From assembly GCF_900105735.1 (NCBI RefSeq), contig NZ_LT629793.1, forward strand, positions 62,001-126,000: DNA of 64,000 nt, read 5' to 3'. Below the pieces are notes generated by a model. It did no database searches. It was given only the letters and a program-made list of their open reading frames with translations, and had not been told where the DNA came from. Below, piece by piece: positions 1-64,000 of this stretch. Source of the stretch: Pseudomonas yamanorum. Its GTDB lineage: Bacteria > Pseudomonadota > Gammaproteobacteria > Pseudomonadales > Pseudomonadaceae. Within the stretch, counting starts at the first letter, position 1; every line of letters starts with the position of its first letter. The position numbers and the translations under genes were made by a program.

Positions 1-161
1 TGCCCCCTCAACAAACAACTAATTCTTTCGATTGACTAGCGAGTCCTAAATTTACTGCTAGCTTCAAACGACATGTCCTACACGTAATAGTGAATAAGGA
101 CAGCCCCCTAGCCTTCACAAACGCGCTATCGGGAACATCACCAGGGAATTGGGGAGTGGTC
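1..161. other. Upstream flank without a gene
   Basis: No convincing gene lies here. The minus-strand frame that crosses it has no ribosome binding site and no recognisable domain. The stretch probably carries the promoter and leader of the first gene. A GGGGAG purine run at about 152-157 precedes the ATG at 162. I see no clear operator. Confidence 0.4.
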
Positions 162-953
162 ATGCTTAAGTCATCGTATATTCCGGCCGTTGTGCTGGCG
201 GCTTCAGTGTTGCCTGCAATTTCGGCCCAGGCCGACAACGCCGATACCGCCAACAAGAGTAACAACCCGTTGAACCTCGCACCGGGTGCAAACCTGCAGG
301 ACTATTACACCCCGAAGTTATTCGACACTAACGCCCATACCAACGACATGCTCTTGCGCGGCACGCTGCCCGTTGCGCCCTCGGACTTCATTGGGGTGCC
401 ACAGCTGTTGCGCGCGACGTTGCCCATCAGCACACGTCCCGACCCCCACAGTGGCTACACCACCGGGATCGGCGACTTGAACCTGTTCGATATTTTCCTG
501 CTCAAGACCGAAGGCGTGCAGTTGGGCATCGGCCCGCAGATCACCGCGCCTACCGCCGAGCACGATGAACTGGGCACCGGCAAGTGGCAGGCCGGCCTGG
601 CGGCGGTGGCCATCGATGCCTCGCCCCGTGGCCTGCTCGGTGCTTTGGTGCAATACCAAAGCTCCTTCGCCGGCGACAGCGACCGCGCCCATGTGGAAAG
701 TGCCACTTTCCAACCGTTCATCATTCATAACCTGCCCAAGGGCTGGTACCTGCGCTCCACCGGCACCTGGACGTTTGACCTGAAAAACGACACCCGTTAC
801 ATCCCTATCGGTTTCGGTGCCGGCAAGGCCTGGAAATCCGGCAGCAATATCCTCAACGCCTATATCGAACCGCAGTGGACGGTCGCCCGCAAAGGCGATG
901 GCCTGCCGCAGTTCACTTTGTTTGCCGGGATCAACGTCACGTTCGGGAAATAA
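162..953 (+). CDS. Exported outer-membrane-type protein of unknown function
   Basis: A 263-residue protein. The frame opens at 90, but I place the start at the ATG at 162 because a GGGGAG ribosome binding site sits just upstream and the protein then begins with a clean signal peptide (about residues 1-24, cleavage after AQA). The mature part has many alternating polar and hydrophobic stretches and ends in a short strand (FAGINVTFGK), which suggests a beta-barrel. I do not recognise a specific family; it could be a small porin or transporter-like barrel. It is first in a run of same-strand genes, 9 bp before the DUF1254 gene, so it is probably co-transcribed with the envelope cluster that follows. 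Confidence 0.65.
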   Translation: MLKSSYIPAVVLAASVLPAISAQADNADTANKSNNPLNLAPGANLQDYYTPKLFDTNAHTNDMLLRGTLPVAPSDFIGVPQLLRATLPISTRPDPHSGYTTGIGDLNLFDIFLLKTEGVQLGIGPQITAPTAEHDELGTGKWQAGLAAVAIDASPRGLLGALVQYQSSFAGDSDRAHVESATFQPFIIHNLPKGWYLRSTGTWTFDLKNDTRYIPIGFGAGKAWKSGSNILNAYIEPQWTVARKGDGLPQFTLFAGINVTFGK

Positions 954-962
954 GGATATTTT

Positions 963-2408
963 ATGCAGGCACTGCTTCGTAGCGCCGGTTTCAGCCTGCT
1001 GGCCCTCGCCGCCAGCGCACAGGCGCAAACCCTGGATACGCGCATCGGTCCGATCACCATGGAAGGCGAGCTGCCGGCCCACAGCGAAATCGCCAAACTG
1101 TATGGCGAGCTGGATTTCCAGCAGGCCACCCAGAGTTTCCTGTGGGCCTTGCCACTGGTGTCCTATGCACAATGGCAGGACGAATTCAGCACCAAGCTCG
1201 GCGCCCGCAGTGGCGACCTGATGGTGCTGACCACCTACGAAGACAAGCTCGGCGTGATCACCGCCAACGCCACCACGCCGTACATTCTCGGTTTCGTCGA
1301 CCTCAACGAAACCGGGCCGCTGGTGATCGAACTGCCGCCCGGCCCCACCGCAGGCGGGATTGGTGACTTCTGGCAACGGGCAATCATCGACATGGGCCAG
1401 ACCGGCCCTGATCAGGGCAAGGGCGGCAAGTACCTGGTGCTGCCACCCGGCCAGGAGCCACCCGCCGATGCGGGCCAGTACTACGTGGCCAAGTCGGAAA
1501 CCATGAACGTGCTGGTGGGTTTTCGCGTACTCGACCCCGACCCCGCCAAGGGCAAGGCGCTGGTCGAGCAATTCAAGATGTACCCCTACGCCCAACGTGC
1601 CAACCCCACGAAAACCCGCTTGCTGTCACCCGGCGGCAAGCCCTGGTCCGGCACCCAGCCACGGGGCATGGCTTACTGGCAGCGCCTCCACGGGATTATC
1701 CAGAAAGAACCGGTTAACGAACGTGACCGTTTCTACATGGCCATGCTGTCCAGCCTGGGCATCGAAAAGGACAAACCGTTCAACCCCAACGAACGTCAGC
1801 GCCAGGCCCTTGAACAAGGCGCGCAAATGGGTGAATTGATCGCCAAGGCCAATGCCTTCGCCAAACGCTTCCCCCAGGCCCAGTACTGGAAAGACCGGCA
1901 GTGGGACACCGTGCTCAACATCGCCGAGCCGTCCCAGCGCGTTACCTACTATGACCAGCTCTGGGAACGCAGCGCCTGGTTCTATGAAGCGGTCACCAAC
2001 ACCAAAGGCATGGTTTCCAAGACCCCCGGCCTGGGCCAGACCTACCTCGGTGCCTACACCGACAACAAGGGCCAATGGCTCGACGGCAGCAAGTCCTACA
2101 CCTTGCACGTCGGCGCCAACCCGCCGGCCAAACAGTTCTGGTCGATGACCGTGTATGACATCGACAGCCGCTGCCTGATCGACAACCCACAGCGCAAGGC
2201 CGACCTGTCGTCACGCCAGGATTTGAAGAAAAATGCCGACGGTTCGATAGATCTTTACTTCGGACCGCACGCGCCAAAAGACTTCGAGAGCAACTGGGTG
2301 CAAACTCTGCCCGGCAAACACTGGTTCAGCTATTTCCGACTGTATGCGCCCACCGAGGCCTACTTCGATAAAAGCTGGAAACTCGACGACATCCGACTGA
2401 TTCAGTAA
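963..2408 (+). CDS. DUF1254/DUF1214 secreted protein (first copy)
   Basis: A 481-residue protein with a signal peptide (about residues 1-21, ending in AQAQ). It resembles the DUF1254-DUF1214 family: an N-terminal DUF1254-like half containing conserved stretches such as ITANATTPYILGFVDL, and a C-terminal DUF1214-like half (about residues 370-480) with PPAKQFWSMTVYDI and GKHWFSYFRLYAP. An AAGGA site lies 7 bp before the ATG. The biochemical role of this family is unknown as far as I know. A paralogue follows 12 bp later, so the pair may act together in the periplasm. Confidence 0.85.
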   Translation: MQALLRSAGFSLLALAASAQAQTLDTRIGPITMEGELPAHSEIAKLYGELDFQQATQSFLWALPLVSYAQWQDEFSTKLGARSGDLMVLTTYEDKLGVITANATTPYILGFVDLNETGPLVIELPPGPTAGGIGDFWQRAIIDMGQTGPDQGKGGKYLVLPPGQEPPADAGQYYVAKSETMNVLVGFRVLDPDPAKGKALVEQFKMYPYAQRANPTKTRLLSPGGKPWSGTQPRGMAYWQRLHGIIQKEPVNERDRFYMAMLSSLGIEKDKPFNPNERQRQALEQGAQMGELIAKANAFAKRFPQAQYWKDRQWDTVLNIAEPSQRVTYYDQLWERSAWFYEAVTNTKGMVSKTPGLGQTYLGAYTDNKGQWLDGSKSYTLHVGANPPAKQFWSMTVYDIDSRCLIDNPQRKADLSSRQDLKKNADGSIDLYFGPHAPKDFESNWVQTLPGKHWFSYFRLYAPTEAYFDKSWKLDDIRLIQ

Positions 2409-2420
2409 GGACGCAACAAC

Positions 2421-3821
2421 ATGATTCGAACTCCGACGCGCCTGCTGTTGGCGAGCCTCTCGATTTTCATGAGTACCGGCGCCTGGGCCGATTTCACCGC
2501 CACGCCGAGTGAAGCCCGGGCCATCGCCAAGGAAGCCTACCTCTATGGCTTCCCGGTGGTGGAAATGTATAAGACCCTCTACACCCAGGCCGTCGACAAG
2601 ACCGGGCCTAACTTCAAGGCGCCGTTCAACCATATCGGCAACACTGCGCAAGTGTTCACGCCCAAGGACACTGCGTTCGTTACACCGAATTCGGACACAC
2701 CCTACTCCTTCGTCTGGCTGGACCTGCGCGCCGAGCCGGTGGTGCTGACCCTGCCAAAGATCGAAGACAACCGCTATTACTCGGTGCAGTTGATCGACCT
2801 CTACACCCAGAACTTCGGCTACCTGGGCACCCGCAGCACTGGCAACAACGGCGGCCATTACATGATCGCCGGCCCTGACTGGAAAGGTCAGCAGCCGACC
2901 AATATCGACCGCGTGGTGTACAGCGAAAGCAACATCGCCTACGCGCTGTACCGCACGCAACTGTTCGATGACAAGGACCTCGCCAAGGTCAAGCAGATCC
3001 AGAGCGGCTACAAGGTCCAGACCCTCAGCAACTACGTGAACCAGCCGAAACCGATCAAGCCGCCGAAAATCGCCTGGCCCAAGCCCACCCCCAACATGAG
3101 CGACAGCGTGCACCTGTTCCGCTACCTGAACTTCATGCTGGGCTATGCAGCGCCTCAGGACAGTGAAAAAGAGCTGCTCGCACGTTTTGCCAAGATCGGC
3201 GTCGAGGCCGGCAAACCGTTTGACCTCAAGGCCCTGACGGTTGAACAACGCAAGGCTCTGGAAGACGGGATCGCCGACGGCAAGGCTGAGTTTGCAGCGT
3301 TCAAGAAGGACAAGGTCGATACGCACCAGGTATCCAGCGGTGACCTGTTCGGCAGCCGCGATCACCTGCAGAACAATTACCTGTACCGCTACGCCGGCGC
3401 CAACATGGGCATCTTCGGCAACTCCACCGATGAAGCGGCCTATATGAGCTACTTCATCGACAGCGACGGCAAGCCCGCCAACGGCGCACGACACAGCTAT
3501 ACCCTGCATTTCGCCAAAGACCAATTGCCACCGGCGGATGCGTTCTGGTCGCTGACCATGTACGACGCCAAGACCAAACTGCTGGTGCCGAACCTGAAGA
3601 AGCGCTACCTGCTCAACTCGCGGATGTTGCCCAACTTCAAACTCGACGCCGATGGCGGCCTGACGCTGTTGGTTGCGCACCACGAGCCACCGAAAGCCGA
3701 ACAAAGCAACTGGCTGCCCGCACCGCCCGGCCCGTTCTACGCCGTATTGCGCATTTACCTGCCCAAGCCTGAAGTGGGTAACGGCCAATGGAAGCTGCCA
3801 CCGCTCACACCGATCAAATAG
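2421..3821 (+). CDS. DUF1254/DUF1214 secreted protein (second copy)
   Basis: A 466-residue paralogue of the preceding gene. It has a signal peptide (about residues 1-23, cleaved after WA), then a DUF1254 part with YLYGFPVVEMYKTLY and FVTPNSDTPYSFVWLDL, then a DUF1214 part with ADAFWSLTMYDAKT and PPGPFYAVLRIYLP near the C-terminus. The ATG is preceded by AAGGA. The N-terminal motifs are closer to the family consensus than in the first copy, so the first may have diverged. No active-site residue can be named. It precedes a barrel protein by 58 bp. Confidence 0.88.
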   Translation: MIRTPTRLLLASLSIFMSTGAWADFTATPSEARAIAKEAYLYGFPVVEMYKTLYTQAVDKTGPNFKAPFNHIGNTAQVFTPKDTAFVTPNSDTPYSFVWLDLRAEPVVLTLPKIEDNRYYSVQLIDLYTQNFGYLGTRSTGNNGGHYMIAGPDWKGQQPTNIDRVVYSESNIAYALYRTQLFDDKDLAKVKQIQSGYKVQTLSNYVNQPKPIKPPKIAWPKPTPNMSDSVHLFRYLNFMLGYAAPQDSEKELLARFAKIGVEAGKPFDLKALTVEQRKALEDGIADGKAEFAAFKKDKVDTHQVSSGDLFGSRDHLQNNYLYRYAGANMGIFGNSTDEAAYMSYFIDSDGKPANGARHSYTLHFAKDQLPPADAFWSLTMYDAKTKLLVPNLKKRYLLNSRMLPNFKLDADGGLTLLVAHHEPPKAEQSNWLPAPPGPFYAVLRIYLPKPEVGNGQWKLPPLTPIK

Positions 3822-3879
3822 CGCCTGATCAAGTAGCACCGCTGCACCCTGACATCAGGCATTTACAAGGAGTAGAGCC

Positions 3880-4785
3880 ATGGTTTCACGTAGTCAACTG
3901 AGTGCGTTTACCGCTGCCACACTGGCACTGATGCCAGGGATAGGGTTTGCCGACAATGCCAGGGATTGGCAAAACACCCCGACGGATATGAATATGGTGT
4001 TCGGCTACTACAACCGGGTCGACACCAACACCCCGATCGACACGACATTGCCAATCAACGGTCTGTCGTTGGATGCCGACCTCTACCTGTTCCGCTACGC
4101 CCGTTCATTCGGCATCGACGGGCGCAACAGCGCCATCCAGTTTATCCAGCCTTACGCCGACGTTTCGGCGTCATTCGACAACGCCCAGTTTTTCAGCGGT
4201 ACCAAGCGCAACGGTGGTATGGGCGACACGCAGATTGTGTTCGCCCATAACATCTTCGGTGGCCCGGCACTGACCGCCGAGGAGTTCGCCAGCTGGAAAC
4301 CCGAGACGTTCCTCACCGGCGCGCTGTGGGTGACCATGCCCACCGGTGACTACGATAAAGACCGCATCATCAACATCGGCTCCAACCGCTGGGTGTTCAA
4401 GCCCGAACTGGGCTTCGGCACCCCGATTGGCCCGACCTGGCTGGAAATCAACACCTACGTGTCGCTGTTCGGCGACAACAAGGATTACCACGGCGATAGC
4501 AAGCTGGAACAAAAGCCGCTGTATGCCATCGAGGGTCACTACAGCTACACCATCAACCGCGCACTCTGGGTCTCGCTGGACGCCACCTACAACCGCGGCG
4601 GCGAAAGCAAGATTGATGGCGATTGGCAAGACAACAAACAGGAAAACGGCCTGCTGGGCGCCAGCCTGGGTTTTATGTTGTCACCCCAGTTTGGCGGCCT
4701 GATCGCCTATAACGACACGGTCTCCGAACGCACCGGTTCACCCGATGTGAACACCTGGACCTTCCGCCTGCAGTACGTCTGGTGA
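3880..4785 (+). CDS. Outer-membrane barrel protein, MetA-type phenol-degradation family
   Basis: A 301-residue exported protein with a signal peptide (about residues 1-24, ending GFA-D). The body has the repeated amphipathic strands and GALWVTMPTGDYD / GSNRWVFKPELGFG stretches typical of the family annotated as transporter or Phenol_MetA_deg. It ends in an aromatic residue (RLQYVW), as barrel proteins usually do. A strong AAGGAG lies 8 bp before the ATG. It probably forms an outer-membrane channel or lipid-facing barrel serving the neighbouring secreted DUF1254 proteins; the cargo is unknown. Confidence 0.75.
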   Translation: MVSRSQLSAFTAATLALMPGIGFADNARDWQNTPTDMNMVFGYYNRVDTNTPIDTTLPINGLSLDADLYLFRYARSFGIDGRNSAIQFIQPYADVSASFDNAQFFSGTKRNGGMGDTQIVFAHNIFGGPALTAEEFASWKPETFLTGALWVTMPTGDYDKDRIINIGSNRWVFKPELGFGTPIGPTWLEINTYVSLFGDNKDYHGDSKLEQKPLYAIEGHYSYTINRALWVSLDATYNRGGESKIDGDWQDNKQENGLLGASLGFMLSPQFGGLIAYNDTVSERTGSPDVNTWTFRLQYVW

Positions 4786-4817
4786 GAACCGCCTTCACGG
4801 AATGAACGGAGTGCGCC

Positions 4818-5567
4818 ATGTCCCGTATTCTTCTTGCGCGTTTAGTGCTCACCGGTGTGCTGCTCACCTCTCACACCGTTTTGGCCGACGAGCTGGAACC
4901 CAAGGCCCTCACTGCCCTGGAGCAGATGGGGGGCTACTTGCGCAGCCTGCAGCAGTTTCGCATCGATGCCCACAGCCATACCGACCAGGTGTTGGATAAC
5001 GGCCAGACCATCGAATTCAGCCATCAAACGCGCCTTGCGGCCATGCAGCCGGACAAGCTGCAAGTCTCGGTGGAAAGCGACGGCTCGCGCCGCAGCCTGT
5101 TCTACAACGGTAAAAGTTTCACCCTGTACGACAGCCGCAGCGGCTACTTCGCCAACCAGGCGGCGCCAGCGAATATCGGTGGCTTGCTCGATCAGTTGAG
5201 CGAACGCTACGGCATCGAACTGCCCCTGGCCGACCTGTTCCGCTGGAACCCCGGCACCGCCAAGGAGGTGGGCATCAGCAATGCCGTGCTGATCGGCAGT
5301 GAAACCATCGACGGCCAGACCTGCACCCATTACGCCTACCGCCAGCCGGATATCGACTGGCAACTGTGGGTTCGCCAAGGCTCGCAGCCACTGCCCTGCC
5401 GGCTGGTGATCAGCCGCCGGGACACCGCCGAACACCCAAGGCACAGCGTCAATTACCTGTGGCAACTCAACAGCCCGCCCAAACCTGCCGACTTTGAGTT
5501 CACTCCTCCGGCCGGCGCCCGTGCAGTGCCCCTGCAACAGTTGGAGCCTCAGGGAGAACAGCCATGA
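4818..5567 (+). CDS. DUF2092 periplasmic protein (LolA/LolB-like fold)
   Basis: A 249-residue protein with a signal peptide (about residues 1-23). The mature region matches the DUF2092 pattern: an early helix (LEPKALTALEQMGGYLRSL), beta strands carrying KLQVSVESDGSRRSLFYNGKSFTLYDS, then a late TPPAGAR stretch. Related proteins have a LolA/LolB-type lipoprotein-binding fold, so a lipid or lipoprotein shuttle role is possible but inferred. Its stop overlaps the next start (ATGA at 5564), a sign of translational coupling. Confidence 0.78.
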   Translation: MSRILLARLVLTGVLLTSHTVLADELEPKALTALEQMGGYLRSLQQFRIDAHSHTDQVLDNGQTIEFSHQTRLAAMQPDKLQVSVESDGSRRSLFYNGKSFTLYDSRSGYFANQAAPANIGGLLDQLSERYGIELPLADLFRWNPGTAKEVGISNAVLIGSETIDGQTCTHYAYRQPDIDWQLWVRQGSQPLPCRLVISRRDTAEHPRHSVNYLWQLNSPPKPADFEFTPPAGARAVPLQQLEPQGEQP

Positions 5568-6127
5568 AAAGCACAGCAGCGGTATTGACCGCGAGTTTGC
5601 TGCTGACGCTGTTCGATCCGCTGGCTGCCCAGGCCTGGCAACTGCGTGGCGGTGGTGGCGCACGGACGTTTGTGGTGCCCCATGGCGGCGGTGGCGGTTA
5701 CCGTCCTCCCATGCCCGCGCCCCACCCGATGCCGGCCCCCCGGCCGATGCCTCCACACCCGGAGCCGCACCCGCAGCCCCATCCTCAACCTGGGCCACAC
5801 CCCGAGCCTGGTCCGCATCCATATCCAGGACCGCGCCCCGGGCCACAACCGGGGCCGCATCCATACCCGATGCCGCCTCCTCCACCGCCGCCACCCCCTC
5901 CGCCGCCCCACGGGGATGACTGGTACCACCCATGGGCCACCGCCGCCGTGATCGGCGCGACCACGGCGACCGTCCTCGCCATCGGTACCCGCGTCACCAC
6001 GGTGCCGGTGGACTGTGTCTCGGTGGTCGCCAATGGCGTGGCCTATCAGCATTGCGGCCCCACCTGGTACCAGCCGCAATACGTCGGCAGCTCCGTGCAG
6101 TACATCGTGGTCGCCGCGCCCTGGTGA
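5564..6127 (+). CDS. Exported proline/histidine-rich protein
   Basis: A 187-residue protein with a signal peptide (about residues 1-24). Residues about 30-115 are a low-complexity tract of Pro, His and Gly (PHPEPHPQPHPQPGPHPEPG-like repeats, then a run of 14 prolines). A hydrophobic stretch with Gly/Ala/Thr (about 124-141) and a C-terminal part with VVANGVAYQHCGPTWYQPQY follow; that tail recalls small exported proteins of the DUF6515 type. The His/Pro tract could bind metal or span the periplasm. It overlaps the DUF2092 gene by 4 bp and is followed by moxR after 24 bp. Confidence 0.7.
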   Translation: MKSTAAVLTASLLLTLFDPLAAQAWQLRGGGGARTFVVPHGGGGGYRPPMPAPHPMPAPRPMPPHPEPHPQPHPQPGPHPEPGPHPYPGPRPGPQPGPHPYPMPPPPPPPPPPPPHGDDWYHPWATAAVIGATTATVLAIGTRVTTVPVDCVSVVANGVAYQHCGPTWYQPQYVGSSVQYIVVAAPW

Positions 6128-6151
6128 CCCACTGTTTCAAGGAGGATTGTG

Positions 6152-7126
6152 ATGACAGCGCTCAACGATTTAACCGCCCTGCAAGCCAGCATCGCCGAAA
6201 GTGTGCTGGGCCAGGATCAGGTCATCCGCCAGATCCTCATCGGCCTTTTGGCCAACGGTCACTTGCTGCTGGAGAGCTTGCCGGGCCTGGCCAAGACACG
6301 CACGGTCAAGGCCCTGGCCCGACACCTGGACGCGAAGATGAGCCGTATCCAGTTCACTCCCGACCTGCTGCCCTCGGACATCACCGGCGCCGAGGTGCTG
6401 CACCAGGTGGACGGCCAGAATCAGATCCGCTTCCAGCCAGGCCCCTTGTTCGGCAACCTGATCCTCGCCGATGAAATCAACCGCGCCCCGGCCAAGGTCC
6501 AGGCGGCTTTGCTGGAAGCCATGGAAGAACGCCAGATCACCGTGGCCGGCGCCAGCCATCCGCTGCCCGAGTTGTTTATCGTGGTCGCCACCCAGAACCC
6601 CATCGAACAGGAAGGCACTTATCCACTGCCGGAAGCACAGATGGACCGGTTCCTGATGAAAGTCCTGCTGGATTACCCCAGCGCCGAAAATGAAAGCCAG
6701 GTGCTGCGCCTGTTGCGCGAAGAAGAACAGCACGCCGCCGCAGCAACCACCCAAGGCTTCACCCTCGCCCCCGAGGTGATCTTCGCCGCCCGCAAGGAAG
6801 TCAGCGCGATCCAGGTGTCACCCGCTATCGACCGTTACCTGATCGACCTGATCAACGCCACCCGCCATCCCGCCGACTACGATGCCGACCTGGCGCGCTG
6901 GATCAGCCTTGGCGCCAGTCCCCGTGGCGGCATCGGCATGGACCGCGCGGCCCGCGCCGATGCCTGGCTGCGGGGCCAGGCCTTTGTGACGCCGGATAAC
7001 GTGCGCACGGTGGTGCATCCGGTGCTGCGTCACCGCCTGCAATTGAGCTACGACGCGGTGGCCGATAGCGTCAGCGCCGACCAGGTGCTGGACCGCCTGC
7101 TGGACAAAGTGGCGATTCCGGCATGA
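6152..7126 (+). CDS. MoxR-family AAA+ ATPase
   Basis: A 324-residue MoxR ATPase. I prefer the ATG at 6152 to the GTG at 6149 because GGAGGA (6141-6146) is then 5 bp away. The Walker A segment is ESLPGLAKT (about residues 41-49), Walker B is LADEINRAPAKVQ, and sensor 1 is VATQNPIEQEGTYPLPEAQMDRFL, all typical of MoxR. These cytoplasmic ATPases act as chaperones with VWA proteins, for example in cofactor loading or activation of envelope enzymes. Here it opens a MoxR-DUF58-DUF4381-VWA-VWA-BatD module, and its stop overlaps the next start by ATGA. Confidence 0.95.
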   Translation: MTALNDLTALQASIAESVLGQDQVIRQILIGLLANGHLLLESLPGLAKTRTVKALARHLDAKMSRIQFTPDLLPSDITGAEVLHQVDGQNQIRFQPGPLFGNLILADEINRAPAKVQAALLEAMEERQITVAGASHPLPELFIVVATQNPIEQEGTYPLPEAQMDRFLMKVLLDYPSAENESQVLRLLREEEQHAAAATTQGFTLAPEVIFAARKEVSAIQVSPAIDRYLIDLINATRHPADYDADLARWISLGASPRGGIGMDRAARADAWLRGQAFVTPDNVRTVVHPVLRHRLQLSYDAVADSVSADQVLDRLLDKVAIPA

Positions 7127-8058
7127 ACGCCGACGGCTTGGTCTACGTGTCCCTGGGGCAGTTGATGGCCCTGGAGTTTCAGACCCGTGGCCTGAGCTTT
7201 GTCGCGCGCCAGCCCCAAGGCAGCATCCTCGCCGGCAACCATGCCTCGCGGCTGCGCGGACGCGGCCTGAACTTTGATGAACTGCGCCGCTATCAGCCCG
7301 GCGATGATCTACGCCACCTGGACTGGCGCGCCTCTCTGCGCACCGGGAAACCGGTGATCCGTACCTTTACCGAGGAGCGCGACCGCCCCGCGCTGATTGT
7401 GGTCGACCAACGCATGTCGATGTTCTTCGGCTCGGTGCGCAGCTTTAAATCCGCTGTTGCCGCCGAGTTGGGCGCGTTGGCCGCGTGGATGGTGTTCAAC
7501 GCGGGTGACCGGGTGGGCGGGCTGGTGTTCAACGATGAGCACATCGACAGTGTGGCGCCGTTGCGCAGCCGCAAACGCGTCGAAACCTTGTGCAGCCGCA
7601 TCGTCCGACAGAACGCCGCGTTGAGCGCCGGCAACCCGGACCATGAAGCCGACGGCCAGCTCGACAAGGTGCTGCAACGTTGCCTCGCGCTGACCGGGCA
7701 TGACCACCTGATCTGCATCATCAGCGACTTCGCCGGGGCCGGTGACCGCACTCTGCAATTGATGCGGCAGCTGTCGGCGCACAACGATGTGGTTGCCCTG
7801 CAAGTCTACGACCCGCTGGCGTTGAACGTGCCGGATACCGGGCACCTGATGGTCACCCAGGGCCAATTGCAGGTCGAACTGGCTGTACAGAAACGCCAGG
7901 TACGCCAACCCCTGGGGGACTTTCTTGGCGGGCGCCTAAAGGACGTAGCCAGCCTGCTGCGCCGCAGCCAGGTGCCGCTGTTGATGATCAGCACGGCGCT
8001 GCCTGCAGTTGACCAACTGCGCGATGAGCTGGGCCGGCGCAATGGAGCGCGGCGATGA
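7123..8058 (+). CDS. DUF58 domain protein
   Basis: A 311-residue protein with the DUF58 signature at about residues 43-85: GRGLNFDELRRYQPGDDLRHLDWRAS followed by TGKPVIRTFTEERDRP. The rest has a VWA-like fold. DUF58 proteins accompany MoxR ATPases almost invariably, and the gene overlaps moxR and the next gene by 4 bp each (ATGA). It has no signal peptide, so it is expected to be a cytoplasmic or membrane-peripheral adaptor between the ATPase and the membrane VWA proteins. Confidence 0.92.
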   Translation: MNADGLVYVSLGQLMALEFQTRGLSFVARQPQGSILAGNHASRLRGRGLNFDELRRYQPGDDLRHLDWRASLRTGKPVIRTFTEERDRPALIVVDQRMSMFFGSVRSFKSAVAAELGALAAWMVFNAGDRVGGLVFNDEHIDSVAPLRSRKRVETLCSRIVRQNAALSAGNPDHEADGQLDKVLQRCLALTGHDHLICIISDFAGAGDRTLQLMRQLSAHNDVVALQVYDPLALNVPDTGHLMVTQGQLQVELAVQKRQVRQPLGDFLGGRLKDVASLLRRSQVPLLMISTALPAVDQLRDELGRRNGARR

Positions 8059-8522
8059 ACGCCAATGTGCCGAGCATCGAACAACTCAAGGAGCTAGGCC
8101 TGCCGGCGCCGGTCAGCTACTGGCCGCAGACCTGGGGCTGGTGGGTGATGCTCGGTTTGCTGGCGATTGCCCTGCTGGTGCTGGGCGTCCGCGCCTGGTT
8201 GCGCTGGCGCCGCAATGCCTATCGCCGCGAAGCATTGGCGCGCCTCAACGTGATCGAAGACTTGCGGGAGCTGCCGGAACTGCTCAAGCGCGTGGCCCTG
8301 TCGATGCCCCTCGCGCCGGAGGAACACCAACGCGTGCCGACCCTGAGCGGGGCCGACTGGCAGGCGTTCCTGCTGCGTCATGGCGGCATGGCGGTGCAGG
8401 AGGATTTCAGCCGTCAACTGGCGAGCCTGGCGTATGGATCAGCCGATATTTCCAGCGCGCAACGCGAACAGCTGTTGGCCCAGTGCAAAACCTGGGTGGA
8501 GCATCACCATGTGGCAACTTGA
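8055..8522 (+). CDS. DUF4381 single-span membrane protein
   Basis: A 155-residue protein with one membrane segment (about residues 29-48, WWVMLGLLAIALLVLGVRAW) followed by a basic stretch and a helical cytoplasmic tail. This is the DUF4381 arrangement found between DUF58 and BatA genes in MoxR/Bat operons. It overlaps DUF58 by 4 bp and the next gene by 14 bp, so production is tightly coupled. No catalytic motif is visible; a scaffold role is inferred. Confidence 0.85.
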   Translation: MNANVPSIEQLKELGLPAPVSYWPQTWGWWVMLGLLAIALLVLGVRAWLRWRRNAYRREALARLNVIEDLRELPELLKRVALSMPLAPEEHQRVPTLSGADWQAFLLRHGGMAVQEDFSRQLASLAYGSADISSAQREQLLAQCKTWVEHHHVAT

Positions 8523-9516
8523 TTATCCCTGGCTGCTGCTTCTCCTGCCGTTGCCGTGGCTCGCCTACCGTTACCTGCCGGAATACCGTGAAGCCCGCAG
8601 CGCCGTACGCGTGCCGTTTTTCGCCAGCCTCAGCCGGGCCGTGGGCCAGACGCCGGCCGCCAGCGGTATTCGCAGCAACCGCCTGCAACTGCTGCTCAAC
8701 CTGCTGGTGTGGGCGCTGCTGGTGCTGGCCATTGCCCGCCCGGTGTGGATCGAAAAACCCATCGAACGCCAACAGCCGGTGCGAGACCTGATGCTGGCCA
8801 TCGACATCTCGCAGTCCATGGAAACCCAGGACTTTACCGACGCCAACGGCCAGAAGATCAACCGCCTGGCCGCCGTCAAACAGGTGGTGCATGGCTTTAT
8901 CCAGCGCCGCAAGGACGACCGTATCGGCCTGATCCTGTTTGGCAGCGGCGCCTATCCCCAGGCGCCATTGACCCTGGACCACACCAGCCTGTCGCTGCTG
9001 CTGGATGACAGCGGCATCGGCATGGCCGGGCCCAACACCGCAATTGGCGATGCCATTGGCCTGAGCCTGAAGCTGCTGGACCAGGCTCATGAACAAGAGA
9101 AGGTGCTGATACTGCTCACCGACGGCAACGACACCAGCAGCGCGATTCCGCCCGACCATGCGGCGTCCATGGCAGCGGCCAAGGGCGTGGTGATTCATAC
9201 CATCGGCATTGGCGATCCGGGCGCTTCAGGTGAGTCAAAGGTCAACCTGAGCGCGCTGCAACAGATTGCTGAAACCACCGGCGGACGGTATTTCCGGGCG
9301 GAGAACCGCGACACCCTGGACCAGGTCTACGCCACCCTCGACCAGATCACCCCCCACCAGGTGAAAACCCTGAGCCACCAGCCCAAGCGTGATCTGTTCT
9401 GGATACCACTGGCGGCCGCCATCGGCCTGCTCGCGCTGTATCACCTGATCGCCGCGTTGTGGCCGCATCCGGGGCTGCGCCATCGGGAGGTCCGCGATGG
9501 AGTTCAACCTCAGTGA
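8509..9516 (+). CDS. VWA domain membrane protein (BatA-like)
   Basis: A 335-residue protein starting at the ATG at 8509, inside the end of the previous gene. It has an N-terminal hydrophobic segment (about 7-20), a second one (about 59-77), then a von Willebrand A domain with an intact MIDAS DISQS (D99, S101, S103) and the later LTDGNDTSS loop. A C-terminal membrane span lies at about 305-325. This is the BatA layout: a periplasm-facing VWA domain tethered by membrane helices. It overlaps the next VWA gene by 20 bp. Confidence 0.92.
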   Translation: MWQLDYPWLLLLLPLPWLAYRYLPEYREARSAVRVPFFASLSRAVGQTPAASGIRSNRLQLLLNLLVWALLVLAIARPVWIEKPIERQQPVRDLMLAIDISQSMETQDFTDANGQKINRLAAVKQVVHGFIQRRKDDRIGLILFGSGAYPQAPLTLDHTSLSLLLDDSGIGMAGPNTAIGDAIGLSLKLLDQAHEQEKVLILLTDGNDTSSAIPPDHAASMAAAKGVVIHTIGIGDPGASGESKVNLSALQQIAETTGGRYFRAENRDTLDQVYATLDQITPHQVKTLSHQPKRDLFWIPLAAAIGLLALYHLIAALWPHPGLRHREVRDGVQPQ

Positions 9517-10996
9517 CTTCCATTTCCTGCGCCCGGCCTGGCTGCTGCCGGGTTTGCTTGGCCTATTGCTGCCGCTGTTGTGGCGCCGCAGCAAGGACCT
9601 GCAACGACGGATGCGGGGCAATATTGCCCCGCATCTGTTGCCGCATCTGCTGCTGACTCCGACGGACCCCCATCGCCTGCGGCCGGTGCATCTGGTCAGC
9701 GCCTTGCTGGTTCTCGGCGCACTGGCCAGTGCCGGGCCCACCTGGGAACAGGATCGCCCCGACTTCCTGGAGAACCGCGCGCCGCTGATCATCGCCCTCG
9801 ACCTGTCACCATCAATGGACACCGCTGACGTGCCGCCAACCCGCCTGCAAGCCGCCAAGCACAAGTTGCAAGACCTGGTGCAGCGTCGCCAAGGCGCGCG
9901 CACCGCGTTGATGGTGTATGCCGGCAGCGCGCATCTGGTATTGCCGCCGACGGACGACCCGGCATTGCTCGACAGTTTTATCCAGGCCCTGGCCACCGAC
10001 CTGATCAGCAAGCCCGGGCGGGATGTCGCCGGGGTGATCGACCAGTCCAAGCGTTTGCTTACGGCGGAAAACGCCTCTGGTAGCCTGTTGCTGATCACTG
10101 ACGGCGTCGATCTCGCGCAGTTGCCGCAGCTCAAGCAACACTTGGCGGACAGCCCGCTACAGGTGCTGGTACTGGCGGTCGGCGTGAACTTCGATGCCGG
10201 CGCCTTGAAGCAACTCGCTTCGGCCACCGACGCGCCGCTGGGCAGCCTGACCCTCAACGATGATGACCTGGACTGGGTTGAACTCCATGCCCAACAGCAC
10301 TTCCAGAACGCCGACGAACAACAGCGCAACCTGCAATGGAAAGATGCCGGTTACTGGCTGTGCTGGCCGCTGCTGCTGTTGGCGTTTTTCAGTGTACGCC
10401 GGGGCTGGAGCCTGAACTGGGTGGCGGTGCTGGTGCTGGGGGTATTCCTGCAACCCGCGCCTGTCGAAGCCAACGCGCTGACCGACGCGTTCTTCACCCG
10501 CGACCAACAAGGCCGCTGGGCCTTCGAACACCATCACTACCCCGCCGCTGCAGGGCTGTTTGTCGACCCCTATTGGAAAGGCATTGCCGCGTACAACGCT
10601 GCCGACTACGACCTGGCCCTGGCGACCTTTGCCCAACTCGACACCGCACAGACCGCGTTCTACCGCGGCAATATCCACGTGCGTCGCTTCAAGTTCGACG
10701 ATGCCATTGCCGCCTACCAGCAGGCGTTGCAACAACAGCCGCAGTTTCCCGAAGCCAGCGCCAACCTGGCCCTGGCTCTGGCGCTGAAGAAAGACACTGA
10801 AAACGCCTCGGACAATGCCCCCGAGGTGAAGCCCGACGCGGTCAAGTTCGACAAGGCGGCCGGCAAGGGCAAGAGCAAGGCAATCCAGACAGAACAGGCA
10901 AGCAACGATGCGTTGTGGTTGCAGAACCTGACGACGTCCCCCGCGAACTTCTTGCGCCGCAAGTTCAGCCTTCAAGACCAGGGAGCCCAGCCATGA
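9497..10996 (+). CDS. VWA plus TPR membrane protein (BatB/BatC fusion-like)
   Basis: A 499-residue protein with two N-terminal membrane segments (about 14-28 and 64-80), a VWA domain with MIDAS DLSPS (D102, S104, S106) and LLITDGVD, two more membrane spans (about 287-325), then TPR-like helices (about 355-430) with [24 protein letters not shown] lysine-rich tail follows. It combines the BatB VWA domain and the BatC TPR domain in one chain. It overlaps batD by 4 bp (ATGA at 10993). Confidence 0.9.
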
Positions 10997-12042
10997 ACCG
11001 GCTCTGCTGGCTGTTGCTGCTGATCGCCGGCCCGTTGTGGGCGGCCGAACCGCAACTGCGAGTGCAGGCGCAACTGGTGCCCGGTAGTAACGTGGTGGTG
11101 GGCGAGCAAGTGCAATTGCAGGTCGATGTGTTGACCGACACCTGGTTCACCGCGGCCGCCGGCCTGCCGCCGCTGCAACTGCCCGGCGCGCGGGTGCAGG
11201 CGCCGGGCAGTGAGTCCGAGCATGTGAACCAGGTGATCGAGGGCAAGACCTTCTATGGCATGCGTTACCGCTATCGCATCACCCCTTCCTTGGCTCAGAC
11301 GTTCAACATTCCGGCCCTGACGGTGCAGGCCCAGCCCGGCCAGGCGAGCGCGCCGTTGAGTGCGCAAACTGCACCGTTGTCCTTCCAGGCCGCCCAGCCG
11401 CCGGGTTTCGAACCCGGGGAAACCGTGTTGGTGGCTGACGGGCTACGCCTGACCCAAACGGTCACCACCACACCGCTCAAGGTCGGCGACACCCTCACCC
11501 GCACGGTCATCCTGCAAGCCGACAACACCCCCGGCCTGTCACTGCCGCCACCTGACCAGGCCCAGGTAAAAGGCCTGCGTCGCTACCCGCAGTCGCCGGT
11601 CATCGGCAACCTGGATGATGGCCGCGGCAACATCAGCGGCGGCCAACGCATCGACCGGCAGGTGTACCGCGTCGAGCAAGCCGGTCGCTACCCGCTGCCC
11701 GCCATCAGCGTGAAATGGTGGGACAGCCGCAACCATCGGCTGCAAGTGACGCGCGTGCCGGAAGTCACCGTCGAGGCGCAGGCAGCAAGCGCCTACAGCC
11801 CGACATTTTCCATCGCCGAGGACCTCAAGCAACTCGGCCAGCACAGCCGCTGGCAACTATCACGGCAGGGCGTGGCCTGGGGCGCTGCCTTGGTGTTGTG
11901 GGTACTGGCCGCGTACCTCGCGCACGGCCTATGGCCACGAGTTCCGCCTCTGTGGCGACGCGGCTGCGGTGCGTTGCGCTGGCGGTTTCGTCGGCTACGC
12001 TTGCTACCACTGAACCCCCGTCGCGAAAAGGATTTCCCATGA
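10993..12042 (+). CDS. BatD-like exported protein
   Basis: A 349-residue protein. The frame opens earlier, but the ATG at 10993 overlaps the previous stop and gives a proper signal peptide (about residues 1-17, ending LWA-A). The exported part has Ig-like strands, such as [29 protein letters not shown], and ends with a membrane helix (about 295-315) and an Arg-rich cytoplasmic tail. That is the BatD (oxygen tolerance) layout, though shorter than many BatD proteins. It closes the MoxR/Bat module and overlaps the HAD gene by 4 bp. Confidence 0.83.
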
Positions 12043-13040
12043 CGTCCCTCCGTTCTGTCTTGCCCCTTCTGCTGCTGATAAGCCTGCCTGCGCTGGCGGC
12101 GGACCCGCTGCCCTCATGGAACGAAGGACCGAGCAAGAAACACATCATCGAATTCGTCCAGGCCGTGACCGCCGAGGGCTCCAGGGACTATGTAAAACCC
12201 GCCGAACGCATCGCCGTATTCGATAACGACGGTACCCTCTGGACCGAACAGCCGGCTTACTTCGAGGTACTGTTTGCCTTCGACGAAATCAAGCGCCTCG
12301 CCCTCCAGCATCCCGATTGGAAAACCACCCAGCCGTTCAAGGCCGTGCTCGAGAACGATCACCAGGCCCTGGCCCAAAGCGGCATGGAAGGCTTGCTGAA
12401 AATCATCGGCGCGACCCATACCGGCATCACCACCGACGCCTTTATCGACAACGCCAAAACCTGGCTCACCCAGGCCCGTCATCCGAAAACCGGCAAGCCC
12501 TACACCGAAATGATCTACCAGCCGATGCTGGAGATGCTCGACTACCTGCGCAGCCAGCAATTCAAGACCTACATCGTTTCCGGCGGGGAAACTGCCTTCA
12601 TGCGCGCCTTTGCCGAGGTGGTCTACGGCGTGCCACCGGAACAGGTGATCGGCTCCAACTTCGTCACCGCGTTCCAGATCAAGGATGGCGCCCCGCAGGT
12701 CCTGCGCACCGCCAAGCTCGCCCACAACGATGACGGCCCGGGCAAGCCGGAAAGTATCGACTCGATCATTGGCCGCCGACCGATCCTGGCCTTCGGCAAC
12801 TCCGACGGCGACCTGCAAATGCTCCAGTGGACAGCCGCCGGCCAGGGCAAACGCTTCATGGGCCTGGTGCACCACACCGACGCCAAGCGCGAGTGGGCAT
12901 ATGACCGCAATTCTCAGATCGGGCGCCTGGACAAGGCGCTGGATGAAGCCAGGACAAAAGGCTGGACCGTGGTGGACATGGCAACCGAGTGGAAGCGCAT
13001 CTACCCGTTCGAGCCGGCTGTGCAACAACAGGTGCAATAA
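12039..13040 (+). CDS. Periplasmic HAD-superfamily phosphatase
   Basis: A 333-residue protein starting at the ATG at 12039 (ATGA overlap with batD), which gives a signal peptide [23 protein letters not shown] motif I is FDNDGTLW (Asp nucleophile plus general acid), motif II is IVSGGE, and motif IV is GNSDGDLQM. The fold is that of a phosphoserine-phosphatase-like HAD enzyme, here exported. The substrate is unknown. Coupling to the Bat module and position before a sulfatase suggest that the cluster handles phosphate and sulfate esters in the periplasm. Confidence 0.87.
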
Positions 13041-13116
13041 GAAAAGACGTCGCGATGGACTGTAATAAACGTTGGTCGCAGGCAATGCGACTCAAGCCGA
13101 GAAAGGAGCAAGTCAT

Positions 13117-14703
13117 ATGACTCGCCTACGCAAGTGGCTGCCGAAACTCGCCCTGGTGGCGGTATCGGTTATGGGGGTCTCGGCATCAGCCTGGGCCGCC
13201 GACAAGCCGAATATCCTGGTGATATTCGGCGATGACATTGGGCAAACCAACATCAGCGCCTATTCGATGGGCGTGGTGGGTTACAAAACCCCGAATATCG
13301 ACCGCATCGCCAAGGAAGGCATGCTGTTCACCGACTACTACGCGGAGAACAGTTGCACCGCCGGGCGCTCATCCTTTATCACAGGCCAGACGCCGTTGCG
13401 CACTGGCCTGTCCAAGGTGGGCATCCCGGGTGCGCCGGTGGGCCTGCAAAAACGTGATATCACCATTGCCCAGGCGCTTAAAGGGCTGGGCTATTCCACC
13501 GGGCAATTCGGCAAGAACCACCTGGGGGACAAGGATGAATACCTGCCCACCAACCACGGGTTCGATGAGTTCTTCGGCAACCTGTACCACCTCAATGCCG
13601 AAGAAGAGCCGGAGCGCCCGTACTGGCCCAAGGATGATGCCGAGTTCGTCAAGGCCAACACCCCGCGCGGTGTGATCCACAGCTTCGCCGATGGCAAGAT
13701 CGAAGACACCGGTGCGTTGACCGCCAAACGCATGGAAACCATCGACGACGAAACCACCGCCGCCGCCCAGGCGTTCATCAAGAAACAGGCCGAAGCCAAC
13801 AAGCCGTTCTTCGTGTGGATGAACACCACGCGCATGCACGTGTTCACTCATGTGCGTGACTCGATGAAGGGCCAGAGCGGCATGCCCGGCAACGAGTACG
13901 CCGACGGCATGCTGGAGCACGACGCCGATGTGGGCAAACTCCTGCAAACCCTCGACGACCTGAAAATCGCCGACAACACCATTGTGGTCTACACCACCGA
14001 CAACGGGCCGAACCAGTTCTCGTGGCCGGATGCGGCCACCACGCCGTTCCGCAACGAGAAAAACTCCAACTGGGAAGGCGCGTACCGGGTGCCGGCGATC
14101 ATCCGCTGGCCAGGCAAGATCAAGCCTGGGGAAGTTTCCACCGAAATGGTCTCGGGCATGGACTGGTTCCCTACCCTGCTGGCCGCTGCGGGTGATGCGG
14201 ACGTGAAAGACAAGCTGCTCAAGGGCTGGGCCCCGACGGCCGGCGGCAGCAGCTTCAAGGTGCACCTGGACGGTTACAACCAACTGCCCTACCTGACTGG
14301 CCAGCAACCCAAAGGCGCGCGTAACGAGTTCTTCTACTTCAACGACGATGGCGTGCTGGTAGCCGTGCGTTTCGACAACTGGAAAGTGGTGTTCGCCGAA
14401 CAGCGCCAGCCGGGCGGTTTCCGGGTGTGGAGCGAGCCGTTCGTGCAACTGCGGGTACCGAAGATCTTCAACCTGAGGATGGACCCGTATGAACGGGCGG
14501 ACGTGGTGTCTGACCAGTACTACGACTGGAGCACCAAAAACGTCTACCTGGGTGCAGTGGCGGTGACCAAATCGGCGAAGTTCCTCGAGACGTTCATCGA
14601 GTACCCGCCGAGCCAGAAACCGGCCAGCTTCAGCATTGACCAGATCCGCGAAGCCGTGGACAAGAAGATTGCTGAAAAAATGAAGGCTAACCCGGCGCAA
14701 TAG
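13117..14703 (+). CDS. Periplasmic type I sulfatase (arylsulfatase family)
   Basis: A 528-residue enzyme starting at the ATG at 13117 behind AAAGGAG. The signal peptide (about 1-27) ends SAWA-A. Metal-binding acids lie in LVIFGDDIGQ (D39, D40) and YTTDNGPN. The modification site is C80-T-A-G-R84, with an NSC/TAGRSS context, so Cys80 is expected to become formylglycine. The usual Pro of CxPxR is Ala here. The family hydrolyses sulfate (or sometimes phosphonate) esters; no formylglycine-generating enzyme is encoded in this window. It lies 76 bp after the HAD gene. A hairpin (14709-14732) and a REP palindrome lie just downstream. Confidence 0.93.
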   Translation: MTRLRKWLPKLALVAVSVMGVSASAWAADKPNILVIFGDDIGQTNISAYSMGVVGYKTPNIDRIAKEGMLFTDYYAENSCTAGRSSFITGQTPLRTGLSKVGIPGAPVGLQKRDITIAQALKGLGYSTGQFGKNHLGDKDEYLPTNHGFDEFFGNLYHLNAEEEPERPYWPKDDAEFVKANTPRGVIHSFADGKIEDTGALTAKRMETIDDETTAAAQAFIKKQAEANKPFFVWMNTTRMHVFTHVRDSMKGQSGMPGNEYADGMLEHDADVGKLLQTLDDLKIADNTIVVYTTDNGPNQFSWPDAATTPFRNEKNSNWEGAYRVPAIIRWPGKIKPGEVSTEMVSGMDWFPTLLAAAGDADVKDKLLKGWAPTAGGSSFKVHLDGYNQLPYLTGQQPKGARNEFFYFNDDGVLVAVRFDNWKVVFAEQRQPGGFRVWSEPFVQLRVPKIFNLRMDPYERADVVSDQYYDWSTKNVYLGAVAVTKSAKFLETFIEYPPSQKPASFSIDQIREAVDKKIAEKMKANPAQ

Positions 14704-14708
14704 CCGCC

Positions 14709-14732
14709 GGCGCCGCGCTTATGGGCGGCGCC
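14709..14732 (+). terminator. Hairpin after the sulfatase gene
   Basis: An 8-bp perfect stem (GGCGCCGC / GCGGCGCC, arms 14709-14716 and 14725-14732) with an 8-nt loop begins 5 bp after the sulfatase stop. There is no T-run, so it is a weak terminator or a transcript-end stabiliser. Confidence 0.45.
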
Positions 14733-14738
14733 TAACCC

Positions 14739-14766
14739 GTGGCGAGGGAGCTTGCTCCCTCGCCAC
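14739..14766. repeat. REP palindrome
   Basis: A perfect 13-bp inverted repeat, GTGGCGAGGGAGC and its complement, with a 2-nt centre. It matches a REP core that is common in pseudomonad intergenic regions. It lies between the sulfatase gene and the next + strand gene, so the operon probably ends or is attenuated here. Confidence 0.85.
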
Positions 14767-14799
14767 ACTTTGATCGGTATTTCCATAAGGCTATCTGCA

Positions 14800-17292
14800 A
14801 TGTCGTCACGCACCGCCAGCAAACCTGCCGCACTGGCTCACACCTCAACCACCCTGATCCCCGCCCTGCTGCTGTTCATCTCCGGCATGGCTGCCCTGGT
14901 GTACCAGGTGTTGTGGATCAAGCAATTGTCGCTGGTCGTGGGGGTGGAGGTGTACGCCATCACCACCGGCATCAGCGCGTTTTTTGCCGGGTTGGCGTTG
15001 GGTGGCCTGCTGTTCGGACGCTGGGCGGATCGCTTGTCGCGACCGCTGCTGCTGTATGCAATCCTCGAAATCCTTGTCGCCGTGCTCGGCATGGGTGCCA
15101 CAGTCGCCTTGAGCATGGCCGCCAGCCCGTTTGCCTGGTTGGAACAACAGGTCGGCCTGCTGGCCTGGGTACTGCCGTTTGTGCTGGTGGGCATCCCGGC
15201 GCTGTTGATGGGCGGCACCTTGCCGGTGCTGGTGCGCTCGCTGCACATCGACCCCAAGGCCCTCGGTCAGGCCGGTGGCCGCTTGTATGCGGCCAACACC
15301 GCCGGGGCAATTGCCGGGACCTTGCTGACCGCCTTTGTGCTGATCGCTACGTTCGGCGTGCGTGGCAGTGCCCTGGTGGCCGCGATGCTCAACCTGCTGG
15401 CTGCCGTCGGCGCGCTGTTGTATGTGCGGCATCACACCACCACGGTAATCAACCATGCCAACGGCGCCAAACCGGCGCGCCTGGCCCTGGTGCTGTACGC
15501 CATTGCCGGCGGCGTGGCCTTGGGTTACGAGGTGGTGTGGTCGCAATCCATCGTGCAGTTCATGAGCACCCGCACCTATGCGTTTGCCGTGGTGCTCGCC
15601 ACTTACCTGGCGGGGTTGTTTATCGGCAGCCAGTTGATGGCGCGGCGGGTCGAGCGGATCCGTGATCCATGGGGCGTGTTCGGCCTGTTGATTGCCGGCG
15701 CCGGGCTCGTGGCGTTGCTGGAGATCGCCCTGCTGGGCCGCTGGCTGGTACTGCTGCAAACCCAGGCCGAATCCCTGGTGCTGAGCCTGGGCGGCGCTGA
15801 ACTGCCGGGCATGAGCGCGCGCTTTGCGGTGGCCGCCCTGTGCATCGTGTTTGTGCCAACCCTGTTGCTCGGCGCGGCGTTTCCCCTGGCCTTGCGCTTG
15901 AGCGTGGGCAGCGAGCACGTGGGCCGGGATGTCGGAGCCGTAGTGGCGTTCAACACCCTGGGCGGCATTGTCGGGGTGATGTTGTGTGGTTTTGTGCTGA
16001 TTCCCTGGCTCGGGCTGGTACGTACCCTGGGCTTGCTCGCGGTGATTGCCGGCGTCGTGGGGTATCTGGCCGCGCGCCGAGGCCACGGGGTCAAGAAAGG
16101 CCGGCGTCAGGCCGTGGTCGCCCTCGGTTTACTGTCTCTGGCCGTGGCGTTGCTGAACCCGGTGGATCGACTGGCCAAGCTGCTGCCCGGGGCACGTAAT
16201 GCGAGCCTGGCGTTTTACCAGGAAGGACGCGGCGCCACCGTCGCTGTGGTCACCCAGGGCCAAGGCGCCCGCAGCTTTCAACGCCTGTATATCCAGGGCG
16301 TGTCCAACACTGGCGACGCCATGCCGTCCCTGCGCTATATGCGGATCCAGGCGCTGTTGCCGCTGCTGATCCATAACGGCGAGCCCCGCTCGGCGTTGGT
16401 GATCGGCTTTGGCACCGGAATTACCGCCGGGGCGTTGCTGCGCTATCCCGGGCTGGAACACCGGGTGGTTGCCGAGTTGCTGCCATCGGTGATCCAGGCG
16501 GCGCCACTGTTCAAGGGCAACTTCAACGCGGCCAGTGATCCAGGGGTGGACGTGCGCCTGCGAGACGGTCGCCAGGAACTGCTGCGCAACCCGCAGGCGT
16601 ACGACCTGATCACCCTCGAACCGCCACCGCCCTCCGCTGCCGGCGTGGTCAACCTGTATTCCCGTGACTTCTACCAACTGGCCGCCCGGCGCCTGGAGAA
16701 AAACGGCCTGCTGGCCCAATGGCTGCCGCTGCCAACGCAAAACATCGAGGACTCGCAGTCACTGGTACGCAGCTTCCTCGACGTGTTCCCCTACGCGACG
16801 CTGTGGACCAGCGAGTTCCACGAAATGCTGCTGGTGGGTTCCATGGAACCCATCGAGCTGGATGCCACGCGGATTCGCCAGCGCTTTGAGCAACCGAACG
16901 TGAGCAGCGCCCTGGGGGAAGTGGGCATCGATTCGGCGGCAACCCTGCTCGCCACCTGGGTCACGGATCGCCAGGGCCTGGAGCGCTTTGCAGGCAATGC
17001 GTTGCCAGTCACCGATGACCAACCGCGTATCGAATATGCGCCGTGGGTGCGCAGCAAGGAGATCACCCGGGTGCTCCCGGCGCTCCTGGATCTGCGGGTG
17101 CCCGCGCCATTGCTGAATGCGGACCCGGCGTTCACCCGTACCCTGGCCAGCGAACAGCAGCGCCTAATGCAGTTCTACCGCGCCAGCCTGCATGCCTATG
17201 ACGGCGATCGCACCGCCTGGGGCCGGGATATCCAGGCGGTGTTGCAACAAGACAGCGCCAACCCTTATTACCGCTGGTTCATCGGCCAGTAG
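14800..17292 (+). CDS. Membrane-fused spermidine-synthase-like protein
   Basis: An 830-residue protein. I choose the ATG at 14800 because ATAAGG precedes it and the upstream extension from 14752 begins inside the REP. The first half (about residues 20-440) is a polytopic membrane domain with many hydrophobic helices (LLLFISGMAALVYQVLWIKQL onward). The second half (about 490-720) is a Rossmann methyltransferase-like domain with VIGFGTGITAGAL and YDLITLEPPPPSAAG. In true spermidine synthases this last loop carries a catalytic Asp; here it is LEPPPP, so polyamine synthesis is doubtful. Similar fusions are annotated as fused MFS/spermidine synthase with unknown substrate. It may belong functionally with the sulfatase cluster. 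Confidence 0.82.
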   Translation: MSSRTASKPAALAHTSTTLIPALLLFISGMAALVYQVLWIKQLSLVVGVEVYAITTGISAFFAGLALGGLLFGRWADRLSRPLLLYAILEILVAVLGMGATVALSMAASPFAWLEQQVGLLAWVLPFVLVGIPALLMGGTLPVLVRSLHIDPKALGQAGGRLYAANTAGAIAGTLLTAFVLIATFGVRGSALVAAMLNLLAAVGALLYVRHHTTTVINHANGAKPARLALVLYAIAGGVALGYEVVWSQSIVQFMSTRTYAFAVVLATYLAGLFIGSQLMARRVERIRDPWGVFGLLIAGAGLVALLEIALLGRWLVLLQTQAESLVLSLGGAELPGMSARFAVAALCIVFVPTLLLGAAFPLALRLSVGSEHVGRDVGAVVAFNTLGGIVGVMLCGFVLIPWLGLVRTLGLLAVIAGVVGYLAARRGHGVKKGRRQAVVALGLLSLAVALLNPVDRLAKLLPGARNASLAFYQEGRGATVAVVTQGQGARSFQRLYIQGVSNTGDAMPSLRYMRIQALLPLLIHNGEPRSALVIGFGTGITAGALLRYPGLEHRVVAELLPSVIQAAPLFKGNFNAASDPGVDVRLRDGRQELLRNPQAYDLITLEPPPPSAAGVVNLYSRDFYQLAARRLEKNGLLAQWLPLPTQNIEDSQSLVRSFLDVFPYATLWTSEFHEMLLVGSMEPIELDATRIRQRFEQPNVSSALGEVGIDSAATLLATWVTDRQGLERFAGNALPVTDDQPRIEYAPWVRSKEITRVLPALLDLRVPAPLLNADPAFTRTLASEQQRLMQFYRASLHAYDGDRTAWGRDIQAVLQQDSANPYYRWFIGQ

Positions 17293-17306
17293 TCGGGGAC
17301 TCATGC

Positions 17307-17330
17307 GGCCCGGGGCGCGAACCCCGGGCC
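17307..17330. terminator. Hairpin between convergent genes
   Basis: A perfect 9-bp GC-only stem (GGCCCGGGG / CCCCGGGCC, arms 17307-17315 and 17322-17330) lies between the synthase-like gene and the convergent lipoprotein gene. It can serve both strands, though no T-run follows on either side. Confidence 0.5.
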
Positions 17331-17337
17331 CGGCACC

Positions 17338-18006
17338 TCAGCGTTTCAGCTTCAGATACGACTGGTGCAGGTCCGACGCCCAACCGTCGATCACGCTTTT
17401 CACGTCATCGGCCTTCATCACCTGGGAGTCGTTCGACAACGGCTTGCCGGTGCCTTTACGCACGACCTGGGCGATTACCTTGCCACTGTCGCCATCGAGG
17501 AACTGGGCCTCGGTGCCCAGGGTGGTTTCCTGGTCACGAATCCCGGTACCGGTGCTGACTGCAGCGGCCACCAGCGCTACAGGAATGTACTCATACGGCT
17601 TGAGGCTTTCGGTCTTGCTGCTGACTGCCGTGATGGCCGCCCGTACTACAATCACGCCCGGGCCAGGCCCGTTGGCCAGTGGCAGGGACTTTTCCAGCTC
17701 GCGCTTGAGCGCCTGGTTGTAGTAGGTGTTGATGCCCTGCAAGGTGCTTTCAGGAATCCTGGTGGTGGCTTGTGGCTTGGGGTAGAACTGGGTGGGCTCG
17801 ATATACACGGCGGTATAACGGCTCAGGTTCAGGTTGGGGTCCACCCAGCGCATCACGTCAGCGCCTGAGGGGGACTTGGCTTCCTTCAGGTTGCTGTAGT
17901 CGGAGAGAAACCCGGAATACTCGTCCGGCTGCGTCACCTTGCTGGAACACCCCATCACCCCGATCGAGGCAATGCACACCGTGCCGATCATTAGTCCTAG
18001 CTTCAT
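17338..18006 (-). CDS. DUF3313 lipoprotein
   Basis: A 222-residue putative lipoprotein. On the minus strand GGGAG lies 7 bp before the ATG at 18006, so I prefer it to the TTG two codons upstream. The signal peptide ends in a lipobox VMGC. The mature part has the DUF3313 pattern: YSGFLSDYSNLKE, then MRWVDPNLNLSRYTAVYIEPTQFYP. The family is annotated only as an outer-membrane-anchored lipoprotein of unknown role. It is convergent to the envelope cluster and divergent from the cytochrome gene. Confidence 0.85.
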   Translation of the reverse strand: MKLGLMIGTVCIASIGVMGCSSKVTQPDEYSGFLSDYSNLKEAKSPSGADVMRWVDPNLNLSRYTAVYIEPTQFYPKPQATTRIPESTLQGINTYYNQALKRELEKSLPLANGPGPGVIVVRAAITAVSSKTESLKPYEYIPVALVAAAVSTGTGIRDQETTLGTEAQFLDGDSGKVIAQVVRKGTGKPLSNDSQVMKADDVKSVIDGWASDLHQSYLKLKR

Positions 18007-18212
18007 CGTCAAACTCCCTGGCTGTCATCGAAGGAACGTTGAGCTGTAGGTATAGCCAACTCTGGGAAAATAACCCGGTAGCCGTTGCAGGTTGTGGGGC
18101 ATTTCACAGCGACTTTTCTATTTGAATTTGACAGGCAAGCACCCAGCGTCAAAGCTGCACGGAGCTTAAGCGCGCCATTAGAGCGTCAACGCATCGGACA
18201 TCGGAAGTCGTA

Positions 18213-20465
18213 ATGCCCAAGCCTGAAAACAAAACCGTACCTCTCCGTGATTCATCCAGTCGTTACCTGTATCCCGTAGTGATCGCCCTGTTGCTGTTGG
18301 CCATGGCCGGGATCTGGTTTTTCCTCCAGGCCAGCACCCCCAAGCTGCCGGTGGCGGCGCCTGCGCCCGTGGTCAAGCCGGTGGCTGTTTTGCCGCCTGC
18401 CAACATGGTTGATGAGCAGCAGTGCCAGGGCTGTCACCAGGCCCAGGTCAAGGACTGGCAAGGTTCGCACCACCAGTTGGCGATGCAGGTCGCCACCCCC
18501 GAGACAGTGCCGGCCGACTTCAACAATGCATCCTTCAGCAGCGAGGGTGAGACCACCCGTTTCTCGCGCCGGGGCGATGAATTCTGGGTCAACACACCCG
18601 GCGCCGACGGCAAGGCCACTGACTTCAAGGTTGCCTATACCTTCGGCATCGCACCGTTGCAGCAATACCTGATCGAGGTCGGTGACGGGCGCCTGCAAGC
18701 CCTGGGCGTAGCCTGGGATACGCAAAAAAACCGCTGGTTTCACCTCTACCCAGGTCAGGGTGTGAACTTCAAGAACCCGCTGCACTGGAGCAAGCCCAGC
18801 CAGAACGCCAATTTCATGTGCGTGGAGTGCCATACCACCGGCTACAAACGTAATTTCGACCCGGCCAAAAACAGCTTCGACAGCCAGTGGAACAGCCTGG
18901 GCGTCGGCTGCCAGGCGTGTCATGGCCCCGCGTCGAACCATGTGGCGTGGGCTGCGAAAAAAGGTGACCTGCTGCACGCCGGCTTTGCCGTGGACCTGAA
19001 AGACAAGGACGCCACCGTCGAGATCGAAACCTGCGCCCGCTGCCACGCCCGTCGTGCACCGCTGGGCGACGGCTATACCGTCGGCAAACGCCTGATGGAC
19101 GATTACCTGCCCAGTGTCCTGACCCGCGAGCTGTATGCCCTGGACGGCAAGATCAAGGATGAAGTGTTCGAGCACGGCTCGTTCGCCCAAAGCAAAATGG
19201 CCGACAAGGGCGTGCGCTGCAGCGACTGCCATAACCCTCACAGCGCCGAACTGAAAGCACCGGGCAATGGCGTGTGCCTGCAATGCCACAACACCGCAGG
19301 CAAAACCGCCGTGGCCACGGTGGATGGTCGCGGGTTGCAGGCCAAGGACTACGACTCCCCCGAACATACCCGCCACGCTGCCGGTGAGCCGGGTTCGTTC
19401 TGCGTCGATTGCCACATGCCCGGCAAGTTTTACATGGGCAATGACTTCCGGCATGACCATAGCTTCAGCATCCCACGGCCCGGCGATAAGGTCAGCGAGC
19501 AATTCAAACTCTGGAACAGCACTGAGGCCGAGCATGCGCCGCGTTACGCCGAAAGCATGGTACTGATCCGTGGTGGCCAACCGGGCGCCGCGCAGGCGCT
19601 GTATGACCAGTTGGCACGCAACAACCTGCCGGCGATCCAGCGCGCGACGCTGCTGGCTGAACTGCCAAACTACCCGAGTGAACAGGCGTTGAAACTGGCG
19701 ACCCAGGACCTCGGCAACCCGGCGCCGCAAGTGCGTGAGAGCGCGGTGCGGGCGATCAGTGCGTTCCTGCCGCCGCCTGAACGGGTCGCGTTGTATGGGC
19801 CGTTGCTCCGGGACCCGGTGCTGGCGGTACGGATCATTGCCGCCCGAGACCTGTTGAGCGCCTCCGGACAAGGCCTTGGGCCGGCCTGGGACAAGGCGAT
19901 CGCGGAATACGAAACTGTGCAGTCGAGCCTGCTGGAGCGAGCCGAAGCCAATCTCAACCTGGCGATGCTGTACCAGGCCAGCGGTCGGAGCGACAAGGTT
20001 GAAGCGCAGCTGCGCACCGCGTTGCTACGGGACCCGGATTTCTTCCCGGCGCTGGTGACTCTGGCGCAATGGCTGGAGGCTAACGGTCGTGCCCAGGAGG
20101 CACGGACGCTGGTGGCGGACAACCTCAAGCAACACCCGGATGCGGCGCTGCTGCAACACACCCAGGGGTTGATGTTGATTCGGGCCGGGGATACGGCGAA
20201 AGCCATGCCGCACCTGCGTGAAGCGACGCGGCTGGAGCCGGCGAATCCGCAATACAACTATGTGCTGGCGGTGGCGCTGCATGACAGCGGGTATGTGGAT
20301 CAGGCCTGTGAGCAGCTTGAAAAGCTGCTCGCCGTGCAACCGTATAACCGCAATGCGCGACTGTCGTTGATCCAGTACTACCTGGAAAACGGAAAAGAGC
20401 CCAAGGCGCAGGTGGTGATGCAGTCGTGGAAAAAGCTTAACCCTGGAGACCCTGCACTGAAGTAA
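18213..20465 (+). CDS. Seven-haem cytochrome c with TPR tail
   Basis: A 750-residue protein anchored by one N-terminal helix (about 19-40). It has seven CxxCH haem motifs beginning near residues 71, 203, 233, 274, 336, 355 and 397; the spacing recalls the cytochrome c554/c-prime superfamily. Residues about 440-560 look helical and repeat-like, and about 570-750 form tetratricopeptide repeats (AEANLNLAMLYQASGRSDKVEAQLRTAL). The cytochrome part is expected in the periplasm. The redox partner is unknown; the TPRs suggest docking of another protein. The ribosome binding site is weak. Confidence 0.88.
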   Translation: MPKPENKTVPLRDSSSRYLYPVVIALLLLAMAGIWFFLQASTPKLPVAAPAPVVKPVAVLPPANMVDEQQCQGCHQAQVKDWQGSHHQLAMQVATPETVPADFNNASFSSEGETTRFSRRGDEFWVNTPGADGKATDFKVAYTFGIAPLQQYLIEVGDGRLQALGVAWDTQKNRWFHLYPGQGVNFKNPLHWSKPSQNANFMCVECHTTGYKRNFDPAKNSFDSQWNSLGVGCQACHGPASNHVAWAAKKGDLLHAGFAVDLKDKDATVEIETCARCHARRAPLGDGYTVGKRLMDDYLPSVLTRELYALDGKIKDEVFEHGSFAQSKMADKGVRCSDCHNPHSAELKAPGNGVCLQCHNTAGKTAVATVDGRGLQAKDYDSPEHTRHAAGEPGSFCVDCHMPGKFYMGNDFRHDHSFSIPRPGDKVSEQFKLWNSTEAEHAPRYAESMVLIRGGQPGAAQALYDQLARNNLPAIQRATLLAELPNYPSEQALKLATQDLGNPAPQVRESAVRAISAFLPPPERVALYGPLLRDPVLAVRIIAARDLLSASGQGLGPAWDKAIAEYETVQSSLLERAEANLNLAMLYQASGRSDKVEAQLRTALLRDPDFFPALVTLAQWLEANGRAQEARTLVADNLKQHPDAALLQHTQGLMLIRAGDTAKAMPHLREATRLEPANPQYNYVLAVALHDSGYVDQACEQLEKLLAVQPYNRNARLSLIQYYLENGKEPKAQVVMQSWKKLNPGDPALK

Positions 20466-20485
20466 ACCCGCTCGGGGCGCCCCCC

Positions 20486-20505
20486 TTTAACAGTCTTTGA
20501 CAGTT
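20486..20505 (+). promoter_or_regulatory. Two 10-bp-phased direct repeats (possible response-regulator site)
   Basis: TTTAACAGTC at 20486-20495 is followed directly by TTTGACAGTT at 20496-20505. Head-to-tail repeats one helical turn apart are what OmpR-family regulators bind. A similar array lies at 25456-25497 beside the response regulator gene. It sits about 80 bp before the beta-lactamase-fold gene. Assigning it to that regulator is inference. Confidence 0.45.
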
Positions 20506-20584
20506 TCCCGACAAAGCTCACAAAGACTCATGGACGGCCCGCCCCTAGCATTCGAGCATCCAAACCACCCCTCGGGTGCTCATC

Positions 20585-22408
20585 ATGTTTCGCACATTGC
20601 GCAGTATTCCGCTGCTGGGTTGCCTGCTGGGCAGCCTTGGCTGCCACGGCCAACCGCCGGCTCCGCCGCCCATCCCCAAGGGCGACTACAGCGCAATCAT
20701 TCGCTACCTGCAAAAACGCATCCCCGTTGAAATGGCCAGGCAAAACATACCCGGCCTGTCCATCGCCCTGGTCAATGGCCAGGAACTGATCTGGGCCCAC
20801 GGCTTCGGCGTTGCCGACAAAGCCCTGGGCAAACCGGTGACCCCCAACACCGCGTTCCGCGCCGGCGCCCTCTCCAAACTGCTCACCGCCACCGCGGCCC
20901 TGCAATTGGTGGAGCAACAGCGCCTGGCCCTCGACGCCCCGATCCAGGACACCCTGCGAGAGTTTTACGTACGCTCGCGCTTTCATTCCGACCAGACCGC
21001 CGCCGACCGCGACATCACTCTGCGCCGCCTGCTCAGCCACCAGTCCGGCCTGCCCAGCGAACACCTGCGGGACGTGCGCAGCACCTTCGCCATGGGCCAG
21101 ATGCCGATGCGTATTTCCGGGGTATGGCTGAGCACGCCGCCGGGCACTCAGGTGGCCTATTCCAACCTCGGCTACGCCCTGGCCGGTGCCGCCATCGAGC
21201 GCAGCAGCGGGCAAGACTTTGAAAACCGGTTGCAAAGCAGCCTGCTCAAACCGCTGGAGATGAACCAGTCGAGCTTCGTCGGTACCGGCGCACAACTGAG
21301 CTTCCGCGCCCGGGGTTATGAGGATGGCACCGTCAGCGCCGACGCCCAGGTGCGCGACCTCGCGGCCGGTGGCTTGTGGGCAAGCCCCAAGGACCTCAGC
21401 CACTACGTGCGCATGCTCTTCGCCCGAGGCCTCTACAAAGACAAACAGGTGCTGAGCAGCCAGTCGATTGATGAAATGTTCACCCAGCAAAACACCGGCA
21501 ACGCCCTGGACTTCGACTGCCAGATGGGCCTGGGGTGGTTTCTCGCCCCTTGTGGTGATGAACCGGTCGGCCCCGGCATACGCACCTACCAGCACAGCGG
21601 TGGCGGTGATGATTTCGCCGCGCAACTGACGATGCTGCCGGACCAGCAACTGGCGGTGATTGTCATGGCCAACGACAGCAACGCCGAAGAGATGGTGGTG
21701 TCCCTGACCACCGACACCCTGCGCCTGATGCTCCAGGCCCAGACCGGCGAGCCGGTGTGTTCTGACGACTGCCAACAGCCGGCCCACGGTCTGAAAATCC
21801 GCCAGGTGCCCGCTGCCATCGACCGCAAGCGCCTGGCCGGTTTCTACGCCACGGCCTGGGGCATTTTCCGTATCAAGGACGAAAACGGTCAGCTGTATGG
21901 CGAGTTGGCCGACACCCGTTTCGAACTGCTGCGGGACGGCCATGGCTGGCTGCGGGCGCAGCAGAAATTCCTCGGCTTCTGGCTCAAGGACCTGGGTGAA
22001 CTGGGCCGCGTCCAGCTGGACGTGGTGACGGTGCAAGGGCGCCAGATGCTGACCGCCCGCAGCCATGGCCAGCGCGTGCCCGTGGGCGAACGCATCGAAC
22101 AGACCCCGCTGAGTAATGCCTGGGCCGACACCATCGGCACCTATCAAGTGCTCAACACCCATGAGCCCGACGCGCCCTTGAGCGGCATCAGCGTGCGCCT
22201 GGAAAACGGCTTCCTGGTGATTCGCGGCCAACTGCACGACGAACCACTGACCGACTACATCCTGCTGCCCGTGGACAACGCCCACGCGGTGCTTGCCGGC
22301 AACGGCTATGGCCTGGGGGACACCGTGAGCCGCCAGATCAATGGCCTGAGTGCCTCTGGCTACCAGTTCAAACGTACTGATTCTCCCCACAACCCCCTGA
22401 GTCTCTGA
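20585..22408 (+). CDS. Beta-lactamase-fold (serine hydrolase family) lipoprotein lacking the catalytic serine
   Basis: A 607-residue exported protein. I use the ATG at 20585 rather than the GTG at 20576; neither has a strong ribosome binding site. The N-terminus is short and hydrophobic with possible lipobox cysteines (LLGC, C13; SLGC, C20). The beta-lactamase domain spans about 35-365. Where the family has SxxK, this protein has A95-L-S-K98 (codon GCC at 20867), so the nucleophile is missing, while YSN (Y192) and HSGGG remain. A C-terminal domain of about 230 residues follows. It may be a binding protein or a pseudo-enzyme. The mipA-like gene follows after 6 bp. Confidence 0.85.
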   Translation: MFRTLRSIPLLGCLLGSLGCHGQPPAPPPIPKGDYSAIIRYLQKRIPVEMARQNIPGLSIALVNGQELIWAHGFGVADKALGKPVTPNTAFRAGALSKLLTATAALQLVEQQRLALDAPIQDTLREFYVRSRFHSDQTAADRDITLRRLLSHQSGLPSEHLRDVRSTFAMGQMPMRISGVWLSTPPGTQVAYSNLGYALAGAAIERSSGQDFENRLQSSLLKPLEMNQSSFVGTGAQLSFRARGYEDGTVSADAQVRDLAAGGLWASPKDLSHYVRMLFARGLYKDKQVLSSQSIDEMFTQQNTGNALDFDCQMGLGWFLAPCGDEPVGPGIRTYQHSGGGDDFAAQLTMLPDQQLAVIVMANDSNAEEMVVSLTTDTLRLMLQAQTGEPVCSDDCQQPAHGLKIRQVPAAIDRKRLAGFYATAWGIFRIKDENGQLYGELADTRFELLRDGHGWLRAQQKFLGFWLKDLGELGRVQLDVVTVQGRQMLTARSHGQRVPVGERIEQTPLSNAWADTIGTYQVLNTHEPDAPLSGISVRLENGFLVIRGQLHDEPLTDYILLPVDNAHAVLAGNGYGLGDTVSRQINGLSASGYQFKRTDSPHNPLSL

Positions 22409-22414
22409 CCTCAC

Positions 22415-23218
22415 ATGAAGACCATCCTGCGTTCAAAAAACCTCTGCCTGTCCCTGACATCGCTGTGTCTGCTGTCCAGCGCCGACACCCTGCTGGCGGA
22501 CGATTGGGAATACACCCTCAAGGCCGGCGTGGCCAACCTGCCCCGCTACAGCGGCAGCGACGAGCGGGTGACCGCGCCGGTGCTGGGTGCGGCCATCGTC
22601 AGCCCGTGGGGGATTTTCCTCGACACCGACAAGGGCTTGGGCTGGGGTTATGACGGCGGCGGCGCGAGCTTCAGCGCCTACGTCGGCGCCAGTGGCAATC
22701 GAAAGGATGAAAGCAGGAGCGGTCGCCCGGGCTCGAAGAAACTCAAGGGCATGGGCGAAATCAAGACCCGCCCCCAAGTAGGCATCAGTGGCAGCTATAA
22801 CCTGGGCGGGGTGATTCTCGGCGCCACCCTCGAGCATGCACTTGAAGAGGATGATCACAAGGACTCCGGCAAGGCCTTCACCCACCTGGAACTGAGCCTG
22901 GGCACCAACCTGTATGACGGCGACTACGGTTCGCTGGACGCCAGCCTCAGCAGTCATTTTGGCGACAGCAACTACCTGCAGACCTGGTACGGCGTCACCA
23001 CCGGCCAGGCCGCGCAGAGCCGCTTCAAGGCTTACAAGGCCAGCGGCGGCAATGTCAGCAACGGGATGAACCTGGTGTGGAGTTTGCCGATCAGCGATCA
23101 CACCCAGTTTTCGACGCTGCTGGATGTGCAATACCTGGCGGACAAGGCTGGCCAGAGCCCGATTGTAGAGCGCCGGTTGCAGACGTCAGTGATGGGGATG
23201 GTCGAGTACACGTTCTAA
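22415..23218 (+). CDS. MipA/OmpV-family outer-membrane protein
   Basis: A 267-residue protein with a signal peptide (about 1-28), then the MipA/OmpV pattern: WEYTLKAGVANLPRYSGSDE, a GWGYDGGG turn, GISGSYNLGGVILGATLEHAL, and a C-terminal strand ending VEYTF with terminal Phe, as in outer-membrane barrels. The family includes scaffolding proteins for murein enzymes. It follows the beta-lactamase-fold gene by 6 bp and is probably co-transcribed with it. The converging two-component system lies beyond a REPIN. Confidence 0.88.
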   Translation: MKTILRSKNLCLSLTSLCLLSSADTLLADDWEYTLKAGVANLPRYSGSDERVTAPVLGAAIVSPWGIFLDTDKGLGWGYDGGGASFSAYVGASGNRKDESRSGRPGSKKLKGMGEIKTRPQVGISGSYNLGGVILGATLEHALEEDDHKDSGKAFTHLELSLGTNLYDGDYGSLDASLSSHFGDSNYLQTWYGVTTGQAAQSRFKAYKASGGNVSNGMNLVWSLPISDHTQFSTLLDVQYLADKAGQSPIVERRLQTSVMGMVEYTF

Positions 23219-23220
23219 GG

Positions 23221-23357
23221 CGATCGTTCCCACGCTCTGCGTGGGAATGCCTATTGGGACGCTCCGCGTCCCGCCGTCGATGCAAGGCTAAAGTCCTGCG
23301 CATGGGTGACGCGGAGCGTCACGGCAGGCATTCCCACGCAGAGCGTGGGAACGATCG
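23221..23357. repeat. REPIN: 32-bp perfect inverted repeat
   Basis: The arms are 23221-23252 and 23326-23357, perfectly complementary over 32 bp. Each arm is itself palindromic (CCCACGCTCTGCGTGGG). The spacer holds two smaller palindromes around GGGACGCTCCGCGTCCC and GTGACGCGGAGCGTCAC. It separates the convergent mipA-like and sensor kinase genes and may stabilise or end both transcripts. Confidence 0.9.
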
Positions 23358-23372
23358 GTGGCTCCTGGATGG

Positions 23373-24650
23373 TTATTCGGCATACGCCCAGGTCATCCGA
23401 AACGATGCCCCGCCCCACTCCGAATCCAGCACTTCAACCTGCCCGCCGTGCCACTGGCACACGCGCCGCACCAGCGCCAGGCCGAGGCCGAAGCCACCGG
23501 TGCGGCGGTCGCGGCTGGCATCGAGGCGCAGGAACGGTTCGAAAATCTTCGCCCGCCCTTCCATCGGCACCCCAGGCCCATCGTCATTCACCCGCACTTC
23601 GTAGCCGGCACCGAATTTTACCAGCGACACTTCCACACGCCGGTCGGCGTAGCGAATCGCATTGCGTAACAGGTTGATCACCGCCCGGGCCATAAAGCGC
23701 GGCTCGATGCGGATGTAATCGACTTCACAGGTGCGCAGCAGCAACTGCACGCCTGCCGCCTCGGCCTCCAGGGCGACGCTGCCGATCACACTGTCGAGCC
23801 AGCTGTGAGCCTCGATGCTTTCCCGGGTGATCTGCGTGGCCCCACGTTCCAGGCTGGCATAGGTCAACAGTTCCGAGACCATTTCTTCCAGCTCGCCGAG
23901 GTCGGCGTACATGTCGGCGATCAGCGCGCGGCTTTGGCGTGGGTCGGCCTGTTGCTTGAGCTGGTCTAGCTCAAAGGAAAGCCGTGCAATCGGCGTGCGC
24001 AGTTCGTGGGAGACCGCGTTGGTCAACTCGCGTTGATTGGCGATCAGGCTTTCGATGCGCTCGGCCATCTGGTTGAAGTGCCCCGCCAGCTCGCGCACGG
24101 TGGAGCGGCGCGGCAGCAGGATGCGCGAGCCGAGGTCGTTGTCGCCGAAACGTTGCGCGGCCAGGCGAATATGCTCCAGGTCACGCCAATGGGGCCGTAC
24201 CCAGAAGTACAAGACAATCGCCAGGCACAGGCCGAGGAAGCCATACGCCCACATGTACAACCACTTGGGCTCTTCCGGCAGCTTGATTTGCAGCAGTTGC
24301 TGGCCGCCGTCGATGTTGGAGATGAACTCCATGAAATCGCCGCGCACCACCAACTCGCCCCCGGCCAGCAGTTGCTGCTCACGTTCGGTCAGTTTCAGCG
24401 CGTCCTTCTGCACCAGCGCCAGGCGCAGTCCGTAGTGCGGCTGCAAGTCAACCAGGCGAGCAGCGCGGGCTTCACCCGTCACCGGCCGCAATTGTTCCAC
24501 CACCCCATAAGCCGGGCCGCGCAGGGCCTCACGGTTGTAGGTTTCGTTGGCCTCCGGCAGCAGCTCATCGAAGGTGTAGTTCACCAGCCAGATCGCCCCG
24601 GCCAAGCCAATAGCCAGGATGATATACAGACGCAGAAACAGCCGTAACAT
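23373..24650 (-). CDS. Sensor histidine kinase (RstB-like)
   Basis: A 425-residue inner-membrane kinase. There are two membrane segments (about 4-24 and 133-152) around a periplasmic sensor region of about 105 residues, then a HAMP-like linker, the H-box AVSHELRTPIARL (phosphorylated His), the N-box LLRNAIRYA, G1 NDDGPGVP and G2 FGLGLALV. The start abuts the response regulator stop. The overall layout and the partner resemble RstB of RstA/RstB, but the input signal is unknown. Confidence 0.92.
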   Translation of the reverse strand: MLRLFLRLYIILAIGLAGAIWLVNYTFDELLPEANETYNREALRGPAYGVVEQLRPVTGEARAARLVDLQPHYGLRLALVQKDALKLTEREQQLLAGGELVVRGDFMEFISNIDGGQQLLQIKLPEEPKWLYMWAYGFLGLCLAIVLYFWVRPHWRDLEHIRLAAQRFGDNDLGSRILLPRRSTVRELAGHFNQMAERIESLIANQRELTNAVSHELRTPIARLSFELDQLKQQADPRQSRALIADMYADLGELEEMVSELLTYASLERGATQITRESIEAHSWLDSVIGSVALEAEAAGVQLLLRTCEVDYIRIEPRFMARAVINLLRNAIRYADRRVEVSLVKFGAGYEVRVNDDGPGVPMEGRAKIFEPFLRLDASRDRRTGGFGLGLALVRRVCQWHGGQVEVLDSEWGGASFRMTWAYAE

Positions 24651-25358
24651 CTAGACCTCCCAGGCGAACGGATTGAACAGGTAGCCCTTGCCCCAGATGG
24701 TCTTGATGCACACCGGTTCCCGAGGGTTGTCATTGAGCTTGCCGCGCAGCTTGCTGATGTACACGTCGACGCTGCGATTGAGCCCGTCAAAGGCAATCCC
24801 GCGCATGCGGTTGAGGATATCGTCGCGGGAGAGGATTTTCCCGGCGGCGCTGGCCAGCAACCACAGCAGTTCGAACTCCATGGTGGTCAGGTCGATCTTC
24901 TCGCCGCCCAGGCTCACCACTCGGCAACTGCGATCGATGGCCAGCCGGCCGAACTCAAGGGAGCCCCGCACCGTGGGTTCCGGCGTCTGGCGGCGTTGCA
25001 AGGCACGCAGGCGGGCCAGCAGCACGGGCGGTTTGATCGGCTTGATCACATAGTCGTCGGCGCCGGACTCCAGGCCGAGGATATGGTCCAGGTCGTCTTC
25101 CTTGGCGGTGAGGATCACGATGGGCGTGTCGGACACGTTGCGAATTTCGCGACACACATGCAGGCCGCTCTGGCCGGGCAGCATCAGGTCGAGCACGACG
25201 ATCTTGGGCTTGAACTCCAGGAAGGCCGCCAGCGCCAGGTCACCCCGATGCACGGCCAGCACTTCGAAGCCGTGCTGGGACAGGAAATGGGCGATCAGCC
25301 CTGCCAGCTTCTGATCGTCCTCCACGAGCAAGACCTTGCCGAGACCCAAGTTATCCAT
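24651..25358 (-). CDS. OmpR-family response regulator (RstA-like)
   Basis: A 235-residue regulator. I use the ATG at 25358 rather than the GTG at 25373. The receiver domain (about 1-118) has the acidic pair in VEDDQK, the phospho-acceptor in VVLDLMLPG and the conserved Lys in VIKPIKPP; the DHILGLESGADDY stretch resembles RstA. The winged-helix domain (about 130-235) ends with the SVDVYISKLRGKL helix and GKGYLF wing. The kinase gene follows without a gap. Phased repeats upstream (25456-25497) could be its own binding site. Confidence 0.93.
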   Translation of the reverse strand: MDNLGLGKVLLVEDDQKLAGLIAHFLSQHGFEVLAVHRGDLALAAFLEFKPKIVVLDLMLPGQSGLHVCREIRNVSDTPIVILTAKEDDLDHILGLESGADDYVIKPIKPPVLLARLRALQRRQTPEPTVRGSLEFGRLAIDRSCRVVSLGGEKIDLTTMEFELLWLLASAAGKILSRDDILNRMRGIAFDGLNRSVDVYISKLRGKLNDNPREPVCIKTIWGKGYLFNPFAWEV

Positions 25359-25455
25359 AAATTTCCAGTGCACGCGCGGATTGAAGTGTGCGCATTATAG
25401 GGGGCAAGCCGGCAGACTAAAGCAGCTGGCCATTACTGGCCGACGAAGCTTCATG

Positions 25456-25497
25456 CTTTTAAGAGTTTTTAACAGTTTCACCGCAGTCTTTAACTCG
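25456..25497. promoter_or_regulatory. Phased TTTTAA/TTTAACAG repeats between response regulator and ectoine synthase genes
   Basis: CTTTTAAGAG (25456-25465), TTTTTAACAG (25466-25475), a degenerate copy ending in CAGT (25478-25487) and CTTTAACTCG (25488-25497) run head to tail at close to 10-bp intervals. TTTAACAGT is shared exactly with the site at 20486. This fits an OmpR-type operator, probably autoregulatory. It lies between divergent genes, so it could also serve the ectoine synthase gene. Confidence 0.45.
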
Positions 25498-25604
25498 GCA
25501 CGGTCCGACAGGCGCGCCCCACACGCTTTTCGGAAGTGTCGCTGATGACAACACCACAAACACAAGAGAATCATGGCCCTTTACCCACATAGCGGGAGAG
25601 GATC

Positions 25605-25991
25605 ATGTTCGTTCGTCATAAATCAGACATAGAAAACACCGCGCACTTTGTCGAATGGGGCGCTGGCACCAGCCATCGGCTGCTGACGGAAAAGGACGGG
25701 ATGGGTTATACCGTGTGCCACACCGTCGTGCGCGCCGGCACTGAGTCGCTGCTGCACTACCGTAATCACCTGGAGGCTTGCTACTGCATCGCTGGCGAAG
25801 GTGAGGTGGAAGACATGGACGGCAACGTCTACCCTATCCGCCCCGGTGACATCTATGTGCTGGACCAGCACGACCGCCATTACCTGCGAGGCGGGAAGGA
25901 GCAGGATCTGGTGCTGGTCAGCGTATTCAACCCGCCGCTCAAAGGCGATGAGCGCCACAACCTCACGGATAAATCCGGCTCCGGCTACTGA
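25605..25991 (+). CDS. ectC: Orphan L-ectoine synthase
   Basis: A 128-residue cupin protein whose sequence matches EctC closely in length and motifs. Residues E57, Y84 and H92 correspond to the iron-binding Glu, Tyr and His described for EctC. The family closes N-acetyl-diaminobutyrate to ectoine. No ectA, ectB or ectD gene is present in the window, so substrate would have to come from elsewhere in the cell or from outside; orphan ectC genes are known in other pseudomonads such as P. syringae. A GGGAGAGG site lies before the ATG. An MFS gene follows after 31 bp. Confidence 0.9.
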
Positions 25992-26022
25992 CGACGATTT
26001 GACTCACGGACACGAGCACAGC

Positions 26023-27222
26023 ATGCGCAAGGATTACCTGGCTTTCTTCATTTCGTTGTTTCTGTCACGCCTGGCCGACCAGATTCTGTTGTTCATCGTG
26101 CCGTTGATCGTATTCCAGACCACTAACAGTGTGTCGTGGGCCGGGCTGGCCTTTTTTGTCGAGTCCTTGCCGCGCTACCTGTCGTTCCCGGTGTGCGGGG
26201 CATTGTGCGACAAGTATCCCGCCGTGCGCATCCTGCATATCAGCCAGGTTTATCGGGCACTGGCCTGCGTGGTCGCTGTGCTGTTGTACGGGATGTTCGA
26301 CGGCATTTACTGGATCGTGATCCTTTCAGCGCTGTGTGGCGTGTTGACCACCCAGGGCATCATGGCCCGGGAAGTGTTGATGCCGCATATCTTCAAGCAT
26401 TACACCTACGCCAAGACCTTGTCCTACTCGCAGATTGCCGACCAGACCGGGTTGGTGCTGGGCCCACTGGTGGCCGCGCTGATGTTGGGCGTCTGGGCCT
26501 GGCACTGGGTCGTGCTGGGGGTTGCCGGGCTGTTCCTGCTGGCGGACCTGGCGATGCGCATCTGGCAACGCCACACCACGGTCAATCTTGAAACCTTCGA
26601 GCAGCACAACGACATCTGGCTGCAGCCGTTGCGCGTTGCCTTCGGGCATATCCGCGACCTGCCGGAGCTGAAGAAGATCATCGCGCTGGCGGTAGGTGTG
26701 AACCTGATTATCGGTGTAACCCTGGCGACATCAGCCGCGATGGTCATTGGTCAGTACGCCGCTGGAAAGGACACCTACGCCGGGCTGCAGGCGGCGGGTG
26801 CCGTGGTGACTATCGCCATTCTGTTCTATCTGGCGCGCGCTTCCCTGCCGCTCAAGGTGCTGGGCGGTCTGTCATATTCGATGATTGCCGTGGGTGCGCT
26901 GATCACCGCTCTCAGCCCGAATGTGTGGGCTTATGCCGTGGGTTTCCTGCTGCTGACCGGCTTCGACAAGATGTTCAACGTGTACATCCGCAGCACACGC
27001 CAGCGGATAATCCCGGTTCAGGACTTTGGCAAGACGGTGGGTGTGTTGACCTTGCTTAACAACCTTTCGCAGCCACTGGCCGGGTTATTGATTGCTTTGC
27101 TGGCGGCGCCGTTGGGGACACAGGCGGTGATCCTGATACTCGCCGGGGTCACCGCGCTGATCGGTGCAGCGGTTGCGTCAGGCTGGCACGCCACTGTGAA
27201 AGCGGAACTCGACGTCCGGTGA
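26023..27222 (+). CDS. MFS transporter paired with the ectoine synthase
   Basis: A 399-residue polytopic membrane protein. I start at the ATG at 26023 (MRKDYLAFFISLFLSRLADQ), after the ectC stop; upstream frame extension overlaps ectC. About 10-12 hydrophobic helices are visible, with a CGALCDKYPAVR loop after the second helix in the place of MFS motif A. It is likely an exporter of the drug or siderophore type (MFS_3), and pairing suggests it moves the EctC product or substrate. Its 3' end overlaps the convergent miaE gene by 45 bp. Confidence 0.83.
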   Translation: MRKDYLAFFISLFLSRLADQILLFIVPLIVFQTTNSVSWAGLAFFVESLPRYLSFPVCGALCDKYPAVRILHISQVYRALACVVAVLLYGMFDGIYWIVILSALCGVLTTQGIMAREVLMPHIFKHYTYAKTLSYSQIADQTGLVLGPLVAALMLGVWAWHWVVLGVAGLFLLADLAMRIWQRHTTVNLETFEQHNDIWLQPLRVAFGHIRDLPELKKIIALAVGVNLIIGVTLATSAAMVIGQYAAGKDTYAGLQAAGAVVTIAILFYLARASLPLKVLGGLSYSMIAVGALITALSPNVWAYAVGFLLLTGFDKMFNVYIRSTRQRIIPVQDFGKTVGVLTLLNNLSQPLAGLLIALLAAPLGTQAVILILAGVTALIGAAVASGWHATVKAELDVR

Positions 27223-27780
27223 TTCGATCAGGTCCTGCTCGGCGGCGCGTACGCGGTCAATGACCTGGGCGATGTCCTTTGCGTCACCGTACTGGTAAGC
27301 CAGTTTCAAGTAACCCTGGAAATGCCGGGCCTCGCTTTTCAGCAGGCCGAAGTAGAACTTGCCGAGTTCTTCGTCCAAATGCGGCACCAGTGCTTCGAAA
27401 CGCTCGCAACTGCGGGCTTCGATAAACGCGCCGACCACCAGCGTATCCACCAGTTTGACCGGCTCATGGCTGCGCACCACTTTGCGCAAACCCGAGGCGT
27501 AGCGGCCGGCGGACAGTTGGCGCAGCTCGATCTTGCGCTTCTTCATCAGGCGCATGACTTGCTCGTGGTGCACCAGTTCTTCCCGGGCCAGGCGTGACAT
27601 CAGGTTGATCAGGTCGACGTGGGAATGGTACTTGGCGATCAGGCTCAAGGCGGTGCTGGCGGCCTTGAATTCGCAGTTCTTGTGGTCGATCAGCAAGGTT
27701 TCCTGGTCGGCCAACGCGGCCTGGACCCAGCCGTCGGGGGTGCGGCAACCGAGGAATTCGTGGATTTCTGGCAGGTTCAT
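27178..27780 (-). CDS. miaE: tRNA-(ms2io6A37) hydroxylase
   Basis: A 200-residue ferritin-like diiron enzyme. It hydroxylates the isopentenyl side chain of ms2i6A at position 37 of certain tRNAs. Typical MiaE stretches are visible: SLIAKYHSHVDLINLMSRLAREELVHHEQV (first Glu/ExxH iron ligands), GAFIEARSCERFEAL and SEARHFQGYLKLA (second set). I prefer the ATG at 27780 to the TTG five codons upstream. The last 15 codons overlap the end of the convergent MFS gene. Confidence 0.93.
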   Translation of the reverse strand: MNLPEIHEFLGCRTPDGWVQAALADQETLLIDHKNCEFKAASTALSLIAKYHSHVDLINLMSRLAREELVHHEQVMRLMKKRKIELRQLSAGRYASGLRKVVRSHEPVKLVDTLVVGAFIEARSCERFEALVPHLDEELGKFYFGLLKSEARHFQGYLKLAYQYGDAKDIAQVIDRVRAAEQDLIESPDVEFRFHSGVPA

Positions 27781-27853
27781 CGGGCTCACGGGCAAAGATT
27801 CACAAAAGGCCGGCGATTATACCGACCGCGCCGCAGACCGCCAGCCACCGGGC

Positions 27854-27896
27854 TTGATGTGCATCAACATGACGTGTGCCGAGCAGCAACTATAGT
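27854..27896 (+). promoter_or_regulatory. ANR-dependent promoter of the stress-protein gene
   Basis: A perfect ANR/FNR box, TTGATGTGCATCAA (27854-27867), is centred at 27860.5. A -10-like TATAGT lies at 27891-27896, giving a start near 27902 and the ANR site at about -41.5, the position of class II activation. This predicts induction at low oxygen. Confidence 0.82.
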
Positions 27897-27930
27897 TGTT
27901 CCACGCCCACCCTTTTTGGAGAACCCGACC

Positions 27931-28791
27931 ATGCAAGCCATCCGCAGCATCCTGGTGGTCATCGAGCCCGAGCATTCGGAAAGCCTGGCCCTCAAGCGCG
28001 CCAAGCTGATTGCCGGCGTCACCGGGGCCCATTTGCATCTGTTGGTGTGTGACAAGAAGCACGAGCATTCGGCGATGTTGAGCCTGCTGAAGGCCGGTTT
28101 GCAGGAGGATGGTTATAGCGTCACGACTGAACAGGCGTGGAATGACAGCCTGCATGAAACCATCATCGATGTGCAGCAGGCTGAGGGATGTGGGTTGGTG
28201 GTCAAGCAGCATTTCGCGGACAGTCCGCTGAAAAAGGCGCTGTTGACGCCTGCCGACTGGAAGCTGATGCGTTACTGCCCTACTCCGGTGCTGCTGGTGA
28301 AGACATCCACGCCCTGGGCTGGCGGGGTGATTTTGGCGGCCATCGACGTGGGGAATTCTGATGCGGAGCATCAGGCGCTGCATAACTCGATCATTGATCA
28401 TGGGTTTGATATCGCGAGCCTGGCCAAGGCGCAGTTGCATGTGATCAGTGCGCACCCGTCGCCGATGTTGTCGGCGGCTGATCCGGTGTTTCAGCTCAAG
28501 GAGACGATCGAGGCCCGGTATCGTGAGCAGTGCAAGGCGTTTCAGGCGGAGTTTGATATTGACGACACGCATCTGCATATCGAGGAAGGGCCCGCGGATG
28601 TGTTGATTCCTCATGCCGTGCATAAGTGGCAGGCGGCGGTGACCATAATCGGTACGGTGGCGCGTACGGGGATTTCGGGGGCGTTGATTGGGAATACGGC
28701 GGAGGTGGTGCTGGATGCGGTGGACAGTGATGTGTTGGTGCTTAAGCCGCAGGAGTTGATGGATCATCTGGAAGAGCTGGCTAATGGGTGA
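27931..28791 (+). CDS. Tandem universal stress protein (UspE-like)
   Basis: A 286-residue protein with two Usp domains (about 1-140 and 145-285). The second carries a G-x2-G-type nucleotide-binding pattern, GTVARTGISGALIGNTAE. The start at 27931 has TTTGGAG 10 bp upstream; earlier frame extension crosses the ANR promoter and is not used. The ANR box predicts expression under oxygen limitation, in line with ANR-regulated usp genes in pseudomonads. UspE-type proteins aid survival in energy starvation; no enzyme activity is assigned. Confidence 0.9.
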   Translation: MQAIRSILVVIEPEHSESLALKRAKLIAGVTGAHLHLLVCDKKHEHSAMLSLLKAGLQEDGYSVTTEQAWNDSLHETIIDVQQAEGCGLVVKQHFADSPLKKALLTPADWKLMRYCPTPVLLVKTSTPWAGGVILAAIDVGNSDAEHQALHNSIIDHGFDIASLAKAQLHVISAHPSPMLSAADPVFQLKETIEARYREQCKAFQAEFDIDDTHLHIEEGPADVLIPHAVHKWQAAVTIIGTVARTGISGALIGNTAEVVLDAVDSDVLVLKPQELMDHLEELANG

Positions 28792-28806
28792 GGCTTTTTT
28801 TGGGGG

Positions 28807-29116
28807 CATATCCGTTTTTGGGTGATGGCGGCTATTGGTTCCGTCTTACAGCGGGTCACTTTTGAAAAGAGCCCAAAAGTAACCAAAAGGCTCTTGCCCC
28901 ACCACTCGGCACCTCGCTTAGGCTCGGTGTGCCCTCCGGCTTTGGACCGTGGGCCGCCGCGATGGGCCATCCTTGGCCCAGCGCGGCTAACCCGGCGTCC
29001 TGCCGGGTTACCCACGCTCCAAATCCTGCGTTCGGCCAGCGTGGTTTAACGGGGCGCCTAAGATCAAGATCAAAAGCAGATCAAGAGCACAGCGGCCTAC
29101 CGGCCGGCTTGAGTGT
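28807..29116. repeat. Left arm of a large imperfect inverted repeat
   Basis: About 310 bp that recur, inverted and by eye about 80% alike, at 29323-29634. Shared landmarks are CATATCCGTT at the outer end, TTACAGCGG, the stretch around GGGCCGCCGCGA, GGCGTCCTGCCGG and the inner GCGGCCTACCGGCCGG. No gene is supported. Sequences of this kind are frequent in fluorescent pseudomonad intergenic regions. Confidence 0.8.
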
Positions 29117-29173
29117 GGTGAAGCAACAGCAACAGCAAGTGCAACAGCCAAATCAAAAGCAGACACGGTCAAA

Positions 29174-29260
29174 TGTGGGAGCTGGCTTGCCTGCGATTGC
29201 ATCACCTCGGTGTGTCTGAAAAACCGAGTTGTCTGCATCGCAGGCAAGCCAGCTCCCACA
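29174..29260. repeat. REPIN inside the inverted repeat
   Basis: 24-bp perfect inverted arms at 29174-29197 and 29237-29260, built on TGTGGGAGCTGGCTTGCC. The same sequence forms the REPIN at 57898-57987. The remainder of the 28792-29641 gap (29117-29173 and 29261-29322) shows nothing recognisable beyond short CAACAG/CTTTG-rich runs. Confidence 0.9.
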
Positions 29261-29322
29261 GAAAAGCAGAGCTAAATCAGCTTCAGATTTGGCTTTCGCT
29301 CTGGTCTTTGCCTTTGCTTTTA

Positions 29323-29634
29323 ACACTCAAGCCGGCCGGTAGGCCGCTGTGCTTTTGCTTTTTGCTTTTGATTTTGATCTGACTGCCCCACTCAGCCCGA
29401 GGCCGAACGCAGGCAGTGCGGAGCGGGTAAACCGGCAGGACGCCGGTTTAGCCGCGCCGGGCCATGGATGGCCCGTCGCGGCGGCCCGCGGAGCAATGCC
29501 GGAGTGAGGGAACGCCGAGCCACAGCGAGGCGCCGACAGGCGGGGCAGAGCCCTTTGCTTACTTTGGGGCTTTTCCAAAGTGAGCCGCTGTAAGAGCGGA
29601 ACCATAAGCGGCCGTTACCCAAATAACGGATATG
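29323..29634. repeat. Right arm of the large inverted repeat
   Basis: Inverted, diverged partner of 28807-29116. The pair encloses a REPIN, which makes a roughly 830-bp symmetrical structure between the stress-protein gene and the convergent DUF1289 gene. Confidence 0.8.
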
Positions 29635-29641
29635 TACTCAA

Positions 29642-30112
29642 TCACCCCCCAAACGCATCCCTGAGAAACCCCGGCGCGATATACCGCTGATAATGCGCCT
29701 CAGACAAAATAAAAAACTCCCGATCTATCGCATCCCGCAACTCAGGCAACCCCCAATCCCGAAACTCCGGCATCAACACCATCCCATAAGCCTCAAGATT
29801 GCTGATCACCCGAGCCCCCCGGGCAATCAACTGATACGCCCAGCAGTACTCCGACTGATGCGGCACAAACCGAATCTTGCGCTGCTCCAACTGCCCCCGC
29901 AGCATTTTCGGGTCAAACACCTCAAGCTTCCCGGCCATCACCTGCACCAACAACTGCTCCAGCCGCAGCCAGACCGCACGCTTTTCTTCCTCGTTATACC
30001 CGTTCCACTGAATCACCTCATGGTGAAACCGTTTACACCCCCGGCACACAAGATCGCCGTAAACCGTGGAGCACAGGCCTACGCAAGGGGTCTTGATGGT
30101 TTGGTTAGACAT
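29642..30112 (-). CDS. DUF1289 protein with N-terminal cysteine cluster
   Basis: A 156-residue protein starting at the ATG at 30112. The DUF1289 motif is at about residues 8-36: PCVGLCSTVYGDLVCRGCKRF followed by HHEVIQW; four cysteines could bind a metal or Fe-S cluster. A second domain of about 110 residues follows, longer than the minimal DUF1289 proteins. Function is unknown. It is divergent from acnB across a 394-bp gap with a strongly folded leader. Confidence 0.87.
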   Translation of the reverse strand: MSNQTIKTPCVGLCSTVYGDLVCRGCKRFHHEVIQWNGYNEEEKRAVWLRLEQLLVQVMAGKLEVFDPKMLRGQLEQRKIRFVPHQSEYCWAYQLIARGARVISNLEAYGMVLMPEFRDWGLPELRDAIDREFFILSEAHYQRYIAPGFLRDAFGG

Positions 30113-30251
30113 GGTCGACAACGCACAAATCAGCGAAACAGTTGCACATGTTAGCCCTTTGTCTAAGGTTGATCACCCCGCAAACTTGGCGAGGCAACTT
30201 ACGTTTAGAATTTTTTTGCCGTAGAATCATCCGGCCTTGTAAGGCGCCAAT

Positions 30252-30405
30252 AATCCGTTGGAAGCTGTTTTCAAAGCGTCACGAGCACAGTCGTTCCTAA
30301 AGAACGGTGTTGGCGATGGTTATTTACCCGGTAAATAGCCAGCGCCAACCCTCATCAGCTCCGTTCTGCAGGCGTAAAACTTTGAAAGCAGCTTCTGTGA
30401 GGATT
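30252..30405 (+). promoter_or_regulatory. Nested long hairpin in the acnB leader
   Basis: Nested complementary segments are 30252-30256/30401-30405 (AATCC/GGATT), 30261-30276/30380-30395 (15 of 16 positions, plus one G-U), 30301-30307/30361-30367 (AGAACGG/CCGTTCT), 30309-30315/30343-30349 (GTTGGCG/CGCCAAC) and 30321-30327/30331-30337 (TATTTAC/GTAAATA). CGTTC at 30292-30296 can pair instead with GAACG at 30302-30306, so alternative folds exist. It lies 100 bp before acnB. I do not recognise a known riboswitch. Confidence 0.5.
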
Positions 30406-30506
30406 GCCGGCAGCGCTGGCTCTACGGCCCAAAAAGCCCCTGAGCGCATGCGTGCCGTGCTTTTCTGGATGAGCGTCCCGTGGGACCACTGATGAGGGTA
30501 ATAACT

Positions 30507-33107
30507 GTGCTTGAAGCCTACCGCAAACATATCGAAGAGCGTGCAGCCCTGGGTATCGTTCCCCAGCCGCTTAACGCCGAACAAACCGCAGGCCTGGTCG
30601 AGCTGCTGAAAAATCCTCCGGCTGGCGAAGAAGAATTCCTCGTTGACCTGATCACCAACCGCATTCCACCAGGCGTTGACGAAGCTGCCTACGTCAAGGC
30701 CGGTTTCCTGTCTGCCCTGGCCAAGGGCGAAGCCACCTCCCCTCTGATCGACAAGAAACGCGCTGTTGAACTGCTCGGCACCATGCAAGGCGGCTACAAC
30801 ATCGTGACCCTGGTCGAGCTGCTGGACGACGCCACCCTGGCTCCCGTCGCTGCCGCCCAACTCAAGCACACCCTGCTGATGTTCGACGCCTTCCACGACG
30901 TCGCGGAAAAAGCCAAGAACGGCAACCAGCACGCCAAAGACGTGATCCAGTCCTGGGCCGACGGCGAGTGGTTCAAGAACCGCCCGACCCTGGCCGACAA
31001 GATCAGCCTGCGCGTGTTCAAGGTGTCTGGCGAAACCAACACCGACGACCTGTCCCCTGCCCCGGACGCCTGGTCCCGTCCTGACATCCCGCTGCACGCC
31101 CTGGCCATGCTGAAAATGGCCCGTGACGGTATCGTGCCGGATGAGCAAGGCAAGACCGGCCCGATGAAGCAGATCGAAGAAATGCGCAGCCAAGGCTTCC
31201 CGATCGCCTACGTCGGTGACGTGGTCGGTACCGGTTCGTCGCGTAAATCGGCAACCAACTCGGTACTGTGGTTCTTCGGCGACGACGTGCCTTACGTGCC
31301 GAACAAGCGCGCTGGCGGCTTCTGCTTCGGCAGCAAGATCGCTCCAATCTTCTACAACACCATGGAAGATGCCGGCGCACTGCCAATCGAGTTCGACGTT
31401 ACCAACATGAACATGGGCGACGTGATCGACCTGTACCCGCATGCTGGCAAAGTCACCAAGCACAACAGCGATGAAGTCCTGACCACCTTCGAAATGAAGA
31501 CCCCGGTCCTGTTGGACGAAGTCCGTGCCGGCGGTCGTATCCCGCTGATCATCGGCCGCGGCCTGACCGAGAAGGCTCGCGCCGAGCTGGGTCTGCCACC
31601 TTCGACCCTGTTCAAGCTGCCGGAAGCACCGGCTGAAAGCGACAAGGGCTACACCCTGGCGCAGAAAATGGTCGGCAAGGCCTGCGGCGTGGCTGGCGTT
31701 CGTCCAGGCACCTACTGCGAACCGAAGATGACCACCGTCGGCTCCCAGGACACCACCGGTCCTATGACCCGTGACGAACTGAAAGACCTGGCGTGCCTGG
31801 GCTTCTCCACCGATCTGGTAATGCAGTCGTTCTGCCATACCGCGGCTTATCCAAAGCCGATCGACGTGACCACCCACCACACCCTGCCTGACTTCATCAT
31901 GACCCGTGGCGGTGTATCGCTGCGTCCAGGCGACGGTATCATCCACAGCTGGCTGAACCGTATGCTGCTGCCGGACACCGTCGGTACCGGTGGTGACTCC
32001 CACACCCGTTTCCCGATGGGCATTTCGTTCCCGGCCGGTTCCGGCCTGGTGGCGTTCGCCGCAGCCACCGGCGTTATGCCGCTGGACATGCCGGAATCGA
32101 TCCTGGTGCGCTTCAAAGGTGAAATGCAGCCTGGCATCACCCTGCGTGACCTGGTTCACGCCATTCCTTACTACGCGATCCAGGCTGGCCTGCTGACCGT
32201 AGAGAAGAAAGGCAAGAAGAACGCCTTCTCCGGCCGCATCCTGGAAATCGAAGGCCTGGACAACCTGAGCATCGAACAGGCTTTCGAGCTGTCCGACGCC
32301 TCGGCTGAACGTTCGGCTGCCGGTTGCACCATCAAGCTGTCGAAAGAATCCATCACCGAGTACCTGAACTCCAACATCACCCTGCTGCGCTGGATGATCG
32401 GTGAAGGCTACGGCGATGCGCGTACCCTGGAACGTCGTGCCCAAGCGATGGAAGCCTGGGTTGCCAACCCTGAGCTGATGGTTGCCGATGCTGACGCCGA
32501 ATACGCTGAAATCATCGAGATCGACCTGGCCGACATCAAGGAGCCTGTGCTCTGCGCGCCAAACGATCCGGACGACGCCCGTCTGCTGTCCAGCGTTGCT
32601 GGCGAGAAGATCGACGAAGTGTTCATCGGTTCGTGCATGACCAACATCGGTCACTTCCGCGCTGCCGGCAAACTGCTGGATCAGGTCAAGGGTCAGCTGC
32701 CAACCCGTCTGTGGCTGTCGCCGCCGACCAAGATGGACGCTCACCAACTGACCGAAGAAGGCTACTACGGCATCTACGGCAAGGCTGGCGCGCGCATGGA
32801 AATGCCGGGCTGCTCGCTGTGCATGGGTAACCAGGCACGTGTAGAGCCGAACTCGACCGTTGTGTCGACGTCGACCCGTAACTTCCCGAACCGCCTGGGT
32901 GACGGCGCAAACGTCTACCTGGCTTCGGCTGAGCTGGCGTCGGTGGCTTCCATCCTGGGTCGCTTGCCGACCGTCGAGGAGTACATGGAATACGCTGCGA
33001 AGATCAACACCATGGCCAGCGACGTGTATCGTTACCTGAGTTTTGACCAGATCGCCGAGTTCCGTGAAATTGCTGCAAGCGCCAACATTCCTGTGGTTCA
33101 AGCCTAA
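30507..33107 (+). CDS. acnB: Aconitate hydratase B
   Basis: An 866-residue aconitase B that converts citrate to isocitrate in the TCA cycle. The frame is open from 30480, but the canonical N-terminus ([22 protein letters not shown]) sets a GTG start at 30507, with GAGGG 8 bp upstream. Domain order is AcnB-type: HEAT-like N-terminus, swivelling domain (about 165-370), then the catalytic domains. 4Fe-4S cysteines lie in [10 protein letters not shown] and [11 protein letters not shown]. Length is as expected. It is monocistronic, with a folded leader before it and a terminator after it. Confidence 0.97.
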
Positions 33108-33126
33108 GGTTTTGTTGCTGTAAAGG

Positions 33127-33161
33127 AACGCCGCGTATCGCAAGGTACGCGGTGTTTTTTT
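33127..33161 (+). terminator. Rho-independent terminator of acnB
   Basis: AACGCCGCGTA (33127-33137) pairs with TACGCGGTGTT (33146-33156) over 11 positions with one G-U, followed by an eight-T run ending at 33161. It begins 20 bp after the acnB stop. No gene is seen in 33162-33376. Confidence 0.88.
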
Positions 33162-33379
33162 ATGCCTGCAGAAAATCGGGCAACCCGAGACAGCCCCAAA
33201 TGGGCCGTAGGAACGGTCCTGTATTCGCGTCAGTAATATTTACACTTCGATACAGAGCATTCCGTCAGAACATTAAGCCATCCACAAACGTCAATGAATC
33301 CGCGGGATAGAGAGGTTTATTCGGACCACTGGAAGGCCCGTCGACTGTATCAAAATACAAAAACAGCGCTGCGAATAAC

Positions 33380-33419
33380 AATGATTATCATTGGTTTCCG
33401 CATTTTAAATGGGTATCCT
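33380..33419 (+). promoter_or_regulatory. Fur box and promoter of the siderophore locus
   Basis: AATGATTATCATT (33380-33392) is a perfect 6-1-6 Fur core. It overlaps a -35-like TTGGTT (33391-33396), which is 17 bp from a -10-like TATCCT (33414-33419). The predicted start near 33426 is downstream of the ATG at 33409, which supports the later start codon of the synthetase gene. Iron-replete repression is predicted. Confidence 0.85.
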
Positions 33420-33459
33420 CCGCCTGCTTTTACTCAAGGCTGCGCAAAAGGACTCCCAC

Positions 33460-35385
33460 TTGAAGTACGAATACAGCACAAAACCGCAATGGCTACTGAC
33501 TCGCTGGAGCGAGGCACTCGGCACTCCCCTCTTCCAAGCCCATCGCATCACACTCGACTCCCTGATCAACACCTTGGCGCCAGCCGCCGAGCGCAGCTTC
33601 CAACGTTTGATTCAGGCGCTGTTCCGTGAGGGGTTACTGAACGCAAACGCCCTTGAGTACGACGACCACCACCGATGCTGGTTGACCCTCTGCAACCAAA
33701 CCCGCCTGTGCTTCGACCATTTGCTCCCGGGGCGCATGAGCAGCTGGGACCTGCGTGGCAATATCACCGCACACAGCGGGGAATACCCACCTCACAAGGT
33801 CCAGTTTCCTTCGGAACTGCTGACCCTGCTCAACAACGATCTCCAGGCGCCTGCCGCCCCCGAGGTGCTGCACCGCCTCAACGAAGAACTCGATGACAGC
33901 TTCACCAACGACACGCTGTGCCTGGCGTTCCATCAGCAGTGGACGCTCCAGTTGCACGAGGCCATGGACCCGGCACACAGCGACAATCTGCTGGGATGGC
34001 TCAAAGACGATCCACGCGTTGCCAACCCGACCTCGTTACTTGAGCAATGGGGCACCCTGGGCCACCCATGGCACCCCAACTACAAGACCAAGCTTGGCTT
34101 GAGCACCGACCAAGTCATCGATTTTTCACCGGAGTTCGAAGCCCGCTTTCCGGTGATCCTCTGCGCGCTGCACCGCCAGTTTGCCCATGTCGAATCACTG
34201 GCTGGCACCGCCGACTACTGGCAGTGGTGGCAAGCCCACTTTCCACAGGCGGCCCAGCAACTGACGGCTGAACTGACGCGCCAAGGCCTTGAGGCCGCAG
34301 ACTACCTGCCGCTGCCTGCGCACCCGTGGCAAGCCCGCCAGGAGCTGCCACAGACCTTTGCCAACGAAATCGGCGACCGGTTGTTGGTGCTGACCGACAT
34401 CGTCGCATTTACCGCACATCCCACCATGTCGTTCCGCACCGTGTTGCCCGAGGGACGGCGTGATGCACCGATGGTCAAGCTGCCGGTTTCACTGCGCCTG
34501 ACCAGCGTGCAACGCACCGTATCGCCACGCTCGGCGCGCATGGGCCCGCGCATCAGCCACTTGATGCAAACCATCCTGGCTCGCGAGCCGGAGGTTCAGA
34601 AGATTCTCGGCATCGTTCCCGAACGCATCGGCGTGCACTTCAAACCACAACCGGCAGACGACGAGCGCTCTCGTCACCTGGCGGTGCTATACAGGGACAA
34701 CCCGCTGAACCAACTGCAACCCGGGGAAATAGCGGTTCCGGTCGGCAGCCTGTTCGCCGTCGACCAGCACGGCCAGCCGCTGCTGCGACAGTGGGTGCAT
34801 CTGGCACAGGGCAAGGACGATAGCGGCGCCATGCAAGCGTTCTTCCGTGATTACGTTGCGATTGCAGTGCCCGGCCTGCTGAATATGTACCTGCGCTACG
34901 GCGTGGCTTTCGAAGCCCACCAGCAGAACAGCTTCATGATCATGGCCGCAGACGGACAACTGAGCCGCCTGCTGTTGCGTGACTTCGGCGATATCCGTAT
35001 CGACCGCAAGACGTTGCATGCGCAGGGCCTGGACATCGAACTGCACGACCCGAAGATGACGCTGTATGACGACGCAGGCTTCGTGCGCGACAAACTCCTG
35101 CACACGGTTTTCATGTGTCACTTGGGCGAGCTGGTGCTGCTCGGTGCCCGCGAATTCGACGTCCCCCAGGCGCTGCTGTGGGGTGAACTGGCTTCACAGG
35201 TCAGCCAATGCTTCGACGACCTGCGCGGCCAGGTCGAACCGCAGCGCTGGGCCACGGAACGCCAGGCCTTGCTGGAACAGGACTGGCCGGCCAAATCGTT
35301 CATGCGCATGCGCTTGCTGGAGAGCCATGCCGATATCGTCGGGCGCCTGTGCAACCCGCTGAGCGTTCAAGTCGATGGCAACTAA
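33460..35385 (+). CDS. NIS siderophore synthetase (IucA/IucC family)
   Basis: A 641-residue enzyme that joins a carboxylate such as citrate to an amine or alcohol with ATP. I choose the TTG at 33460, with AAAAGGA 7 bp upstream, because the ATG at 33409 would precede the predicted transcription start; that earlier start would give 658 residues. Family motifs are GHPWHPNYKTKLGL (about 201-214), LPVSLRLTSVQRTVSPRSARMGP and the late FEAHQQNS near residue 486, with a FhuF-like C-terminus. It is the only synthetase of the locus, as in rhizoferrin or legiobactin clusters. The exporter gene overlaps by 11 bp. Confidence 0.93.
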   Translation: MKYEYSTKPQWLLTRWSEALGTPLFQAHRITLDSLINTLAPAAERSFQRLIQALFREGLLNANALEYDDHHRCWLTLCNQTRLCFDHLLPGRMSSWDLRGNITAHSGEYPPHKVQFPSELLTLLNNDLQAPAAPEVLHRLNEELDDSFTNDTLCLAFHQQWTLQLHEAMDPAHSDNLLGWLKDDPRVANPTSLLEQWGTLGHPWHPNYKTKLGLSTDQVIDFSPEFEARFPVILCALHRQFAHVESLAGTADYWQWWQAHFPQAAQQLTAELTRQGLEAADYLPLPAHPWQARQELPQTFANEIGDRLLVLTDIVAFTAHPTMSFRTVLPEGRRDAPMVKLPVSLRLTSVQRTVSPRSARMGPRISHLMQTILAREPEVQKILGIVPERIGVHFKPQPADDERSRHLAVLYRDNPLNQLQPGEIAVPVGSLFAVDQHGQPLLRQWVHLAQGKDDSGAMQAFFRDYVAIAVPGLLNMYLRYGVAFEAHQQNSFMIMAADGQLSRLLLRDFGDIRIDRKTLHAQGLDIELHDPKMTLYDDAGFVRDKLLHTVFMCHLGELVLLGAREFDVPQALLWGELASQVSQCFDDLRGQVEPQRWATERQALLEQDWPAKSFMRMRLLESHADIVGRLCNPLSVQVDGN

Positions 35386-36586
35386 CAGCGCAGCCCTGCG
35401 GTTGCTGGTCTGCATTCAACTGGTGTCCATGGGCGCCATGGAAATGAGCGGCCCTTTCTGGCCCTTGCAGATCCAGAAACTGCTTGGCATCGCCAACGCC
35501 CAGTACACCGGCCTGCTGTCTTCACTGGTGTACGCCGGGCCGATGATGGCGGCGATGGTGCTGACCCCCGCCTGGGGGCGCCTGGGTGATCGAACCGGCC
35601 ACAAGCCCATGATCATTCGGGCGTTGCTGGCGCTGGCAGTGTGTCAGGCCCTGGCCGCAATCACCTTCGATCCATGGCTATTGGTGGGCATCAGGGTGGC
35701 GCAAGGGGCGCTCGCCGGGTTTATTGCAGCGGCCCAAGCCTACGCTCTGGCCTGCTGTGGTGACGGGGGGCGCGGGCAAATTCTTGCCCGCCTGCAATCG
35801 GCGACGGCCGTTGGCTCACTGGCCGGCCCAGTGCTGGGTGGCTGGCTGATGGATGTCTCGGGGTTCGCGTTGCTGTGCTACAGCGCCACCGTCATTTGCC
35901 TTTTGTGCGCGGCGATCAGTGTGTTTTTGCCTAGCGATACGCAGCGCGTAACACACAAGCAAAAACCGGCACATACCCAGCTACCCAAGGGTTGGCTGGG
36001 AGCGATGCTCGGCGTCATCGTGCTGATTCAAGCGGCCAAAATGATGCCGCAGCCGTTCTATGCCTTATACGTGGCAGACATCCTGCACGCGCCCGCCTGG
36101 CTGATCGGCGCCAGTTATGCCGCCAGCGCCGCCACGCTCGCACTGTCCGCGCCGCTTTGGGGTCGGTTATTCGACCGCCATCAACCGGCGCACACCCTGC
36201 GTGTCATTGAATGGGTTGCCTGGGCCTGCGCACTGACCCTGGCTTTTACCGCGGTCGCCAGTGAATGGATGGGCTTTATTGCCAGCCGCTTGCTCTGGGG
36301 CGTATGGCAAGGCGCGCTACTGCCCGTCGCTTACACCTTGATCGCCAACACGGTCGCGTCCAGCCAACAAGGCTTCGCGCTGGGCCTGGGCAACAGCGCC
36401 GCCAAAGCTGGCGCGTTGTGCGGAGCCCTGATCGGTGGCATCGGCATGGGCCTCATTGGGTTGGCACACAGCTTCTGGCTCGTCGCCCTCACGTACGCGT
36501 TGGCTGCACTGGGTATTCGCGCCATTCGGTCTTTCTCAAAAATGCCAGAAACGACTGTTTCCACAACCAACACTTCTCAACACTAA
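35375..36586 (+). CDS. MFS transporter, probable siderophore exporter
   Basis: A 403-residue protein with 12 predicted hydrophobic helices and DHA1 motif A, GRLGDRTGHKP, at about residues 69-79. The ATG at 35375 lies inside the end of the synthetase gene, which implies coupling. In comparable single-synthetase siderophore loci an MFS protein exports the product across the inner membrane, so that role is inferred here. The receptor gene follows after 11 bp. Confidence 0.87.
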   Translation: MATNSAALRLLVCIQLVSMGAMEMSGPFWPLQIQKLLGIANAQYTGLLSSLVYAGPMMAAMVLTPAWGRLGDRTGHKPMIIRALLALAVCQALAAITFDPWLLVGIRVAQGALAGFIAAAQAYALACCGDGGRGQILARLQSATAVGSLAGPVLGGWLMDVSGFALLCYSATVICLLCAAISVFLPSDTQRVTHKQKPAHTQLPKGWLGAMLGVIVLIQAAKMMPQPFYALYVADILHAPAWLIGASYAASAATLALSAPLWGRLFDRHQPAHTLRVIEWVAWACALTLAFTAVASEWMGFIASRLLWGVWQGALLPVAYTLIANTVASSQQGFALGLGNSAAKAGALCGALIGGIGMGLIGLAHSFWLVALTYALAALGIRAIRSFSKMPETTVSTTNTSQH

Positions 36587-36597
36587 AAAAGAAAAAA

Positions 36598-38718
36598 ATG
36601 AAAAAAATCCAACTTTCTATCCTGTTGCCCTTTATCGGCTCGTTGAGCACCCCGGCGTGGGCTGATCAAACCGAAACGGCGCCCACCACGCCCAATGCCA
36701 TGCAGTTACAGGAAGTGGTGGTGTCCGCCACCCGTACAGAGGCCAGTATCGCCTCGATTCCCGGCTCTGTGCAGGTGATAAGCCAAGAGCAGATCACCCA
36801 GCAAACCGGTGCGGGACGACGCGTCTCTGACATCCTCGGCCAACTGGTTCCGGGTATTTCCCCCTCCACCGGAGGCATGAGTAACTTCGGCCAGACTCTG
36901 CGCGGGCGAAACACCCTCGTGCTGATCGACGGGGTTTCCCAGAACTCGACGCGAGACAACTTCCGCCAGCTCAACAGCATCGCCCCGGAAAGCATCGAGC
37001 GCATCGAAGTGATTTCCGGCGCCAGCAGTGTGTACGGAGCGGGCGCATCCGGCGGCATCATCAACATCATCACCAAGCGCAACAACGGTGAGGAGTTGGC
37101 ATTCAGCAGCAAGATTGGCCTGACTTCCGGCAACAACCTCAACAAGAAAGGTTTTGCCTACGACGTGTTCCAGAGCGCCACCGGGCGCAAGGACGCGCTG
37201 GACTGGTACGTATCGGCCAACGGCGTACAGCGCAACGATCAATTTGACGGTAACGGCCACCGCATCCCCCAGGACACGTCCCAGGGCAGCAACATGGACA
37301 CCGACACCTACGACCTGCAAGGTCGCTTCGGCTACGAGCTGGACGCTGACAAGAAAATCAGCCTGTCGCTGCAGGACTACAAAGACCAACAAGATACCCA
37401 CTACACCAAGAACCCACGCATCACCAGCGAAGCCGTCGCGGTAAAAGGCCTGGACCTGGATGACCAACCGTTCACTCACAACCAGGCCGTCAACCTCAAC
37501 TACACCGACAAGGATTTCTACGGCCAGGGCTTGCAGGTCGAAAGCTATTGGCGGCGCGCCGACGCCTTGTTCTTTCCGGACCTGTCACGGGGCAGAGCCG
37601 GGATTTCCGACAACAATAGCGTGCAGGATGTGTACGGCCTGCGGGCAGCCATCGAAAGCGCCATGCCGGACATCGGCCCGGCCACCGGCACGCTGGTCTG
37701 GGGCGCCGATTACAATCACGAAACCTCAACCCAGCGCGGTGACCAATACCGGGTCAATGGGCTGAGCTACACCAAGACCGGTACGACCTTTGAAATGGGG
37801 CCGGACATCACGACCACCAACAAGGCCATCTTCGGTCAACTGTCCTACGACATTGGCGATTGGACACTGCGTGGCGGCGTGCGCCGCGAATGGATCGACA
37901 GCGAGATTTCCGACAGCATCGCCTACGGGGAAATCGTCCAGACAGGCAATCGGGCGACCCTCCCCGGCGGCACCCTGAAATACAACGACACCCTGTACAA
38001 CCTCGGCGCGGTGTACCACTTGAGCGAAAATCAGGACGTGTTCGCCAACTTCAGCCAAGGCTTTTCCCTGCCGGATATCCAGCGTTTCCTGCGTGACGTC
38101 AACAGCACCTTTGACATCCAGAAACTCAATGCCCAGGCACTCAAGGTCAACAGCTATGAGTTGGGATGGCGTGGCAACTGGGACAAGTGGCAGGCCAGCG
38201 TCACGGCGTACGAGAACACTTCGGACGTCACCCAGTTCTATGACGCCAACGACCGCGTACTGCGCTTGATCAACCAGAAAGAACGCGTGCGCGGCGCGGA
38301 AACAACGCTGACCTATAACGTGACGGATCAATGGTCGGTGGGCGGCACTTACGCGTACGCCAAGGGCGAGACCAACCAGAACGGCAAATGGATCGACCTG
38401 CCTGCCACGCGTATTTCACCGGCTAAGACAACTGCCTTCGTGGGTTACGACCGTGGCGACTACAACCTGCGCCTGCAAGGCATGCGACTGGCCAACTATG
38501 ACGCCGCGTTCGACGATAACAACGGTCGCGATATCAAGGGCTACACGTTGTTCGACCTGCTAGGTTCGGTAGCGTTGCCGGTGGGTCGCCTGGAGGGCGG
38601 GGTCTACAACCTGACCAACCGCAACTACCAGAACATGTTTGCCCAGGCCAACGCCCGCGCGCCCTACCCGAATGCTGAAGGCCGTACGTTCAGCCTGAGT
38701 TATGCCGTCGACTGGTAA
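36598..38718 (+). CDS. TonB-dependent ferric-siderophore receptor
   Basis: A 706-residue outer-membrane receptor. I start at the ATG at 36598 (MKKIQLSILLPFIGSLSTPAWA signal peptide), preceded by an A-rich leader rather than a strong ribosome binding site. A TonB box, EVVVSA, lies near residue 40. The plug domain (about 50-160) has VLIDGVSQN and GASSVYGAGASGGIINIITK. The barrel runs to a C-terminal aromatic (SYAVDW). There is no N-terminal signalling domain, so it is not a FecA-type transducer. It is third in the Fur-controlled locus. Its 3' end overlaps the convergent merR gene by 29 bp. Confidence 0.93.
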   Translation: MKKIQLSILLPFIGSLSTPAWADQTETAPTTPNAMQLQEVVVSATRTEASIASIPGSVQVISQEQITQQTGAGRRVSDILGQLVPGISPSTGGMSNFGQTLRGRNTLVLIDGVSQNSTRDNFRQLNSIAPESIERIEVISGASSVYGAGASGGIINIITKRNNGEELAFSSKIGLTSGNNLNKKGFAYDVFQSATGRKDALDWYVSANGVQRNDQFDGNGHRIPQDTSQGSNMDTDTYDLQGRFGYELDADKKISLSLQDYKDQQDTHYTKNPRITSEAVAVKGLDLDDQPFTHNQAVNLNYTDKDFYGQGLQVESYWRRADALFFPDLSRGRAGISDNNSVQDVYGLRAAIESAMPDIGPATGTLVWGADYNHETSTQRGDQYRVNGLSYTKTGTTFEMGPDITTTNKAIFGQLSYDIGDWTLRGGVRREWIDSEISDSIAYGEIVQTGNRATLPGGTLKYNDTLYNLGAVYHLSENQDVFANFSQGFSLPDIQRFLRDVNSTFDIQKLNAQALKVNSYELGWRGNWDKWQASVTAYENTSDVTQFYDANDRVLRLINQKERVRGAETTLTYNVTDQWSVGGTYAYAKGETNQNGKWIDLPATRISPAKTTAFVGYDRGDYNLRLQGMRLANYDAAFDDNNGRDIKGYTLFDLLGSVALPVGRLEGGVYNLTNRNYQNMFAQANARAPYPNAEGRTFSLSYAVDW

Positions 38719-39115
38719 TAACCTCTGCACGCGGGAGCGAGCTCCCGCTGATCAAGCAAGGCTCGCCTTCCGGGTGGGCCTTGACCGTCGCGATCACCGC
38801 CCGCAACTCAGCCTTACTTTGCTCCAGGCGCGCCTGTATCACCTCGATTTCCTCGATCTTTCGCTCAAGCCCGAAGACAATCTCTGCCCGCCTGGCCTCG
38901 CTGGGCGAGGCATCCGGCATCAGCTGTTTCAGCTCCTGCAAACTGAAACCTGCGCGCTGAGCGCCTTGGATCAACTGCAACGCCTGCAGGGTTTGGGGCG
39001 CATAACGGCGATAGCCATTGGCTTGCCGTTCAACCTGGATAAGACCCTCAGCCTCGTAAAAGCGAATTTTTGAGGCCGACAGGCCGCTGAGTTTTGCCAA
39101 CTCGCCGATATTCAT
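38690..39115 (-). CDS. MerR-family regulator
   Basis: A 141-residue regulator. The N-terminal MerR winged helix is clear (MNIGELAKLSGLSASKIRFYEAEGLI, then NGYRRY), followed by a dimerisation helix (about 80-115). The last 20 or so residues are encoded across a REP-like palindrome (38731-38748) and the end of the receptor gene, so the C-terminus looks like a non-conserved extension. One Cys (PCLISG) is present near the end. It is divergent from the flavin oxidoreductase, whose promoter holds a MerR operator. Confidence 0.9.
   Translation of the reverse strand: MNIGELAKLSGLSASKIRFYEAEGLIQVERQANGYRRYAPQTLQALQLIQGAQRAGFSLQELKQLMPDASPSEARRAEIVFGLERKIEEIEVIQARLEQSKAELRAVIATVKAHPEGEPCLISGSSLPRAEVITSRRHNSG
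38731..38748. repeat. REP-like palindrome within the merR 3' end
   Basis: GCGGGAGC-GA-GCTCCCGC, a perfect 8-bp inverted repeat. It lies 13 bp after the receptor stop and inside the end of the regulator gene. Confidence 0.6.
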
Positions 39116-39126
39116 GCTTTACCCGC

Positions 39127-39157
39127 TTGACCTTAAAGTGACCTTTAAGCTTAGCCT
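39127..39157 (+). promoter_or_regulatory. MerR-type promoter and operator
   Basis: The -35 TTGACC (39127-39132) and -10 TAGCCT (39152-39157) are separated by 19 bp, the over-long spacing typical of MerR-activated promoters. A perfect inverted repeat, CTTAAAG (39132-39138) and CTTTAAG (39143-39149), lies between them. It faces the oxidoreductase gene. Confidence 0.88.
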
Positions 39158-39184
39158 GAGCGCTCCCATTGTGAGGAGTCAAGC

Positions 39185-40417
39185 ATGTCGCCCTTTGAAG
39201 CGTTGCAATTGCCCAACGGCCAGCTCATCAGTAACCGCATCGCCAAGGCGGCGATGGAAGAGAACATGGCGGATGCACACCAGGCGCCTTCCGAGGCCTT
39301 GATGCGCCTGTATCAAGCCTGGGCCGAAGGCGAACCCGGCCTGATCCTGACCGGCAACGTGATGATCGACCGCCACGCCATGACCGGCCCCGGCGGCGTG
39401 GTGCTGGAAGACGAACGTCACCTGGACAAGTTTCGCCAATGGGCCACGATTGGCCGGGCCAAGGGCGCGCAGTTCTGGGTACAGCTCAACCACCCGGGCC
39501 GACAGACCATGGCCAACCTCGGCCAGCCAGCACTGGCACCTTCTGCGGTGGCCCTCGATCTCGGCGGCTTTTCGAAGATGTTCGCCCAACCCAAGGCGAT
39601 GACCGAGGACGATATACAGGACGTCATCTCGCGCTTCGCCACCAGCGCGCGTCTTGCCGAAAAAGCCGGTTTCAGCGGCGCGCAGATCCATGCCGCCCAC
39701 GGCTACCTGCTCAGCCAGTTTCTCTCGCCCTTGAGCAACCAGCGCACGGACCGCTGGGGCGGTAGCGTGGAAAACCGTGCGCGGCTGCTGCTGGAGGTGG
39801 TCAAGGCCGTGCGCGCCTCTGTGAGCCCGGACTTCTGCGTGGCAGTAAAACTCAACTCCGCCGACTTCCAGCGTGGCGGGTTTGACGCCGCCGACGCCCG
39901 CGCCGTGGTCGAGCTGCTCAACCCCCTGGCCATCGACCTGCTGGAGTTGTCCGGCGGCAGCTACGAAGCCCCGGCCATGCAAGGCGAGGCTCGCGACGGA
40001 CGCACCTTGGCCCGCGAAGCCTATTTCATCGAGATGGCCAGCGACCTGGCGAAAGTCGCCAGCATGCCGGTGATGGTCACCGGCGGTATCCGCCGTTTGC
40101 CAATCGTCCAGCAAGTTCTGGACAGCGGCATCGCCATGGCCGGAATCGCCACCGCCCTGACCCTGGAGCCGCACCTGATCAAGCAGTGGCGCGCTGGCCG
40201 CGATCTCAACCCGCAACTGCCGCCGATCCGCTGGAAGCGCAAACCTCTGGCCAGCCTGGCGAACATGGCAGTGGTGCGCTATCAGCTTCGCCGCCTGAGC
40301 CGTGGCCGCCAGCCGAACCCCGGGGTGGCGCCGCTGCTGGCATTGATAAAAGACCAACTGTTTATCGCTCGTCGCACCCGCCAATATCGAGCCGCGATGA
40401 CCAATTCTTCACATTGA
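39185..40417 (+). CDS. NADH:flavin oxidoreductase (old yellow enzyme family)
   Basis: A 410-residue FMN-dependent TIM-barrel enzyme. Diagnostic stretches are WVQLNHPGRQ, FSGAQIHAAHGYLLSQFLSP, NQRTDRWGGSVENRARLLLE and VTGGIRR (phosphate binding). A C-terminal tail of about 60 residues is basic and less typical. GAGGAG lies before the ATG. The family reduces activated C=C bonds in electrophiles. Control by the divergent MerR regulator fits an inducible detoxification role; the inducer is unknown. Confidence 0.92.
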   Translation: MSPFEALQLPNGQLISNRIAKAAMEENMADAHQAPSEALMRLYQAWAEGEPGLILTGNVMIDRHAMTGPGGVVLEDERHLDKFRQWATIGRAKGAQFWVQLNHPGRQTMANLGQPALAPSAVALDLGGFSKMFAQPKAMTEDDIQDVISRFATSARLAEKAGFSGAQIHAAHGYLLSQFLSPLSNQRTDRWGGSVENRARLLLEVVKAVRASVSPDFCVAVKLNSADFQRGGFDAADARAVVELLNPLAIDLLELSGGSYEAPAMQGEARDGRTLAREAYFIEMASDLAKVASMPVMVTGGIRRLPIVQQVLDSGIAMAGIATALTLEPHLIKQWRAGRDLNPQLPPIRWKRKPLASLANMAVVRYQLRRLSRGRQPNPGVAPLLALIKDQLFIARRTRQYRAAMTNSSH

Positions 40418-40495
40418 GCGGGGAGCATTCAGCGCTATGGAACTGTCCTTTACTGATCAGCAGCTTTTTACCCTCACTGACGATTGGAGTTCTTC

Positions 40496-42220
40496 ATGGC
40501 GAAAATCACCCTGGCCCAGCAACTGGCGACCACCCTTGAACAGGCGGGCATCAAGCGCATCTGGGGCCTGACCGGCGACAGCCTCAACGGCCTGACCGAC
40601 TCCCTGCGCACCATGGACAGCATCGAGTGGATGCACGTGCGCCACGAAGAAGTGGCCGCGTTCGCCGCCGGTGCCGAAGCTGCCGCCACCGGCGAATTGA
40701 CCGTATGCGCCGGCAGCTGCGGCCCCGGCAACCTGCACTTGATCAATGGCCTGTTCGACTGCCATCGCAACCATGTGCCGGTGCTGGCCATCGCCGCACA
40801 GATCCCCTCCTCCGAGATCGGCCTGAACTACTTTCAGGAAACCCATCCCCAGGAACTGTTCAAGGAGTGCAGTCACTTCATCGAGCTGGTGACCAACCCC
40901 GAACAAATGCCCCACGTGCTGCATCGCGCCATGCGCTCGGCGATTCTCAATCGCGGCGTGGCGGTGGTGGTGATTCCTGGCGATGTGTCGTTGCTGGAAG
41001 TGGAAGACAAATTCAAACCATGGCCGGCCCTGCTGGCGCCGCGCACCCTGCCGGCAGAACAGGACCTGCAACGCCTTACCGACATCCTCGAACACAGCGG
41101 CAAAGTCACCCTGCTGTGCGGCAGCGGCTGTGCCGGCGCCCACGATGAAGTGGTAGCCCTGGCCGACGCCCTCGGCGCACCGGTGGTTCACGCCCTGCGC
41201 GGCAAGGAGCATGTGGAGTGGGACAACCCGTTCGACGTCGGCATGACCGGCCTGATCGGCTTCAGCTCCGGTTACCACGCCATGCTCAACTGCGACACGC
41301 TGATCATGCTCGGCACCGACTTCCCGTACCGCCAGTTCTACCCGACTGACGCGAAGATCATTCAGGTCGACCGCAACCCGCAGGCATTGGGCCGACGTGC
41401 CACCCTGGACTTGGGGATTGCTGCCGACGTCAGCGAAACGATTCAAGCGCTGTTGCCGCGCCTGACCCGCAAGACGGATCGCAGCTTCCTCGAAACCTCA
41501 CTCAAGCATTATGAGAAAGCGCGCCAAGGCCTGGATGACCTGGCGGAACCGTCAAAGGCTGGCCGGCCGATTCATCCGCAATACGTCGCGCGCCTGCTCA
41601 GTGAGCTGGCGGATGACGATGCGATCTTCACCGCCGACGTGGGTTCGCCTACGGTGTGGGCAGCGCGCTACCTGAAGATGAACGGCAAGCGCCGGTTGAT
41701 CGGCTCGTTCAACCACGGCTCGATGGCCAACGCCATGCCCCAGGCCATCGGCGCACAAGCGGCGTTTCCCGGGCGGCAGGTGATTTCGATGTCTGGCGAC
41801 GGTGGCTTTACCATGCTGATGGGGGACTTCATCAGCCTGGCGCAGTTGAACCTGCCGGTGAAACTGGTGGTGTTCAACAACTCATCCCTGGGCTTCGTCG
41901 CCATGGAGATGAAAGCTGCGGGCTATCTGGACACCGGCACCGAGCTGAAGAATCCGGACTTTGCCGCCATGTCCAACGCCATGGGCATCCTCGGCATTCG
42001 GGTAGAGCAGTCCGAAGACCTCGAGCCAGCCCTGCGCCGCGCCCTGGCCCACGACGGCCCGGTGCTGGTGGATGTGGTCACCGCCACCCAGGAACTGGTG
42101 ATGCCGCCCAGCATCAAGCTGGAACAGGCCAAGGGCTTCAGCCTGTACATGCTCAAGGCGGTGATGAGCGGGCGCGGTGATGAGGTGATCGAGTTGGCGA
42201 AAACCAACTGGCTGCGTTAA
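40496..42220 (+). CDS. poxB: Pyruvate:quinone oxidoreductase / ThDP enzyme
   Basis: A 574-residue thiamine-diphosphate enzyme very close in length to PoxB. I use the ATG at 40496, 6 bp after GGAG; the TTG at 40484 is less likely. The N-terminal ThDP Glu lies in [14 protein letters not shown]; the central FAD domain follows; the C-terminal ThDP motif begins [12 protein letters not shown] and ends in NNSS. PoxB oxidises pyruvate to acetate and CO2 and passes electrons to ubiquinone at the membrane. The terminator behind it has been split by the insertion sequence. Confidence 0.92.
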
Positions 42221-42270
42221 TAGCGCCGTAGTGGCCGACCATGCGGCCTGACCGCAGATAAAAAAGACCC

Positions 42271-42283
42271 CGCTTAAATAGCG
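42271..42283 (+). repeat. Target-site duplication, left copy
   Basis: CGCTTAAATAGCG, identical to 43706-43718. With the left flank AAAAAAGACCC and the right flank GGGTCTTTTTT it rebuilds a bidirectional terminator. Confidence 0.9.
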
Positions 42284-42328
42284 TAATGCTGTTCACTTAA
42301 GCATTTGAGCCCACGCCGGGCTTCCTAG

Positions 42329-42364
42329 AAAATCCGATACCAGACCTCTGGCATCGGATTTTTT
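42329..42364 (+). terminator. Hairpin guarding the transposase start
   Basis: AAAATCCGAT (42329-42338) pairs with ATCGGATTTT (42353-42362), and CCAGA pairs with TCTGG inside. A T-run reaches the ATG at 42365. It is terminator-like and hides the only ribosome-binding-like purines, so transcripts entering from poxB should be ended or poorly translated. Confidence 0.7.
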
Positions 42365-43696
42365 ATGTCTGTTCAACAGGACCTGCTTGACCTCGGCGAC
42401 CTTTTCAACTTCTGCGACCTGAGCACCTTTACCCAAAATATTCCCATTGAGTGGGTAGCGTCTGCGCTGGATCTTTCCAGTCAGGCCACCATTCGCCGGC
42501 GTCGCCTGCCCGCTGATCAAGTGCTTTGGTTGGTACTGGGGATGGCGCTATTTCGAGATGAGCCGGTTCACGAAGTGGCCAGACGTTTGAACATCTGCGC
42601 CCAAGGCCTGGCTTCTGACCACTTGTTGGCCCGCAGCGGTGTGACCGAGGCGCGAAAGCGGCTCGGTGCCGATCCTGTTGAGTGGCTGTTTCGCAAGACC
42701 GGTACTCAATGGGGGGCGGAGCGCTACGACGATGATGCCTGGCACGACCTGCAGGTATTCGCGGTGGACGGTGCACTTTTACGCACTCCGGATACGCCCG
42801 AGCTGCGAGATCACTTTGGATCGGGAAACACCCCGAGTGAGCGCCAGACACCGTTTCCCATGCTGCGCCTGGTGGCGCTGATGAATGTGCGTTCGCATGT
42901 GATCCTGGATGCTCAATTGAGCCCTTACCGACGCAGTGAAATGCGCTTGGCCGACGAGTTTTTGCAGCAGATTCCCGACCACTCAGTGACGCTGTTCGAC
43001 AAAGGGTTCTGGGGCGCCGAGCTACTGTCGAGTTTGAGCCGTTCGGGCACCCACCGTCATTGGTTGATCCCGGCAAAAAAAGGACTGGTCTGTGAGGAAG
43101 TGGCCCGTTACAGCGTGCATGACCGTTTGGTGCGCATGAAAGTCTCACCGCAGGCCAGAAAGCGAAATCCGGTCCTTCCATCGCACTGGGAGGTACGTGA
43201 AGTCAGCTATGAAATACAAGGCAAAGTGAAGACCGTCATGACGTCCTTGCCGGCCGAGACCTACAACACCAAGGCCGTTGCCAAGCTTTATCAGGAACGC
43301 TGGGAGATCGAGCTGGGCTTCAGGGACATCAAGAGTTCGATGCAACAGAACGCTATGACCTTGCGCAGCAAAAAAGTCGAGCTGATTTATCAGGAGGTGT
43401 GGGGACTTTTGCTGGCTTACAACGTAATTCGTCGGGAAGCCAGTCAGGCAGCGGTGGCGTTTGGCCGAGCGCCCTCGGACATCCGTTTCAAACCGGCTTG
43501 TCAGTACATCGCGGTGCAATTGATTGTGATGGCTGCGGCCAACCCGATTTCAGCGACAGGGAGACGATTGGCAGAGTTAAGGGCAGGTATCGGAGGATTG
43601 TTTCTGGATCACCGTCCAAGGCCTTCGAGGCCAAGGACGGTGAAGATCTCAAAAACCCGATTTCCAGTAGACCGTAAGGCTGCTCCGCTTAAGTGA
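42365..43696 (+). CDS. IS4-family transposase
   Basis: A 443-residue DDE transposase. The first acidic residue lies in FAVDGALLRTPD, the second in SVTLFDKGFWGAEL, and the Y-R-E-K signature region is YQERWEIELGFRDIKSSMQ. The frame is complete. The stop is 9 bp inside the right end of the element. The gene reads in the same direction as poxB. Confidence 0.96.
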   Translation: MSVQQDLLDLGDLFNFCDLSTFTQNIPIEWVASALDLSSQATIRRRRLPADQVLWLVLGMALFRDEPVHEVARRLNICAQGLASDHLLARSGVTEARKRLGADPVEWLFRKTGTQWGAERYDDDAWHDLQVFAVDGALLRTPDTPELRDHFGSGNTPSERQTPFPMLRLVALMNVRSHVILDAQLSPYRRSEMRLADEFLQQIPDHSVTLFDKGFWGAELLSSLSRSGTHRHWLIPAKKGLVCEEVARYSVHDRLVRMKVSPQARKRNPVLPSHWEVREVSYEIQGKVKTVMTSLPAETYNTKAVAKLYQERWEIELGFRDIKSSMQQNAMTLRSKKVELIYQEVWGLLLAYNVIRREASQAAVAFGRAPSDIRFKPACQYIAVQLIVMAAANPISATGRRLAELRAGIGGLFLDHRPRPSRPRTVKISKTRFPVDRKAAPLK

Positions 43697-43705
43697 ACAG
43701 CATTA

Positions 43706-43730
43706 CGCTTAAATAGCGGGGTCTTTTTTC
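43706..43730. repeat. Target-site duplication, right copy, with remaining terminator half
   Basis: CGCTTAAATAGCG (43706-43718) followed by GGGGTCTTTTTT-type sequence. Alone it can form only a 4-bp stem, so the original terminator arms are now separated by the element. Confidence 0.88.
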
Positions 43731-43740
43731 GCGCGGCTAA

Positions 43741-44298
43741 TCAACCGTGTTGTTTTTCCACCCACTTCCCGTAGGCATCAATAAACGCCTGCAAGAACGG
43801 CTTGGTCTTTTCCGACAGCTTGCCCGACTCGTCGAACACACTGCCCGCCCCGCCCAGGTAGGCTTCCGGCTGTTGCATGCACGGCACGTCAAGGAACACC
43901 AGGGATTGGCGCAAATGGTGATTGGCCCCAAAACCACCGATGGCGCCCGGGGACACACTGATCACCGCACCTGGCTTGCCACCCCAGACACTTTGGCCAT
44001 AAGGCCGCGAACCGACGTCAATTGCGTTCTTCAATACACCCGGCACCGAGCGGTTGTATTCGGGGGTCACAAACAGCACCGCGTCGGATGAACGCACGTG
44101 TTGACGGAAAGTACTGTAGGCTGCCGGCGGTGAAGCGCCTTCAAGGTCCTCGCTGTAGAGCGGCAAATCGCCAATTTCGACAATGTTCAATTTGAGGTTG
44201 GCGGGCGCCAACTCAGCCAATGCCAGGGCGACCTTGCGGTTGATCGACTCTTTTCTCAAGCTGCCGACCAGTACGGCAATCGTGTAGACCTTGCTCAT
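43741..44298 (-). CDS. NADPH-dependent FMN reductase
   Basis: A 185-residue flavodoxin-fold protein. Phosphate-loop residues are in VGSLRKESINRK (about 12-23), and the conserved TPEYNRSVPGVLKNAIDVGSR stretch (about 79-99) is typical of the FMN_red family that includes quinone, azo and chromate reductases. A GGGAAA site precedes the ATG at 44298. It converges on poxB, with which it once shared the terminator now broken by the insertion sequence. Confidence 0.93.
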   Translation of the reverse strand: MSKVYTIAVLVGSLRKESINRKVALALAELAPANLKLNIVEIGDLPLYSEDLEGASPPAAYSTFRQHVRSSDAVLFVTPEYNRSVPGVLKNAIDVGSRPYGQSVWGGKPGAVISVSPGAIGGFGANHHLRQSLVFLDVPCMQQPEAYLGGAGSVFDESGKLSEKTKPFLQAFIDAYGKWVEKQHG

Positions 44299-44524
44299 TG
44301 GGGTTTCCCGATTTCTGACTAAGGAGCTTGTAGTTATAGAGCCTGCGCGACGCTATCACCAGCGCGTTTTTGCAATCCCAAGGACGTTTACACCGCAAAT
44401 GGACTTGTAAGTAATGTCTGAAAAAGTCAACGAATAGTATTTTTTTTCAATAGGTAAACTACCCCGCTCTCCTACGGTCTACAGAACCGCAAATCGAGTG
44501 TTTATCTCCAGAGGTTCTAAACAG

Positions 44525-44761
44525 ATGGCAGCAGTACTTGTCGGACAGTTCCATGCCAGAGACGCGGAAGGTCGCGTTTATTCGGTGCATGAGTTCCAGG
44601 AATCCAACCCGCCCCTCGACGGCCTGGCTGGATCGGCGCCCACCACCACCTACAAGCTGGCCATTGGCGACCGCGTAGAAAAACTGGATGGCGATGAGTT
44701 CAGGCTGATTCAGTCGGGCACTATCATCACCCGCGAATCCGCAACGATCCACGCTTCATAA
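44525..44761 (+). CDS. Small conserved-looking protein of unknown function
   Basis: A 78-residue soluble protein, MAAVLVGQFHARDAEGRVYSV at its start. AGAGG lies about 10 bp before the ATG at 44525; the in-frame GTG at 44498 is less likely. No domain is recognised. The sequence has the composition of a real protein: balanced charge, beta-rich, ending TIITRESATIHAS. It stands alone, divergent from the FMN reductase and convergent with the pseudopilin. The 44299-44524 gap before it probably holds both promoters; nothing more specific is seen. Confidence 0.6.
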   Translation: MAAVLVGQFHARDAEGRVYSVHEFQESNPPLDGLAGSAPTTTYKLAIGDRVEKLDGDEFRLIQSGTIITRESATIHAS

Positions 44762-44765
44762 GACG

Positions 44766-45194
44766 TTATTCCCCATAGGCGATATCAACATTATCGCCGA
44801 CGCCTCCCAGTGTCCGGTCCTTGCCGAACGAGAACAGATCAAAGTTGGTTTTGGCCTGGCTGGGAGGATAGTGGTACTGATAGGCCACGCCCCAGGGGTC
44901 TGTCAGCATGTCCTCATCCTTTAGATAGGGCCCCCGCCACTTCCCTTCCCCCGCTGGCTGAACCGTCAACACCGCCAGACCCTCGTCGTCGGTAGGATAA
45001 CGCCCTACATCCTGATGAAATTGCTCGACCGCCTTGCCCAGCACTTTCAGCTGTACCTTGGCCGTGGCGATTTCGGTTTGAGTCACGTCGCCAAAGATCC
45101 GCGGCCCAACTGCAATCACCAGCACACCGACAACCAGCACGGCCACCAGCAGATCCCACAACGAAAATCCGCGCGTGTGTGTTTTACCGAGCAT
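44766..45194 (-). CDS. Orphan GspG-like pseudopilin
   Basis: A 142-residue protein with a prepilin leader MLGKTHTRG cut before FSLWDLLVAVLVVGVLVIAVGP. The residue at +5 is Asp where GspG proteins normally have Glu. The C-terminal part has the GspG pattern: VGRYPTDDEGLAVL, WRGPYLKDEDMLTDPWGVAYQYHYP, and a late Asp-rich loop (GVGDNVDIAYG) that in GspG binds calcium. No other type II secretion gene is in the window. GGGGAG lies 8 bp upstream. Confidence 0.88.
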   Translation of the reverse strand: MLGKTHTRGFSLWDLLVAVLVVGVLVIAVGPRIFGDVTQTEIATAKVQLKVLGKAVEQFHQDVGRYPTDDEGLAVLTVQPAGEGKWRGPYLKDEDMLTDPWGVAYQYHYPPSQAKTNFDLFSFGKDRTLGGVGDNVDIAYGE

Positions 45195-45369
45195 CGATAA
45201 GGCTCCCCGTGGATCCTTTGGTTGATACGCCCTTTATATGACCTGTTGGTTGCAGGCGCCAAGGGACTTGACCGTGCAAGTCTAGTTGGGCCGCTGCCGT
45301 GGCGGGTCTTTTTTCCACACCCGGGCCTGAGCCATTGAATCCACGTCGCGCTGAACATAGACTCCGGCC

Positions 45370-46272
45370 ATGCGTTTACGTCATATCGAAGTCATTCAAG
45401 CGATTTTACAGACCGGACACCTCGGCACTGCCGCCGAATGGTTGCAACTGCCCGTGGCCGATGTGGACGCGACGCTCAAGGATGCCGAGCTGCAATTGGG
45501 TTTCATGCTGTTCGCCAGTGTGCGCGGACGCTTGCAGGCCACCCGGGAAACCCTCGAGCTGCAGGGCGAAATCGCCCACTTCTATGCGGCCCTTGAGCCG
45601 GTGCAACGCCTGGCCAGCAGCCTGAAGCACCACCATGCCCCGCCCTTGCGCGCACTGTGCACCCCGCCGCTGGCCAATCAACTGCTGCCCCAGGCGATCG
45701 CCGTGCTGCGCCGGCGCTTTCAAGACACGCCGTGCAACCTCTCCAGCCACTCCACCCGGGACATCGTCAAGAGCCTGCTGCTGCACGAAGCAGACCTTGG
45801 CCTGAGCCTGCACGACCCGGAACATCCGCAGATCCACAGCACGCCACTGGCACACGGCAAGCTGCAATTGCTCGCGCCCCATGGCTGGCTGAAGCCTCGG
45901 CAGAAGTACATTGCGCTACAGGAGCTGGCCGGGCAGTCGATGATCGGCCTCGAAGACCAGGACCCGCTGAGCCGCCTGCTGGACAGCAAACTGCAAGCCC
46001 TGCGCCCGCTGCCGGTGGTGCAAACGCGGGTGCAGACCTACCAGATGATGCGCAGCATGGTAGAGGCCGGGGAAGGTCTGGCGATTGTCGACCCGTTCAC
46101 CGCCACTGGCGCACGGGAAGCCGGGCTGGATGCGTGCCCATTGTCACCGCCGATGGTGGTGACCTTGTATGCGTTGACCCTAAAGGACAGCGAAGCGTCG
46201 CCCGCCTTGAATGCGTTGCTGGAGATTGTCACCGAGAAGGCTGAAAGCCTGCTGACAAGCACACTGCCCTGA
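45370..46272 (+). CDS. LysR-family regulator
   Basis: A 300-residue protein with a somewhat diverged LysR N-terminus: MRLRHIEVIQAILQTGHLGTAAEWLQLPVADVDATLKDAE, a helix-turn-helix with unusual AAEWLQLPVADV in place of AAxxLxxSQPAxS. The effector domain runs from about 90 to 295. The target is unknown; neighbouring genes on both sides are unrelated or repeats. Its stop lies at the very start of the tandem repeat array. Confidence 0.82.
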   Translation: MRLRHIEVIQAILQTGHLGTAAEWLQLPVADVDATLKDAELQLGFMLFASVRGRLQATRETLELQGEIAHFYAALEPVQRLASSLKHHHAPPLRALCTPPLANQLLPQAIAVLRRRFQDTPCNLSSHSTRDIVKSLLLHEADLGLSLHDPEHPQIHSTPLAHGKLQLLAPHGWLKPRQKYIALQELAGQSMIGLEDQDPLSRLLDSKLQALRPLPVVQTRVQTYQMMRSMVEAGEGLAIVDPFTATGAREAGLDACPLSPPMVVTLYALTLKDSEASPALNALLEIVTEKAESLLTSTLP

Positions 46273-47257
46273 ATGTGGGAGCTGTCGAGCCTTAGCGAGG
46301 CTGAGAAAACGGCGGCATGGTCGATAAAGAGGTTGCCTGACACACCGCTATCGCGGCCTCGCTGGGGCTCGACGGCTCCCACAGGGGTTCGGGGGAAGTC
46401 TGGGAGTTTTGTGTTTGATCGCAAGCACTCGAGTTGCGCAAACCGAATGTGGGAGCTGTCGAGCCTTAGCGAGGCTGCGAAGACGGCAGCACAGTCGATA
46501 AAGAGGTTGCCTGACACACCGCTATCGCGGCCTCGCTGGGGCTCGACGGCTCCCACAGGGGTTCGGGGGAAGTCTGGAAGTTTTGTGTTTGATCGCAAGC
46601 ACTCGAGTTGCGCAAACCGAATGTGGGAGCTGTCGAGCCTTAGCGAGGCTGCGAAGACGGCGGCATGGTTGATAAAGAGGTTGCCTGACACACCGCTATC
46701 GCAGCCTCGCCAGGGCTCGACAGCTCCCACAGGGTTTGGGGGAAGTCTGGGAGTTGTGTGTTCGGTAGCAAGCACTCGGGTTGCGCAAACCGAATGTGGG
46801 AGCTGTCGAGCCTTAGCGAGGCTGCGAAGACGGCAGCACAGTCGATAAAGAGATCGCCTGACACACCGCTATCGCGGCCTCGCTTGGGCTCGACGGCTCC
46901 CACAGGGGTTCGGGGGAAGTCTGGGAGTTTTGTGTTTGATCGCAAGCACTCGAGTTGCTCAAATCGAATGTGGGAGCTGTCGAGCCTCAGCGAGGCTGCG
47001 AAGACGGCAGCACAGTCGATAAAGAGGTCGCCTGACACACCGCTATCGCGGCCTCGCCAGGGCTCGACAGCTCCCACAGGGGTTCGGGGGAAGTCTGGGA
47101 GTTGTGTGTTTGATCGCAACCACTCGGAATTACTCAAATCAAATGTGGGAGCTGTCGAGCCTTAGCGAGGCTGCGATGGCGGCGGCATGGTCGATAAAGA
47201 GGGCGCATGACACACCGCTATCGCAGCCTCGCCAGGGCTCGACAGCTCCTACAGTTG
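46271..47257. repeat. Tandem array of six 174-bp REPIN-containing units
   Basis: Units begin near 46271, 46445, 46619, 46792, 46966 and 47141 (periods 174, 174, 173, 174, 175); the last is partial. Each unit holds an inverted pair around GTGGGAGCTGTCGAGCC and GGCTCGACAGCTCCCAC-like arms, then a linker of about 65 bp. Long frames run through it on both strands only because 174 is a multiple of three; they encode a repeated 58-residue shadow. Confidence 0.95.
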
Positions 47258-47268
47258 ATTGGTGAAGC

Positions 47269-47856
47269 TCAGACCGCTTCCAGTTCTGTCTTGAACAACC
47301 GATACCAGAAAATCGCCACTTCACGGGTCTGGGGATCAATCCCGCGATAGCGCAGGTGGTCGATCCCGCCCATCACATACCCGCAGCGCTCATACAGCCG
47401 GCAGGCACCGAGGTTGTTGTTCTGGGTTTCCAGCATCATCCCCGGCAAGTTCTTCTTGCGGCTCCAGAATTGCGCCACGTCCAGCAATGCCTTGGCCACC
47501 CCATGGCGCCGCGCCGGCAACACCACCGCCAGCTCATCCACATGGGCAAACCCGTTCCAGTTGGTGCTGACCACGATGTGCCCAACGGGCCGGTCATCGA
47601 GGTACGCCATGAACACCGCACTGTCGGCCGCGTCACGAAAGCTGGCGAACTCCTCGGGGTCGATGCCGTAGCATTTGCGGTACGGCACGATACGCTCCAC
47701 CGCCCATTGATCGACGCGCTTGCCCATTTCCGGCACACCATAGGCATTGACCTCAAAGCTGAAGTCATTACCCCACACGTAGGCGTCAAATCCCTCATCA
47801 GCCACGCGGACACTGAGACCCGGGTACTTCGGGTTCATTACAGCTTGCATAAACAT
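47269..47856 (-). CDS. GNAT-family acetyltransferase
   Basis: A 195-residue protein. I prefer the ATG at 47856, 6 bp after AAGGG, over the TTG at 47874 or the ATG at 47850. The acetyl-CoA loop is VVLPARRHGVAKALLDVA (about 119-136), and the C-terminal NNLGACRLYERCGYV motif is typical of GNAT enzymes. It lies 2 bp after the decarboxylase gene and should be co-transcribed, so the substrate may be cadaverine or another product amine; that is inference. Confidence 0.88.
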   Translation of the reverse strand: MFMQAVMNPKYPGLSVRVADEGFDAYVWGNDFSFEVNAYGVPEMGKRVDQWAVERIVPYRKCYGIDPEEFASFRDAADSAVFMAYLDDRPVGHIVVSTNWNGFAHVDELAVVLPARRHGVAKALLDVAQFWSRKKNLPGMMLETQNNNLGACRLYERCGYVMGGIDHLRYRGIDPQTREVAIFWYRLFKTELEAV

Positions 47857-47858
47857 TC

Positions 47859-50114
47859 TTAACCCTTGATGCAATCGACGGTGTAACAGCGACCATTGCC
47901 GTCATCTTCGTGTTGCAGTCCATGAACATCGGCGACAAAGCCGGGGAAACTACTGTCAAACGTCCTGGCAAACGCCAGGTAATCAATGATCGAGCGAGTC
48001 GATTCGGTGAACCGCTCACCCGGCATGATCAACGGAATACCCGGCGGATAAGGCACCAGCATGACCGCTGCGATGCGTCCTGGCAAAGCGTCGATGGACA
48101 CTGCCTCGACTTCGCCCTTGACCAACAGGTCGTAGGCATCGGCCGGTTTCATGGCGATTTCCGGCAAGACCGTGTACATCCGCTTCAAGTGCTTGGCCGT
48201 GGCATTGCTGCGGTAGCAGCTGTGCAACTGGTCGCACAGGTCCTTCAAACCCAATCCCTGATACCGCACCGGGCCCTGCTGAAACACCGATGGCAAACAG
48301 ACAGCAAGGCTCACGTTGGCGTCATAACTGCGCTTGAATTCCAGTAATTCGGTGAGCAGGGTACTCCACTTGCCTTTGGTGATGCCCATGGAAAACAGCA
48401 CAAGGAACGAATACAGCCCGGTCTTTTCCACCACCAGCCCACGTTCCCAGAGGAATTTACTGACCACCGCAGCGGGGATTCCGCACTCGCTCAAGGCCCC
48501 GCCGGCGTTCAGGCCGGGCATCACCAGAGTGACTTTGATCGGGTCCAGCAACACGTAGTCTTCGGCGATATCGCCAAAGCCATGCCAGTCGGCCTGGGGT
48601 TGCAACAGCCAGTCCGCCGTCACCACCCGGTCAATGCCCGCCACCAGCGGCGGCTGCCAGATGGAGAACCACCAGTCTTCAGCGGCGATGTGCTGGCGCA
48701 GGTTGGCCAGGGCGCGACGAAAGCTCAGGGCTTCGTCAAACATCTCTTGCAGCAACGAGCGCCCCGCCGGCCCTTCCATCATTGCCGAGGCGACATCCAG
48801 GGAGGCGATGATGCTGTACTGCGGCGAGGTGGAAATATGCATCATGAACGCTTCGTTGAAGCGATCCCGGTCGAGCTTGCGCACACCGCCATCCTGCACA
48901 TGGATCATCGACGCCTGGCTGAACGCCGCCAGCAGCTTGTGGGTGGAGTGTGTGGTGAACACCAGCGGGCTGTCGGCCGTGCGCGACGTGCCCATGCCGT
49001 AGCGCCCGGCGAAGAACTCATGAAACGCCGCGTAGGCATACCAGGCTTCGTCAAAGTGCAGCACCTCGACACTGTTGCCCAGTTGCTGCTTGATCAGCTC
49101 GGCGTTGTAGCACAGGCCGTCGTAGGTGGAATTGGTGACCACCGCCAGCTTGACCTTGGCCGGTCGCCCTCGGGTCAACGGGCTGGCGTCGATTTTCGCG
49201 CGGATCGATTCGGGGCTGAACTCGCTCAGGGGAATCGGTCCGATGATCCCCAGTTCATTACGCTCCGGGCACAGGTACAACGGAATGGCGCCGGTCATGA
49301 TGATCGAATGCAATACCGACTTGTGGCAGTTGCGGTCCACCAGCACCAGGTCATCCCGGCCAACCATGGAATGCCAGACGATCTTGTTGGCGGTGGACGT
49401 GCCATTGATCACGAAGTAGGTGTGATCCGCGCCGAAGTTGCGCGCCGCCCGGGCCTCGGCTTCGGCCAGCGGGCCGGTGTGGTCCAGCAGCGAACCCAGC
49501 TCCGGCACCGACACCGACAAGTCCGATCGCAGGGTATTTTCCCCGAAAAACTGATGAAACGCCTGCCCCACCGGGCTTTTGCGATAGGCCACGCCACCGC
49601 CATGGCCGGGGGTGTGCCAGGAGTAATTGGAATCCGCCGTGTGCTGCACCAGGGCCTTGAAGAATGGCGGCAACAGGCCATCCAGGTAAGCCCGCGCGGC
49701 CCGTGCGACTTGCCGCGCGAGAAAAGGCACGGTGTCTTCAAACAGGTAAAGAATGCCCCGCAATTGGTTGAGTTCGCTCATGGCGTCGGCCGGGGCGTTT
49801 TCCAGGGTGACTTGCTCACCCAGGGCAAAGATCGGCAGGTTCGGCGCCCGCACCCGCGCCAGGCGGATCAGCTCCACCATGTTTTGCATCAGGTGGGTAT
49901 TTTCCCCGGCGCCCTCGGCGGCGATCAGCATGCAGGCCAGGCCGTGATGGGTCGAAGCCACCAGGCGGCCCTCGGCGTAGTCCACCGCCGAAAAGATACT
50001 GAAGCCCTCCTGTTCCAGCTCCCGGGCAATGCCCCGGACGCGGTCGCCGGCAACGGTGTCGGCCTTGATGTCGCGGTGTACGATCAGAACCGGGAACTTC
50101 AGGTCTTTGTACAT
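47859..50114 (-). CDS. ldcA: PLP-dependent lysine/arginine/ornithine decarboxylase, LdcA type
   Basis: A 751-residue fold-type I decarboxylase. The N-terminal wing domain (about 1-140) precedes the PLP domain, with SNYSWHTPGHGGGVAYRKSP, FVINGTSTANKIVWH, VLHFDEAWYAYAAFHEFF and the PLP-binding Lys in THSTHKLLAAFSQAS. Length and sequence agree with the Pseudomonas LdcA family, which makes cadaverine from lysine. Arginine or ornithine specificity cannot be excluded from sequence alone. A GNAT gene follows 2 bp later; the MocR gene lies 80 bp upstream on the same strand. Confidence 0.88.
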   Translation of the reverse strand: MYKDLKFPVLIVHRDIKADTVAGDRVRGIARELEQEGFSIFSAVDYAEGRLVASTHHGLACMLIAAEGAGENTHLMQNMVELIRLARVRAPNLPIFALGEQVTLENAPADAMSELNQLRGILYLFEDTVPFLARQVARAARAYLDGLLPPFFKALVQHTADSNYSWHTPGHGGGVAYRKSPVGQAFHQFFGENTLRSDLSVSVPELGSLLDHTGPLAEAEARAARNFGADHTYFVINGTSTANKIVWHSMVGRDDLVLVDRNCHKSVLHSIIMTGAIPLYLCPERNELGIIGPIPLSEFSPESIRAKIDASPLTRGRPAKVKLAVVTNSTYDGLCYNAELIKQQLGNSVEVLHFDEAWYAYAAFHEFFAGRYGMGTSRTADSPLVFTTHSTHKLLAAFSQASMIHVQDGGVRKLDRDRFNEAFMMHISTSPQYSIIASLDVASAMMEGPAGRSLLQEMFDEALSFRRALANLRQHIAAEDWWFSIWQPPLVAGIDRVVTADWLLQPQADWHGFGDIAEDYVLLDPIKVTLVMPGLNAGGALSECGIPAAVVSKFLWERGLVVEKTGLYSFLVLFSMGITKGKWSTLLTELLEFKRSYDANVSLAVCLPSVFQQGPVRYQGLGLKDLCDQLHSCYRSNATAKHLKRMYTVLPEIAMKPADAYDLLVKGEVEAVSIDALPGRIAAVMLVPYPPGIPLIMPGERFTESTRSIIDYLAFARTFDSSFPGFVADVHGLQHEDDGNGRCYTVDCIKG

Positions 50115-50194
50115 GAGCGCTTGGCGTCCTGGGGCTATGCCTTCAGGGTAGAAGCTCGGAACGGATGTGGCGAATGAAGATGTTCAACCAGCCT

Positions 50195-51568
50195 TCATAA
50201 AGCCCCTCTGATGACCTCCCGCAACAGCAACGCCGCCTCCACGGCATGCTGGCGCGTCGCCAGGTTGGTGAAACCCATCAACAGGCCTTGCTGGCGCCCC
50301 GTCTCGATACTCCAGACAGACAGTGCCTGAATCCCCAGCCCCGCGTCGGCAGCCTGAGACGCAACTGCCTGATCAGAGACCTCCACCCGCAACCGCGCCA
50401 ACAAATTGATCCCGCCAGACTGTTCATCGACCTGCAAAAATGCCCCGCAATGACTGTTCAGCGCATCCACCAGAAAGCCGCGCCGCTGGGTATAGAGCTG
50501 GCGCATTTTTTTCAGGTGGCGGGTGAAATGGCCCTGGTCGAGAAAGTCGGCGGTGGTGGCTTGCAGCAACTCGGCACTGCGGTTTTGCAGGATGCGGGCG
50601 CTGGCCTCAAAGGCCGGGAGCAACGCCTGCGGCACCACCAGATAGCCCAGCCGCAAACCCGGGAACAGCATCTTGCTGAAGCTGCCCGAGTAAATCACCC
50701 GGTCCGCCGTGTCCTGGCTTTTGAGCGCCGCCAAGGGCTGCCCCTTGTAACGAAACTCACTGTCGTAGTCGTCCTCCACCAACCAGCCGCCATGGGTCTG
50801 CGCCCAGTCGAGCAGGCTACGGCGCCGGGTGGCACTGAGGGCGACACCCAGCGGGCTTTGGTGAGCCGGCGTGACAATCGCCAGCCGCGCCTTTGGGGCA
50901 CGTCGTACGCCCTCCTCGACATCGAGCCCGTCACGGTCGACCGGCACCGGCACCAACTTCACCTCCAGGTGGAGCAACAACTGCCGCGCATGCAAATAGC
51001 CCGGGTCTTCGAACCAGCAGTGCTTGCCTGCCATCTGCAACGCATCACACACCAGCGCGAGGCACGCCGAGTAACCCGCACACACGAACACCTGCTCCGG
51101 CGAGCACTCCACACCACGGTACAGCGCCAGGTATTGAGCAATCGCCACACGCAGCGACCGGGCACCCCGCACGTCACCCATGGCCAGGCTGTTGACGTCG
51201 ACACGCCGGACCTGCCGGGTGACCAGGCGCGCCCATAACTTGCGCGGAAAGCTATCGAGCGCCGGCAAGCCCAGTTGCAACAGGCGCGGCGCAGAGGTCG
51301 GCGCCAAGGGCTGCGATTCGACCGCCAGCGACTTGATCGACCGCTGCGGCAGCGCCTCGGCCACCACCGTTCCCGCTTGCCCGCGCGCCAGGAAGAACCC
51401 CTCGCTGACCAGTAACTGGTAGGCCGTCTCCACGGTGCCCCGGGCCACCTTCAACTCCTGGGCCAAGCTGCGCACCGACGGCACCCGTTCGCCAGGACGC
51501 AGTTGGCCCTGATCAATGGCCTGGCGAAAGCGCCGGTAAATCTCCTGGTATTTGGGCAGTGACGACAT
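50195..51568 (-). CDS. MocR/GabR-type PLP-fold transcription regulator
   Basis: A 457-residue fusion. The N-terminal GntR winged helix (about 1-75) has KYQEIYRRFRQAIDQGQLRPGERVPSVRSLAQEL. The aminotransferase-like domain (about 100-455) has the PLP Lys in YSGSFSKMLFPGLRLGY. I use the ATG at 51568; a GTG five codons upstream is possible. Such regulators sense PLP or an amino compound and usually control the divergent operon, here the CMD/GNAT/azoreductase genes. Confidence 0.92.
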   Translation of the reverse strand: MSSLPKYQEIYRRFRQAIDQGQLRPGERVPSVRSLAQELKVARGTVETAYQLLVSEGFFLARGQAGTVVAEALPQRSIKSLAVESQPLAPTSAPRLLQLGLPALDSFPRKLWARLVTRQVRRVDVNSLAMGDVRGARSLRVAIAQYLALYRGVECSPEQVFVCAGYSACLALVCDALQMAGKHCWFEDPGYLHARQLLLHLEVKLVPVPVDRDGLDVEEGVRRAPKARLAIVTPAHQSPLGVALSATRRRSLLDWAQTHGGWLVEDDYDSEFRYKGQPLAALKSQDTADRVIYSGSFSKMLFPGLRLGYLVVPQALLPAFEASARILQNRSAELLQATTADFLDQGHFTRHLKKMRQLYTQRRGFLVDALNSHCGAFLQVDEQSGGINLLARLRVEVSDQAVASQAADAGLGIQALSVWSIETGRQQGLLMGFTNLATRQHAVEAALLLREVIRGAL

Positions 51569-51607
51569 CGTTATCCGGCTCACAGTGAATCAGCGCTGGA
51601 GTCTGAT

Positions 51608-51638
51608 CTTGTCCCAACCCGCTTGTCCATTCTTGGCC
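51608..51638. promoter_or_regulatory. Direct repeats, possible MocR operator
   Basis: CTTGTCC at 51608-51614 and 51622-51628, and CTTGGCC at 51632-51638, lie in the 134-bp gap between mocR and the divergent operon. GabR-type regulators bind direct repeats, so these are candidate sites. No decisive promoter elements are assigned. Confidence 0.4.
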
Positions 51639-51702
51639 CTATTGAGCCGGCGACCAGGCCGCCAAACTGACGGCATCACTTCACCACAGCAAGGAACACA
51701 GC

Positions 51703-52179
51703 ATGCAACACCGTCTCGACTACGCCCAGGCAGCGCCCGCCGGCTACAAGGCCCTTGGCTCGGTGCACAGCTACATCCATGGCTGCGGCCTGGAGAAGGA
51801 ATTGATTGACCTGGTGTACCTGCGTGTTTCCCAACTCAACGGTTGCGCCTACTGCCTGGACTCTCATTCCCGCGACCTGCTCAAACAGGGCGTGAGCCTG
51901 GAAAAGCTGATGCTGCTGGCCGCATGGCGCGAAGCCTTGCCGTTGTTCACTCCGCGTGAATGTGCTGCGTTAGCGTGGGCCGAGTCGGTGACCCAGGTCG
52001 CACACACCGAGGTGCCGGACGAACACTATGCCGAGGCCAAGGCCCTCTTCGACGACAAGGAAATTGCCGACCTGACCCTGGCTATCGCCCTGATGAACGC
52101 CCTGAACCGCGTCGCCATCAGCTTTCGCAAAGTCCCTGCCGCCGTAAAAGCGCACATGGAGCACGGCAACCATGAATGA
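51703..52179 (+). CDS. Carboxymuconolactone decarboxylase/AhpD-family protein
   Basis: A 158-residue all-helical protein with the AhpD-like active-site motif NGCAYCLDSHSRDL (CxxC plus His at about residues 47-54). Proteins with this motif are peroxidase-like thiol enzymes rather than true decarboxylases. It is first in a three-gene operon; the next gene overlaps it by 8 bp. Control by the divergent MocR regulator is likely. Confidence 0.9.
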   Translation: MQHRLDYAQAAPAGYKALGSVHSYIHGCGLEKELIDLVYLRVSQLNGCAYCLDSHSRDLLKQGVSLEKLMLLAAWREALPLFTPRECAALAWAESVTQVAHTEVPDEHYAEAKALFDDKEIADLTLAIALMNALNRVAISFRKVPAAVKAHMEHGNHE

Positions 52180-52612
52180 CGCTGTTGAGTTTGTGCACAT
52201 CGAAAGCGACGCCGACTGCCTGGCCTGTTTTGCCGTCATGCAGCAACTGCGGCCAAAACTGGAAGACCCGCACGCCTTTGCCGAGCAGATCCAGCGCCAG
52301 CGGGAAAACGGTTATCGCCTGCTGGCCGCCCGGGAAAACGGCCAGGTGCTGGGCCTGGCCGGTTACCGCCTGACGGAAAACCTGCTGTATGGCCGCTTTA
52401 TCTACGTCGATGACCTGGTAGTGGACGCGTCCCTGCAACGCCGGCGCCTGGGCGAACGACTGCTGGATCAGGTACGCCAGCACACCCGCCGCCTGGGTTA
52501 TCGCTATCTGGTACTGGACACCGGCATGCACATGGCCCTGGCCCAGCGCTTCTATTTCCGCCAGGGCCTGCTGCCGCTGGGGATGCACTTTTCCCAGGAT
52601 CTGAGCCAATGA
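52172..52612 (+). CDS. GNAT-family acetyltransferase
   Basis: A 146-residue GNAT enzyme. The acetyl-CoA motif is VVDASLQRRRLGERLLDQVR, preceded by a typical beta strand (RFIYVDDL); the tail has HMALAQRFYFRQGL. The substrate is unknown. It overlaps its neighbours by 8 and 4 bp, so it is translated together with the AhpD-like and azoreductase genes. Confidence 0.88.
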   Translation: MNDAVEFVHIESDADCLACFAVMQQLRPKLEDPHAFAEQIQRQRENGYRLLAARENGQVLGLAGYRLTENLLYGRFIYVDDLVVDASLQRRRLGERLLDQVRQHTRRLGYRYLVLDTGMHMALAQRFYFRQGLLPLGMHFSQDLSQ

Positions 52613-53232
52613 CCCGCGCCCTGCTGCTGAGTTTCAGCCCCCACGGCAAGGCGGCCCAGACCTTCCGCCTGGCCCGCGCCCTGCTCTGTGAACAGGCGCC
52701 CGAGGCCGAGGTGGTCGAGCGCGACTACGGCGGCCAGGCCCTGCCACCGCTGACCCGGGAATACGCCAACGCACTGACCACGCCCGGCGGGCTCAGTGGC
52801 GCGGCAACGGCGCTGTCCGAGCAACTGATCGTCGAGCTCGAGGCTTGTGACCTGCTGATTATCTGCACCCCGGTGCACAATTTCACGGTGCCGGCAGCGC
52901 TTAAGTGCTGGATCGATCATGTGGTACGTATCCACCGCAGTTTCACCGTCAACCCACAGTTTGAAAAAGTCGCCTTGCTCCAGGACCGGCCAACCTTTGT
53001 GCTGGTCAGTTCCGGAAGTTCGCGAAAGAACCGTGAACCCGACTTCCTTACGCCCTACCTGCAGGCAATCCTCGGCACCGTGGGCATACGCACGGTAGAG
53101 TTCGCCTATCTGGGCGCCATGGTCCGTGGCGAAGCCGCCGTGCAACGTAGCGTGGAACAGGCCCAACAGCAGTTGTCCGGGGCTTTTTACCGGCAAGCGG
53201 GAGCCCAAGCGGCAATCAGCTCTGGCGCGTAA
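52609..53232 (+). CDS. FMN-dependent NADH azoreductase-like oxidoreductase
   Basis: A 207-residue flavodoxin_2-fold protein. The phosphate-binding start is LSFSPHGKAAQTFRLA, and CTPVHNFTVPAALKCWIDHVVRIHRSFT is the diagnostic AzoR stretch. It probably reduces quinones or azo compounds with NADH. The ATGA overlap at 52609 couples it to the GNAT gene. A hairpin follows. Confidence 0.9.
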   Translation: MTRALLLSFSPHGKAAQTFRLARALLCEQAPEAEVVERDYGGQALPPLTREYANALTTPGGLSGAATALSEQLIVELEACDLLIICTPVHNFTVPAALKCWIDHVVRIHRSFTVNPQFEKVALLQDRPTFVLVSSGSSRKNREPDFLTPYLQAILGTVGIRTVEFAYLGAMVRGEAAVQRSVEQAQQQLSGAFYRQAGAQAAISSGA

Positions 53233-53236
53233 AATT

Positions 53237-53263
53237 AATGGCGCTAGAATCAGCGCCATTTCC
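53237..53263 (+). terminator. Hairpin after the azoreductase gene
   Basis: AATGGCGCT (53237-53245) pairs perfectly with AGCGCCATT (53252-53260) around a 6-nt loop, with a very short T-run. It lies 5 bp after the stop. It may be a modest terminator before patB. Confidence 0.55.
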
Positions 53264-53291
53264 ACGCCAGCCTCCCTGACACGAGCCACCC

Positions 53292-54440
53292 ATGAGCTTT
53301 GACTTCGACACGATCCACTCCCGCCTCGGCACCGGCAGCACCAAGTGGAGTCGTTACCCGCAAGACGTTCTGCCGATGTGGATTGCCGACATGGACATCG
53401 CCGCGCCACCGGCCGTGCTTCAAGCGTTGCACGAGCGCCTGGGTCAGCAGATCCTCGGCTACAGCGTGGCCTGCGATGGCGTGCGTGAAGCGATCGTCGC
53501 CGATTTATGGGCCAAGTACGCCTGGCGCGTACAACCGGATGAGCTGCTGTTTTTGCCGGGTGTCGAGCCTGGTTTCAACATGGCGTTGCACGCGTTTGTG
53601 CAGCCTGGGCAAGCGGTGGTGTTGCAAACCCCCAACTATCGTCCGATTCGCCTGGCACCTGGCCACTGGAACCTGCCGAAGATCGAAGTGCCGTTTGAGT
53701 TGAGCGCCGAAGGCGAGTACCTCACGCCGTTGCCAGCGATGCGTGAGGTACTCAAAGGCGCCGGTGCGTTGCTGTTGAGCAACCCGCACAACCCGATGGG
53801 CAAGGTCTTCCCCCGTGAAGAACTGCTGGCCGTGGCCACTGCCTGCCTGGACCAGGGCGCGCTGATCGTCTCCGATGAAATCCACGCCGAACTGTGTTTT
53901 GACGGCCGCCGCCATATCCCCACTGCCAGCCTCAGCCCGGAAATCGCCCAGCGCACCATCACCCTGATGTCGGCGAGCAAGGCGTACAACGTCGCCGGGT
54001 TGAAGACCTGCTTTGCGGTGATCCAGAACCCCGAGATTCGCGAACGCTTCAATCACGCCCGTTGCGGCATGGTCGACAGCGTCAGCCCCCTGGGCCTGGA
54101 AGCCACCCGTGCGGCCTACAGCGACTGCGGCGACTGGCTGCAAGCGCTGGTGGCCTACCTGCAAGCCAACCGTGATTACCTGCTGAACGCCGTGCAAACC
54201 CGCCTGCCTGGCGTGGTGATGCATGCGCCCCAAGGCACTTATCTGGCGTGGCTGGATTGCAGCGCCCTGGGCCTGGACGACCCGCAACGATTCTTCCTTG
54301 AGCAGGCCAAGGTCGGCTTGAGCGCGGGGATCGAATTCGGCGATGACAGCCAGCAGTTCGTGCGCCTGAACTTCGGCTGCCCGAGGGCCATGCTGGAAGA
54401 AGGCATTGCCCGCCTGGAACGCAGCCTGCGTCACCGTTAA
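53292..54440 (+). CDS. MalY/PatB-family PLP C-S lyase or aminotransferase
   Basis: A 382-residue fold-type I PLP enzyme. Start features (FDTIHSRLGTGSTKWSRY, LPMWIADMD) are typical of MalY/PatB cystathionine beta-lyases. PLP contacts are in LSNPHNPMGKVF and SDEIHAELCFDG, and the Schiff-base Lys is in MSASKAYNVAGLK. It likely cleaves cystathionine or cysteine S-conjugates to pyruvate, ammonia and a thiol. It is a single gene between two hairpins. Confidence 0.9.
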   Translation: MSFDFDTIHSRLGTGSTKWSRYPQDVLPMWIADMDIAAPPAVLQALHERLGQQILGYSVACDGVREAIVADLWAKYAWRVQPDELLFLPGVEPGFNMALHAFVQPGQAVVLQTPNYRPIRLAPGHWNLPKIEVPFELSAEGEYLTPLPAMREVLKGAGALLLSNPHNPMGKVFPREELLAVATACLDQGALIVSDEIHAELCFDGRRHIPTASLSPEIAQRTITLMSASKAYNVAGLKTCFAVIQNPEIRERFNHARCGMVDSVSPLGLEATRAAYSDCGDWLQALVAYLQANRDYLLNAVQTRLPGVVMHAPQGTYLAWLDCSALGLDDPQRFFLEQAKVGLSAGIEFGDDSQQFVRLNFGCPRAMLEEGIARLERSLRHR

Positions 54441-54477
54441 GGCGCAATTCACAACTTTTCGCAACGACCGCCGAACC

Positions 54478-54523
54478 CCTGCTGTTACTGTTTTTGCCGA
54501 TTCGTCCCACCGGTAACAGCAGG
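54478..54523 (+). promoter_or_regulatory. Leader hairpin overlapping the ribosome binding site
   Basis: CCTGCTGTTAC (54478-54488) and GTAACAGCAGG (54513-54523) are perfectly complementary with a 24-nt loop. The right arm contains the first three bases of AGGAG (54521-54525), the ribosome binding site of the large HrpK-like gene, so folding could limit its translation. On DNA it could also be an operator. No HrpL-type promoter was found. Confidence 0.5.
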
Positions 54524-54534
54524 AGTTCCATGGC

Positions 54535-57500
54535 ATGACGACCCAGCCGCTCAACCGCTCGACCGACCCCAAAGCCCTTCCTCTCACACCGCCCAAGTCC
54601 GGCGCGGCGTTCCACGTGCTGCTCAAGAACAGCGCCAACAACAAGAAGGTCGAGGCCGGCGACAAAACCGCGCAAGGGCTCGCAGCCAGCAAGGAACAAG
54701 GCTATGAACTGGCCGCCAAGGACGCCGCACCGCCGGCGAGCCTGGGTGACTACAAGGCCATCGGTCCGGCTGATGAAGTCGGCCCCGGCCTGATCCGTTA
54801 TGAAACCCAGGATGGCAAGAAGGTCATTGTCAGCGAAAAAAACAGCCCCGACCTGTTCAAGCAAGTCAGCGCCGACTTCAAGGCCCTGTCCGGCGTCAAC
54901 GCCAGCGAAGCCGCCGGCTACGAGCGTCTGGGCAGCGATGCCACGGCCCCGGAAAAACTCGGTGACTACAAATCCCTCGGGCCGCCCGACGAAACCGGCC
55001 CCGGTGTGATTCGCTATGAAACCCAGGACGGCAAGAAGTTTGTCATCAGCCAGCGAGACAACCCCGAGGCCTTCCAGAAAGCCAAGGAAGCCTATGAAAG
55101 CTTCACCGGCCTGGGCAGCAGCGAAGACGCCGGCTACAAACGCGCCAGCGACAACGAAGTGTGGCCGCCCTACGCCGGCACTACAGTGGGTCCCAAGGAT
55201 GAAGTCGGCCCCGGCCTGATCCGCTTTGAAAGCAATGGCCAGAAAATGGTCGTGGCTCGCGACGACAACCCCAAGTTGTTCGACTACCTGGCAGGCCTGC
55301 ACGAGGTCTACACCAACCCCGACAAAAAGGCCGCCGTAGAGTCCGCCCTCAACGACGGCTCGACCCTGGCAGATGCCAATACCAAGGTGCCGGAACTGAA
55401 TGACTACAAGGGCTTCGGCTGGATCGAAGGCCAGCAAGGCAACGTGCTGACCTATGAAACCCACGACGGCACCAAGGTGGTGGTGTCGGCCGATGTCAGC
55501 CCGGAACTGTTCAAGAGCGTGGCCACCGCCCAGGACACCTGGAGCAAGATCCACAGCAGTGAAGACGCCGGCTACAAGCTGGCCGGGCCGAATGATTTCC
55601 TGAAAAACACCGACATCACCTTCGGCTCCCCCGACGAGCTGGGCGACGGCCTGATCCGCTATGAAACCAGCGAAGGCAAGGTCATCGTCTCCAAGGAGCT
55701 CAGCCCGCAGCTCTACGACGAAGTGGTGGCGAAATGGGAAGCCTGGAGCGCCGGCACCGTCGACGAAACCCGCGCCAAGTACAACCTGCCGAGCAACGAT
55801 GAGCTGGACGTGCTCAACCTCGACACCGGCGTGCATGCCGACAAGGACGACGACAAATCGCCGACCCAAAGCGTCAGCGAACTGGCCACCACTGAACTGA
55901 TCGACACCTACCGCGCCGGCGTCAAGGACGGCTCGATTCCCAAGGACGACCCGCGAGCCAAACTGGTCCGCGCCCTGGAAGCCCAGGCCGCCTACCAGAA
56001 CGGCCATGGCATCACCGGCTACGAAGAATCCAAGCGCCCGTTCAACACCACCTGGCGCGAGTTCGATGACAAGCAGACCGAACTCACCTCCGCCGACATG
56101 CACGACATCATCGACGGCAAGGCGGTGCAGGAGCAGATTGGCGAACTGTTCAAAGACCCGACCGTGCAGGCCGACTACAAGACCAAAATGGACGACGCCA
56201 TCAGTCACCTGCCCAACAAGGACGAGATCAAGCAGAAGCTCCTCGACCTGACCAGCAACCCGGACTACGTGCTGTACCTCAAGGACCTGCAAAAACAGGG
56301 CAAGAGCCACGAAGCCCAGCAAGACCTGAGCAACACCCTGACCTCGCTGTCGCTGTTCGACCCGGAAGCCGCTACCAAGGCTGCGCAGAACATCCAGGCC
56401 GACGGTCTCACCACCGACCTTAACGAGATACTGTCCGACCCGAGCAAGATCTCCGACGAGAACAAGGAACTGGCCACCAAGGACCTGTTCGGCCTGCTCA
56501 AGGGTGTGCTCAAGGGCAACCTGCTGGACCTGCCGCGTCGCAGCCAGGAAGTGCTGGAGAAATTCCTCAACGAGGGCCTGGAGGGCAAGGAGAAATCCTC
56601 GGCCGTGACCAAGGCCCTGGAAGAACTCGGCGACGTCTATAAGAACAGCGGCACCATCAGCGAAGCCGACGTGAAAACCGCCCTGAGCAAACCCTATATC
56701 CCGGTGGCGGATCGCGGCATGCTCGGCGAGGTGTTCAACACCCTCAACAGCAAAGGCATCCTCGGTTCGATGGGCGCCGGCGTCAGCCTGTTCTCGGGGA
56801 TTTACCAACTGGTGGGCAAAGGCGGCAAGCTCGGCGAAACCCCGGCCCAACGCATGACCATCGCCAAGGACTTCCTGAGTTTTGCCGGCGGCGCGAGCCA
56901 CTTCGTCAAGCTCGGTGACAAGATCGGCGAAGCCCTGGGCAAGGGCGGCTTGGTGGACTTCCTCGGCCTGGACAAGACCCTGCCGGAAATCTGGGGCAAG
57001 GAAGGTGCGGCCGGCAAAGTCATCGACTTCAGCAAGCCCACCGAGATCGACTCAAAGGTCAGCAAGGAAATCGCCGCCGCCCTGGACGCGGTTCCCGACA
57101 GCCAGTACGACGGCGTCGCCAAGCTGTTTGGCGAAGGTGACAAAGCCGTGACCGAAGCCACCGAAGGCCTCGCCACTCACCTGGATGATGGCCTCAAGGC
57201 CGCCGGTGCGGCCAAGCTTGGCGCCTCCCAATCGGCGAAGATCGCCGGGTCCGTGATCAAGGTGCTGGGCCCGGCAACAGACATTGCCGGTGGTTTTGCC
57301 GACATTGTGCTCGGCGCCCTGGCGATCAAAAGCGGCGTGGACAGCAAAGATCCTTTGGCTCAGGCCGCAGGTGGCTTGCAAGTGGCGGGCGGTGCGTTCG
57401 GCGCGTCGGCCGGGGTATTGGGTGCGGCGGCGTTGTTCGGCGCGGGCACGGCGGCGGCGCTGACCGGGCCGCTGTTCCTGGTGGGCGTGGTGTTGGCGGT

Positions 57501-57882
57501 GGTGGGCGGGATCATCGGCTACTTCGTCGACCACAACAAAAAACAGAAGGCCACCGAGAAGGAAAACGACTGGTACCGCGACCTGGCCGGCGACGGCTTG
57601 TTGCAGGACAACTGGGCGGACAAGGTCGAATACGCCCACTACGAAATTCACCACTACCACGGCCGCGACACGCCGACCGATGACAGCCTGTTCCGCTTCC
57701 AGCAATCGGAGTGGGAGCATTTCGACTCGACACCCCAAAGTGGCGGCTCGTCGAGCAACCGGCTGGATGGGGATTTGCACAAGGACTACAAGGACCCAAG
57801 CGAAACGCCCAAGGCACTGCCGGATGCTTCGGATGAGAAGCCGGGGTCACGGCCATCAGGAGGCGGGCCTCGGCTCAACTAA
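54535..57882 (+). CDS. Large repeat protein, HrpK-like (type III effector/translocator family)
   Basis: A 1115-residue acidic protein without a signal peptide. Residues about 56-415 contain five repeats of about 72 residues with the core DEVGPGLIRYETQDGKKV; repeats 1 (56-127) and 2 (128-199) are the most alike. Residues about 415-880 are helical and charged. Residues about 915-1005 hold glycine/alanine-rich hydrophobic stretches ending GPLFLVGVVLAVVGGIIGYF, able to insert in a membrane. A hydrophilic tail follows. The overall pattern resembles proteins annotated as type III effector HrpK domain; that name is tentative. No secretion genes are near. The start is the ATG at 54535 after AGGAG. 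Confidence 0.6.
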   Translation: MTTQPLNRSTDPKALPLTPPKSGAAFHVLLKNSANNKKVEAGDKTAQGLAASKEQGYELAAKDAAPPASLGDYKAIGPADEVGPGLIRYETQDGKKVIVSEKNSPDLFKQVSADFKALSGVNASEAAGYERLGSDATAPEKLGDYKSLGPPDETGPGVIRYETQDGKKFVISQRDNPEAFQKAKEAYESFTGLGSSEDAGYKRASDNEVWPPYAGTTVGPKDEVGPGLIRFESNGQKMVVARDDNPKLFDYLAGLHEVYTNPDKKAAVESALNDGSTLADANTKVPELNDYKGFGWIEGQQGNVLTYETHDGTKVVVSADVSPELFKSVATAQDTWSKIHSSEDAGYKLAGPNDFLKNTDITFGSPDELGDGLIRYETSEGKVIVSKELSPQLYDEVVAKWEAWSAGTVDETRAKYNLPSNDELDVLNLDTGVHADKDDDKSPTQSVSELATTELIDTYRAGVKDGSIPKDDPRAKLVRALEAQAAYQNGHGITGYEESKRPFNTTWREFDDKQTELTSADMHDIIDGKAVQEQIGELFKDPTVQADYKTKMDDAISHLPNKDEIKQKLLDLTSNPDYVLYLKDLQKQGKSHEAQQDLSNTLTSLSLFDPEAATKAAQNIQADGLTTDLNEILSDPSKISDENKELATKDLFGLLKGVLKGNLLDLPRRSQEVLEKFLNEGLEGKEKSSAVTKALEELGDVYKNSGTISEADVKTALSKPYIPVADRGMLGEVFNTLNSKGILGSMGAGVSLFSGIYQLVGKGGKLGETPAQRMTIAKDFLSFAGGASHFVKLGDKIGEALGKGGLVDFLGLDKTLPEIWGKEGAAGKVIDFSKPTEIDSKVSKEIAAALDAVPDSQYDGVAKLFGEGDKAVTEATEGLATHLDDGLKAAGAAKLGASQSAKIAGSVIKVLGPATDIAGGFADIVLGALAIKSGVDSKDPLAQAAGGLQVAGGAFGASAGVLGAAALFGAGTAAALTGPLFLVGVVLAVVGGIIGYFVDHNKKQKATEKENDWYRDLAGDGLLQDNWADKVEYAHYEIHHYHGRDTPTDDSLFRFQQSEWEHFDSTPQSGGSSSNRLDGDLHKDYKDPSETPKALPDASDEKPGSRPSGGGPRLN

Positions 57883-57897
57883 ATCTACACAAATCAG

Positions 57898-57987
57898 TGT
57901 GGGAGCTGGCTTGCCTGCGATAGCGGTGTATCAGCCGACAAATAGGTCGACTGACACTCAGTCATCGCAGGCAAGCCAGCTCCCACA
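57898..57987. repeat. REPIN
   Basis: 24-bp perfect arms at 57898-57921 and 57964-57987, identical in sequence to the REPIN at 29174-29260. It lies between the convergent HrpK-like and SsuF-like genes. Confidence 0.92.
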
Positions 57988-58017
57988 TTTGGATTGGGTT
58001 CACAACTGGACTCGGGT

Positions 58018-58233
58018 TTACAGCTTGGCGATCGACACTTCAGTCGACTTCACAAAGGCAATCACTTCACTGCCCACCTTCAATTCCAGGTCACGCACCG
58101 AGCGGGTGGTAATCACCGACGTCACGATCCCCGACGCGGTTTGCACGTCGATCTCGGACACCACTTCGCCGATCAGAATTTCCTTGATCACGCCTTTGAA
58201 CTGGTTGCGCACGTTGATCGCTTTAATGGTCAT
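58018..58233 (-). CDS. SsuF-like molbindin (TOBE domain)
   Basis: A 71-residue single TOBE domain (MTIKAINVRNQFKGVIKEI, then SGIVTSVITTRSVRDLELKVGSEVIAFVKSTEVSIAK), the size of a molbindin. The ATG at 58233 has AAAGGAAA 6 bp upstream. Molbindins bind molybdate-type oxyanions. In P. putida the ssu sulfonate operon ends with such a gene (ssuF), so its position divergent from a sulfonate/sulfate-ester ABC transporter supports a role in organosulfur use. Confidence 0.85.
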   Translation of the reverse strand: MTIKAINVRNQFKGVIKEILIGEVVSEIDVQTASGIVTSVITTRSVRDLELKVGSEVIAFVKSTEVSIAKL

Positions 58234-58314
58234 GTCGGCTTTCCTTTGGTCTGTTGGGTCAATCCGCACGAATGCGCAGGCACTCAAAGTGCCCTATTCG
58301 TGAAACCAACAAAA

Positions 58315-58340
58315 GGAATATATAACTCTTTATTTATTCC
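58315..58340. promoter_or_regulatory. GGAATA...TATTCC inverted pair upstream of the molbindin gene
   Basis: GGAATA (58315-58320) and TATTCC (58335-58340) face each other in a very AT-rich segment 80-110 bp before the molbindin start. A TATTCC also occurs at 58558-58563 before the transporter operon, with TATAAG (58603-58608) as a possible -10. Such sites could bind a CysB-type sulfur regulator; this is inference. Confidence 0.4.
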
Positions 58341-58415
58341 ATAAAAACATATGCAAGCTGTTGCGTAGCCAACAGTGATTCAACAAAGTGCCCACCTCCC
58401 CACTCCCAACCGCTC

Positions 58416-58516
58416 CCCCACGTAGCAGCTGTCGAGCCTAAGCGAGGCTGCGTCAGCGGTCTGTCTGATACACCGCGAACGCAGCCTCGCTTAGGCTCGA
58501 CAGCTGCTACGTGGGG
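58416..58516. repeat. REPIN: 38-bp perfect inverted repeat
   Basis: The arms are 58416-58453 and 58479-58516 with no mismatch. The core GTCGAGCCTAAGCGAGGCTG is of the same family as the 174-bp tandem array at 46271-47257. It lies between the divergent molbindin and transporter promoters. Confidence 0.93.
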
Positions 58517-58646
58517 TATTGCCCGGCAGCACGAAAGACGCTGGCACAGAGACTGCATATTCCTATAACGCATGATGGAACATGCCATATGAATTTTCTG
58601 AATATAAGAAAAGCCTTCTCTTTCCCGCCTTGCCCGGAGCTGTTCC

Positions 58647-59618
58647 ATGAAACCCTTCGTCAACACCCTGTTGGGCGCCTGCGCCCTGGCCCTCAGCCTG
58701 CAACACCTGGCCCATGCAGCGGAAACCGACCCTGCGCAAGTCAACCTGGATTACGCCTATTACTCCCCGGTGAGCCTGGTGCTCAAACACTTCGGCTGGC
58801 TTGAAGAAGCGCTGCCGCAAACCAAGGTCGGCTGGGTGTTGAGTCAAGGCAGCAATCGCTCGCTGGAATACCTCAACAGCGGCGGCGTCGACTTCGCTTC
58901 GTCCGCCAGCCTGTCAGCAGTATTGAGCCGGGCCAATGGCAGCCCGATCAAGTCGGTGTACGTCTACAGCCGCGCCGAGTGGACCGCACTGGTAGTACGC
59001 AAGGATTCCACCTTCAAGAGCGTCACCGACCTCAAGGGCAAGAAAATCGCCGCCACCAAAGGCACTGACCCGTACCTGTTCACCCTGCGTAGCCTGCAGA
59101 AAGCTGGCCTGAGCAAGGACGACGTGGAGCTGGTGCACCTGCAACACCCGGACGGCCGTACCGCCCTGGAAAAAGGTGATGTCGACGCCTGGGCCGGCCT
59201 CGACCCGCACATGGCCGCCAGCGAAATCCAGGCGGGCTCGCGCCTGCTGTACCGCAACAAGGACTTCAACAGCTACGGCGTGGTCAGCGTGACCGACAAG
59301 TACGCCAAGGAGCACCCACAGACCATCGCCAAGGTGCTCGGCGCCTATGAAAAAGCTCGCAACTGGGCGGTCAAGCACCCTGACGAATTCGCCAAGCTGC
59401 TGGCCGACGAGTCCGGCCTGCCCCTCGACGTGGCCAAGCTGCAACTGTCGCGCACCGACTTGAGCAGCCCGTTGCTGACCGCACAGGACGTAGTGTCATC
59501 CAAGGCCGCCGCGCCGATCCTGGTGTCGGAAGAACTGGTGCGCCGTGGGGTGAATGTGGATCAGGTGATCGACCAGTTGATCGACCCAAGCTTCGGCCAG
59601 GCCTTGCCTCGTCCATAA
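58647..59618 (+). CDS. ABC transporter substrate-binding protein for sulfonates or sulfate esters
   Basis: A 323-residue periplasmic protein with a signal peptide (about 1-24, ending HAA-E). The SsuA/TauA/AtsR pattern is clear: LDYAYYSPVSLVLKHFGWLEE, then GGVDFASSASLSAVLSRANGSPIK, SVTDLKGKKIAATKGTDPYLF and AWAGLDPHMAASE. It should bind an organosulfur compound and hand it to the permease. GGAG lies 8 bp before the ATG. It is first of three genes in one operon. Confidence 0.92.
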   Translation: MKPFVNTLLGACALALSLQHLAHAAETDPAQVNLDYAYYSPVSLVLKHFGWLEEALPQTKVGWVLSQGSNRSLEYLNSGGVDFASSASLSAVLSRANGSPIKSVYVYSRAEWTALVVRKDSTFKSVTDLKGKKIAATKGTDPYLFTLRSLQKAGLSKDDVELVHLQHPDGRTALEKGDVDAWAGLDPHMAASEIQAGSRLLYRNKDFNSYGVVSVTDKYAKEHPQTIAKVLGAYEKARNWAVKHPDEFAKLLADESGLPLDVAKLQLSRTDLSSPLLTAQDVVSSKAAAPILVSEELVRRGVNVDQVIDQLIDPSFGQALPRP

Positions 59619-59628
59619 GGGGAGCGTC

Positions 59629-60462
59629 ATGAGCAGCAAAAGCGAAACCCTGCCCGTCGCGCTTGCGCCCACCGTTACCGCTCAGCGCAGCGCCTGGCCA
59701 CGGCGACTCAAGGGCCTGGCGTTGCCGGTGCTGATCCTGGTGATCCTCGAGGTGGTGGTGCGCATCGGCTGGCTGCCGTCCTACCAGATGCCGGCCCCCA
59801 GCGAGATCGCCGTGACCCTCACCGACCTCGCCGAAGGCGCGCTGTGGAAACACATCAGCGCCAGCCTGTTACGAGTGCTGCTGGGGTTCGCCATTGGTGC
59901 CAGCCTGGCGCTGGTGTTTGCCGCCTGGGTCGGCTTGAGCCGCGAGGCCGAGGCGTATCTGGAGCCGACCTTCGCCGGCCTGCGCTCGATCCCGAGCCTG
60001 GCCTGGGTGCCGCTGTTGCTGCTATGGCTGGGCATTGATGAGACCTCGAAGATCGTGTTGATTGCCATCGGCGCGTTCTTCCCGGTGTACCTCAATGGCG
60101 TTGCAGCGATACGCGACATCGACCGCAAGCTGGTGGAAGTCGGGCAGATGTATGGCTTCAGCCGTACGCGCCTGGTGCGTCGCATCCTGTTGCCCGCCGC
60201 CCTGCCCGGTTTGTTCACCGGCTTGCGCAGCGGCCTGAGCCTGGCGTGGATGTTCCTGGTGGCGGCCGAGTTGATCGCCGCCACCAAGGGCCTGGGTTAC
60301 CTGCTCAGCGATGGCCGGGAAACCTCACGGCCCGACATTGTGCTGGCGGCGATCATCGTGTTGGCGCTGCTGGGCAAGATCAGCGACGGCCTGTTGGCCG
60401 CCCTGGAAAAACGCTGCCTGGCCTGGCGCGATACCTTCAACGGCCAAGGCCCGGAGCATTGA
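59629..60462 (+). CDS. ABC transporter permease (SsuC/AtsB-like)
   Basis: A 277-residue inner-membrane protein with about six helices. The ABC-interaction (EAA) loop is GQMYGFSRTRLVRRILLPAALPGLFTGLR (about 182-210). GGGGAG precedes the ATG. It lies 10 bp after the binding-protein gene and 2 bp before the ATPase gene, so all three are expressed together. Confidence 0.93.
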   Translation: MSSKSETLPVALAPTVTAQRSAWPRRLKGLALPVLILVILEVVVRIGWLPSYQMPAPSEIAVTLTDLAEGALWKHISASLLRVLLGFAIGASLALVFAAWVGLSREAEAYLEPTFAGLRSIPSLAWVPLLLLWLGIDETSKIVLIAIGAFFPVYLNGVAAIRDIDRKLVEVGQMYGFSRTRLVRRILLPAALPGLFTGLRSGLSLAWMFLVAAELIAATKGLGYLLSDGRETSRPDIVLAAIIVLALLGKISDGLLAALEKRCLAWRDTFNGQGPEH

Positions 60463-60464
60463 GC

Positions 60465-61178
60465 ATGAGTGAAGCGCTACTGGATATTCGCGTCGAGCGT
60501 AAGAGCTTCGGCGCCACCACGGTACTGACCAACGTCCACTTGGCCCTGCAACCCCGGGAAGCGGTGAGCTTGCTGGGGCCCAGCGGCTGTGGCAAAAGCA
60601 CGTTGCTGCGGATCGTCGCCGGGCTGGAAAAGGACTATCAGGGGGAACTGCTGCAAGGCGGTGGTGAGGTTGCATTTGTCTTCCAGGAGCCGCGTCTGAT
60701 GCCGTGGCTGACGGTGGAGCAAAACATCGGCTTCAGCGATGACGATGGCTATGACAAGGCCTGGGTCGCGCAGTTGATTGATGAGGTGGGGCTGACGGGG
60801 TTTGGCGGGGCGTTGCCCAAGGCGTTGTCGGGCGGGATGGCGCAACGGGTGGCGATCGCTCGCGGGCTGTATTCGAGACCGCAGGTATTGCTGCTGGACG
60901 AGCCGTTCAGCGCGGTGGATGCGTTTACCCGCATGAAGCTGCAGGACCTGTTGCTGCAGTTGGCTGAGCACCATGGGATCGCCTTGCTGCTGGTGACTCA
61001 CGATGTGGACGAAGCGCTGTACCTGAGTGACCGGGTGTTGGTGATGGATAACCGGCCCAGCAGCATTCGCCAGGAGCTGGCGGTGGAGCTGGTGCATCCG
61101 CGGGATCGGCGGGATCCGCTGTTGGCGCGGCTCAAGGCACTGGCGCTGACTGAGCTGCAGCGGGCGCATGTGATCTGA
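60465..61178 (+). CDS. ABC transporter ATP-binding protein (SsuB/AtsC-like)
   Basis: A 237-residue ATPase with Walker A GPSGCGKST, Q-loop VFQEPRLMPW, signature LSGGMAQRVAIARGL, Walker B VLLLDEPFSAVD and switch His in LVTHDVDEAL. Start at the ATG at 60465, 2 bp after the permease stop. It powers uptake of the same organosulfur substrate. Confidence 0.94.
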   Translation: MSEALLDIRVERKSFGATTVLTNVHLALQPREAVSLLGPSGCGKSTLLRIVAGLEKDYQGELLQGGGEVAFVFQEPRLMPWLTVEQNIGFSDDDGYDKAWVAQLIDEVGLTGFGGALPKALSGGMAQRVAIARGLYSRPQVLLLDEPFSAVDAFTRMKLQDLLLQLAEHHGIALLLVTHDVDEALYLSDRVLVMDNRPSSIRQELAVELVHPRDRRDPLLARLKALALTELQRAHVI

Positions 61179-61232
61179 AAGGCACGTGTTGAGGCCGCCC
61201 AAAATCAAAAGCTAAAGCGGGCACGGTTCAAA

Positions 61233-61332
61233 TGTGGGAGCGGGCTTGCTCGCGAAGGTCGTTAACGATGACGCGGGCATCCTGATTCAACGCGGCGCTC
61301 TCAGGTTCTTCGCGAGCAAGCCCGCTCCCACA
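61233..61332. repeat. REPIN
   Basis: 25-bp perfect arms at 61233-61257 and 61308-61332 (TGTGGGAGCGGGCTTGCTCG core). It separates the convergent transporter operon and fecR-like gene and ends 9 bp from the latter's stop. Confidence 0.92.
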
Positions 61333-61341
61333 AGGATCGCA

Positions 61342-62277
61342 TCAAGCAGCCGATTTACGCGGCGTCAACGTCACCCAATACCGCGTACGAAACTGCACCT
61401 CCAGCGCCATCGTCGACGCCAGCAACGCAAGAATGCGATCCGTATCCGCCAACTGAAAGCTCCCAGTCACCCGCAACGTCTCCAGGCTCGAGTCCCAACG
61501 CATCACCCCTGGCCGATACCGCTCCAACTCCCGCAAAAAATCACCCAACAGCTGGTTCTGCGCAGTCAGCACACCGTCGCGCCAACCCAATTGCAACGCA
61601 TTAAACCCCACCGCAGCGCCCATCCCCGACGCCTGCAACCGAGCCTGCTGCCCACCTTGCAATGTCGCCATCTGCCCACGCAGGTCCTGCACCTGCACTA
61701 CGCCCTTGAGCACCGAGACCAAACACCCGGATGACAGCTGCCGCACACACACTTCAGCCTGGCTGACGATCACCTGGCCATAACGCGTCTGCACCGTCAG
61801 CGCACCACCCCCCGGCACCGTCAACGCCATCTCCCCTTCCACCAGCGTCACACGGCGCCGGGCCGCATCCACATCCACCGCACTCGCGGTATTGAGTTGC
61901 AGGCTGCTGCCATCCGCCAGCGTCACCCGCTTACGTTCGCCGGTGGCGGTGTGCAAGTCGGCGCGCCATGCATCGATCGGCAATTGCCGGCTAAGCAACC
62001 ACGCAGCCGGCACCAACGCCGCCACGCCCAACGCACGCTTGAGCACCGCACGCCGCCCCGGTTGCGGGCGATCGAGGCTGGCCATGGCCAATGCTGGAGG
62101 CAAGTCGGTAAAACGCTGGCGCAGTAACTGGGCTTTTTGCCAGATCTGTTCGTGTTGAGGATGGCTGTCACGCCACTGCTGCAGGCCGGCATGATCACGC
62201 TCGGTGGCGGTACCGGATTCCAGCAACGCCAGCCAGTGCGCCGCCGCACGAGCCAGATCCGGCGCAGTACGGCTCAC
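61342..62277 (-). CDS. FecR-family anti-sigma/sigma regulator
   Basis: A 311-residue inner-membrane protein. The GTG start at 62277 overlaps the sigma gene stop (GTGA). The N-terminal cytoplasmic domain has AAHWLALLESGTATERDHAGLQQW, the single membrane span is ALGVAALVPAAWLLSRQL (about 82-99), and the periplasmic FecR domain has GERKRVTLADGSSLQLNTASAVDV and a C-terminal STN-like part. It should relay a signal from an outer-membrane receptor to the sigma factor, but no receptor gene lies beside it. Confidence 0.9.
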   Translation of the reverse strand: MSRTAPDLARAAAHWLALLESGTATERDHAGLQQWRDSHPQHEQIWQKAQLLRQRFTDLPPALAMASLDRPQPGRRAVLKRALGVAALVPAAWLLSRQLPIDAWRADLHTATGERKRVTLADGSSLQLNTASAVDVDAARRRVTLVEGEMALTVPGGGALTVQTRYGQVIVSQAEVCVRQLSSGCLVSVLKGVVQVQDLRGQMATLQGGQQARLQASGMGAAVGFNALQLGWRDGVLTAQNQLLGDFLRELERYRPGVMRWDSSLETLRVTGSFQLADTDRILALLASTMALEVQFRTRYWVTLTPRKSAA

Positions 62278-62792
62278 AGTTCCACCAGCAGGCAATGCTC
62301 ATAGGCCTGGGCCATGTAGCGCTTGACCGTACGCTCGGACACCTTGAGCCGCTCGGCGATCTCGCGGTAGCCCAGCCCTTCCAGCTGGCTCCAGAGAAAC
62401 GCGCGACGCACCACCGGTGGCAAACCGTCGAGCAGCTCATCCAGGGCTTGCAGGGTTTCCAACAGCAGCCAGCGCTGCTCCGGCGACGGCACGCAAGCCT
62501 CCGGCAACTGCATCAACGCATCGAGATACGCCTGCTCCAAGCTGCGCCGCTGGTGAAAATTCACCAGCAAGCGCTTGCCCACGGTCACCAGATAGGCCCG
62601 GGGTTCCTGCAATTGCGCAATCGGCTGGGCGCTGGCCAGCACCCGCAGGAACGTGTCCTGGCTCAGGTCTGCGGCATCCCAGGCGTTGCCCAGGCGGCGT
62701 CGCAACCAGCTTTCCAGCCAACTGCGATGGTCACGGTACAAGCTGTGAAGCGTCGGTTCAGCGAGGTGCGTCGGCAATACAGCTTCATTCAT
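62274..62792 (-). CDS. FecI-like ECF sigma factor
   Basis: A 172-residue sigma factor. Region 2 is LYRDHRSWLESWLRRRLGNAWDAADLSQDTFLRVLAS (about 17-53); region 4 is PPVVRRAFLWSQLEGLGYREIAERLKVSERTVKRYMAQA (about 124-162). Both are typical of iron-starvation sigma factors. A Fur-like box lies 34 bp upstream. Paired with the FecR-like gene by a 4-bp overlap. Confidence 0.93.
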   Translation of the reverse strand: MNEAVLPTHLAEPTLHSLYRDHRSWLESWLRRRLGNAWDAADLSQDTFLRVLASAQPIAQLQEPRAYLVTVGKRLLVNFHQRRSLEQAYLDALMQLPEACVPSPEQRWLLLETLQALDELLDGLPPVVRRAFLWSQLEGLGYREIAERLKVSERTVKRYMAQAYEHCLLVEL

Positions 62793-62825
62793 GGCAAGTA
62801 ACCTGCGCGGCGCGAGTCAGTCTCA

Positions 62826-62838
62826 AATGAGATTCATT
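62826..62838 (-). promoter_or_regulatory. Fur-like box of the fecI-like gene
   Basis: AATGAGATTCATT is a symmetrical Fur-type core (AATGA-GAT-TCATT). It lies 34-46 bp before the sigma gene start, where Fur would block its promoter. It is less perfect than the Fur box at 33380. Confidence 0.65.
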
Positions 62839-62884
62839 CTATTTAATATCCCGCCGGCATACCACGTTCTTTTGCACAGGATGT

Positions 62885-63826
62885 TTAAAGCATCGCCGCC
62901 TTTTGCCTGAGCATTTCGATAAACATCCCTAGCTCGCGACTCACCGGGTCACCCCGGCGCAGCAGCATGCCGAACGGCGCGAGCTGCACCTCCAGCGCCA
63001 CCGGCAGTGCGACCACCAGGCCCATTTTCAGGTAATCCCGCAGGGCGCTTTCCGAGAGCACCATAATTGCGTCGGTCAGTTGAATCAGTTGCTGCATGGA
63101 ATACACCGAGCTGCATTCGATGATGTCTGCCGGCTGCGGTAACGCAAGGCGTTGCAGCGCTTCGTCGAAGCCGATGCGCGCCGGGCTGGTTTCCGGTTGC
63201 AGGATCCACGGCCAGTCGCTGACCAGCTCCGTCAACGCCAGGTCATCACGCTGGGCCAGGGGATGGCCGGCGTGCACCACCACCAACAAACGCTCGTTGC
63301 CCAAGGGTTCGAAGGTGTAATGCTCGCTGTCGGTGGCGGCATTGCGCCGCGCGATGGCCAAGTCGATGCGGCCTTGTTCCAGCAACTGGATCACCTGGTC
63401 GCTGGTGTCGCCCATGATGCGAATGCGCAGTTGGGGATTGAGTGTCTTGATCTGGGCGATGGAGTCCATCACCAGGTCCGGGGCCGCGCCCATGATGGTG
63501 CCAATCGACAAGTAGCCATAGCCGCCCTGTTGACGTGCCATCAGGTCTTCGGCGCAACGGTCGAGACCACTCAGCGCCGACTCGGCAAAGCGGATCAGTT
63601 CCTTGCCCAGCGCAGTCGGGCGCATGCCCCGGGGCAGGCGCTCGAACAGGTCACAGGCAAACATGTCCTCGATCTCGCGCAACATGCGCGTCGCCGCCGG
63701 CTGCGACATGTTCAGGCTTTGGGACGCACGGTGCAGGTTCTGGCTGGAACTCAAGGCCACCAGCATGTGCAGATGCTTGTAGCGCAGGCGGTTGAACAGG
63801 CTGCGGGAGATCAACGGACTACTCAT
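62885..63826 (-). CDS. LysR-family regulator
   Basis: A 313-residue regulator starting at the ATG at 63826 after AAGGAT; earlier frame extension crosses the divergent promoter. The helix-turn-helix is NLHRASQSLNMSQPAATRMLREIE (about 31-54). The effector domain runs from about 95 to 305. It is divergent from an MFS gene, the usual arrangement for a regulator of an uptake and catabolic operon; the substrate cannot be told from this window. Confidence 0.92.
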   Translation of the reverse strand: MSSPLISRSLFNRLRYKHLHMLVALSSSQNLHRASQSLNMSQPAATRMLREIEDMFACDLFERLPRGMRPTALGKELIRFAESALSGLDRCAEDLMARQQGGYGYLSIGTIMGAAPDLVMDSIAQIKTLNPQLRIRIMGDTSDQVIQLLEQGRIDLAIARRNAATDSEHYTFEPLGNERLLVVVHAGHPLAQRDDLALTELVSDWPWILQPETSPARIGFDEALQRLALPQPADIIECSSVYSMQQLIQLTDAIMVLSESALRDYLKMGLVVALPVALEVQLAPFGMLLRRGDPVSRELGMFIEMLRQKAAML

Positions 63827-63842
63827 TTTTATCCTTGTTATC

Positions 63843-63859
63843 GATACCCTGAGGTTATC
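63843..63859. promoter_or_regulatory. Dyad, possible LysR site
   Basis: GATACCCTGAGGTTATC, an imperfect dyad (GATAcC / GgTTATC), lies 16 bp upstream of the lysR start in the divergent gap. It could be the autoregulatory site; no test is possible from sequence. Confidence 0.3.
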
Positions 63860-63942
63860 AGTTGTAAGCGAGATTCGATTTGTAGCGCATGGATTGAGCG
63901 CCGTACAGTCCTTCCCATAAGAACAAAACACCGGACTGAACA

Positions 63943-64000
63943 ATGAAGACCCTGCCCGCACCTCTGCTCGCCAAAATTTCCTGGCGGCTGCTGCCCTTCC
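63943..64000 (+). CDS. MFS transporter, start only (cut by window end)
   Basis: The first 19 codons, MKTLPAPLLAKISWRLLPF, read like the start of an anion:cation-symporter-type MFS transporter. The rest lies beyond the window. It is divergent from the LysR regulator, which probably controls it. Confidence 0.6.
   Translation, partial: MKTLPAPLLAKISWRLLPF

What the first reader, a model, noticed from the sequence alone, without database searches (positions are those of the whole stretch)
162..17292. A long envelope gene block built around a MoxR/Bat chaperone module
Seen: about fifteen consecutive + strand genes, many overlapping by 4 bp, in which the MoxR-DUF58-DUF4381-VWA-VWA/TPR-BatD module sits between secreted DUF1254, barrel and DUF2092 proteins on one side and a periplasmic HAD phosphatase and sulfatase on the other. 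Known: MoxR-VWA pairs act as chaperones or activators of client proteins. Inferred: the clients are encoded in the same block, so the whole may be one undescribed periplasmic enzyme-maturation or ester-scavenging system.
Basis: partly seen in the sequence, partly recalled or inferred. Interest (0 to 1): 0.75.

Follow-up and report, generated by a model that had tools for sequence, protein, structure and literature searches.

The report
MoxR/Bat chaperone clade paired with sulfatases
This bacterium, a Pseudomonas by its nearest relatives, carries beside an exported sulfatase its own version of a widespread but poorly understood bacterial membrane chaperone machine, and in other bacteria this version usually sits with the same kind of sulfatase, which suggests what the machine works on.

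Summary
In detail: fifteen + strand genes (162-17292), five of 14 junctions overlapping by 4 bp, contain a complete MoxR-DUF58-DUF4381-VWA-VWA/TPR-BatD module. Of 122 MoxR/Bat module loci examined, 14 lie beside a relative of this sulfatase and 108 do not, so Bat modules in general are independent of it. But the sulfatase-linked modules form one clade: 54 modules, support 100/100, 51 with the sulfatase; 92 modules outside have no sulfatase, HAD, FGE, spermidine-synthase-like or multihaem cytochrome/TPR hit above my thresholds. The link survives changed order and strand. In 13 genomes, 0 of 80 other sulfatases lie within 10 kb of a DUF4381 gene. The window genome's second Bat module lies outside the clade. 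DUF1254/DUF2092/barrel genes are a variable side. Best reading: a dedicated, trans-envelope MoxR/VWA machine that activates exported sulfatases at a step other than formylglycine formation, since it occurs with FGE, with anSME and with neither. Activation itself is inferred. I found no paper reporting the link.

The parts
162..953 (+). secreted protein, no Pfam match, labelled Barrel1; variable part of the block
   Evidence: ORF and signal-like N terminus; no Pfam match; 77-87% identical relatives in L046, L069, L075
963..2408 (+). DUF1254/DUF1214 protein a; variable part
   Evidence: Pfam; one of only two DUF1254 matches in the genome
2421..3821 (+). DUF1254/DUF1214 protein b; variable part
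   Evidence: Pfam; solved relatives VPA0106 (3u07) and VPA0735 (2p3y)
3880..4785 (+). outer-membrane-type protein, Phenol_MetA_deg family; variable part
   Evidence: Pfam
4818..5567 (+). DUF2092 periplasmic protein; variable part
   Evidence: Pfam
5564..6127 (+). His/Pro-rich secreted protein without a Pfam family
   Evidence: no match; relatives beside DUF2092 in L067, L077, L080, L130, L158
6152..7126 (+). MoxR AAA+ ATPase of the sulfatase-linked clade
   Evidence: AAA_3 8.8e-62; clade support 100/100
7123..8058 (+). DUF58 protein, predicted cytoplasmic
   Evidence: Pfam; no TM segment
8055..8522 (+). DUF4381 membrane protein with one TM segment
   Evidence: Pfam; hydropathy
8509..9516 (+). 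membrane-anchored VWA protein with MIDAS-type motif, VWA predicted periplasmic
   Evidence: Pfam; DxSxS and TDG patterns in 50 of 50 clade members scored; charge pattern
9497..10996 (+). membrane-anchored VWA/TPR protein
   Evidence: VWA_2 and TPR; TM segments
10993..12042 (+). BatD-type protein, predicted periplasmic with C-terminal anchor
   Evidence: BatD Pfam; TM and positive 37-aa tail
12039..13040 (+). exported HAD-type hydrolase, DNDGT motif intact
   Evidence: Pfam; solved relative 4ovy E 2.2e-108; motif
13117..14703 (+). exported type I sulfatase, CTAGR motif; proposed client
   Evidence: PF00884 4.1e-52; invariant columns
14800..17292 (+). 12-TM protein fused to a spermidine-synthase-like domain (SpdS)
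   Evidence: NF037959 over its cut-off; 12 TM segments; beside the sulfatase in 27 of 46 named loci with the module and 2 of 34 without
17338..18012 (-). DUF3313 protein, opposite strand, recurrent neighbour in Pseudomonas
   Evidence: Pfam
   Evidence: Pfam; 7 CXXCH; a relative lies between sulfatase and MoxR in several Vibrionaceae loci

Best explanation
Genes 6152-14703 encode a specialised MoxR/Bat machine and its client. MoxR (cytoplasmic AAA+ ring) and DUF58 use ATP; DUF4381 anchors them to the inner membrane; two membrane proteins hold VWA domains in the periplasm together with TPR and BatD. The machine engages the exported sulfatase (and perhaps the HAD protein) through the VWA metal site and remodels it, most likely for metal loading, folding or assembly into a membrane-held complex that includes the spermidine-synthase-like or the multihaem cytochrome/TPR protein. 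It does not itself make the formylglycine. Shown: gene content, the clade, the long-lived link to this sulfatase family, the sulfatase and VWA1 motifs. Inferred: topology (hydropathy, charge, one published homologue), direct contact, the activation step.
For: (1) One clade of 54 MoxR/Bat modules, UFBoot/SH-aLRT 100/100, holds all 51 sulfatase-linked rows of a 147-row tree; the 92 modules outside it have no sulfatase, HAD, FGE, SpdS or CytTPR hit above threshold. (2) Not dependent on the sulfatase as anchor: in 249 Pseudomonadota genomes, 16 of 43 sulfatases of this family (13 of 23 genomes) lie within 10 kb of a DUF4381 gene; random placement predicts 0.27. (3) Specific: in 13 genomes with a linked module, 16 of 25 sulfatases of this family but 0 of 80 other PF00884 sulfatases lie within 10 kb of DUF4381. 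(4) The link survives rearrangement: of 51 clade loci with both genes, the sulfatase is on MoxR's strand and downstream in 14, upstream in 30, upstream and between MoxR and VWA1 in 2, and on the opposite strand in 5; it reaches Bacteroidota and Calditrichota. (5) The second Bat module of the same genome (L010) is outside the clade. (6) The VWA domain of a Bat-type homologue, Borrelia BB0173, faces the periplasm (PMC5700661, abstract and passages); charge patterns agree here. (7) MoxR/VWA or MoxR-like proteins are known to act on one enzyme's active site: NorQD (PMC13036017, passages), CoxD (PMC2997495, passage).
Against: The sulfatase often stands without the module: 34 of 80 named loci show no MoxR in the DNA held, of which 20 have at least 8.8 kb on both sides and 14 are cut shorter, one of them (L079) inside the module. 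On the sulfatase tree nearness to the module changes 25 times, close to shuffled labels (mean 28.8). Genomes G204, G221 and G311 have the sulfatase and no clade module, so the sulfatase can do without it. Co-divergence does not discriminate: sulfatase vs linked module r 0.90, vs the core module r 0.85, 9 genomes. In G353 the module kept the cytochrome/TPR gene while the sulfatase lies about 94 kb away, so the cytochrome could be the client. No expression, binding or activity data. In NorQD the VWA partner works on the MoxR ring itself, whereas here the VWA domains are predicted on the other side of the membrane.
Confidence: 0.5

Rival explanations
1. The module's client is not the sulfatase but the membrane partner: the 7-haem cytochrome/TPR protein or the 12-TM spermidine-synthase-like protein. 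The sulfatase is a fellow member of the pathway. This would match MoxR systems that mature respiratory complexes.
For: In the 80 named loci CytTPR occurs in 25 of 46 with the module and 1 of 34 without, SpdS in 27 of 46 and 2 of 34 (one of the two, L079, is a contig cut inside the module); FGE shows no such preference, 15 of 46 and 10 of 34. In L224 the module keeps CytTPR beside it and has no sulfatase near.
Against: Neither is constant: of 54 clade modules 25 have SpdS, 22 CytTPR, 39 at least one, against 51 with the sulfatase (the sulfatase count is inflated because most loci were found through it). Pseudomonas and Vibrionaceae dominate the counts.
Confidence: 0.22
2. A catabolic or stress island that moves as a unit: the Bat copy rides along with sulfatase, HAD and FGE for shared regulation or transfer, without touching the sulfatase.
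For: Patchy distribution (23 of 249 genomes have the sulfatase family); sulfatase loci with HAD or FGE and no Bat module in view (12 and 10 of 34); clade spread over three phyla.
Against: Order and strand change while the association stays, and on the module's tree the linked rows are one clade with three unlinked rows inside, which passive hitch-hiking does not predict.
Confidence: 0.18
3. The module is a third formylglycine-making system for sulfatases in genomes that lack FGE and anSME.
For: The window genome (one contig, completeness given as 100) has no anSME-model match, no FGE relative at E 1e-15, and its three FGE-domain proteins lack the cysteine pair, yet its sulfatase is Cys-type CTAGR with conserved active-site columns. 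0 of 16 Pseudomonadaceae genomes tested have FGE at that threshold and 1 of 16 has anSME over the cut-off.
Against: 13 of the 16 have weaker matches to the anSME model (12 of them near E 1e-31 or better), which could be maturases. The clade also occurs with FGE (17 of 54) or anSME (4 of 54) in the locus and with Ser-type STAGR sulfatases. The control E. coli genome gave no DUF4381 match, but E. coli converts P. aeruginosa sulfatase to 95% formylglycine (table in PMC6189696, passage). Absence of FGE/anSME does not significantly favour the module (18 of 20 vs 8 of 12, Fisher p 0.17). G286 and G184 have neither maturase by these cut-offs, no clade module, and an uninterrupted CTAGR sulfatase.
Confidence: 0.07

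Closest known systems
MRP-type MoxR/Bat modules (Bacteroides aerotolerance bat operon; Borrelia BB0170-BB0176; Leptospira bat); the subfamily name MRP is recalled
   Same: MoxR, DUF58, membrane VWA proteins, TPR and BatD together (PMC5700661 and PMC3557215, passages); VWA in the periplasm for BB0173
   Different: Forms a clade apart from the core module of the same genome (L010) and is tied to a sulfatase; the passages read name no client for Bat modules, and PMC3557215 calls Bat function elusive
NorQ/NorD metal insertase of nitric oxide reductase
   Same: MoxR-type ATPase with a VWA partner acting on one enzyme (PMC13036017, passages)
   Different: NorD is one protein whose VWA contacts the NorQ ring; here two membrane VWA proteins predicted to face the periplasm, plus DUF58, DUF4381, BatD; proposed client is an exported hydrolase
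CoxD (CO dehydrogenase active-site maturation)
   Same: MoxR-like ATPase with a predicted role in introducing sulfur and copper into an active site (PMC2997495, passage)
   Different: Acts on a molybdoenzyme; Bat proteins are not part of that system (recalled)
Type I sulfatase with FGE or anSME maturation
   Same: (C/S)xAxR sulfatase; FGE in 17 and anSME in 4 of 54 clade loci
   Different: The window genome has neither enzyme at the thresholds used

Membership tests
MRP-type MoxR/Bat module | MoxR AAA+ ATPase (AAA_3) with lid domain | tested here: met
   PF07726 8.8e-62, PF17863 1.1e-17; profile hit to solved chain 2r44. A strict Walker A pattern (GxPGxxKT) matches 36 of 54 clade members; the window has S for the first G
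MRP-type MoxR/Bat module | adjacent DUF58, membrane VWA proteins, TPR, BatD | tested here: met
MRP-type MoxR/Bat module | VWA domains with MIDAS motif facing the periplasm | tested here: inconclusive
   both patterns present in VWA1 of 50 of 50 clade members scored, in VWA2 of 25 of 52; topology from hydropathy and charge only, supported by BB0173
Core Pseudomonas Bat module | falls with the Bat modules that other Pseudomonadaceae carry | tested here: not met
   window is in the sulfatase-linked clade; L010, L172, L174, L176, L181, L184, L186, L190 group elsewhere (clade also)
Type I (formylglycine) sulfatase, PF00884 | (C/S)x(P/A)xR motif and metal-site residues | tested here: met
   CTAGR; D39, D40, K133, H135, D295, N296 invariant in 9 aligned sequences; which of them bind metal is recalled
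Type I (formylglycine) sulfatase, PF00884 | formylglycine present, sulfate ester hydrolysed | not testable with these tools
   needs mass spectrometry and assay
FGE/anSME-matured sulfatase | FGE with cysteine pair, or anSME, in the genome | tested here: not met
   that the cysteine pair is catalytic is recalled
NorQD-like metal insertase | VWA partner on the same side of the membrane as the ATPase ring | tested here: inconclusive
   charge pattern puts VWA1 and VWA2 in the periplasm, a prediction only; DUF58 is the cytoplasmic candidate
NorQD-like metal insertase | inserts metal into a client | not testable with these tools
   inference only

The most novel reading that the evidence does not exclude
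This clade is a dedicated ATP-driven sulfatase-activation machine that works across the inner membrane on sulfatases after export; in Pseudomonas, where FGE was not found and anSME mostly not, it also takes part in making the formylglycine, with the 7-haem cytochrome handling the electrons, and so is one of the missing sulfatase-maturation systems.
Probability: 0.08. Interest if true: 0.9.

Novelty: new variant of a known kind. Interest (0 to 1): 0.62.

Why it matters
Bat-type MoxR modules are widespread, but their function has stayed open (PMC3557215, of 2012, calls it elusive; passage). A clade tied for a long time to one enzyme family gives a concrete, assayable client: an exported sulfatase whose activity, metal and formylglycine can be measured in a deletion strain. 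It also points to Pseudomonas genomes with Cys-type sulfatases in which neither FGE nor anSME was found, a test bed for the unsolved third route of sulfatase maturation (Benjdia et al. 2007, seen only as a reference in PMC6189696).

Tried and rejected
Rejected: whole block as one system. DUF1254 is in 2 of 16 module-bearing Pseudomonadaceae loci and recurs in scattered fashion elsewhere.

Rejected as a test: co-divergence of sulfatase and module, which did not separate the linked from the core module.

Weak: absence of FGE/anSME against presence of the module (p 0.17). I assigned the 20 and 12 genomes by hand, 32 of 33 searched; G299 was left out because its sulfatase match has an internal stop; G298's partial FGE hit (E 1e-17) was counted as absent, G181's partial hit (E 7e-37) as present; G046 was counted as having the module from its VWA/BatD part.

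Led nowhere: promoter scan (0 sites); PDB sequence searches for sulfatase, HAD, CytTPR and DUF1254 gave families but no substrate. Structure prediction and the large protein search were not used.

Limits. The 80 named loci are the best 80 of 545 confirmed stretches and were found through the sulfatase, so 51 of 54 overstates the link. In the DUF4381 census 17 modules fall to the clade and 14 of them are linked; of these 14, 11 are in the tree, L147 in that, and L059 and L061 were never put in a tree. Of the 108 unlinked loci 95 are in the tree; 13 had no usable MoxR row or were dropped. Four DUF4381 matches over the cut-off were not fetched (G140 twice, G301, G170), and many contigs end close by. 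Thresholds drop weak hits: outside the clade FGE-like hits of 28-29% identity in L169, L183, L201 and CytTPR hits in L170 and L239 were not counted. Before the trees I dropped eleven Pseudomonas loci (L068-L072 in part, L075, L076, L079, L082, L094, L103), then also L111, L122, L147, L253, L258; several Pseudomonadaceae loci were not entered. The careful tree used LG+G4 without the mixture model; treekit warned of long branches (among them L154, L124, L149, and L272 meeting the outgroup L009) and uneven composition. A pattern error made useless for the motif count; it was redone.
Full report
What is in the window. The genes are real and in the stated order: 162-953 (label Barrel1), two DUF1254/DUF1214 proteins, a Phenol_MetA_deg barrel, DUF2092, a His/Pro-rich secreted protein, MoxR, DUF58, DUF4381, VWA1, VWA2/TPR, BatD, HAD, sulfatase and a 12-TM protein fused to a spermidine-synthase-like domain, here SpdS. 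Five of 14 junctions overlap by exactly 4 bp. Beyond a DUF3313 gene on the other strand lies a membrane-anchored protein with seven CXXCH motifs and TPR repeats, here CytTPR (18213-20465). Upstream, a divergent sensor-kinase gene begins 16 bases outside the window (L008).

The genome has two complete Bat modules. AAA_3 searching finds three strong MoxR genes in the 7.09 Mb, single-contig genome. One (L010) leads a second complete module, MoxR 52% identical; another (L009) is a MoxR-DUF58 pair.

Sulfatase to module. A search of 119 family genomes found close sulfatase orthologues (77-80% identical) in 13 genomes besides the window's own, none of them among the 12 other genomes of its genus in that sample. 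Of 20 regions fetched around orthologues and more distant relatives, 15 carry MoxR with the module, one more (L065) the VWA/BatD part at its cut end, and the four others (L047, L051, L056, L063) are extra sulfatase copies of genomes that have a linked one. A scan of named genomes gave the best 80 of 545 loci, from Pseudomonas, Burkholderiales, Rhizobiales, Rhodobacterales, Vibrionaceae, Shewanella, Bacteroidota, Calditrichota and others (order names recalled); MoxR with DUF58 or VWA1 lies in 46 of 80, plus L079 where the contig ends inside the module. Order and strand vary; in Ralstonia L102 and Cupriavidus L104 the sulfatase and SpdS lie between the VWA half and MoxR-DUF58.

Module to sulfatase. 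Anchoring on DUF4381 instead, 121 of 249 Pseudomonadota genomes have a match, 109 over the cut-off; 23 of the 249 have this sulfatase family at E 1e-100. 16 of 43 sulfatases in 13 of 23 genomes are within 10 kb of a DUF4381 gene against 0.27 expected at random. I looked at 122 of the 126 module loci over the cut-off: 14 linked, 108 not. So most Bat modules are free of the sulfatase.

One clade. A tree of concatenated MoxR, DUF58 and VWA1 (147 rows, careful IQ-TREE, outgroup L009) puts all 51 linked rows in one clade of 54 with support 100/100; the three others inside are L255 (genome G329, whose sulfatase match begins 180 bases from the end of another contig), L224 (G353, sulfatase about 94 kb away) and L213 (G350, no sulfatase at E 1e-100). 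Four changes of the label suffice, against 42.6 in shuffles. Scanning all rows for the block's genes gives, in the clade, sulfatase 51, HAD 34, SpdS 25, CytTPR 22, FGE 17, anSME 4 of 54; outside, 0 of 92 for every one of them above the thresholds (weak hits below them are listed under Tried and rejected). The window's second module L010 is outside, with the other Pseudomonadaceae core modules in the 112-row tree.

Asymmetry. On the sulfatase tree (125 sequences, 108 scored) nearness to the module changes 25 times, hardly fewer than in shuffles (mean 28.8). The module of this clade usually has a sulfatase of this family beside it; the sulfatase does not need a neighbouring module. This is what an accessory factor of an enzyme family could look like, but it also shows that the enzyme can occur without it. 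Specificity control: in 13 genomes, 16 of 25 sulfatases of the family and 0 of 80 other PF00884 sulfatases lie within 10 kb of DUF4381.

What else belongs. In the 80 named loci CytTPR and SpdS go with the module (25 of 46 vs 1 of 34; 27 of 46 vs 2 of 34), HAD less so (33 of 46 vs 12 of 34), FGE not at all (15 of 46 vs 10 of 34) (related loci are not independent, so the p-values are too small). DUF1254, DUF2092 and the barrels are a variable side: DUF1254 in 2 of 16 module-bearing loci of the Pseudomonadaceae set. In the 16 named Pseudomonas loci with the module, 9 show DUF1254 although only about 2-3 kb upstream of MoxR was held, so it is common in that group.

Formylglycine. The window genome has no anSME-model match and no FGE relative at E 1e-15; its three FGE-domain proteins lack the cysteine pair that the FGE of L101 shows (that the pair is catalytic is recalled). 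0 of 16 Pseudomonadaceae genomes tested have FGE at that threshold, and only G107 has anSME over the cut-off, though 13 of 16 have weaker matches to that model. Yet the window's sulfatase is Cys-type with conserved active-site columns. In other clade loci FGE or anSME is inside the block, and two sulfatases there have serine (STAGR; L154 and L116, both with anSME within 6 kb). The module is therefore indifferent to how formylglycine is made, which argues that it acts at another step. The control E. coli genome has no DUF4381 match, yet E. coli makes 95% formylglycine in P. aeruginosa sulfatase (table in PMC6189696, passage), so a route exists that does not need this module.

Mechanism. DUF58 and MoxR have no TM segment; DUF4381 has one; VWA1 and VWA2 have positively charged stretches (7 K/R) before the TM segment that precedes the VWA part, which puts VWA in the periplasm; BatD has a signal-like start and a C-terminal anchor followed by 37 residues with 11 positive charges. 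BB0173 of Borrelia, a Bat-type VWA protein, was shown with its VWA in the periplasm (PMC5700661, abstract and passages). ATP use inside and client handling outside, on an exported sulfatase, follow as inference. Precedents for MoxR-type ATPases acting on one enzyme's active site are NorQD (PMC13036017) and CoxD (PMC2997495), both read as passages only.

Literature. In the held library, 4 papers contain both MoxR and sulfatase and 4 contain MoxR and formylglycine. I opened two of these: the passage in PMC7159879 concerns conflict systems and those in PMC2997495 molybdoenzymes. I did not open the rest (PMC8195603, PMC12839542, PMC10907252, PMC9736018); I saw their listings only. A five-term search gave none, and a search for DUF1254 or DUF1214 gave 6 papers, listing only. 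Subscription papers, including the MoxR reviews by Snider and Houry and by Wong and Houry (seen only as references), were not read, so prior notice of the link cannot be excluded.

Noticed in passing
window genome, L013, L014, L015: Pseudomonas-type genome with eight PF00884 matches, three FGE-domain proteins that all lack the cysteine pair, no FGE relative at E 1e-15 and no anSME-model match: how formylglycine is made here is unexplained.
   Followed up: partly
window 14800-17292: The spermidine-synthase-like domain reads DLITLEPPPPSAAG where, from recall, true spermidine synthases have a catalytic D in a DSSDP-type motif; it may not be an aminopropyltransferase.
   Followed up: no
window 5564-6127 and L067, L077, L080, L130, L158: His/Pro-rich secreted protein without a Pfam family, beside DUF2092 in these loci.
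   Followed up: no
L154 (genome G310) and L149 (genome G180): An anSME gene lies between MoxR and the sulfatase; the L154 sulfatase is Ser-type.
   Followed up: partly
L148, L150, L116, L137: Loci with two to four sulfatases of the family around one Bat module, some on opposite strands.
   Followed up: no
window 20576-22408: Beta-lactamase-family (PF00144) serine hydrolase gene downstream of the cytochrome/TPR gene.
   Followed up: no
L008 1-10000 (upstream of the window): KaiC-like ATPase, three histidine kinase genes (one a 1133-aa CHASE3-GAF hybrid kinase read away from the block) and CheB; a possible regulator next door.
   Followed up: no
genomes G286 and G184 (L160, L161): Uninterrupted CTAGR sulfatases of the family in genomes with no FGE at E 1e-15, no anSME over cut-off and no clade Bat module.
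   Followed up: partly
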